IMG/VR virus record: IMGVR_UViG_3300044819_000097
Location: 1-26,555 of that record
Strand: one strand, 5' to 3'
DNA: 26,555 bases
Source of the DNA: a virus
Shown: positions 1-26,555 of the stretch, piece by piece
Position numbering within the stretch: the first letter of the stretch is position 1
Layout of the letters: every line of letters begins with the position of its first letter
Position numbers and translations under genes: made by a program
The notes under the pieces: model-generated
The model's input: only the letters and a program-made list of their open reading frames with translations
Database searches by the model: none
What the model was told of the DNA's origin: nothing

Positions 1-180
1 CTAGCGCTCGCCGCTCACCCTGCACGCGACTTCGCGGTCCTCCCGCGCGGGCGGCGCCGTTTCGCGTCCGCGCCAGCGCTCGCGGCGATCCGCGAGGATC
101 GCGCGGAGGCCGAGCACGCCAAAGTATACGCCGATCAGGCCCGTCGCGATCATGAGCGGCGCGTCCTCGTACGCGCTCAC
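1..180 (-). CDS. small single-membrane-segment protein
   Basis: This 59-residue protein starts at GTG (180-178), which overlaps the TGA stop of the upstream Gp157-like gene in a GTGA arrangement typical of translational coupling. The stop TAG is the first three bases of the window. Residues 7-29 (APLMIATG to LRAIL) form one hydrophobic helix, followed by a strongly charged Arg/Glu-rich tail, so it is probably an inner-membrane protein with a cytoplasmic C-terminus. I do not recognise the family. Its place at the end of a chain of overlapping early genes suggests an accessory role, which is inference. Its support is the overlap, the intact frame and the clear membrane segment. Confidence 0.6.
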   Translation of the reverse strand: MSAYEDAPLMIATGLIGVYFGVLGLRAILADRRERWRGRETAPPAREDREVACRVSGER

Positions 181-845
181 GAGCGCACCAGCCGCGTCGC
201 GCTTTCGAGCTTCACGCCCGCGATTTTGCGCCCCGCCTTCAGCGCTTTCTTCAGCGCGCCCTTGTCTGCGCGTGGCGGCGGCGCTTCCGGGAAGTACAAG
301 AACTCGTGCGGGATCGTCGCGCCGTCCGCGATCTGGATCGCGGGCGGGTTCTTCCGGAGGGTGAGAGTCGACGTCTCTCCCTCCAGCTTGTCGAGCTTGC
401 TGGTGGTCATGACCACAGTCACGTAATGTTCGAGGCGCTCCCGCTGGCGCTGGTACCTCTCCACCCTCTTGCAGAGCCGCTCCATTTCGCGCTCCGAAGC
501 CGCTTCCAAACTTTCAAACATCGCCAGGGTAGCGGCAACGGCATCCGTTTTCGCGCGCGTTCCCGCCAGCTCCGATATCAATTCAGCGGTGAGGCTCTCG
601 CGCGTCGCGTCGTCCATCTCCGCGTCGTCCATGCGCTCGATGCAGTCCGCGATGAACTCGACGCGCGAAACGCGGTCGCCGAGCGAGCGCTTCGGCGCGG
701 GATTTTCCACGCGGTGCGTGGAAATTGCGAGCGCGGGCGGCGGCACGACGGAGAGCCGAGGCGCGACATAAGGCGCGCCCTCGTCCCACTCGTGCAGGTC
801 GGGCGCGTTATCGAGGATCGTCGCGACGGGCGTGGGCGCGCTCAT
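177..845 (-). CDS. Gp157-like (siphovirus Gp157 family) protein
   Basis: The 222-residue product matches the Gp157 family by its C-terminal half: a charged coiled-coil region (about 75-150, with ERYQRQRERLEHYV), then TLRKNPPAIQI, IPHEFL and ALKKALKAGRKIAGVKL, which are the conserved strand and helix blocks of that family. Gp157 of a Streptococcus thermophilus phage was linked to phage resistance; the molecular role is not established, and relatives usually lie near single-strand-binding or recombination genes in early regions. The start ATG (845-843) overlaps the upstream TGA as ATGA. An in-frame extension further upstream only shadows the neighbouring gene and was rejected. The N-terminal 60 residues are proline-rich and not part of the core family. 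Confidence 0.8.
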   Translation of the reverse strand: MSAPTPVATILDNAPDLHEWDEGAPYVAPRLSVVPPPALAISTHRVENPAPKRSLGDRVSRVEFIADCIERMDDAEMDDATRESLTAELISELAGTRAKTDAVAATLAMFESLEAASEREMERLCKRVERYQRQRERLEHYVTVVMTTSKLDKLEGETSTLTLRKNPPAIQIADGATIPHEFLYFPEAPPPRADKGALKKALKAGRKIAGVKLESATRLVRS

Positions 846-1003
846 TGCGCGCCCCCTTCCATGTCGGCGAGCGCGTCGTCGGCGTTCGCGAATACAGGCA
901 TGCGGTCCTCGTCGAACCATTCGGGCTGGTCGCACATCGCCGCCTCGGCCAGGCGGTCGTAATAATCCTGCTCGGTCTCGCTGTAGTTGTCGGGGTCGTA
1001 CAT
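842..1003 (-). CDS. small acidic protein, MYDP N-terminus
   Basis: This 53-residue protein is very acidic and begins MYDPDNY, followed by a tyrosine/aspartate-rich stretch (EQDYYDRLAEAA). ATG 1003-1001 overlaps the stop of the 197-residue gene as TGATG, and its own stop overlaps the next start as ATGA, so it sits in the middle of a translationally coupled chain. Its first 22 or so residues resemble the N-terminus of the 120-residue protein at 1596-1958. Function is unknown; the acidity would fit a binding partner or inhibitor of another protein, but that is speculation. Confidence 0.7.
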   Translation of the reverse strand: MYDPDNYSETEQDYYDRLAEAAMCDQPEWFDEDRMPVFANADDALADMEGGAQ

Positions 1004-1596
1004 CAGCGTGCGCCTCCTTTGCAGTCCGAGATGTAGATCGAGAGGCCGATCGCGCGGACGCTCTCTTCGCCGAACGTGAGCCCGAGGCCTTTGCGGGCGG
1101 CGTACGCCTGCGTTTCGAGGACCGCATCGACTGCGGCCATCATCGCGGCGCACATGCAGGCCGCGCGCGGCGTGATCGGCGTGGGTTCCGGCGCGGCCGG
1201 CGGCGCGGTGCGCGTCGCGGGCGCGGTGTAGAGGCGCTCCGGAGGAGCCGGGATATCATTGGGGCTGCTGTAGTTGTTTGTTCCCTTACTTGTAGGTGCT
1301 TCGGATGCGGGCGCGTTCACAGCGCGCCCGCCGCCGCTTAAAGGCCGAAACTGCAGCTGAGTCCTGCCCTTGGCAATTTCCGCCTTCACCACTTCGAACG
1401 GCACGTTCGCCGCGATTCCGGCCGATTTCAGCGATTCGGCGAACGGCTGAGGCCAGAACACGCGCCGGCCGTCCACGAGCGTGAACATGACCTGTGCGGG
1501 CGCGCCAGGGATCTTGCTCGGGTATTCGCGCCCGTCCGCGTACGCGAGCGCCACGACTTCGGGCTTGTTTGTGGCGAGTTCCAGGAGGTCCGCCAT
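1003..1596 (-). CDS. hypothetical early protein, 197 aa
   Basis: The product has a structured N-terminal domain of about 85 residues (TNKPEVVALAYADGREY, then VMFTLVDGRRVFWPQPFAESL), a Pro/Ala-rich linker (about 90-140) and a short C-terminal domain containing MMAAVDAVLETQAYA and ending SIYISDCKGGAR. The two-domain layout with a low-complexity linker recalls small phage DNA-metabolism proteins. The C-terminal block, a helix followed by an AIGLSIYI segment, resembles endings I have seen in uncharacterised phage proteins encoded near Gp157 or single-strand-binding proteins. I cannot assign a family. It directly abuts the 120-residue gene upstream (ATG at 1596, upstream stop at 1596-1598) and so is in the same operon. 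Confidence 0.7.
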   Translation of the reverse strand: MADLLELATNKPEVVALAYADGREYPSKIPGAPAQVMFTLVDGRRVFWPQPFAESLKSAGIAANVPFEVVKAEIAKGRTQLQFRPLSGGGRAVNAPASEAPTSKGTNNYSSPNDIPAPPERLYTAPATRTAPPAAPEPTPITPRAACMCAAMMAAVDAVLETQAYAARKGLGLTFGEESVRAIGLSIYISDCKGGAR

Positions 1597-1958
1597 TATG
1601 CTGCCCTCCGCGTTTTCCGGCCGCTGCCCACGCGCACGAACAAGCCGTTGCCGATCGCGGCGATGCCGCGCGGCGTGACCGCGCTGCGCCAGTCATCGAA
1701 TACCGTGTTCAGATCGCGCGGCGTGAAAATGATCGCCTCGCGCTCGCTCTGCTCGTCGCGCTCCGCGTCGGCGCAGTACGGCACCGCGTCGGGCGCGATC
1801 GCGCGCGCCAGTTCGAGCGCGTCGTTTGCCGCGCATTCGAGCGCTTCCGCGCGAAGTTCGGCTTCGCGCTGTTCTTCGCGCGCTTCGGCGAGGCGCTCCT
1901 GGCGCTCGTAGTAATCGCGCTCCTCGTTGACGCCGTTATAGTCGTTGGGATCGTACAT
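1596..1958 (-). CDS. hypothetical charged protein, first gene of leftward operon
   Basis: This 120-residue protein opens with MYDPNDYNG followed by a long Glu/Arg-rich helix (about 13-55), then an alanine-rich segment and a C-terminal stretch (IIFTPRDLNTVFDDWR) ending in a basic tail. ATG 1958-1956 has a good ribosome-binding site (AAGGA, about 10 bases upstream) and follows the only clear promoter in the divergent gap, so it is likely the first gene of the leftward early operon. The N-terminus is shared with the 53-residue protein at 842-1003. No known family recognised. Confidence 0.75.
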   Translation of the reverse strand: MYDPNDYNGVNEERDYYERQERLAEAREEQREAELRAEALECAANDALELARAIAPDAVPYCADAERDEQSEREAIIFTPRDLNTVFDDWRSAVTPRGIAAIGNGLFVRVGSGRKTRRAA

Positions 1959-2005
1959 TCGGTTGAGTTCCTTTCGGGGTTGCTGCCGTTGTTTGGTACT
2001 CTTTT

Positions 2006-2035
2006 AGTCTACTTCAGGCTGCTTGTTGTAGTCAA
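2006..2035 (-). promoter_or_regulatory. sigma70-like promoter for the leftward operon
   Basis: On the minus strand TTGACT (2035-2030) is five of six to the -35 consensus and TAGACT (2011-2006) is four of six to the -10 consensus, with an 18-base spacer. The gene at 1596-1958 begins about 48 bases past the -10. The -35 box lies inside the inverted repeat 2018-2057, which suggests control by a repressor at this site. Confidence 0.5.
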
Positions 2036-2057
2036 TAGAAAAACTACAAAAAGCAGC
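2018..2057. repeat. 15-base inverted repeat in divergent control region (putative operator)
   Basis: The arms GCTGCTTGTTGTAGT (2018-2032) and ACTACAAAAAGCAGC (2043-2057) match at 14 of 15 positions around a 10-base A-rich loop. The repeat lies between divergent genes and covers the -35 box of the leftward promoter, and perhaps a weak rightward promoter (TTGTTG ... TACAAA). The position fits an operator for a dimeric repressor. An RNA hairpin or attenuator is the alternative. No run of T follows, so a simple terminator is unlikely. Confidence 0.55.
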
Positions 2058-2078
2058 TTGTGGTAACTTATTTATCGA

Positions 2079-2273
2079 GTGGCAAAAAAGAATGACTTGA
2101 GCACGGTCTCGGCAAAGAAGTATCTGTCGGAACTGGGAAAGCGCGGCGCAGCGGCGCGTACCACGTTCAGCGGAGGACGCGCGCCGACGTGCGCGTGCGG
2201 CGTGTGCGCGAAGTGCAAAAAGCGCGAAGCCATGCGGAATTATCGAGCGGGAAAGAAGGAGGGAGTGAAGTGA
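2079..2273 (+). CDS. small Cys-cluster (putative zinc-binding) protein
   Basis: The 64-residue basic protein starts at GTG 2079 and has a compact cysteine cluster, C38-A-C40-G-V-C43-A-K-C46, followed by KKREAMRNYRAGKK. Four close cysteines next to a basic helix look like a small zinc-binding, nucleic-acid-binding module of a type common in phage genomes. It is the first gene of the rightward cluster, and its TGA overlaps the next GTG start. No clear ribosome-binding site is visible, so initiation may be weak or the start may differ. Function is inferred from composition only. Confidence 0.6.
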   Translation: MAKKNDLSTVSAKKYLSELGKRGAAARTTFSGGRAPTCACGVCAKCKKREAMRNYRAGKKEGVK

Positions 2274-2524
2274 ATCCGGCAATTCTGCAGCAGCCGATTT
2301 TTCAGGTGACACTGCCCATCGTTCTTGCTATGGGCGGTACGGTGTGGGCTCTGATCTCGACTAACAACCGGCGGCTCGACGACATACGCGCGGACCTCAA
2401 AGACCTTCGCGGAGATCTCAAGGACGTGAACCGCCGCCTCGACAAAATCGACGAAACGCTCAAGACGTATGGGCAGAAGATCGCCGTACTCGAAGATCGG
2501 TCTTCGCCGCTCGGAAGGCGATGA
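2270..2524 (+). CDS. membrane-anchored coiled-coil protein (possible holin or lysis accessory)
   Basis: GTG 2270 follows a strong ribosome-binding site (AAGGAGGG, about 6-7 bases upstream) and overlaps the previous stop as GTGA. The 84-residue product has one membrane helix near residues 10-31 (FQVTLPIVLAMGGTVWALI), then a heptad-rich coiled coil (NNRRLDDIRADLKDLRGDL onward) to about residue 75. This topology is shared by XhlA-like haemolysin or holin partners and by many uncharacterised bacterial proteins. Lysis function is a guess from topology and small-gene context, since no endolysin is seen in the window. Confidence 0.6.
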   Translation: MNPAILQQPIFQVTLPIVLAMGGTVWALISTNNRRLDDIRADLKDLRGDLKDVNRRLDKIDETLKTYGQKIAVLEDRSSPLGRR

Positions 2525-2616
2525 CACACCTGATCCACATATTTTTCGAGGCGAGCATGTGGTTATGTCTCGCGGTCGCGGTCTTCGTTTTGGTGGATAC
2601 GTGGAGGAAGTGGTGA
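2521..2616 (+). CDS. 31-residue single-membrane-span peptide
   Basis: ATG 2521 overlaps the preceding stop as ATGA, and the frame runs to TGA at 2614-2616. The peptide is almost entirely one hydrophobic helix (FFEASMWLCLAVAVFVLV) flanked by a His-containing N-terminus and a basic WRKW C-terminus. Very small, but the coupling overlap and membrane character support it. It may work with the coiled-coil membrane protein encoded just upstream; a small holin or antiholin is one option. No family recognised. Confidence 0.45.
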   Translation: MTHLIHIFFEASMWLCLAVAVFVLVDTWRKW

Positions 2617-2633
2617 AGGAGGAGAAAACGATC

Positions 2634-2810
2634 ATGGAGTTGCGCGCACAACTCCGCGAAATCCGCGAATCTGAGCGTCGGAAAATGGAACGCGCAATCG
2701 AGCGCCGAAGCTTGCCGGTGCGCGCGGAACTGGCGGAGCTAACAGCCTTCGCACGCATCCGCAACCGGCGTAAGGTGAAGCTGTCGGACGTGATCGGCGG
2801 CGCGGATTAA
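2634..2810 (+). CDS. small highly charged helical protein
   Basis: The 58-residue protein starts at ATG 2634, placed about 8 bases after a very strong ribosome-binding site (AAGGAGGAG, 2617-2625). An in-frame GTG at 2613 is possible but would put that site inside the gene. The sequence is a long amphipathic, Arg/Glu-rich helix (LREIRESERRKMERAIERR) followed by LPVRAELAELTAFARIRNRR and an acidic end. It is probably a cytoplasmic or nucleic-acid-associated protein; no family recognised. Confidence 0.55.
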   Translation: MELRAQLREIRESERRKMERAIERRSLPVRAELAELTAFARIRNRRKVKLSDVIGGAD

Positions 2811-2841
2811 GTTTCGCGCGCGCAAACTAATTCGGGGGAAA

Positions 2842-2865
2842 CGCCGCCTCATAGTTTCGGCGGGG
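2842..2865. repeat. short GC-rich hairpin in gap between small genes
   Basis: CGCCGCC (2842-2848) and GGCGGGG (2859-2865) can form a 6 of 7 base stem with a 10-base loop in the 80-base gap 2811-2890. A second possible stem lies at 2810-2828 (AGTTT ... AAACT around a CG-alternating core). No T-run follows, so this is not a typical terminator. Confidence 0.3.
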
Positions 2866-2890
2866 AAAACTTAAATCGCGGGAGGGAAAA

Positions 2891-3439
2891 GTGCAAACCA
2901 CCATCTATCAAAAACTTAGAGACGCTGTCCGGGATTTCATGAGGTCACCTGGTACTTTCGGGCTCCGATCGCTCCGGTCGCGCGTTTTCGTCGAGGAAAT
3001 TGCGCCCGAAATCTGCCGCCTTGCGATGCTCGAAACCGTCGAGCGCCTGATGCAGGCCGAGGAGCGCCAAGCGGTCCGCGATGCCGAACTGAGCCAGCAG
3101 AAAGAAGACCCACAAATGAAGCTGCTCGGTCCCGGTTTCGCGGAGCTTTTCCCGTCTGTCCGGTACAAGCTGCCGCTCAAAACGGGAAAGAAAGTGGTGA
3201 TGGATCTGATGAACCGTCCGCAGTTGCGCGAAAGCGCCGCTGAACTGCGGCGCGAAGCGAAAACCCGGGTAGATAAATTCGCGGCGCAAAACGAGAGACG
3301 CGCCCAGTATCTTGAGGGTCTGGCGGAAGCGATGCGCCCTTACGCGGCGACCCGACGCAATCTTACCTTCCGCGATTACCTCGAACTGCGCGCCGCCGGG
3401 GTCGAACCCGCGCACGCGAAAGGCGCGACCGCGAAATGA
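2891..3439 (+). CDS. hypothetical helical protein, 182 aa
   Basis: GTG 2891 is preceded by GGAGGG five bases upstream. The product is predicted mostly helical and strongly charged, with an N-terminal region containing YQKLRDAVRDFMRSPG, a middle part with GFAELFPSVRYKLPL, a long Arg/Glu helix (about 110-150) and a C-terminal NLTFRDYLELRAAG block. No membrane segment or signal peptide is seen. The gap before it (2811-2890) contains only short hairpins. I do not recognise the family; it may be an early regulatory or DNA-binding protein but nothing in the sequence proves this. Confidence 0.7.
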   Translation: MQTTIYQKLRDAVRDFMRSPGTFGLRSLRSRVFVEEIAPEICRLAMLETVERLMQAEERQAVRDAELSQQKEDPQMKLLGPGFAELFPSVRYKLPLKTGKKVVMDLMNRPQLRESAAELRREAKTRVDKFAAQNERRAQYLEGLAEAMRPYAATRRNLTFRDYLELRAAGVEPAHAKGATAK

Positions 3440-3493
3440 GCGCGTGCACGCGCGGTACCGCGCGACCGCGCAGCGCAGTAGCGCGGATCCGCG
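3440..3493. repeat. cluster of three perfect palindromes between small genes
   Basis: Within 54 bases lie GCGCGTGCACGCGC (3440-3453), CGCGCGGTACCGCGCG (3449-3464) and CGCGGATCCGCG (3482-3493), each perfectly self-complementary. A direct repeat GCGCGACCGCG occurs at 3423-3433 and 3460-3470. The cluster sits between two same-strand genes. It could form strong hairpins or be a multi-site protein target; biased CG-rich composition raises the chance level but does not readily give three perfect palindromes in a row. Confidence 0.55.
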
Positions 3494-3530
3494 AGTGTGC
3501 GGGTGAGGTTAGGAAAGGAAGGGGCAGCGA

Positions 3531-3695
3531 ATGAACGAAACGCAGGCACAGGCGGTGGTGGAATTGCTGACACAGATTGCCGAAGAGCTCAGGGAAATCA
3601 AGGGGCTTATGAAAGGCGACGTGCTCAACCGCTCTCGCCGTCTCGAAGACATTCAGGCAAAGGTCGGTACTTTAGTACAGGTGTTAAAGCGCTAG
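3531..3695 (+). CDS. small coiled-coil protein, 54 aa
   Basis: ATG 3531 follows an AGGAAAGGAAGGGG ribosome-binding region. The 54-residue product is one amphipathic heptad-type helix (AQAVVELLTQIAEELREIKGL) followed by a second charged helix (SRRLEDIQAKVGTLVQVLK) and probably forms a dimer or bundle. It is the last clear gene of the rightward cluster. No family assigned. Confidence 0.55.
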   Translation: MNETQAQAVVELLTQIAEELREIKGLMKGDVLNRSRRLEDIQAKVGTLVQVLKR

Positions 3696-3920
3696 CTGCC
3701 TGGAGCGCGCCCATCTGCTCGACGGAATTCGCGCCCGAATTGCGGAGAAGGTCTAGAATCTGATGCAGCAGGATCAGGCAGAGCGGAGACGCGGCGTTGT
3801 CGCTGTCCATGATTCGAAGTGTACGCGGCGCGGAGGCGTGATCGCGCTCTACGGCACGCGCTGCGTCGCGCAGAAGCCGAGGCACACGACCGCGCCCGCG
3901 GACGGCAGGAATGCTCCTGG
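3696..3920. other. gap between convergent gene blocks
   Basis: This 225-base gap separates the rightward small genes from the leftward tailspike gene. No convincing terminator hairpin with a T-run was found. Two weak frames exist: a plus-strand 53-codon frame from ATG 3763 to TAG 3924, and a minus-strand 61-codon frame 3810-3625 that runs antisense into the 54-residue gene. Neither has a good ribosome-binding site, so neither is called as a gene. Confidence 0.4.
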
Positions 3921-6386
3921 TTAGTAAACCTGCCCGGTCGGGTTTGCCATCAGGAACCACGAGCCAGTTGATGTGCCCTGATTCATGATTGGCCCCGCCG
4001 TTGTCAACGTGCCGCTGCCGGGAGCCGTGTTCGTGTTCGAGCAGAATTCGCCGGTCACGCGGGCGAGTTTCGTGACATCGCACGGGATGTCGAAGCCGTA
4101 GGCGAGGATTGTGTCAGTCCCGGTTGGTGTTGTCCACCAGACCGACGAGCCGTCGAAGTAGTTTCCGCCGCCCGAATAGAACGCCACCGTGGCCGTAGCG
4201 TTGTAGCGTGCGATGCCGAAGTACATCCCGGTAAAGTGGCTTCCCGACACCCGAATGATATTGTTCGACCCTCCCGTGATGGTGAACGCAGCCGTAATGA
4301 CGAGGGCATAGACATTCGTCAGGTTCGCTGCCGTGCCGTTGAGGCTGGCAGCAATGTTGGCGACGCCGTTGAGGTACAGATTGGTAAAATTGGCGTTGCT
4401 TATAGTCCCGCTGTTCTGGTACACAAGGACGCCGTTGCTCGCAGTCGAAGGCTGCGCGTAGCCATCCTCTACCGTCAGGTTTGTAATAGTCCCGGCGTTA
4501 TAAATGTAGCGCGAATTGCTGGGGTTCCACTTGAAATGCCGCACGACAAGATTGTCGATAACGAATCCCGTCTGGACCGCGAAAACATCCTGCGTCGCGG
4601 TATTACCCCCGTTGATCCAGTTCGAGGACACGTTTTCCAGGATGAGGCTCTGCACCGTCATTGGACCCGTCGCGTATGCGCCGTTGTTAGTCGTGTTGAT
4701 GGTGGCGTTTTTGATTATTATGGTTCCGGCAGTAGATGGCACCGACGGGGTACCCACAAGACGAAAGGCCGAGTAAGTGCCGCCGCCTAGCGTGTCTGTA
4801 GCTATGCCGTCCACAATGACGTTATCCATGTACAGATTGGAAACGGTCGCGTAGATCGAGAACGCGGCAGCGTGCCCGGAAATGTTGGAAATCTTGATAT
4901 TTATGAGGTCCTGGGTGTCCATCACGACGGTAGAGTAGGCGGATGGCTCCCCGGTCTGAACTGAGATTTCGCCGTTGCTGTCTGTGTAAGAGTCTACGCC
5001 GTCAATTACCCCATCAAATGAGCCATAGACTTTTAGAAGATCGCCATGGGTCCAGGTCTTTGCCGAGAGTCGCGAGAAGCGAAATGTGTTAAGCCCGCTG
5101 ACTACCAGGCCGTAGCCATCCGCCTGCGGAAAGGCGATGTTATCGACTGTGACACGCGCCGCCGACACCAGGATGATAGTTTCCCTTGCGAGTTGATTGA
5201 CGGGTGTAGCGTTCCCCGGTTCGTTAAAATCGAGAGCGCCGCCCCCACTGATTTCGATGTCATGGTCGGCTGCTTTCATGTTCATTGGGATGCCCGAAAA
5301 GGCCGCGCCCGGAGCACGCTTTAGAATCACGGTGATGTAATTCGCGTCGTTTACCCCGTAGACCTGGAAAGTGCCAAAGTACGCACTGTCACATGGCCCG
5401 CCCCGTGTATGCGCTGTCTGCCCCCCAGACCAATAGTTAGTCGATCCGTTGTCAGGCTGCGGATTGATCGTAACCCAGTCGTTTGCCGCTAGCCCGCTGT
5501 TGGGGTAGTAGACCGTGGCAAAGGTGCCATACGTAGGGTACCCGGTACTGACTGTGACGTAATACCAGGAGCATGTGTTATCCGTAATCGCTGCGCCTGT
5601 CGTGCCGGTTGGGCCGGTCGAAGTACCCGCGCTTCCACTAGGCCCGCCCGAACCAGCGGATGTGCAACTGGTCGCGTTCTGCCAATAGATGTTGCCATTC
5701 GCCACAACGTAATTACCTTTCGCGTAAGACGTTGACGCTACCCAAGCGGGCGTGCTCAAGCCCCAGATCACCGCCTGAGGGCCGGTGGCAATCGCTCCGC
5801 TGTTGTTGTATTCCGTAGTCCATGGAGACAACCAGGCGTTATTCTGGATGACGTTGGCATACGTCCCTGCGACGTGTTCAAGGTGGCAGGCTGTGGTCAC
5901 TTCCAGGTGAGTGTTAGAGCCGATATTCAGCGCGGCGTTGAGCCACACGATTGAGGTTGAGGTGGATGCTATGACGACACTCGCACCAACGTCTCCGCTG
6001 GCGAAGGTGTAAACGCCGTAGCCGTTGCTGCTGTACTGTCCCGTGGTGGGGCCTGACGCCACCCTGCTAAGTGCCGCGCCGCCCACCGCATAGGTCACAC
6101 CTGTATCCCGTAGGAAAAACGGCCCGGAGTTGGCAACAGAGATTTGATAGGGAGCCGCCGGAATCGTATCCGTTTCGGTATTTATCGCCGGTGGGCAGTC
6201 GATCAGGACATGACCGCCTGCTGTCAGCACCGCCTGAATGGAGGTCGTGTTTGCCGTGGCCGCGCCGCTGCTGTTATAGGCGATGCCGTTGACCGTCGTC
6301 GCGTTGCCCCCCGGCGCGGCCGGAATAGAAGAGACCTGCGCGCCCGCCGCGAGCGCGAACGCAAAGAGAAATGCGAGGCGCGTCAC
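3921..6386 (-). CDS. tailspike / beta-helix depolymerase-like protein with signal peptide
   Basis: The 821-residue product probably forms the host-binding or polysaccharide-degrading tailspike. GTG 6386-6384 overlaps the upstream TGA as GTGA, and the first 17 residues (TRLAFLFAFALAAGAQ) look like a Sec signal peptide; a longer upstream extension is only antisense shadow. Residues about 215-270 hold a carbohydrate-binding-like module (ASTSYAKGNYVVANGNIYW, then AITDNTCSWYYV). From about 370 to 700 come many short beta-strand coils (HDIEISGGGALDF, VTVDNIAFPQADGYGLVVSG, HGDLLKVYGSFDGVIDGVDS), the pattern of pectate-lyase or GH28-like right-handed beta-helices. Catalytic residues cannot be fixed by eye. 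The gene is clearly less GC-rich than its neighbours, a sign of transfer. Confidence 0.75.
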   Translation of the reverse strand: MTRLAFLFAFALAAGAQVSSIPAAPGGNATTVNGIAYNSSGAATANTTSIQAVLTAGGHVLIDCPPAINTETDTIPAAPYQISVANSGPFFLRDTGVTYAVGGAALSRVASGPTTGQYSSNGYGVYTFASGDVGASVVIASTSTSIVWLNAALNIGSNTHLEVTTACHLEHVAGTYANVIQNNAWLSPWTTEYNNSGAIATGPQAVIWGLSTPAWVASTSYAKGNYVVANGNIYWQNATSCTSAGSGGPSGSAGTSTGPTGTTGAAITDNTCSWYYVTVSTGYPTYGTFATVYYPNSGLAANDWVTINPQPDNGSTNYWSGGQTAHTRGGPCDSAYFGTFQVYGVNDANYITVILKRAPGAAFSGIPMNMKAADHDIEISGGGALDFNEPGNATPVNQLARETIILVSAARVTVDNIAFPQADGYGLVVSGLNTFRFSRLSAKTWTHGDLLKVYGSFDGVIDGVDSYTDSNGEISVQTGEPSAYSTVVMDTQDLINIKISNISGHAAAFSIYATVSNLYMDNVIVDGIATDTLGGGTYSAFRLVGTPSVPSTAGTIIIKNATINTTNNGAYATGPMTVQSLILENVSSNWINGGNTATQDVFAVQTGFVIDNLVVRHFKWNPSNSRYIYNAGTITNLTVEDGYAQPSTASNGVLVYQNSGTISNANFTNLYLNGVANIAASLNGTAANLTNVYALVITAAFTITGGSNNIIRVSGSHFTGMYFGIARYNATATVAFYSGGGNYFDGSSVWWTTPTGTDTILAYGFDIPCDVTKLARVTGEFCSNTNTAPGSGTLTTAGPIMNQGTSTGSWFLMANPTGQVY

Positions 6387-6799
6387 TGGCGGAACGCTCC
6401 GGAGAACGTAAGGCCCGCGCCGGACGCGAGCGCGGTGAACCCGCCCGGCGCCCAATACAGGCGAAGATCGGGCCACGAAATGATGTACGTCGTGTTCGCG
6501 GCAATCGATACCGCCGGCGCGACGCATACGGGCGAGGCCTGGCGGTCGCAGAGCGAAAACGAAATCGCGGACGCGGTCGGGTTTTCGACCGTGATAACCT
6601 TCAAAAACGCGTCCGACGCCGACACAACCGTGGTGCTTGTCGGGACCGCCTGCGGTTTGATCTGGACATCGCCGTTGCCCGTGCCCGGCTGGCAGATCGG
6701 AATTGTCGCGGTATTACAAGTATTGAGCTGCGCGAACGCGGGCGCGCCGAGCACGCACGCGGCGAGAAAAAGACCGGTCAGGGCCTTGAGGTTTTTCAT
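6383..6799 (-). CDS. putative secreted or virion tail-appendage protein, 138 aa
   Basis: This protein starts with a clear Sec signal peptide (MKNLKALTGLFLAACVLG, cleavage expected after AFA before QLN) and continues as a Thr/Ser/Ala-rich beta domain with paired cysteines (residues about 27-38 and near 80-90). It ends in a GLTFSGAFRQ block typical of compact beta-sandwich appendage proteins. ATG 6799 follows AAGGAAAAAAC. It is coupled to the tailspike gene by a GTGA overlap, so the two products are probably made together. No named family; a tail or baseplate decoration is the best guess from context. Confidence 0.65.
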   Translation of the reverse strand: MKNLKALTGLFLAACVLGAPAFAQLNTCNTATIPICQPGTGNGDVQIKPQAVPTSTTVVSASDAFLKVITVENPTASAISFSLCDRQASPVCVAPAVSIAANTTYIISWPDLRLYWAPGGFTALASGAGLTFSGAFRQ

Positions 6800-6814
6800 G
6801 TTTTTTCCTTGGGT

Positions 6815-7507
6815 TTAGTGCCCGATGCTGTTAATCGACTGCAGCCAGACCGCGTTGCCCGCCGTCGCCGCGCTGAACGTGAACGTGATCGATAGGACCT
6901 GCGCCGCGTTCGTCGCGACCGCCACGGACGGCGTCGTCGGCGTGATGAGCGCGTTTCGCAGGGACGACGGGGCGAAAGGTGTCGCCGAGCAGCTGGCGAT
7001 CACAGGCGCGCTCGCCGATGCCGCGGACGGCGCGACGATCTGGCAATAAACGCCGTTGCCGCTCATGACACTGGTAGGCATCAGCGCGGAAGGGCCTGTA
7101 AGAATCGGGGTCGATCCCAGCTTCACAGTGATCATCAGGCTGGGGGGAGATGAGCTGTCCACGCTCCCAAACGCGAAGCTGAACGGCAGCACCGAACCGG
7201 CCAGCGTTCCGGCCGGGATCGTGACTGTCGTCGTAAACGCGGTTGCGCTCGTCGCGCTCGTCGCCTGGCACGTGATGCCCGTGATGCTCGTATCGCCGCC
7301 GAGCGCGCAGATCGCGTCCGCCGTCGTCGCGAGCAGCGCGTTTTTAAAAGCGCCCGCCGCGTTCGCGTTCGCGATGGCGACGTTGGCGTTGAGCGTCGCG
7401 AGATTCGCGCCCGTGAACACGCCCGCGTTGTCGGGCAGCGGCGCCTGCAGCAGCTGCGTCTGCGCGCCGAGCGTGCACGCAAGTGCGAAGAATAAAAGCG
7501 TTTTCAT
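6815..7507 (-). CDS. putative tail-appendage protein with signal peptide, 230 aa
   Basis: A short N-terminal signal peptide (MKTLLFFALACTLGAQ) precedes an Ala/Asn-rich helical stretch (about 25-62) and a long Ser/Thr/Val-rich beta region to the end. The composition is that of a phage fibre or jelly-roll appendage. ATG 7507 follows AAAGGAAACCA, and the gene lies 9 bases after the collagen-repeat gene, so both are in one transcript. Family not recognised. Confidence 0.65.
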   Translation of the reverse strand: MKTLLFFALACTLGAQTQLLQAPLPDNAGVFTGANLATLNANVAIANANAAGAFKNALLATTADAICALGGDTSITGITCQATSATSATAFTTTVTIPAGTLAGSVLPFSFAFGSVDSSSPPSLMITVKLGSTPILTGPSALMPTSVMSGNGVYCQIVAPSAASASAPVIASCSATPFAPSSLRNALITPTTPSVAVATNAAQVLSITFTFSAATAGNAVWLQSINSIGH

Positions 7508-7516
7508 TGGTTTCCT

Positions 7517-8329
7517 TTAAGGAGTGAAGTCTGCGATCACCACGACGTCGGCCGTGGCCGTGACCCCCTGTGGCGTGGTCAGGCTGAGGTACAGCGGACT
7601 TTCCGCGAGGTTCAGCGCGTTCGTCGTCGCGACCGACGTGAGCGTCGCGCTCAGAAAAAGCGATGGCGTCGTCAGCGCGGAGTACGCCTGCGTCGCGGCG
7701 ACAATCGCGAAGCCGCCCTTCGCGGTCGCGGTGTAAATCCCGCCCACCGCGGTCGTAAGCGCCACCGACGCGTTCGTGACGATGATCCGCCGGATCACGT
7801 AATGCGTGAAGCCCGCGGGGAAGTTGATCGTGATCGCCTGGTCGCTCGTGCCGTTGAAGTTCGCGCCCGCGAGGTAGCCCGCCGGCACGCCGTTCACGCC
7901 GTTCGCGCCCGCCGCCCCCGTGGGGCCCGCCGCGCCCGTGGCGCCGACGCTACCCGTCGCGCCCGCGGGTCCGGTCGGACCGGAGGCCGCGCAGATCCCG
8001 TCCTGGCTCCAGATGGTAGCGCCAAGAGCGGAAGCCAGCACGAACTTGTAACACGTCGTTTTCAGGAAAATTCCGCTGGTGGACAGGCCAGCGGAATTAA
8101 GCGTGATGACGGTTGGGTTTGTTGCGACTCCCGCGCTGCTCGAATAAGTCGAAAGAGGGGTAGAAGTTCCAGCTGCGTAGGTGGACAAAGTGCAGCCCAC
8201 ACAGGGTAAAACCGTGCCGGTGGCAACGTCAAAAAATTGAATATTGGGAGGCGGTGTGGGGTACGCCTGAGCCCATGCCTGGACCGAGGCAATGAGTGCC
8301 ACGAGTAGTACTCTAGACCTTGTAAACAT
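7517..8329 (-). CDS. tail fibre-like protein with collagen-type repeats and signal peptide
   Basis: The 270-residue protein has a Sec-like signal sequence (RVLLVALIASVQAWAQA, residues 6-22), a beta domain to about residue 115, eleven Gly-X-Y triplets (117-149: GPT GPA GAT and so on) and a C-terminal beta domain (about 155-270) ending VVVIADFTP. Collagen-like stalks trimerise and are common in phage tail fibres. The start codon ATG 8329 lies inside the 15-base block shared by the endonuclease cassettes, so the first residues MFTR may have come with that cassette. AAGGA occurs upstream but is about 17 bases away. Confidence 0.7.
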   Translation of the reverse strand: MFTRSRVLLVALIASVQAWAQAYPTPPPNIQFFDVATGTVLPCVGCTLSTYAAGTSTPLSTYSSSAGVATNPTVITLNSAGLSTSGIFLKTTCYKFVLASALGATIWSQDGICAASGPTGPAGATGSVGATGAAGPTGAAGANGVNGVPAGYLAGANFNGTSDQAITINFPAGFTHYVIRRIIVTNASVALTTAVGGIYTATAKGGFAIVAATQAYSALTTPSLFLSATLTSVATTNALNLAESPLYLSLTTPQGVTATADVVVIADFTP

Positions 8330-8344
8330 TGGCTTTTAGGCGCA
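8318..8344. repeat. shared endonuclease 5' block, copy 1
   Basis: CCTTGTAAACATTGG (8318-8332), then 8 bases, then CGCA (8341-8344), 12 bases before the start of the first endonuclease. The same layout precedes the other two endonuclease genes. On the minus strand it holds the ATG of the tail fibre-like gene (MFTR). Confidence 0.75.
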
Positions 8345-8356
8345 TCCTTGTGTTAG

Positions 8357-9214
8357 ATGAATTGGGTAATTTACGTTCTGAAATGCCCTCGAACGCGCGA
8401 AGTCCGGTATGTGGGGTTCACATCCACAAGCCCACAAAAAAGGCTGCGTTGCCACATCAACGACGCTGTGAATCGTCCGCATGAGACCTACCGGCAGCGA
8501 TGGATTATGTCCCTTGTCAGCATCGGCCTGGAACCGCTGCTTGAAGTGGTCGAATCTGGATCGGGCGACGATTGGGAAGAAGCCGAACGCCGATGGATCG
8601 CTTACTACAGGGCGAGCGGAGCGCGTCTCGCGAACGGAACCATAGGCGGAGAAGGAGTTGTCGGATGGGGAACGCCCGAACAACGGAGCGCCAGAGCGAG
8701 AACGCGTATAGCCAATACCACTCACGAGCAACGAAGCGAAGCAATAAAGAAATGGCACGCCAGCAGAACTCCTGAGCAGAGGCGCGCGACCGTGGAGAAG
8801 ATCCGTGCGACTAAAGGACCGGCGCAGGAAACTCGACGCCTGACGCCGAAAGAGCGCAGCGAAGCGGTGAAAAACGCGTGGGCCAAGATGACTCCCGAAC
8901 AGCGTGCCGCCTCGGTAAAGGAACGATTCGGAATGACGCCGGAGAGGCATCGCGCAGCCCGTCAGAAGCAAATCGCCGGAACAACAGGCGCGCAGCGCAG
9001 CGAAGCCGCCCGCAAAGGGCGCGCGTCTCTGACGCCGGAACATCGAAGCGAGATAGGCCGCAAGGCGGCGGCCAGCATGACGCCGGAACAACGAACGGAA
9101 CACGCGCGACTCGGCGGGCGCGCCTCGAAAACCACGATGACACGTGAGCAATGCGTCGCCGCCGGGAAGAAGGCCCGTGCTACGTTCCTGGCTCGCCGCG
9201 CCGCTTCCGCGTAG
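8357..9214 (+). CDS. GIY-YIG homing endonuclease 1, with 16-residue repeat tail
   Basis: A stand-alone homing endonuclease of 285 residues. The degenerate GIY-YIG motif is VIYVLK (4-9) and RYVGFT (17-22), followed by R29/H33, a likely catalytic Glu in EAERRWIAYYR (E77) and ARLANGTIGGEG (N93). From residue about 104 to the end there are roughly ten copies of a 16-residue unit (consensus TPEQRSEAxRKxxAxM), resembling NUMOD3-type DNA-binding modules. It lies on the plus strand against the structural operon, head to head with the fibre-like gene (27 bases between starts). No clear ribosome-binding site. The 3' end appears to cut a small gene fragment at 9215-9292. Confidence 0.88.
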   Translation: MNWVIYVLKCPRTREVRYVGFTSTSPQKRLRCHINDAVNRPHETYRQRWIMSLVSIGLEPLLEVVESGSGDDWEEAERRWIAYYRASGARLANGTIGGEGVVGWGTPEQRSARARTRIANTTHEQRSEAIKKWHASRTPEQRRATVEKIRATKGPAQETRRLTPKERSEAVKNAWAKMTPEQRAASVKERFGMTPERHRAARQKQIAGTTGAQRSEAARKGRASLTPEHRSEIGRKAAASMTPEQRTEHARLGGRASKTTMTREQCVAAGKKARATFLARRAASA

Positions 9215-9292
9215 AAACTCTTCAGCGCTCATCTCATCGAACGCGTCGGGAATCGGATCGCGCGGCCAGTCGCGCGGCAGCGTGAAGTCTAG
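9215..9292 (-). pseudogene. fragment of a small gene, apparently cut by endonuclease 1
   Basis: The minus-strand frame here reads LDFTLPRDWPRD, then IPDAFDEMSAEEF, and then enters the antisense of the endonuclease at its stop codon. It resembles the C-terminus of the neighbouring 73-residue protein (WPYPMDEFDTTTAEDFLG). It has no start codon of its own in a likely place and lies one frame off that protein, just after its stop. It could be a duplicated tail, a frameshifted extension or the remains of a gene broken by the insertion. Confidence 0.45.
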
Positions 9293-9510
9293 CGGTCCGG
9301 ACCGAGGAAGTCTTCCGCCGTCGTCGTGTCGAATTCGTCCATCGGGTAAGGCCACTGCGGCGACTGCGCCGCTTCCTTCAACTCCGCTACACGCGCGGCC
9401 TGGCGCGCCGCTTCCACAGCGCGCCGCTGTTCGATCTGCTCCGCGCGTTTCGACCCGAACGGGTACATGTAACGCAGCGTGAAGAATTTCATCGCTCCGC
9501 ATTGTGCCAT
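9289..9510 (-). CDS. small hypothetical virion-operon protein, 73 aa
   Basis: The protein begins MAQCGAMKFFTLRYMYPFGS, followed by an Arg/Glu/Ala-rich helix (KRAEQIEQRRAVEAARQAAR) and an acidic C-terminus ending DTTTAEDFLGPDR. A second ATG at 9492 (MKFF) is an alternative start, close to a GGAG. The gene lies 33 bases after the 535-residue gene. No family recognised; it may be a small tail or ejection accessory protein. The acidic tail is repeated in another frame just downstream. Confidence 0.55.
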   Translation of the reverse strand: MAQCGAMKFFTLRYMYPFGSKRAEQIEQRRAVEAARQAARVAELKEAAQSPQWPYPMDEFDTTTAEDFLGPDR

Positions 9511-9543
9511 CCGGCGCGGGCGAATTCAAGAGTCTCAGTACTG

Positions 9544-11151
9544 TCATTTGGGTTTATCGTCCCCGAGCTTTCCAAGGTCGCCGATCTTGCGCACGCGTTT
9601 CGCGCGCGGCTTCGGCGGTTTTGCGGGCGCGGGCGTTTCGGGCGCGGCAGCCGCGAGTTTCTTCGCTTCGTTTGCCGCTATCGATTCGCGAAGCTGCTTT
9701 GCAAGGTCCGACTCGGCCTCTTCCGCGACTTCGGGCGTCGCGGGTGTTTCCGGCGCGCGCGGTTCCACGCGCGGCGTTTCCGGCGCGACGGACTCCGCGA
9801 TCCGCGAGCGCAGCGCGTCGCCATCGTCCGCCACGTAACCCATGCGGTCATGGATCATGTCCACCGTTTCGGCGCTCGGTACTTCGCGCTCGGCGAGCTG
9901 CCGGGCCACCGTCGCGAGGTTTTCGGGCGTGGGCTCGATCTTGTTCTTCAGCATGTACGCGGCGAAGCGGTCGGCCTTCGCGGCGCGGTTCGACCAGATG
10001 ATGTCGTCGGCCTGCATCTGCAGGCGCGCGGCCTGTTCGTGCGCTGCGTCTTCGATGCGCTGCGCGCGCGTGATCTCGGGCGTTTGCGGTGCCGCGGCTG
10101 GCGCGGGTTCGGGTGCCGCCGCCGGTGTCGCGACTTGCGGCGCGACGGGTTCGGGCGCGGGCGCGTGCGAAACCACCGCCCACGGATCGGGCGCGGCCGC
10201 CGCCGGTACCGCGACGGGCGCGGATTGCGGCGGTACGATCTGCGGCGGTGCCTGCGATTCGGGAATTGCTTCGACTGCCGGCGCGGGCGCGGCCGCGGCG
10301 GGCGTTACAGGCGCATCGCCAGGCAGCGGTCGAAAAAACTGCGAACGGTCCAGCGCGGGTAGAACGCCGTACTGAGACGGGATCGCCTCGGGCCGCGCGC
10401 CGTATGTCTGCGGCACTTCGATCGCCTGCGCAGCGGCTTCGGCCGAAGGTGCGGCTGCCGCTGGTTTTGGCGCGGGCGCTGAAGAGGCCGGGCGGCGCGG
10501 CAGCACGCCGATCGGGTCTTTGCTGGTGTCGCCCGCGTCGGTCGCGGCATCGATCACGTCCTGAGCGAGCCTGAACTTGCCGCCGATATAGTGCTTTACG
10601 ATGACTTTCGCGACGTTCGCGGCCTTGCTCCCGTTCATTGCATCGGCGGCGTCCGAGACCGTCGATGCTGCGGTTTTCGCCGCATCCACGGCTGGCGCCA
10701 CGGCTGTATGCGCTACGAACGGCAGGACGAAGCCGAGCGCGCTGCCGCCCATTCCGCGATAGTTGCCCGCGTCATATTGCTGCTGCATGCGGTCGCCCGC
10801 CGCCTGCGCGCCCGAAACGTCGAGCGCGAGCTGAGGAAGCTTGCGGAGATCGCCCCCGCCCGAAACCCACTCATTGAGCTTGTCGGCGATGCCGCCGAGC
10901 ATCTGGCTCGCCGCGTCCGCGCCCAGATCGCCTTTTTTGACCGAATCGTGAACCGCGTCGTAAAGCTGTTTCGCGGTATCGAACGCCGAGCGCACGAAGC
11001 CCTGATCCGCGACGGGCGTGTCTTTGCCGCGCGCATCCGCGTCGCGCTGCGCCTGCACTTCGCCGGGTACCGGCGCGTGCGAAACCACCGCCCACGGGTT
11101 CGCGGGCGGTGGTGCGGATGACGCCTGCGCGACTACAGACCAGCCGCCCAT
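9544..11151 (-). CDS. large Ala/Pro-rich internal virion (ejection-type) protein
   Basis: The 535-residue product occupies the position of the last ejection protein in P22-like gene orders. It has an N-terminal WSVVAQA motif, a helical region (about 50-170), a Pro/Ala-rich disordered middle (about 200-360) and a charged helical C-terminal half ending in a strongly basic Lys/Arg/Pro tail. The motif PWAVVSHAP occurs at about 19-27 and again at 323-331, encoded by an identical 26-base DNA repeat. Its ATG overlaps the preceding stop (TAATG). Ejection function is inferred from order and composition; no lysozyme motif was seen. Confidence 0.6.
   Translation of the reverse strand: MGGWSVVAQASSAPPPANPWAVVSHAPVPGEVQAQRDADARGKDTPVADQGFVRSAFDTAKQLYDAVHDSVKKGDLGADAASQMLGGIADKLNEWVSGGGDLRKLPQLALDVSGAQAAGDRMQQQYDAGNYRGMGGSALGFVLPFVAHTAVAPAVDAAKTAASTVSDAADAMNGSKAANVAKVIVKHYIGGKFRLAQDVIDAATDAGDTSKDPIGVLPRRPASSAPAPKPAAAAPSAEAAAQAIEVPQTYGARPEAIPSQYGVLPALDRSQFFRPLPGDAPVTPAAAAPAPAVEAIPESQAPPQIVPPQSAPVAVPAAAAPDPWAVVSHAPAPEPVAPQVATPAAAPEPAPAAAPQTPEITRAQRIEDAAHEQAARLQMQADDIIWSNRAAKADRFAAYMLKNKIEPTPENLATVARQLAEREVPSAETVDMIHDRMGYVADDGDALRSRIAESVAPETPRVEPRAPETPATPEVAEEAESDLAKQLRESIAANEAKKLAAAAPETPAPAKPPKPRAKRVRKIGDLGKLGDDKPK
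10160..10185. repeat. 26-base direct repeat inside the 535-residue gene, copy 1
   Basis: The 26 bases starting GGCGCGTGCGAAACCACC are identical to 11072-11097 and encode the shared peptide WAVVSHAP on the minus strand. Confidence 0.7.
11072..11097. repeat. 26-base direct repeat inside the 535-residue gene, copy 2
   Basis: Identical to 10160-10185, 912 bases away, near the 5' end of the gene; encodes the N-terminal PWAVVSHAP copy. Confidence 0.7.
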
Positions 11152-12740
11152 TATTTAATTCGCTTTTCCTGGCCGCTTGCGTCCAGCGTCCAGACCTGGC
11201 CGTTGCTGAATGTCGTGTCGATGCCCTTCTTGAGCTGCGCTTTCGCGGCGTCCGGAAGCGCGCCCGTCTGCGTCGCGTTGCCCGCGCCGCCGAACGAATA
11301 CGCGTGCGTCTCGTCCTTCACGTTGTTCAGGTTCGACGACATCGCATTAAGCGAGCCGTTAATGAGCGCGGGCGCCATCTTCGGGTTCGCCGTCACGCCG
11401 GAAAGCTGATCGAATAACTGCGCCGCCGGTCTGCCGCCGAGAAGGCCCTTGCCTTCAAGCAGCTTCAGATAGGCGAAGTTGGTACGCAGTTCCTGCTCTT
11501 TTGCGGCCTGCGGCGTACCCTGCCCGAAGAACGTATCCCCCACCTTCTGCTCGACATTCCCGAGGCGTCCCGAAATCGCGCCAACCGACCCCGCAATATC
11601 GGGGTCGCTCATCAGTTCGCGGATTCTCCCGATAGCCTTCAGCCCGAGGTCGGCCGAAACCGCGCGCGTTTTGAGATCTCCGGGCACCTGCACCGGAACG
11701 TTGAGCCCCTGCGCCACCAGGTCGTGCGCGACCGAAACCTTCATTTCGGGCGAAAGCGAGAAGTACGAATCGGGATCCCGTTTGACCGATTCGGTGAACG
11801 CGGCGCGCGACGAGGGGTCGCCGTACTTCGCCGTGAATTCCTTCGACCGGAGATTCTGCTCAGCCTGCTTTACACTCAGCTCGCCCATGGAGATCTTGTT
11901 CTTCGCGACATCCTCCGCGCCGAGGCCTCCGTGCGCGGCCTTGAAGTCCGCGTCGAGTTTCGCGATCGCGGCGTCCGCCTGGAGCTTCGGCAGATTCGCC
12001 TGCGCGTTGATCTTGTCCTGAACGAGCTTGTCCGCGTCGGCCGCGAACTGCAGCGCGTGCGCTTTGTTCAGCGCTTCGGCCGAAGCATCGGTTTTGACCT
12101 TCTGGACCGCTTCCTGCGCTTTCGTCGAGTACGCGTTCAGCCCTTCGACAAACCGGTTTTTCACCGCGAACGCGTTCCCGTCGTCCCAGTTCGTGATCGC
12201 CGGAACGTTCTCGGGTTTGAGGTTCTTATCCTGAACGAGCTGCGCGAACGCGGCAGGAGCAAGGCGCGCCACGTCGGCGTCGCTGCGCTTCTTTCCCGTC
12301 TCGTCGTAGAGAATGCCGTTCAGCGTGTCGCCGATCTGCGCGTGCATCGCATCGTTCAGCTTGCGCTGTTCGCCGGTGGCCACGGCCGCGTTCTTCTGCT
12401 GCTCGGTGATGGATTTCGCGAGCGTGTCCTGAAATCCGGGCGAGATTTTCCCCGCCAGCGGGAAAGCCGTCGTGCCGTCCCACTGCGCGAGGGCTTTCGC
12501 GTTGTTCGGATCTTTCAGAAACTCCCGCGTCGTGTTCTGGTCCGCCAGATCGCGCCGTTTCTGATCCGCCTGTGCCTGGTAGTTCTGCTGTTCTGCTGCG
12601 GACGTAGCCATCTGTTGCTGACGAAGCTGGTTCTCCACCGCCGCGCCGCGCAGCTGCGAAAGCTGCGCGAGCGTCGCGAGCGGGTTCGGCGGGGGCGCGG
12701 CGGGATTAACCGAAAGCGCGATTTGCGGATCTATGGCCAT
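11151..12740 (-). CDS. putative DNA ejection / internal virion protein, 529 aa
   Basis: This long, helical, Gln/Ala/Lys-rich soluble protein starts MAIDPQIALSVNPAAPPPNP, with a coiled-coil region (LRQQQMATSAAEQQNYQAQADQ, about 38-62) and many further amphipathic helices. Its C-terminal part contains AKEQELRTNFAYLKLLEGKG and ends TLDASGQEKRIK. The size, composition and position between the 282- and 535-residue genes match the middle ejection protein of P22-like phages. ATG 12740 overlaps the stop of the preceding gene by 10 bases. Family named by context, not by a diagnostic motif. Confidence 0.65.
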   Translation of the reverse strand: MAIDPQIALSVNPAAPPPNPLATLAQLSQLRGAAVENQLRQQQMATSAAEQQNYQAQADQKRRDLADQNTTREFLKDPNNAKALAQWDGTTAFPLAGKISPGFQDTLAKSITEQQKNAAVATGEQRKLNDAMHAQIGDTLNGILYDETGKKRSDADVARLAPAAFAQLVQDKNLKPENVPAITNWDDGNAFAVKNRFVEGLNAYSTKAQEAVQKVKTDASAEALNKAHALQFAADADKLVQDKINAQANLPKLQADAAIAKLDADFKAAHGGLGAEDVAKNKISMGELSVKQAEQNLRSKEFTAKYGDPSSRAAFTESVKRDPDSYFSLSPEMKVSVAHDLVAQGLNVPVQVPGDLKTRAVSADLGLKAIGRIRELMSDPDIAGSVGAISGRLGNVEQKVGDTFFGQGTPQAAKEQELRTNFAYLKLLEGKGLLGGRPAAQLFDQLSGVTANPKMAPALINGSLNAMSSNLNNVKDETHAYSFGGAGNATQTGALPDAAKAQLKKGIDTTFSNGQVWTLDASGQEKRIK

Positions 12741-13579
12741 GTTTCCTCGCCCGTGATCGGGTTGATCGTCGGATTATCGGCGGTAATCGGTCCGAACCCG
12801 TTGGGGTTCTGGTTCCCTTGCCCCGCGTTGAGCTGGGCGAGGAAATTCTGCGTCTGGATGCCGTTCGAAATCGCGCCCGTGGCGTTGGTAATGCCGCCCG
12901 TGATCGCGTTCGTCGAGCCCACGATTCCAGAGGCCTGCGCGTTGCCAATCTGGCCCAGCGTGTTCCCGATCGTCGACGCCGCCTGCGCGCCCGTCGCGCC
13001 CGCGTTCGCCGCCGCGCTCTCGCCGAGCTGCACGGGCGCGAAAAGCTGATTGAACGCCTGCTGCTGCGCCTGCCCTTTGGTCTGGTAGGACGAGAGCGCC
13101 GCGCCGTACGAACTCAGCGCGTTATTGAAAATCTGGTTATACGTCGTGTCCGCGAGGTTCGAGTCGTAAGCGGTGAGCGCCTTCAGCGTGCCGCCCGTGA
13201 CCGCGCCGCCGGCCGCTGCCGCGCCGCGCTCGATCCCCTGCTCGCCCTGCTCCTGAGTGAACTGATAACCAGGCGTGTTGCGCGCGTCCGCGAGAGTCGG
13301 AGCCGTGAACGTCGGCACGGGTCCGAGTGACCCCGCGCCGAACGTCCCGTTCGAAAGGTCCGCCATCAGCGTTGCGAGCGACGACTGGCCACCCTGGATG
13401 AACGGCGCCTGGTTCGCCTTCTGGTCGCTGTACTCCTGCTGCTGGAACTGGAGCGCCTTCTCCTCTTCCGCGACCTGCGCCTGCGACGCCTTCGTCGCCG
13501 CGTTCGATCCGAAGATGCTCGATATGATCGAGCCGCCCGCGCCGATCAGCCCCGCCGTCAGTAGTCCGCCAAACGGCAT
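12731..13579 (-). CDS. putative DNA ejection protein (P22 gp7 position), 282 aa
   Basis: The N-terminus MPFGGLLTAGLIGAGGSIIS is a Gly/Ala/Ile-rich hydrophobic segment, followed by an AATKASQAQVAEEEKALQ helix and a long Gln/Ala/Gly/Asn-rich region with NALSSYGAALSSYQTKGQAQ. Proteins of this build are usual in podovirus ejectosomes, where a short hydrophobic N-terminus and an amphipathic body allow exit through the portal and insertion in the host envelope. The gene starts directly after the acetyltransferase stop. Functional call is from build and gene order. Confidence 0.65.
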   Translation of the reverse strand: MPFGGLLTAGLIGAGGSIISSIFGSNAATKASQAQVAEEEKALQFQQQEYSDQKANQAPFIQGGQSSLATLMADLSNGTFGAGSLGPVPTFTAPTLADARNTPGYQFTQEQGEQGIERGAAAAGGAVTGGTLKALTAYDSNLADTTYNQIFNNALSSYGAALSSYQTKGQAQQQAFNQLFAPVQLGESAAANAGATGAQAASTIGNTLGQIGNAQASGIVGSTNAITGGITNATGAISNGIQTQNFLAQLNAGQGNQNPNGFGPITADNPTINPITGEETWP

Positions 13580-14002
13580 TTAATGTGTCCTCATTTCGAT
13601 GGCGCCCACCGCCGCGAACGTCGCGCGGATCGCGTGATTGTCGGTGCGCAGCTCCGCGTACGTCCACTCGTAGCCCTGCTCTTTCAGCGCGTCCGCCACG
13701 AGCGCGAGAAAGCGCTTCCCGTGCCCGCGCCCGCGATGTTCGCGCGCGATGACCATCCCGCAGTACTGCCCGCCGTTTATCAAAGCGCCCGGCGTATGCG
13801 GCGTGAATCCGAGGAACCCGATTACCCTACCGTCGAGCACGGCGCCAAACGTTTGCCCCGCCGTGTTCTTTTCATCGAGCAGCGCGATTACAGCCCCGTA
13901 ATCGGAGGTCTCGGCGTCCGCGAAGTGCGCCTCGCGCGGGTCGTTGAGCCACGCATGCAGCGCGGGCGCGCAGCGGCGCGGAAAGGGAGAGACCAGTGTC
14001 AT
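13580..14002 (-). CDS. GNAT-family N-acetyltransferase
   Basis: The 140-residue protein shows the GNAT fold order: an N-terminal strand-helix part (ALHAWLNDPREAHFADAE), central strands (FGAVLDGRVIGFLGFTPH), the acetyl-CoA-binding motif A in YCGMVIAREHRGRGHGKRFL (R-G-R-G-H-G, about 87-95) and a C-terminal ELRTDNHAIRATFAAVGAIE motif B. It would transfer acetyl from acetyl-CoA to an amine; the target is unknown. ATG 14002 was chosen because upstream codons only shadow the gap; the ribosome-binding site is weak. Its place between the fibre-like and ejection genes is odd and suggests acetylation of a virion or host surface component, which is inference. Confidence 0.85.
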   Translation of the reverse strand: MTLVSPFPRRCAPALHAWLNDPREAHFADAETSDYGAVIALLDEKNTAGQTFGAVLDGRVIGFLGFTPHTPGALINGGQYCGMVIAREHRGRGHGKRFLALVADALKEQGYEWTYAELRTDNHAIRATFAAVGAIEMRTH

Positions 14003-14031
14003 TGAGTTTTTTCTTTCGGAATCGCGCGAAA

Positions 14032-15276
14032 TCAGCACATGATTCGCCAGCTGCTGTTGAGGTAAGCCACCATCGAACCGGTCCCGCCGCCCACCGCGAC
14101 CGAGCCCGCCGCCGCGCCGTCGAGGATGCTCATCGCGTCGCTGCAGTAGGTCATCAGCCCGTTCGCCCATCGCAGGTTGCCCAGGTTTGCCACGGTCGTG
14201 CCCGGAACCCACGCCAGTGACCCGGTAAGCTGGATGTCAGGCCCTTTGATGCCGCCCGTGAAGCTGTTCGAAAAATCGGCGCACGGGTAAACCGAGCTGC
14301 TGTTCCTGCCCACTACAGCTTTGCCGCTGCCGGTCATTGCCCTCACGGGCACGCCGCCGTAGACTCCGGACGAGCAGGTTACGTTCACCCCGTCGTTGGT
14401 CCCCGCGATAATATCGAGCGCGACCCCGGCGATCCCGCTGATGGGGTTCACCACGATGGAAACGGCGGTGCCCGATCCGTCCCTCGTGATGATGTCGAGG
14501 ACCTTGCCGCCTCCAGTGTCGGATTTGGAGAGGGTCAGAACCGCGACGCCCCCGGTGGTGTTGCCCGCGACGGTCGATCCGGGGATCGGTCCGCCGCGCT
14601 CGGTGTAATAGTTGGTCCCGTCCGTCGTGATGTAAATGCCCTGCCCGATGCACATCACCAGCGCGCCGCCGGCCGCGCCGCCGTCGATTGACACCCCGGC
14701 GGGGCACTGCACGGTCAGTTCGCCATTGACGGTTGAGCTGCTGTAGATTCCGGCGTTCTCGACGCGCGCGTTCCACGTCGCCGAAGGCGGCGCAGGCAGC
14801 GTGAGGGTCAGCCCGGTGACGGGGTTCGAAGACGAGAACGAGATCAGCTTGCCCGTGTCGCCCGCGACCGCCGTATAGTTCGCGGTCTGCTTATTCACGC
14901 CGCCGCCCGACCCGCCGCCCGTCGCCGCAATCGTCACGTCGCCCGCGTTATCGGCCGTCAGCGTCACGCCTGAGCCCGCCGCCAGATTCAGCCGCGTCTG
15001 GTCGATGTTCACCGCGCCATTGGTCGCCAGCACCAGCGTGGACGCGATCGTCACGTTCCCCTTGCTGTCCGAGGTCAGCAGGATGTTCGCGCCCGCCACC
15101 AGATTGAGCAGCGTCTGCAGCGCGTTCGCGACGCCGTTCGTCTGCAGCGTCAGCGCCATCGCGGTGATCGTCTGGCCCAGCCGCGCAAAGAACCGCCACC
15201 ACTGCACGTTCGTCTGGCCCGTCCGCGGATCGATCAGGGGCGCGCCGATGAACGGAACCTGATTGTCGTTTGCCAT
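14032..15276 (-). CDS. putative tail needle/fibre protein, 414 aa
   Basis: The N-terminus (VPFIGAPLIDPRTGQTNVQW, then RFFARLGQ) is of the type found in podovirus fibres that attach to the tail hub. Two similar beta-rich repeats follow: NLVAGANILLTSDSKGNVTI (about 57-76) and NLAAGSGVTLTADNAGDVTI (about 96-115). Then come a Gly-rich hinge (GGGSGGG), a Ser/Thr/Gly/Val beta region and an ending (MVAYLNSSWRIMC) of the kind that closes trimeric fibres. It directly follows the gp10-like gene, the place of the P22 needle gene. It is longer than P22 gp26 (233 residues) and less helical, so fibre is as likely as needle. Confidence 0.6.
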   Translation of the reverse strand: MANDNQVPFIGAPLIDPRTGQTNVQWWRFFARLGQTITAMALTLQTNGVANALQTLLNLVAGANILLTSDSKGNVTIASTLVLATNGAVNIDQTRLNLAAGSGVTLTADNAGDVTIAATGGGSGGGVNKQTANYTAVAGDTGKLISFSSSNPVTGLTLTLPAPPSATWNARVENAGIYSSSTVNGELTVQCPAGVSIDGGAAGGALVMCIGQGIYITTDGTNYYTERGGPIPGSTVAGNTTGGVAVLTLSKSDTGGGKVLDIITRDGSGTAVSIVVNPISGIAGVALDIIAGTNDGVNVTCSSGVYGGVPVRAMTGSGKAVVGRNSSSVYPCADFSNSFTGGIKGPDIQLTGSLAWVPGTTVANLGNLRWANGLMTYCSDAMSILDGAAAGSVAVGGGTGSMVAYLNSSWRIMC

Positions 15277-16818
15277 TTAAGAGCCGCCCGCGCGGATCGC
15301 GTGCGTCGCGCCCACCAGCGCCGCGAATACCGGGTCCGTGATCCGGATCCAGATCGCGCCGTCGCGATACGAGCCCAGCCGGAACGCGCGCACGCGGTGC
15401 CCGTAATCGCCGCCCGCGCCGAGCGTGAGCGAGTACTCGCGCCCCCACGTCTTGCCGCCGTCGCGCGAAATGCGCAGCAGCAGCACGGGCGCGCTGCCCT
15501 GGCCCGTATCGAGCCCCACGCCGGTCTGAACGATGAATTCCAGCGCGTCGAGGATCTGCCTTAAATTGCCGTTCCACGGCAGCCGCACGATGCGGTCGCG
15601 CGTGATCGGGAAACCGGGGAAGCTCGCGGACGGGTTCGGAGCGTCGTAATAACAGGACGCGTCCATCTGGTAGAGCACGCCCGGCGCGCCGTCCGCGCCG
15701 CCGCTGCCGACGATATGTTTCCCGTACGCGTAACAGTGATCGCGCTCGAGCGTCGCGTGCGTGGCGCCGTTCGCGTCCGTAAACGTGTCCTTCGTCCAGG
15801 CCGAATAGCCCGCGCGGTCGCTCTCGGTCGAGTCGTAAACCCACGCCTCATCCGCGGCAGGGAAAATCCACTTGATGAAGTTGTGGCCGTTCCAGATATA
15901 CGAGTACGTGATGCAGTCCGCGACAGTCGGGTAAACCGTGCCCTTCGCGGGGTCTTTGTTCGCCCACGCGGCTTCGAGCGCATGGGTTGAGATGCGCCGC
16001 GTAATGAGTCCTTCGCTGCGCACGGCCGACAGCCCGCCGCGCTTCGACTGATCGAGCCAGTAGAGCGAATTGTTCGACTGACAGAGCGACGCGTTCGCGC
16101 CGATGCCGTCTTCGATAAACGCGCCGGGCTCGATCGTGAACGGGAAGCCCGCGTTGCCGCTGTTGTACCAGATCTCCGAGCGTTCGCCGCCCAGCAGGTA
16201 CAGATACTCCTTGTCCGCGATGATCGCCTGCAGCCGGTCCGCCTGCCCCAGCGTGCCCGATACATCGAGCGCGTTCCACGTCAAACCGGTCGGGTCCGCG
16301 AAGCTCGAAATCTGGAACTGGCTGAGCGCGATCTGCAGCGCCACAAAGTACCCGTCGATCCACGTGATCGCGTCCGCGCCGAGGAAGTTGTCGCCGATCG
16401 CGACCTGGGTGAAAACGCCGCCCGAATAGATGTAAAGCTGGCCGCCCGAGCAGATCGCGAGCGAGCCGTTATTGTCGTCGACAGTCGGCTTTGAGCCGCA
16501 CATCGTGACCGGTTTCCCGTCGTCCACGATCGTGCCGAACGAGTTCAGCGCGCCTGCCGTGATGGCGCAGAACTGCGTACCGTTGACGCAGTACGCGATG
16601 CCGTTATACGTGATCTTGCCGCGCGGGCGCCCCGCGACTTCGGGCGGGTTTTGCCCGTAGGAATTCAGCCCGGGGCGGTTGATGAGAATTGGACCTTCGC
16701 CTTTCGCGAGGCCTGGCACTTCGGCGCTTTCGAGGTAGTAATTCTGCGTCAGCGCGATCGCGAACGCGCTCGCCTCGCTCGCGTACGACGCCCCGCAAAA
16801 ACCCTTGTATGGCTCCAC
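15277..16818 (-). CDS. gp10-like packaged DNA stabilisation / tail hub protein
   Basis: The 513-residue product matches the P22 gp10 family, which forms the hub under the gp4 ring and keeps packaged DNA inside. Signature blocks are INRPGLNSYG, GERSEIWYNSGNAGFPF, IEPGAFIEDGIGANASLCQS, LYWLDQSKRGG and ITRRISTHALEAA, all typical of this family's beta-propeller-like core; the C-terminal third has RISRDGGKTWGREYSLTLGA. P22 gp10 is 472 residues, so the length fits. GTG 16818 is the start, with only weak ribosome binding. It lies 14 bases after a gp4-like gene, as in P22. Confidence 0.82.
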   Translation of the reverse strand: MEPYKGFCGASYASEASAFAIALTQNYYLESAEVPGLAKGEGPILINRPGLNSYGQNPPEVAGRPRGKITYNGIAYCVNGTQFCAITAGALNSFGTIVDDGKPVTMCGSKPTVDDNNGSLAICSGGQLYIYSGGVFTQVAIGDNFLGADAITWIDGYFVALQIALSQFQISSFADPTGLTWNALDVSGTLGQADRLQAIIADKEYLYLLGGERSEIWYNSGNAGFPFTIEPGAFIEDGIGANASLCQSNNSLYWLDQSKRGGLSAVRSEGLITRRISTHALEAAWANKDPAKGTVYPTVADCITYSYIWNGHNFIKWIFPAADEAWVYDSTESDRAGYSAWTKDTFTDANGATHATLERDHCYAYGKHIVGSGGADGAPGVLYQMDASCYYDAPNPSASFPGFPITRDRIVRLPWNGNLRQILDALEFIVQTGVGLDTGQGSAPVLLLRISRDGGKTWGREYSLTLGAGGDYGHRVRAFRLGSYRDGAIWIRITDPVFAALVGATHAIRAGGS

Positions 16819-16832
16819 CTATGGCTCGCCGA

Positions 16833-17597
16833 TCATAGTTCACCAATCAACGTCAGATTGCCGCTGTTCGTCCCGCCGGTCGGACGCGTCTGGAAATCGC
16901 TGTACGCTTTCGGATTGCCCGCGTTCGCGTTCTTCACGCGCTGCCGGGCTTTCAGCGCCCATCCCGCAATTTTCGGGTTGAGCTTGCCCATCTCCTTCGT
17001 GCAGAGGTACTGGCAGCGTTCCGCGAGCGTGTAGACGATGCAGTTCTCGTAGCCCGGCGCGAACGTGCCGGCGACGACGGTTGCGAGCGTGGCGGGCGCC
17101 ACGAGCGCGCCGTTCTGCCAGAACTCGATCGAGTTGGCGTTGATCGGTGGCCACAGGTGCAGCACGCCGTTCGGGAAAAGCGCTTCGTAGTAGCCAGTCG
17201 TCGCGACCTGGGACGAGGGCAGGGTGAGCACGGAAATGTTGCCGTACTCTTCCCAGGACACCAGATCGATGGGCACGCGGGAGTTCACGGCTGTCGTCGT
17301 GAAAATCAGGTTTGCTTTGAGCAGCTTCACGGGCCGCGGCTGCACCCAGTCGGCCGCACTGGGGCCAATCTGATAGTCGCGATGGTTGCCGTTGAAGCCC
17401 GGGCCGGTGATGGCGTGCGTGTATTCCGGCTTCGTGAGCGGCATGTTCCGGTCGAGGTTGAATTCGTCGATCAGCGCCTGCCATTCCGCCAATACGTCCG
17501 CCTGTAATTCGGCCCCTGCTGTATACCCTGGTCTTAGCTGGCAAGCATGGCGCAACACCCTAAAATTTATGTAGTCCGCTGCTGTGCTGAGGGCCAC
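16833..17597 (-). CDS. gp4-like tail accessory protein (second copy)
   Basis: The 254-residue protein has the layout of the P22 gp4 tail-adaptor family: an N-terminal helix with LAEWQALIDEFNLDRN, an early ITGPGFNGNHRDYQIGP turn that parallels the YxIG element, a central strand block with RPVKLLKANLIF, LVSWEEYGNI, ALFPNGVLHLWPPI, and a C-terminal helix pair (FAPGYENCIVYTLAERCQYL). GTG 17597-17595 has GGAGG seven bases upstream and overlaps the stop of a short leader frame encoding MFTRFKSIVPEVK. It looks like a paralogue of the 332-residue protein across endonuclease 2. Confidence 0.65.
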   Translation of the reverse strand: MALSTAADYINFRVLRHACQLRPGYTAGAELQADVLAEWQALIDEFNLDRNMPLTKPEYTHAITGPGFNGNHRDYQIGPSAADWVQPRPVKLLKANLIFTTTAVNSRVPIDLVSWEEYGNISVLTLPSSQVATTGYYEALFPNGVLHLWPPINANSIEFWQNGALVAPATLATVVAGTFAPGYENCIVYTLAERCQYLCTKEMGKLNPKIAGWALKARQRVKNANAGNPKAYSDFQTRPTGGTNSGNLTLIGEL

Positions 17598-17638
17598 TAT
17601 TTGACCTCCGGTACTATGCTTTTGAACCTTGTAAACAT
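17597..17638 (-). other. short leader frame MFTRFKSIVPEVK upstream of gp4-like gene
   Basis: A 13-codon minus-strand frame starts at the ATG in the shared endonuclease block and stops at TAG overlapping the GTG start of the next gene (TAGTG). A near-identical start of peptide occurs before the portal gene. No clear ribosome-binding site precedes it, so translation is unproven. Confidence 0.35.
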
Positions 17639-17653
17639 TGGGTTTCTACCGCA
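17618..17653. repeat. shared endonuclease 5' block, copy 2
   Basis: The core CCTTGTAAACATTGG (17627-17641) is followed after 8 bases by CGCA (17650-17653), 15 bases before the endonuclease start. The match to copy 3 extends left to GCTTTTGAA, giving 24 of 25 identical bases (17618-17642 against 25324-25348). Confidence 0.75.
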
Positions 17654-17668
17654 TTCTGGAATTTCCCG

Positions 17669-18457
17669 ATGCACTGGTTTATCTACGTTCTGAAAAATCC
17701 ACGGACGCAGGAAGTCCGCTACGTAGGTAAGACCGGAATCAGCGCAGAAACGCGCTTGGGCCAACATGTGACGGAAGCAATCAGAACGCAGAAAAGCTAC
17801 CGGAACAGAGGGATTCTTTCTCTCGTGAGCATCGGCCTTATTCCTCTCATCGAAGTCATTGAAACCGGAAGCGGGCACGGATGGGGAGAGAGCGAAAAAC
17901 GATGGATTCGTTTCTACCGAGAGCGCGGTGCGCGACTGTGGAATACGGGACACGGCGGCGAAGGAAACATCGTGGGGTTCGGAACGCCCGAACGGCGCAG
18001 CAAAGCCGTGAAGCAAGGGAACGCCAAACGCACTCCCGAACAACGTAAAGCTATGGCTGAAAGGTGCAGGCTTCTCACTGCTGCCCGGACCTCGCAACAA
18101 ACAAGCGAGATGATTAAGCGCGCGTGGGCCAGCGCCACTCCCGAAGAGCGCGTCGCCCGTATTCAAAGTGCAGGAGACGCGCAGCGCGCCCTTAGTCCAG
18201 CGCAGCGCAGCGCGAACGCTAAAAAAGCAAATGCCGCACGAACTGCGGAAGAACGGCGCGACGCGAGACGGAATCAGATCGCCAACACGACCCACGAACA
18301 ACGAAGTGCGTCCGCCAGAAAAGGCGTCGCGAGAATGACCAGCGAAGCGCTCAGCGCGTCGCGGATGAAAATATGGGAAGCCAAGACTCCCGAACAGCGA
18401 AGCGACGCTCGCACGAAAGGCTGGGAAACCCGCCGCGCCCGCGCTGCCGCGAAATAG
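17669..18457 (+). CDS. GIY-YIG homing endonuclease 2, with 16-residue repeat tail
   Basis: This 262-residue stand-alone endonuclease has FIYVLKNPRT (4-13) and VRYVGKTG (16-23) as its GIY-YIG motif, then a conserved ESEKRWIRFYRERGARLWN and GGEGNIVG. About nine 16-residue repeats follow (TPEQRKAMAERC, SPAQRSANAKKANAAR, THEQRSASARKGVARM and so on). It is inserted against the operon between two gp4-like genes. Its TAG stop (18455-18457) is 5 bases from the stop of the neighbouring gene, so the insertion is very compact. It likely cuts phage genomes lacking the insertion and so spreads by repair; that is family knowledge. Confidence 0.88.
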   Translation: MHWFIYVLKNPRTQEVRYVGKTGISAETRLGQHVTEAIRTQKSYRNRGILSLVSIGLIPLIEVIETGSGHGWGESEKRWIRFYRERGARLWNTGHGGEGNIVGFGTPERRSKAVKQGNAKRTPEQRKAMAERCRLLTAARTSQQTSEMIKRAWASATPEERVARIQSAGDAQRALSPAQRSANAKKANAARTAEERRDARRNQIANTTHEQRSASARKGVARMTSEALSASRMKIWEAKTPEQRSDARTKGWETRRARAAAK

Positions 18458-18462
18458 TCTGA

Positions 18463-19461
18463 TCACCGCTGCCCCTGCTGCTGCTGTTGCTGCGCGGCCG
18501 CCTCGCGCTGCTGGTTCTCGGTCGGCGGCGCGAGCGATGGATCGAGCAATCTGTTCATGACGTTCAGGCGTTTGACTCTGTCTTTCGCCGTGACGCCCAG
18601 CTGGGTCACAATCTGCGCGGTCGCCTGGTTCACACTCGCGCCGTAGCGCGGCAGACACCGGAACGCGAGCGCCTGCACGATGGCGTCCTGATACCCGGGC
18701 GGCAGCGTCTGGTTGGTCCCGAGCGCGAACGCCTGAATCGCGTTCCACGTAATCAGCTCGATCTTCGTCGCGGTCGGACACGTCGCCACCGGAAACAGAT
18801 AAACCTGCATCAGCCCCGAGGCGTCCGCGTAATCGAAATACACCTCGTCCGGCGAGCTTGCGGTCGCGGAAAGGTCGTTATGCGCGAAGTAGGTCTTCTG
18901 GCTCACGATCTGCACCGGGTTGCGGTTCGTCCCCGACCCCACGGTCGAGACGATCGTTGCCCCGTCCACGCGCACCGGCCGCGAGACGTTCGCCAGCTGC
19001 CAGACGGGCGTGCCCGCGATCGCGCCGAAGCCCGTCGAGTTGACCGGGATCGAAAACGTCGTGCCGCTGACGTTCGTCGCGGCGAAGCAGCCGTTCGCCG
19101 GCGCCCAGTTGCCGGTAAACCCGGAAATATAAACCAGCGCGCCCGTGGGCGGCGCCGCCGGCGTCGTGAGCACCGCCGCGGCCGCGTCCGTAATCGCGCT
19201 GATCGTCGCGGACGCGCCCAGCAGCACCGCGCCCGTAAAGCCCGCCGCGATCGGTCCGAGCGCGTAGGGGTTCACGTTCGCGGCGAGCAGGTACTGCGCC
19301 ACCGCGACGCTCGGAATCAGCGTCTCGTCCGCGCTCCACGCGTCGGTCTGCTGATTGAGTTCGATGAGCAGGTCAGCGGATTCCGACGCCGACGGCGCGC
19401 CGCCCGCGTCGAGGATATTCAGGCTGGTGAGAGCCTGATTGATAATCTGCTGACCTGTCAT
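18463..19461 (-). CDS. gp4-like tail accessory protein with inserted domain
   Basis: The 332-residue product begins TGQQIINQALTSLNILDAGG, followed by PSASESADLLIELNQQTDAW, the classic N-terminus of the P22 gp4 family that binds the portal and starts the tail. A beta domain of about 60 residues is inserted (about 93-150: GALVYISGFTGNWAPANGCF, then ATNVSGTTFSI), resembling domains seen in several phage structural proteins. Later blocks (PDEVYFDYADASGLMQVYLF and TLPPGYQDAIVQALAFRCLP) fit the family. It ends in a glutamine run (QQQQQQGQR). ATG 19461 has AGGAACCCAAC upstream. P22 gp4 is 166 residues, so this is much enlarged. Confidence 0.75.
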   Translation of the reverse strand: MTGQQIINQALTSLNILDAGGAPSASESADLLIELNQQTDAWSADETLIPSVAVAQYLLAANVNPYALGPIAAGFTGAVLLGASATISAITDAAAAVLTTPAAPPTGALVYISGFTGNWAPANGCFAATNVSGTTFSIPVNSTGFGAIAGTPVWQLANVSRPVRVDGATIVSTVGSGTNRNPVQIVSQKTYFAHNDLSATASSPDEVYFDYADASGLMQVYLFPVATCPTATKIELITWNAIQAFALGTNQTLPPGYQDAIVQALAFRCLPRYGASVNQATAQIVTQLGVTAKDRVKRLNVMNRLLDPSLAPPTENQQREAAAQQQQQQGQR

Positions 19462-19470
19462 GTTGGGTTC

Positions 19471-19920
19471 CTACTTCTTTGCTTTTGCAGCGAGCGCTTC
19501 GACCTGCGCCGAGAGCTTTAGAATCAGGTCGTTCTGCGACGCGATCTTGCCCGCGGTTTCGGCGTCCTGCGCGACGCGTGCGGCCTTCTCGGCTGCCGGA
19601 TCGGCCGGCGCCACGCGAACCACGGGGAAATGCTCTTCGCGGAAGTTTTTCTTCTCCGCTTCAGCCTGTTCCTTCGGGTCAGCGACGGCGATCGTACGCC
19701 CGTCGGGGTGGTGCATGTGGCGCGGATACGGCTGATGCAAGTAGGGCGGGCGCGGGTCGTTTTTCTTCGGCCCGACGCCGCCATCGAGACGCGCCTTGCG
19801 GGCGTCTTCGATGTTCATGAGCTGCGCGCCGTTTTTCACGTGCGCATCGAACGTGGCCGAAAGCGATGCCGCCAGCCCGTCCAGGTTCCCGTCTTCGATT
19901 CCAATGACTGTTACGGCCAT
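19471..19920 (-). CDS. hypothetical head-operon protein, 149 aa
   Basis: The N-terminal half is compact (VTVIGIEDGNLDGLAASLSA), the middle is rich in His/Pro/Tyr (PPYLHQPYPRHMHHPDGR, about 58-75), and the C-terminal third is a long charged helix (AAEKAARVAQDAETAGKIAS, then LILKLSAQVEALAAKAKK) that could form a coiled coil. AAAGGACACAGAC precedes ATG 19920. The position between a head-decoration-like gene and the tail adaptor gene suggests a head-tail completion or decoration role. No family recognised. Confidence 0.65.
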   Translation of the reverse strand: MAVTVIGIEDGNLDGLAASLSATFDAHVKNGAQLMNIEDARKARLDGGVGPKKNDPRPPYLHQPYPRHMHHPDGRTIAVADPKEQAEAEKKNFREEHFPVVRVAPADPAAEKAARVAQDAETAGKIASQNDLILKLSAQVEALAAKAKK

Positions 19921-19944
19921 GTCTGTGTCCTTTATTGGCTGGTC

Positions 19945-20721
19945 TTACTGAGAAAGATCGAGCCAGGTGAGCGTGCTCGAAATCAGCGCGAGCTGCAGAT
20001 TCACCACGCCCGTCGAAACGTACGCGGTCGCGATGTTGTTCGCGGGGTTCTTTGCGCTCTTGATCGCGAGCGCGCTTCCGCCGGCATACGCGAACGTATT
20101 CGCGCCTGCCTGCAGGGCATGCGCCAGCGTTACCGATACGGTGATCCCGGTATAGGCAGGAGCGCTGCCCACCGCCGAGGTGATGGCGTTCGCCGCGCCC
20201 GCGTCGGTCACGAACTGAATCGGACCGGCCACCAGGTACTCGCGCCACACCGATGTGTTGGCGTCGCAGTCGAATTTCTTCCCGAGACCGGGATAGATGA
20301 TCGGCAGGTAGGTCTGCGACGTCCGCGTGCAGGTGCCCTGCGGAGTCGCCAGGTTGGCGCGCAGCGAGAATCCGTTCGCGCCGGGCACAACGGAATTAGG
20401 GGAGGTCAGCCCGATCCACACCTGCGCGCCGCTGGCGTGCGTAGTGGGGCCAGACCCCGCGCCGATGCCGCGCGCGACTTTCACCGAGCCCGCGAGCGTC
20501 GGAGTGCCGACGGTCTGCATCAGTTCGCCGTCGATATAGAGATAGGTCTGCCCGGCGGTTACATTCGCAATCGAGGCCAGATTGATTACGTTGGCAGTGG
20601 TGGAAGTGATCGCGGCGCCGAGCGTGGTCGAGGGCGTGGTGACCTGCGCCTCTGCCTGATTCACGAACGCGGACGCGAGCCCGATGACCGCGACGAGAGA
20701 GAGCTTCAGAATTTTATTCAT
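19945..20721 (-). CDS. putative head decoration protein with signal peptide, 258 aa
   Basis: The protein opens with a textbook signal peptide (MNKILKLSLVAVIGLASAFV, cleavage expected after AEA before QVTT) and continues as a Thr/Ala/Val-rich beta domain (ANVINLASIANVTAGQTYLY, IDGELMQT), with two cysteines near residues 133 and 153. ATG 20721 follows CCAAGGAAAAACATC, the same leader type as the 138-residue gene. Lying directly after the coat gene, it would normally be called a decoration or head fibre protein, but the signal peptide would send it to the periplasm or surface. Either it is a secreted phage protein or the signal serves another purpose. Confidence 0.6.
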   Translation of the reverse strand: MNKILKLSLVAVIGLASAFVNQAEAQVTTPSTTLGAAITSTTANVINLASIANVTAGQTYLYIDGELMQTVGTPTLAGSVKVARGIGAGSGPTTHASGAQVWIGLTSPNSVVPGANGFSLRANLATPQGTCTRTSQTYLPIIYPGLGKKFDCDANTSVWREYLVAGPIQFVTDAGAANAITSAVGSAPAYTGITVSVTLAHALQAGANTFAYAGGSALAIKSAKNPANNIATAYVSTGVVNLQLALISSTLTWLDLSQ

Positions 20722-20787
20722 GATGTTTTTCCTTGGGGTTTGGAGCGCGCACGGACGCGTTTCCGCGTCCGTGCGTCAGCGCCTGAA

Positions 20788-22005
20788 TTAGCCGAGAATC
20801 GCGCAGCTGTAGTACTCGGAGTACCGCGAGCCGATTCCGAAAATGCACTCCGCGCGGAACGTCTTCGTTCCCGCGTAAGGCCCGCTCGAATTCCACTGCC
20901 AGATGCACCGGATGCTGATCTTGGTGTCGGGATCGGTCATCACGACGCACTTCGAACCGTAATCGCTCACGTCTTCGAGTTCGATGAACGCGGCGGTGTA
21001 CGCGCCCTTCTGCATCGCGATCGCGGTCGTGTAACCCACGCCCGAAGTGCCGGCCATCGTGATGACGGCGCCGTCGGCGGGAGAGTTCGAGCAGTTCTGG
21101 TAAGGACCGCTCGTGACCATGGTCGGGAAGATCTGCATCGTCAGCGCGCCGGCCGCGTCATTGACGGGCGCGGTGAGCTGCCACTGGGCGAGCACGTTGC
21201 CGGTCTGCAGCCGCGAATCGGGATTGACCGCGTAGCAAAGCGCGAACGTGAAGCGGTCCTGCGCCAGGAGAGCGGCCGAAACCCAGTTCTTAGTCAGGAT
21301 CGAAGATCCCTGCTGACCGGCGCCGTTCACGACGCCGACCGTGGTCCAGGTTCCGCCGGTGGTGAAGGGAACCTGCTCATCGGTCATAAAATCGAACCCG
21401 AAGTGGTTGCCCAGCTTGCCGGTCAGATCCTGCTTTCCGACCACCTGCTGCGGATTGAACAGGGTCGAATAGGCGGTAACCAGCCCCTGGCTGATTCCGC
21501 TGTTGAGGATCACGACGCGGTCCGTAGGCGGCGCGAGCAGCTGGTTCATCTTGGTCTGCGCGCCCGCGTAAGTCGCGAGGCTCGACGGCGTGGTGCCGGG
21601 CGTGCCCACCCAGTTCGGCGAGGTGGCCGCGATGTACTGCAGCATCAGCAGGTCGATGGTGTTCGCCATGTGGACGATGCCGGGCTTCACGTACTCTTCG
21701 TGCTCGTTCGAGTCCATGAACAGAGCTTCTTCGCGGCTGTTGAACATGTAATCGAACTTCACCCAGAAGCCGATCTGCAGCGGTACGCTGGTCCGGACGA
21801 GCCCTTCGGGTTCGAACGACTGGCCGGTGCCGCCCATCGTCTTGATAGGCCGCAGCATGTTGAGCGAGTCCCCGATCGGGATGGCGCCTTTAAAAAGCTT
21901 CTCGTTTTCGCGTCCGACGAATGCCGGGACGACGCAGTTGTTGGAGAGGATCTCCATCGATCCGGCAGTGCGTTCCTGCCGTACGATTTCGTAATTGTCA
22001 GCCAC
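20788..22005 (-). CDS. P22-type major coat protein
   Basis: The 405-residue product is the likely major capsid protein of the P22 coat (HK97-fold) family, usual length about 430. Supporting blocks are VPLQIGFWVKFDYMFNSREE near the N-terminal arm and spine-helix region, KMNQLLAPPTDRVVILN, and LFNPQQVVGKQDLTGKLGNH, FGFDFMTDEQVPF, which parallel the P22 stretch containing the [20 protein letters not shown] region. The C-terminal half is beta-rich with an IAMQKGAYTAAFIELEDVSD element like the P22 P-domain. It starts at GTG 22005 after AAAAGGAG with good spacing. Order after portal and scaffold agrees. Confidence 0.82.
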   Translation of the reverse strand: MADNYEIVRQERTAGSMEILSNNCVVPAFVGRENEKLFKGAIPIGDSLNMLRPIKTMGGTGQSFEPEGLVRTSVPLQIGFWVKFDYMFNSREEALFMDSNEHEEYVKPGIVHMANTIDLLMLQYIAATSPNWVGTPGTTPSSLATYAGAQTKMNQLLAPPTDRVVILNSGISQGLVTAYSTLFNPQQVVGKQDLTGKLGNHFGFDFMTDEQVPFTTGGTWTTVGVVNGAGQQGSSILTKNWVSAALLAQDRFTFALCYAVNPDSRLQTGNVLAQWQLTAPVNDAAGALTMQIFPTMVTSGPYQNCSNSPADGAVITMAGTSGVGYTTAIAMQKGAYTAAFIELEDVSDYGSKCVVMTDPDTKISIRCIWQWNSSGPYAGTKTFRAECIFGIGSRYSEYYSCAILG

Positions 22006-22040
22006 GTGGGGCTCCTTTTGAGGTGTGGTTTAGGAGTTCT

Positions 22041-22095
22041 GCCCGCGCGGCGTATGGTGTCGCCAATGCTGGGTTTCGGGTTGCGTCGCGCGGGC
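22041..22095. repeat. inverted repeat in scaffold-coat gap
   Basis: GCCCGCGCGGCG (22041-22052) pairs with CGTCGCGCGGGC (22084-22095) at 11 of 12 positions across a 31-base loop, and a smaller TTTCGGG / CCCGAAA pair (22074-22080, 22095-22101) overlaps it. It lies in the 124-base gap upstream of the coat gene and could affect the relative output of scaffold and coat. No T-run is present for a standard terminator. Confidence 0.4.
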
Positions 22096-22129
22096 CCGAA
22101 AGCCGACGCGTCGCGAAATAAGGCGCGTC

Positions 22130-23050
22130 TTACCGCGCGTGCTGCGTTCGCTGCCAGGCCTTATACGCGGGATTCAGCGTGTGCGTGCCGGGCACGTATA
22201 ACGGCGGCTTGCCGTCCGGAGCGGCAGCGCCGCCCCGAACGACAGTCTCCGCGCTCGGCTTCGGCTTCGGCTTTACTTCCGGCACGGCGGTTTCCGCCTT
22301 CGCCGGCAGCTTGTCCGGGGCCTTTGCTTCGCGCGCTACCTTTCCCTCCAGGCGATGGAACGCGACAAGCGCGTCCTGTTCACCCTTCGGGCCGCTCTTG
22401 TAAATGTCGATCAGATTCTGGAGCTGCTTCGAATCCTTGCAGAAGGTGTAGAAGAGATCGTCATTGTTCGGCGACTTCGCGATCGCCCAGAACAGCGACG
22501 GGCACTCTTTGCCCAGATCGACGCTCAGCGCCGCGCCCTGCCCGCCTTTGATGACGGCGTCCCAGTCGTCGTATTTCTTCGGACCGTCCGCGATCCGCGC
22601 GTTGTAGCCGTCGATCGTCTCGCGCACTTCGGCCGCCTGCGCGGCCTCCGCGTCGCGTTTCCCGATCTCGCGTTTGGCGACGTGCGCGATCCGAGCCTCG
22701 TCGTAAGCGGCGTCGTCCGCGAAATCGGCGCGTTTCGGCGCGGCCGCGGGGTCGACAGTCGCGACGGATGGCGCGCCTTTCGTCTTCAGCGCGTCGAGTT
22801 CGGCGCGCATGGCGCCGATCTGCTCGTCGCGCAGGCGCAGTTTGCGGTTGAATTTCCGCTCGTCTCCGGAGGCGCGTTTTTCGGGCACGACGGGAGCGGC
22901 GGCCGCTGCGGCCTTATCGGCCACGGCTTTCGCGATCGCTTCCGGCGTCGCCGCGGCGGCTTTCGCGGCCTTGTAGGCTTCGAACTTCTCCGCGGGCGTA
23001 AGCGGCGCCGTTTCGGCGGCCGGTGTTTCGATTACTGCTGAATCAGGCAT
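22130..23050 (-). CDS. scaffold protein
   Basis: The 306-residue protein lies between portal and coat and has the composition of scaffold proteins: Ala/Lys/Glu-rich helices (AEKFEAYKAAKAAAATPEAI), a coiled-coil stretch (NRKLRLRDEQIGAMRAELDA), further charged helices, and a basic aromatic C-terminus (NPAYKAWQRTQHAR) of the type that contacts coat protein in P22 (303 residues there). ATG 23050 overlaps the portal stop by 8 bases, so it is translationally coupled to portal. It would act inside the procapsid and leave before or during DNA packaging. Confidence 0.8.
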   Translation of the reverse strand: MPDSAVIETPAAETAPLTPAEKFEAYKAAKAAAATPEAIAKAVADKAAAAAAPVVPEKRASGDERKFNRKLRLRDEQIGAMRAELDALKTKGAPSVATVDPAAAPKRADFADDAAYDEARIAHVAKREIGKRDAEAAQAAEVRETIDGYNARIADGPKKYDDWDAVIKGGQGAALSVDLGKECPSLFWAIAKSPNNDDLFYTFCKDSKQLQNLIDIYKSGPKGEQDALVAFHRLEGKVAREAKAPDKLPAKAETAVPEVKPKPKPSAETVVRGGAAAPDGKPPLYVPGTHTLNPAYKAWQRTQHAR

Positions 23051-25301
23051 TGTCTCCTTGCGGTGGTTGTGCTTCCTGCGCGGTTTGCGCCGCGTCCGCG
23101 TCCTGGCTGGCGCCTTGAGCGCTCGCCGCCGATGCCGTAGCTGCCGCAGCTGCCGCCGTATCGCGCTGGTGCGCGTGATCCACGGCCTGCGTTGCCGCGT
23201 CGTGAGCCATTCCGAGTTGGGTCTCCAGCAGCGAGGCCTCGCGGTCCGCCTGCGCGTCGTCGGCGTCGAGCGATGCCGAGACCTTCGCGACCGCGAGCCG
23301 CGTCAGATTGTCGCGGACGTTCGAACGCTCGTTCGCCTGAACCTGCGGCAGTTTCGCGGCGGCTTCCATGCCTGCCTTCTGAAGTGCCTGCTGCAGCAGC
23401 TGAATCTGTTGGGTTGCCTGCTGTAATTTGCCCTGCATCGCCGCGGGGTTGGGCGTGTCGCCCTCGCCGCCGGGCAGCAGGTCCGCAATCTGATCGACCT
23501 TCGGGTTCCCCGAGCCCAGCATGCGCGCGTAACGCGCCGCCACGCCGGGGATCTGCAGCAGCTGCGGAGCGGCTTTGAACAAACCGTCCAGATTGCCGAT
23601 GGCCTGGCTGTTGCGATCTTCCGGGCTCGGCCCCGCGTCCACGCGCACGCTGTAGCGGCCGATCGTAATATCGTGCCGCATCGTCTTCAGCGTTCCGTCA
23701 TCGTTCTTTCCGCCGCCGGGGTGCGGGAAATCCTGGTTGATGAGCTTCTGCTCGTTCTCCCCGTCCGCGCCGATCACGGTCGCCGCGCGCGCCGAATCCA
23801 TCAGCAGCGGGAAAATCTTAATCCAGCGCCGGTACATCATCGCGACCGCGCTGTTCACGCCGTCGGGATAGCTGAACGTGCCCTTGTTCGATTCGGCCTG
23901 CAGCGCGCGGATCGCTTCGCCCGACTGGTCGGCCGTGCGCTTCCCGAGCGATGTCGCCGAGTACGCGCTCGCCGCCTGAATCGCGTCTTTGAAGAACGCC
24001 GCTAGCCCCAGCAGCCACTGGATCGACGCCTCCATCATGTTGCGCTGCGGCGGCGGCGCGAACGTCGCGCGGCCCGTCGTTTCGTCTACTACCTGGACGG
24101 TTTCGTATGCCAGCCAGGCGTGATCCTGCGTCGTCGCCGTGGCCCACTTGTTCACGCCGTCGTCGCCAACGTCGTCGAACTGCCCCTTCGCGCCGATGAA
24201 CGGCGCTTTGGGCACTTTGCCCGCGATCTCCATCATCGACGTCGCGGTGTAATTCAGCGCCCGCGACGGATCGATCATGCCCTCGACCAGCGAGCCGCGA
24301 TACAGTTTGCCATCGATGTAAGTCTCGGGTCCGAGGACCGCGAGCGCGGGGATGTGATCGTCGATAAACTCGGTTTCGTCGAGCACTTCGAGCGCGTCCA
24401 CCACGTACTTCGTGCAGACCCGCGTCGGGACCATGCGCTCGTAGTCGCTCGCGTCGCCGTCCTGGTCCGTCTTCGGCACCACGCCGGGCTTCAGATTCTT
24501 CGCCTCCGCGTCGAACCGCATCACGTTGTCGGTGTACATGCGCTTTTTGCGCAGCTTCACCTCGACCAGCCAGAACTCCGCGACCCAGAACGGCCCTTTG
24601 CCGTTCGTCGTCCATGTATTAATCGAACTCTGGTCGCCCGCCCAGCCGAACATGTTCTGCGCGCCGCCCACCAGCATGCCGACGAAACCGCGGTCGAGCA
24701 CTTTGCGCTTCTTGCCGTACTCCAGCTCGTACCCTTCGCGCGACAGAATCCGCGGCCCTTTCATGGCGCGCAGCGAGTCTTCGCGGTTCTGCCCCTTCGC
24801 CAGCGGATCGAACCACCACATCGTCGGGTCCGGGTTATCGATGACGTGCAGCTCCTGGTCGAGCGAATTGTCGTCGACGTAGCGCGTGCCCCACTCGATC
24901 GCGCCGTAGCCCGAAATCGCGGAGTACTTCCCGGCGCTCACGTACGCCTGTTTGCCGTCGCTCGCGTATTCCGTCTGCCGGATCAGCCCCGCGATCACGT
25001 CCGCGGTTTCGGCCGTGGCGCCATCGCTCACCGGGTGGCAGATCGGGCCCGGCGGGTTGAGCCGGATGTCCGTCTCGACCTGCGCGATCACGGGCGCGAT
25101 TTCGTTGATTTCGAGCATCGGCCGGTGCGCGGCGTCGCGGCGCGAGCGCTCGGCCGCGTCCCACATTTGACCTTGTGCCACATACATCTGAAGCCGGAGT
25201 TTCATCCGAACCCGCAAGTCCCTCTCGTGGGTCTGGCATTCATCCAGAAACCTTCGAGCCATCCTCGCTATGTCTTTGTCGTCGGAGGGATCAGAAGGCA
25301 T
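23043..25301 (-). CDS. P22-type portal protein
   Basis: The 752-residue product matches the P22 portal family (725 residues). Blocks include DLRVRMKLRLQMYVAQGQMW, RPMLEINEIAPVIAQVETDI, RLNPPGPICHPV, QAYVSAGKYSAISGYGAIEW, NPDPTMWWFDPLAKGQNRED and SLGKRTADQSGEAIRALQAE. The C-terminal 150 residues form a long Gln/Ala-rich helix and coil, as in the P22 barrel. The portal is the dodecameric ring through which DNA enters and leaves the head. ATG 25301 has no clear ribosome-binding site; a short frame from the shared endonuclease block overlaps the start by 11 bases, suggesting coupling. Terminase is expected to the right, outside the window. Confidence 0.87.
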   Translation of the reverse strand: MPSDPSDDKDIARMARRFLDECQTHERDLRVRMKLRLQMYVAQGQMWDAAERSRRDAAHRPMLEINEIAPVIAQVETDIRLNPPGPICHPVSDGATAETADVIAGLIRQTEYASDGKQAYVSAGKYSAISGYGAIEWGTRYVDDNSLDQELHVIDNPDPTMWWFDPLAKGQNREDSLRAMKGPRILSREGYELEYGKKRKVLDRGFVGMLVGGAQNMFGWAGDQSSINTWTTNGKGPFWVAEFWLVEVKLRKKRMYTDNVMRFDAEAKNLKPGVVPKTDQDGDASDYERMVPTRVCTKYVVDALEVLDETEFIDDHIPALAVLGPETYIDGKLYRGSLVEGMIDPSRALNYTATSMMEIAGKVPKAPFIGAKGQFDDVGDDGVNKWATATTQDHAWLAYETVQVVDETTGRATFAPPPQRNMMEASIQWLLGLAAFFKDAIQAASAYSATSLGKRTADQSGEAIRALQAESNKGTFSYPDGVNSAVAMMYRRWIKIFPLLMDSARAATVIGADGENEQKLINQDFPHPGGGKNDDGTLKTMRHDITIGRYSVRVDAGPSPEDRNSQAIGNLDGLFKAAPQLLQIPGVAARYARMLGSGNPKVDQIADLLPGGEGDTPNPAAMQGKLQQATQQIQLLQQALQKAGMEAAAKLPQVQANERSNVRDNLTRLAVAKVSASLDADDAQADREASLLETQLGMAHDAATQAVDHAHQRDTAAAAAATASAASAQGASQDADAAQTAQEAQPPQGDNA

Positions 25302-25344
25302 GTTGTACCGGTACTGGTAAGGCGCTTTTGAACCTTGTAAACAC
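25291..25344 (-). other. short leader frame VFTRFKSALPVPVQHAF overlapping portal start
   Basis: A 17-codon minus-strand frame starts at a GTG in the shared block (ATG in copy 2) and ends at TGA 25293-25291, inside the portal gene. Its first seven codons match the leader frame before the gp4-like gene. It has no visible ribosome-binding site. Confidence 0.35.
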
Positions 25345-25359
25345 TGGGGTTTCAGCGCA
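25324..25359. repeat. shared endonuclease 5' block, copy 3
   Basis: CCTTGTAAACACTGG (25333-25347) differs by one base from copies 1 and 2; CGCA (25356-25359) follows after 8 bases, and the endonuclease start lies 12 bases further on. The match to copy 2 extends left to 25324. Confidence 0.75.
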
Positions 25360-25371
25360 ACATTGAACTTG

Positions 25372-26055
25372 GTGAACTGGGTTATTTACGCGCTGAAAAA
25401 TCCGCGCACGAACGAAATTCGGTACATCGGATGGACGGGAAAAACCGTTGAACGGCGATTGCATTTCCATCTGACCGAGTCGATCAGGCTGAAAAAAACG
25501 CGCAAACAAAAATGGATCATGTCGCTTCTCGGCAGCGGGCTTACTCCATTGATCGAAGTGATTGAATCGGGTGACGGCGCTGGATACAAGGACGCCGAGC
25601 GCCGATGGATCGCGTTCTATCGCGCGAATGGTGCGCGCCTTGTGAACGGGACAGACGGCGGCGATGGTACGCCCGGATGGGGAACGCATGAGCAGCGCAG
25701 CGAAGTTGCCAAGAAAAGGGATGCGAAGCTGTCTCCCGCAGAACGAAGCGCTCGGTCGAAAAAAGGGGCTGACCTCTTCATTGCAAGCCGGACGCCTGAA
25801 CAACGCAGTCAGTGGTCTGAAGCACAACGCGCGAAAACAACCCCGGAGCAACTCAGCGAGTGGGCCAAAAAAGCCTGGGCTGGAATGACGCCGGAACAGC
25901 GGACCGAGTTGCGAAAAAAGACGGCCGAAAACATCGCGCCCGAGCAGTTCACCGCAGCGGGCAAAAAGGCGTATGCGACAAAGACCGCCGAGCAGCGCGC
26001 CGCGTTCTCGCGCGCCGGAAACGCGAAGCGCTGGGCCGCTAAAAACGCCGGTTAG
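25372..26055 (+). CDS. GIY-YIG homing endonuclease 3, with 16-residue repeat tail
   Basis: This 227-residue stand-alone endonuclease starts at GTG 25372 (NWVIYALKNPRT), the codon that aligns with the ATG of endonuclease 1; an in-frame TTG at 25363 is a weaker alternative. GIY-YIG motif is VIYALK ... RYIGWTGKT, followed by DAERRWIAFYRANGARLVNG and GGDGTPGWG. The repeat tail is shorter than in the other two, with about seven units (TPEQRSQWSEAQRAKT, TPEQLSEWAKKAWAGM, TPEQRTELRKKTAENI and so on). It separates the portal gene from the small genes upstream of it and runs against them. Expression signals are not clear. Confidence 0.88.
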   Translation: MNWVIYALKNPRTNEIRYIGWTGKTVERRLHFHLTESIRLKKTRKQKWIMSLLGSGLTPLIEVIESGDGAGYKDAERRWIAFYRANGARLVNGTDGGDGTPGWGTHEQRSEVAKKRDAKLSPAERSARSKKGADLFIASRTPEQRSQWSEAQRAKTTPEQLSEWAKKAWAGMTPEQRTELRKKTAENIAPEQFTAAGKKAYATKTAEQRAAFSRAGNAKRWAAKNAG

Positions 26056-26072
26056 TTGAGTTGTGAAATCCA

Positions 26073-26441
26073 CTAGTTTTTGAAGCTGAGAACCTTGTTC
26101 GAATCGGGCGGCGGCGTGATCAGGACGCTCTCGCCGAACCGCTCCTCCACGCTCGCGGCGTACTGCAAGGTTTCGCGCGGACTCGTGCATTTCTCGTCGA
26201 GCGAGCCGAAGTTCAGATCGAGATCGGCCAGGCGGTGCAGGTAGGACGCCGCGTATTTCTCGTCGAGAAAGTTTCGGTGTTCTTTCTTCGCCGGGTTCGG
26301 ATCCACGCCCGAAATGACGGTAAGTGCGCTCCTGCAGGCCAGGTTCATTCCGTCGCTCGCGCGGTACAGAAGATCGGTGTTCTGGGTCGGGTACCTGACA
26401 ATGATGTGCGTTGCGGGCTTAGGCGTACGTGTATCCTCCAT
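26073..26441 (-). CDS. hypothetical protein upstream of portal, 122 aa
   Basis: The protein begins MEDTRTPKPATHIIVRYPTQ, with a middle part DPNPAKKEHRNFLDEKYAAS and a C-terminal SVEERFGESVLITPPPDSNK. It is soluble, mixed alpha/beta, with two cysteines and no membrane segment. ATG 26441 lies in a GGAGG-like context (CATGGAGG falls just downstream) and overlaps the end of the upstream frame by 23 bases. It lies between the expected terminase region and the portal, a place where small packaging accessory proteins are common. No family recognised. Its stop is 17 bases from the stop of endonuclease 3. Confidence 0.6.
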   Translation of the reverse strand: MEDTRTPKPATHIIVRYPTQNTDLLYRASDGMNLACRSALTVISGVDPNPAKKEHRNFLDEKYAASYLHRLADLDLNFGSLDEKCTSPRETLQYAASVEERFGESVLITPPPDSNKVLSFKN

Positions 26442-26555
26442 GCGGGTTCGTTCCGGGTTTGGGGCGCTTCTTCTTCGCGCCGGGCGTGGCCTTCGCCATG
26501 TTGCGGATCGACATTTTCATGCCGGGCTTAACGCCCCTCTGCGCGCCGATCTCGC
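26419..26555 (-). CDS. C-terminal part of a basic protein, cut by window edge
   Basis: The last 44 codons of a gene are visible, reading GVKPGMKMSIRNMAKATPGA, then a Lys/Arg/Pro run and GTNPHGGYTYA before TAA at 26421-26419. The tail is strongly basic and looks disordered. It overlaps the start of the 122-residue gene by 23 bases, as in coupled phage genes. The start lies beyond the right edge, so neither size nor function can be given. It could be a small separate protein or the end of a larger packaging gene. Confidence 0.5.
   Translation of the reverse strand, partial: EIGAQRGVKPGMKMSIRNMAKATPGAKKKRPKPGTNPHGGYTYA

Follow-up and report, generated by a model that had tools for sequence, protein, structure and literature searches.

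Might a tailed phage send parts of its virion out of the cytoplasm? In the textbook view, the assembly of tailed phages takes place entirely in the cytoplasm, but five genes of the DNA stretch analyzed here (the window, 26,555 nucleotides in full), which is a fragment of a P22-like podovirus, i.e., a relative of Salmonella phage P22 that comes from soil, each encode from the given start a Sec signal peptide (SP) of canonical build, whose cut lies at the slash in [AG]/Q. All are encoded on the minus strand, and their N-termini read MTRLAFLFAFALAAGA followed by QVSS (tailspike-like gene starting at 6386), MKNLKALTGLFLAACVLGAPAFA followed by QLNT (138-aa gene, 6799), MKTLLFFALACTLGA followed by QTQL (230-aa gene, 7507), MFTRSRVLLVALIASVQAWA followed by QAYP (collagen-repeat gene, 8329), and MNKILKLSLVAVIGLASAFVNQAEA followed by QVTT (post-coat gene, 20721). 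The basic residue, hydrophobic stretch and Ala-X-Ala or Gly-Ala site before a Gln that the first-pass annotation had reported for these proteins are present in each of them, and four of the genes are indeed consecutive (8329 to 3921).

The SPs were evaluated with a home-made rule, which demands a positive n-region, an uncharged h-region of 7-17 residues, A, G or S at position -1 and a small residue at -3. All five proteins were called positive, exhibiting the n-, h- and c-regions and the AXA-type site of Sec/SPase I substrates, with cleavage in vivo being a prediction. The rule recovered 7/7 textbook E. coli signal peptides, while it called 29 of 5000 composition-matched random N-termini, 0 of 586 internal pseudo-starts and 2 of 461 genes outside the SP-bearing groups in related contigs and isolate regions, corresponding to a chance rate of about 0.5%. 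Five SPs among approximately 25 called genes are far beyond chance (binomial estimate < 1e-6 at a rate of 0.6%). The window DNA is GC-rich, and two-strand ORF calling yields long antisense ORFs masking real genes; gene calling for the SP survey was restricted by strand, and the 138-aa gene, masked by an overlapping longer frame in the window scan, was scored separately.

It appears extremely improbable that the starts are mis-annotated or the hydrophobic stretches fortuitous, with the true proteins starting downstream. Such an error would agree with the existence of SP-less relatives that begin downstream and with gene 8329, which shows no clear ribosome-binding site at its start. However, most members have a ribosome-binding site ahead of the SP start codon. 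AAGGA/AAAGGA motifs lie upstream of 20721, 7507 and 6799, and gene 6386 has a GTG start whose GTGA overlaps the preceding gene's stop, with a GGAG motif 10 nt upstream. Moreover, the SPs are kept over deep divergence and are linked to pairs of cysteines. Spurious starts or chance are rejected, and largely refuted, by the background rates and this deep conservation.

A view on the remaining structural genes of the window, which represent a P22-like morphogenesis module, shows that none of them carries an SP in the rule-based scan. These are the genes for the P22-type major coat protein, used as reference gene (20788..22005; phrog_283, 3e-36; PF11651, 3e-11), the portal protein (23043..25301; phrog_156, 4e-67), the scaffold (22130..23050; phrog_8865, 5e-9), the gp10-type head closure protein Hc3 (15277..16818; phrog_578, 3e-58) and the DNA ejection protein (12731..13579; phrog_598, 3e-24), all on the minus strand. 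SPs are likewise absent among their relatives (portal 0/64, scaffold 0/31, coat 0/62, Hc3 0/37, ejection 0/23) and those of a 149-aa protein (0/23) and a 254-aa adaptor (0/27). The window also encodes a 414-aa fibre-like protein without an SP.

The 258-aa post-coat protein consists of an SP of 25 aa called by the rule (20647..20721, minus strand) and a mature part (19945..20646) delimited from family alignment A3, which contains a Cys131/Cys152 pair and is a putative outer virion component, either decoration or fibre-like. In a comparison of 35 phages, including the source of the window, 23 members of this family carry the SP, whereas the other 12 begin close to the mature N-terminus. If the proteins reach an oxidising compartment, the SP-bearing members should have paired cysteines. 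Taken by itself, the window shows no significant Cys excess in the SP proteins (p = 0.06). Within the post-coat family, Cys accounts for 79 of 4177 residues in members with SP vs. 2 of 2585 in those without, although many SP-bearing rows are related and these raw values are non-independent, leaving only three contrasts. The Cys count is even in 22 of the 23 SP-bearing members and 0-1 in the SP-less ones; both cysteines of alignment columns 166/202 are present in 15 rows and a single one in none, while columns 39/55 are both occupied in 11 rows and singly in 2. On the well-supported coat tree, the SP state of the gene switches at least three times, with gains and losses being indistinguishable on this unrooted tree, and the presence of two or more Cys tracks the SP state in 3/3 independent contrasts. 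Relatives starting downstream of the hydrophobic part, regarded beforehand as counter-evidence to export, do exist, but they mostly form a separate and nearly cysteine-free branch, which shows the SP to be an option that has evolved rather than a spurious feature. The post-coat protein may serve as a capsid decoration protein, as judged from its position after the coat gene and an N-terminal beta domain resembling phage fibre domains in an AlphaFold model (pLDDT 70, good only in this domain); a search for relatives in isolate phages found none.

The second informative case is the 270-aa collagen-repeat protein, whose gene adjoins a homing endonuclease gene. Its SP of 20 aa, called by the rule (8270..8329, minus strand), is followed by a tailspike head-binding (virion-docking) domain with four Cys (7985..8269), assigned by tblastn, PDB profile matches and the Cys pattern, and by a collagen repeat and C-terminal part (7517..7984; Pfam Collagen, 9e-5, below the curated cut-off; PHROG tail-fibre matches). 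The head-binding domain matches isolate tailspikes (tblastn, to 6e-10), and profile A4, built from nine related domains, retrieved 9vyg/9vyh ("Tail spike protein," 6e-13) and 7eeq ("Tailspike head-binding domain," 3e-11) from the PDB. It starts at residue 21, directly after the SP, and becomes the extreme N-terminus only once the SP is cleaved. The SP-bearing head-binding domains (n = 10, including that of the window and one with an SP-like N-terminus missed by the rule) start at residues 15-32 and contain 2 or 4 Cys, an even number in 10/10, whereas the 15 SP-less ones start at residues 3-14 and contain 0-1 Cys. The domain predicts docking of the 270-aa protein on the virion connector.

The other SP proteins of the tail locus, all on the minus strand, are less easily placed. 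The 230-aa protein (6815..7507, SP residues 1-15) and the 138-aa protein (6383..6799, SP residues 1-23) each contain four Cys in two close pairs (67/80 and 155/173; 28/36 and 84/92), and their position suggests that they may be virion components; no relative was detected for either, the 230-aa protein having no PHROG or Pfam match and the search of viral contigs and isolate phages finding nothing for the 138-aa protein. At residues 12-15, the latter has a lipobox-like LAAC, which lies within the h-region, unusually early for a lipoprotein, and the A/Q site at 23/24 fits better. The 821-aa tailspike-like protein (3921..6386, SP residues 1-16 by rule call, GTG start) has an odd number of Cys (7), matches only an unnamed family in the PHROG/Pfam search and shows no recognized head-binding domain.

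The main rival to docking after export, which we consider possible but rather unlikely, is that the proteins are exported and stay free of the virion, acting as secreted depolymerases or adhesins that loosen exopolysaccharide, aid the exit of progeny, or block receptors and superinfection, with the virion lacking them or having another spike. Bacteria do export tailspike-like enzymes and fibre-like trimers with a signal peptide, as known for Pantoea WceF (PMC7949094) and the Bdellovibrio MAT fibres (PMC10769870), although these are bacterial genes unconnected to a virion, and WceF uses the Tat route. The tailspike and the two small proteins of the window are also devoid of a recognized docking domain, and the SP-less 414-aa protein might be another receptor binder. 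However, the SP-bearing spikes retain a head-binding domain matching solved docking domains and isolate tailspikes, which would be superfluous in an enzyme acting entirely off the virion and which is expected if an exported spike still joins the virion.

There are two further readings. An uncleaved hydrophobic N-terminus serving as anchor in the membrane, as in signal-anchor-release (SAR) endolysins, or in the virion, as also considered in the first-pass annotation, is improbable: phage export signals of the SAR type are known (PMC6116005), but the SPs diverge in sequence while keeping the n/h/c pattern and a mostly [AG]/Q cut, and the SP-less relatives start at about this cut. Host-modifying envelope proteins from the tail region have a precedent in the lambda outer membrane protein Lom, which has an SP and whose gene lies between tail genes (PMC12309495). 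Such a role outside the virion is quite improbable here, since the proteins, among which a docking and a fibre-like domain occur, look like spikes and fibres of phages, and the post-coat homologue of sister phages is wholly without an SP.

Sec export of the SP-bearing proteins is well supported at the sequence level, because two independent families have the SP as an N-terminal addition before a domain that starts at Met elsewhere, with Cys pairs tracking the SP; this bears out export among the three readings that the first-pass annotation offered, i.e., export with late addition to virions, secreted enzymes, or a hydrophobic anchor. We consider it slightly better than an even bet that these are genuine cleavable Sec SPs and belong to those parts of a P22-like virion that lie outermost and are added last, and that these parts would be exported and then docked on finished particles. 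The cytoplasm would remain the usual site of synthesis and assembly for heads, connectors and ejection proteins, while the tailspike, the fibres encoded at its locus and the post-coat protein would cross the membrane through the Sec system of the host, lose their SP at [AG]/Q, and fold with disulfide formation in the periplasm. Docking would follow when lysis mixes the compartments, or just outside the cell. P22 particles that lack tailspikes can receive them in vitro as a final step. The sequences show the SPs, which are conserved in character and not in sequence, their absence from early assembly proteins, a head-binding domain immediately after an SP, and the pairing of cysteines; the steps that we infer are translocation, cleavage, disulfide formation and docking at or after lysis. 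The chances seem even that a group of tailed dsDNA phages of soil bacteria builds its virions in two compartments, with DNA-filled heads and connectors formed in the cytoplasm and Sec-exported, disulfide-stabilized spikes, fibres and head decorations joined to them only at lysis.

Virion proteins with cleavable Sec signals that leave the cytoplasm before assembly are known from the coat proteins pIII and pVIII of filamentous phages, which are ssDNA phages extruded through the membrane and not tailed dsDNA phages whose heads form in the cytoplasm. P22-type tailspikes (PBR31, P26218, PDB 7eeq and 9vyg) share the docking domain and a spike gene that follows the ejection genes in a P22-like module, but have no SP, start the domain at residues 3-14 with 0-1 Cys in it, and are assembled from the cytoplasm. 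Exported endolysins (Lys44 of fOg44 and SAR endolysins; PMC6116005) likewise use the host Sec system via an N-terminal signal during infection, but are lysis enzymes rather than virion parts. The literature on tailed phages, as far as covered, contains exported endolysins and Lom; a spike or decoration protein with an SP was not found in it.

If two-compartment building holds true, it would represent an extracytoplasmic maturation step new to Caudoviricetes. Spikes exported first would be outside the cytoplasm before lysis, their chemistry would include disulfides, which are rare in the cytoplasm, and the order of assembly would change such that lysis completes virions instead of merely freeing them. 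SP-bearing spikes may also help to recognize phages of soil phyla that are poorly cultured, and may need periplasmic expression for folding.

An Acidobacteriota bacterium is the probable host, with moderate evidence from one co-binned circular contig and the analogy with the Tunturi phages. The contig (41.6 kb, apparently circular gene order) encodes a coat relative (42%) and was binned with a Bryobacteraceae MAG; it appears to be a whole circular phage and not an integrated prophage, which makes it weak host evidence. The Acidobacteriota genome G206 carries a P22-like phage whose head-binding protein lacks an SP, indicating that the feature is not universal in this phylum. Tunturi 1 and 2, cultured phages of Tunturiibacter (PMC11924767), make the export idea testable now. 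They are different, larger phages (63 kb), and a head-binding domain of the type found in the 270-aa protein was not detected in them. Cleavage at the predicted sites would leave spike and fibre chains of Tunturi 1 beginning with QTTG, QWMT and QTCT. Like the phage described here, these two are podoviruses; they infect Acidobacteriota and carry SPs, unmentioned in the paper (PMC11924767), on five tail-locus genes, most of which encode Cys-rich proteins and which include the annotated tail spike/pectin lyase and a virion structural protein.

The minus strand of this 26.6-kb IMG/VR fragment carries a P22-like morphogenesis module, consisting of portal, scaffold, P22-type coat, a 258-aa protein encoded after coat, adaptors, Hc3, a fibre-like protein, ejection proteins and the tailspike locus. 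The Sec-type signal peptides (SPs) attributed to five of its proteins in the first-pass annotation were all present as described. A home-made rule (positive n-region, uncharged h-region, A/G/S at -1 and a small residue at -3), which recovered all seven textbook E. coli signals used as a check, picks the genes starting at 20721, 8329, 7507, 6799 and 6386, and no other structural gene in the window. Artefacts are a less likely explanation of these N-termini, the background of the rule being 29 of 5000 random N-termini, none of 586 internal pseudo-starts and 2 of 461 genes in other contigs and isolates. The tailspike gene (6386) starts with GTG, overlapping the preceding stop, with GGAG ten bases upstream.

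Coat-based searches yielded 80 related contigs. Besides the post-coat protein, the SP-bearing products in related contigs are spikes, collagen proteins and small partners from the tailspike locus, often encoded by runs of adjoining genes and present also in contigs whose post-coat protein lacks an SP. No SP was found in related phages on portal (0/64), scaffold (0/31), coat (0/62), the 149-aa protein (0/23), the 254-aa adaptor (0/27), Hc3 (0/37) or ejection proteins (0/23). As judged from the sequences, the split tracks assembly order, the last-added and outermost parts being the putatively exported ones. An SP-bearing family of 161-169 aa with several Cys (IATTGNVSLSGAATAATLQQPA...) recurs in several related phages, encoded close to the spike or immediately after it (L100:9962-10471, L119:13185-13670, L111:18886-19371 and 5322-5831 of the reverse strand of L125), and an otherwise SP-free P22-like contig contains two adjoining SP-bearing genes without Cys (291 and 120 aa; L059:4129-5380).

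The post-coat protein was compared in 35 phages including the window, taking as the next gene a 258-aa homologue or a positional counterpart sharing the N-terminal pattern; membership of the most divergent rows, e.g., L013, L067, L069 and L070, is less certain. An SP is present in 23 of the 35, whereas the other 12 have a Met start near the would-be mature N-terminus (MANTITQTTVSG... versus ...AFAQTATPSTTLCAA... in SP-bearing members). The coat tree, with 23 of its 32 inner branches starred, implies at least three changes of SP state, one example being the sisters L035 (SP) and L025 (none). The presence of at least two Cys goes with the SP state in all three independent contrasts, which are too few for a sign test (p 0.25; n=3 can never give significance), and the weight therefore rests on Cys pairing. 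In a 27-row alignment of mature proteins, Cys accounts for 79 of 4177 residues with SP versus 2 of 2585 without (the rows being related), and appears and disappears in pairs: columns 166/202 both contain Cys in 15 rows and a single one in none, columns 39/55 both in 11 and a single one in 2 (the window has neither), and columns 103/107, 237/293 and 310/353 likewise tend to co-occur. The number is even in 22 of 23 SP-bearing members. This pattern reads as the footprint of disulfides, which would place folding outside the reducing cytoplasm, and it does not depend on the signal as such. The predicted structure has an N-terminal domain like phage fibre domains, which fits an outer part but is no proof of capsid decoration. 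Two adjoining tail proteins of 796 and 783 aa (L008:1332-6282 and contig L103 (G003)) are paralogues with near-identical SPs (MKKALLAVFL[SA]GTAFGA...); the C-terminal 90 residues of the second are common with the 258-aa protein of the window, suggesting a C-terminal module moving between exported phage proteins.

The head-binding domain family says the same in its sequences. Tailspikes of isolate phages (Xanthomonas phage PBR31, 1e-9, Rhodoferax phage P26218 and others) have an N-terminal domain that matches residues 20-115 of the collagen protein (270 aa; 8329), and a search with a profile of this domain retrieved 9vyg and 9vyh (tail spike protein) and 7eeq (tailspike head-binding domain) at 6e-13 to 3e-11. 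Among the open frames compared (truncated overlapping fragments and one weak match, L117, being omitted), the domain begins at residue 15-32 in ten SP-bearing copies, all with an even number of Cys (2 or 4) and including L023, whose SP-like N-terminus the rule missed, versus residue 3-14 in 15 SP-less copies with 0 or 1 Cys. Because this domain docks the spike on the virion, the finding's main puzzle is why an export signal should precede it.

Export and oxidative folding of the SP-bearing proteins are well supported by these sequence patterns. The exported proteins may afterwards dock on finished particles, as suggested by the retained head-binding domain and by outer parts known to bind such particles: Dec attaches to finished P22 particles, and the P22 tailspike can bind them as well. 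The main rival, release as free secreted enzymes or adhesins, has bacterial analogues in Pantoea WceF (PMC7949094) and Bdellovibrio MAT fibres (PMC10769870). Less likely, the hydrophobic N-termini may serve as membrane or virion anchors, or the products may be Lom-like envelope proteins. No tailed phage with an SP on a spike or decoration was encountered in an incomplete search of the literature. Filamentous phage coats are known users of Sec. The same is known of phage endolysins (PMC6116005).

A 41.6-kb phage contig whose gene order is apparently circular encodes a coat relative and shares its bin with a Bryobacteraceae (Acidobacteriota) MAG; its spike and neighbouring proteins bear SPs. Of 41 SPs predicted in contigs sampled from this MAG, 17 likewise contain [AGS]Q (an uncontrolled count). 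Independently, SPs occur on five tail-locus genes of Tunturi 1 and 2 (PMC11924767), cultured podoviruses of Acidobacteriota; a virion structural protein and the gene annotated as tail spike/pectin lyase are among them. These phages represent a ready laboratory system for such genes, which are located at L166:10371-23028 and L167:9802-22744 and encode as many as 34 Cys in a single protein. Signal peptides are not mentioned in the main text of the Tunturi paper (PMC11924767). No SPs were found among the genes examined in Tunturi 3 and 4. One Acidobacteriota genome encodes a head-binding protein without SP, so the feature is not universal.

Interspersed between the structural genes, all on the opposite (plus) strand, are three GIY-YIG-type homing endonuclease-like genes with TPEQR-type repeats (8357-9214, 17669-18457 and 25363-26055), the one tested of the three matching PF01541; one of them neighbours the gene for the 270-aa protein, which is without a clear ribosome-binding site. 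A GNAT-like acetyltransferase gene (about 13580-13970, minus strand) lies between the fibre-like and ejection genes, and acetyltransferases are annotated at similar positions in PBR31 and the Tunturi phages. An open frame of 973 aa (19630-22551, plus strand) runs antisense to the coat and post-coat genes and probably arises artefactually from GC-rich codon use.
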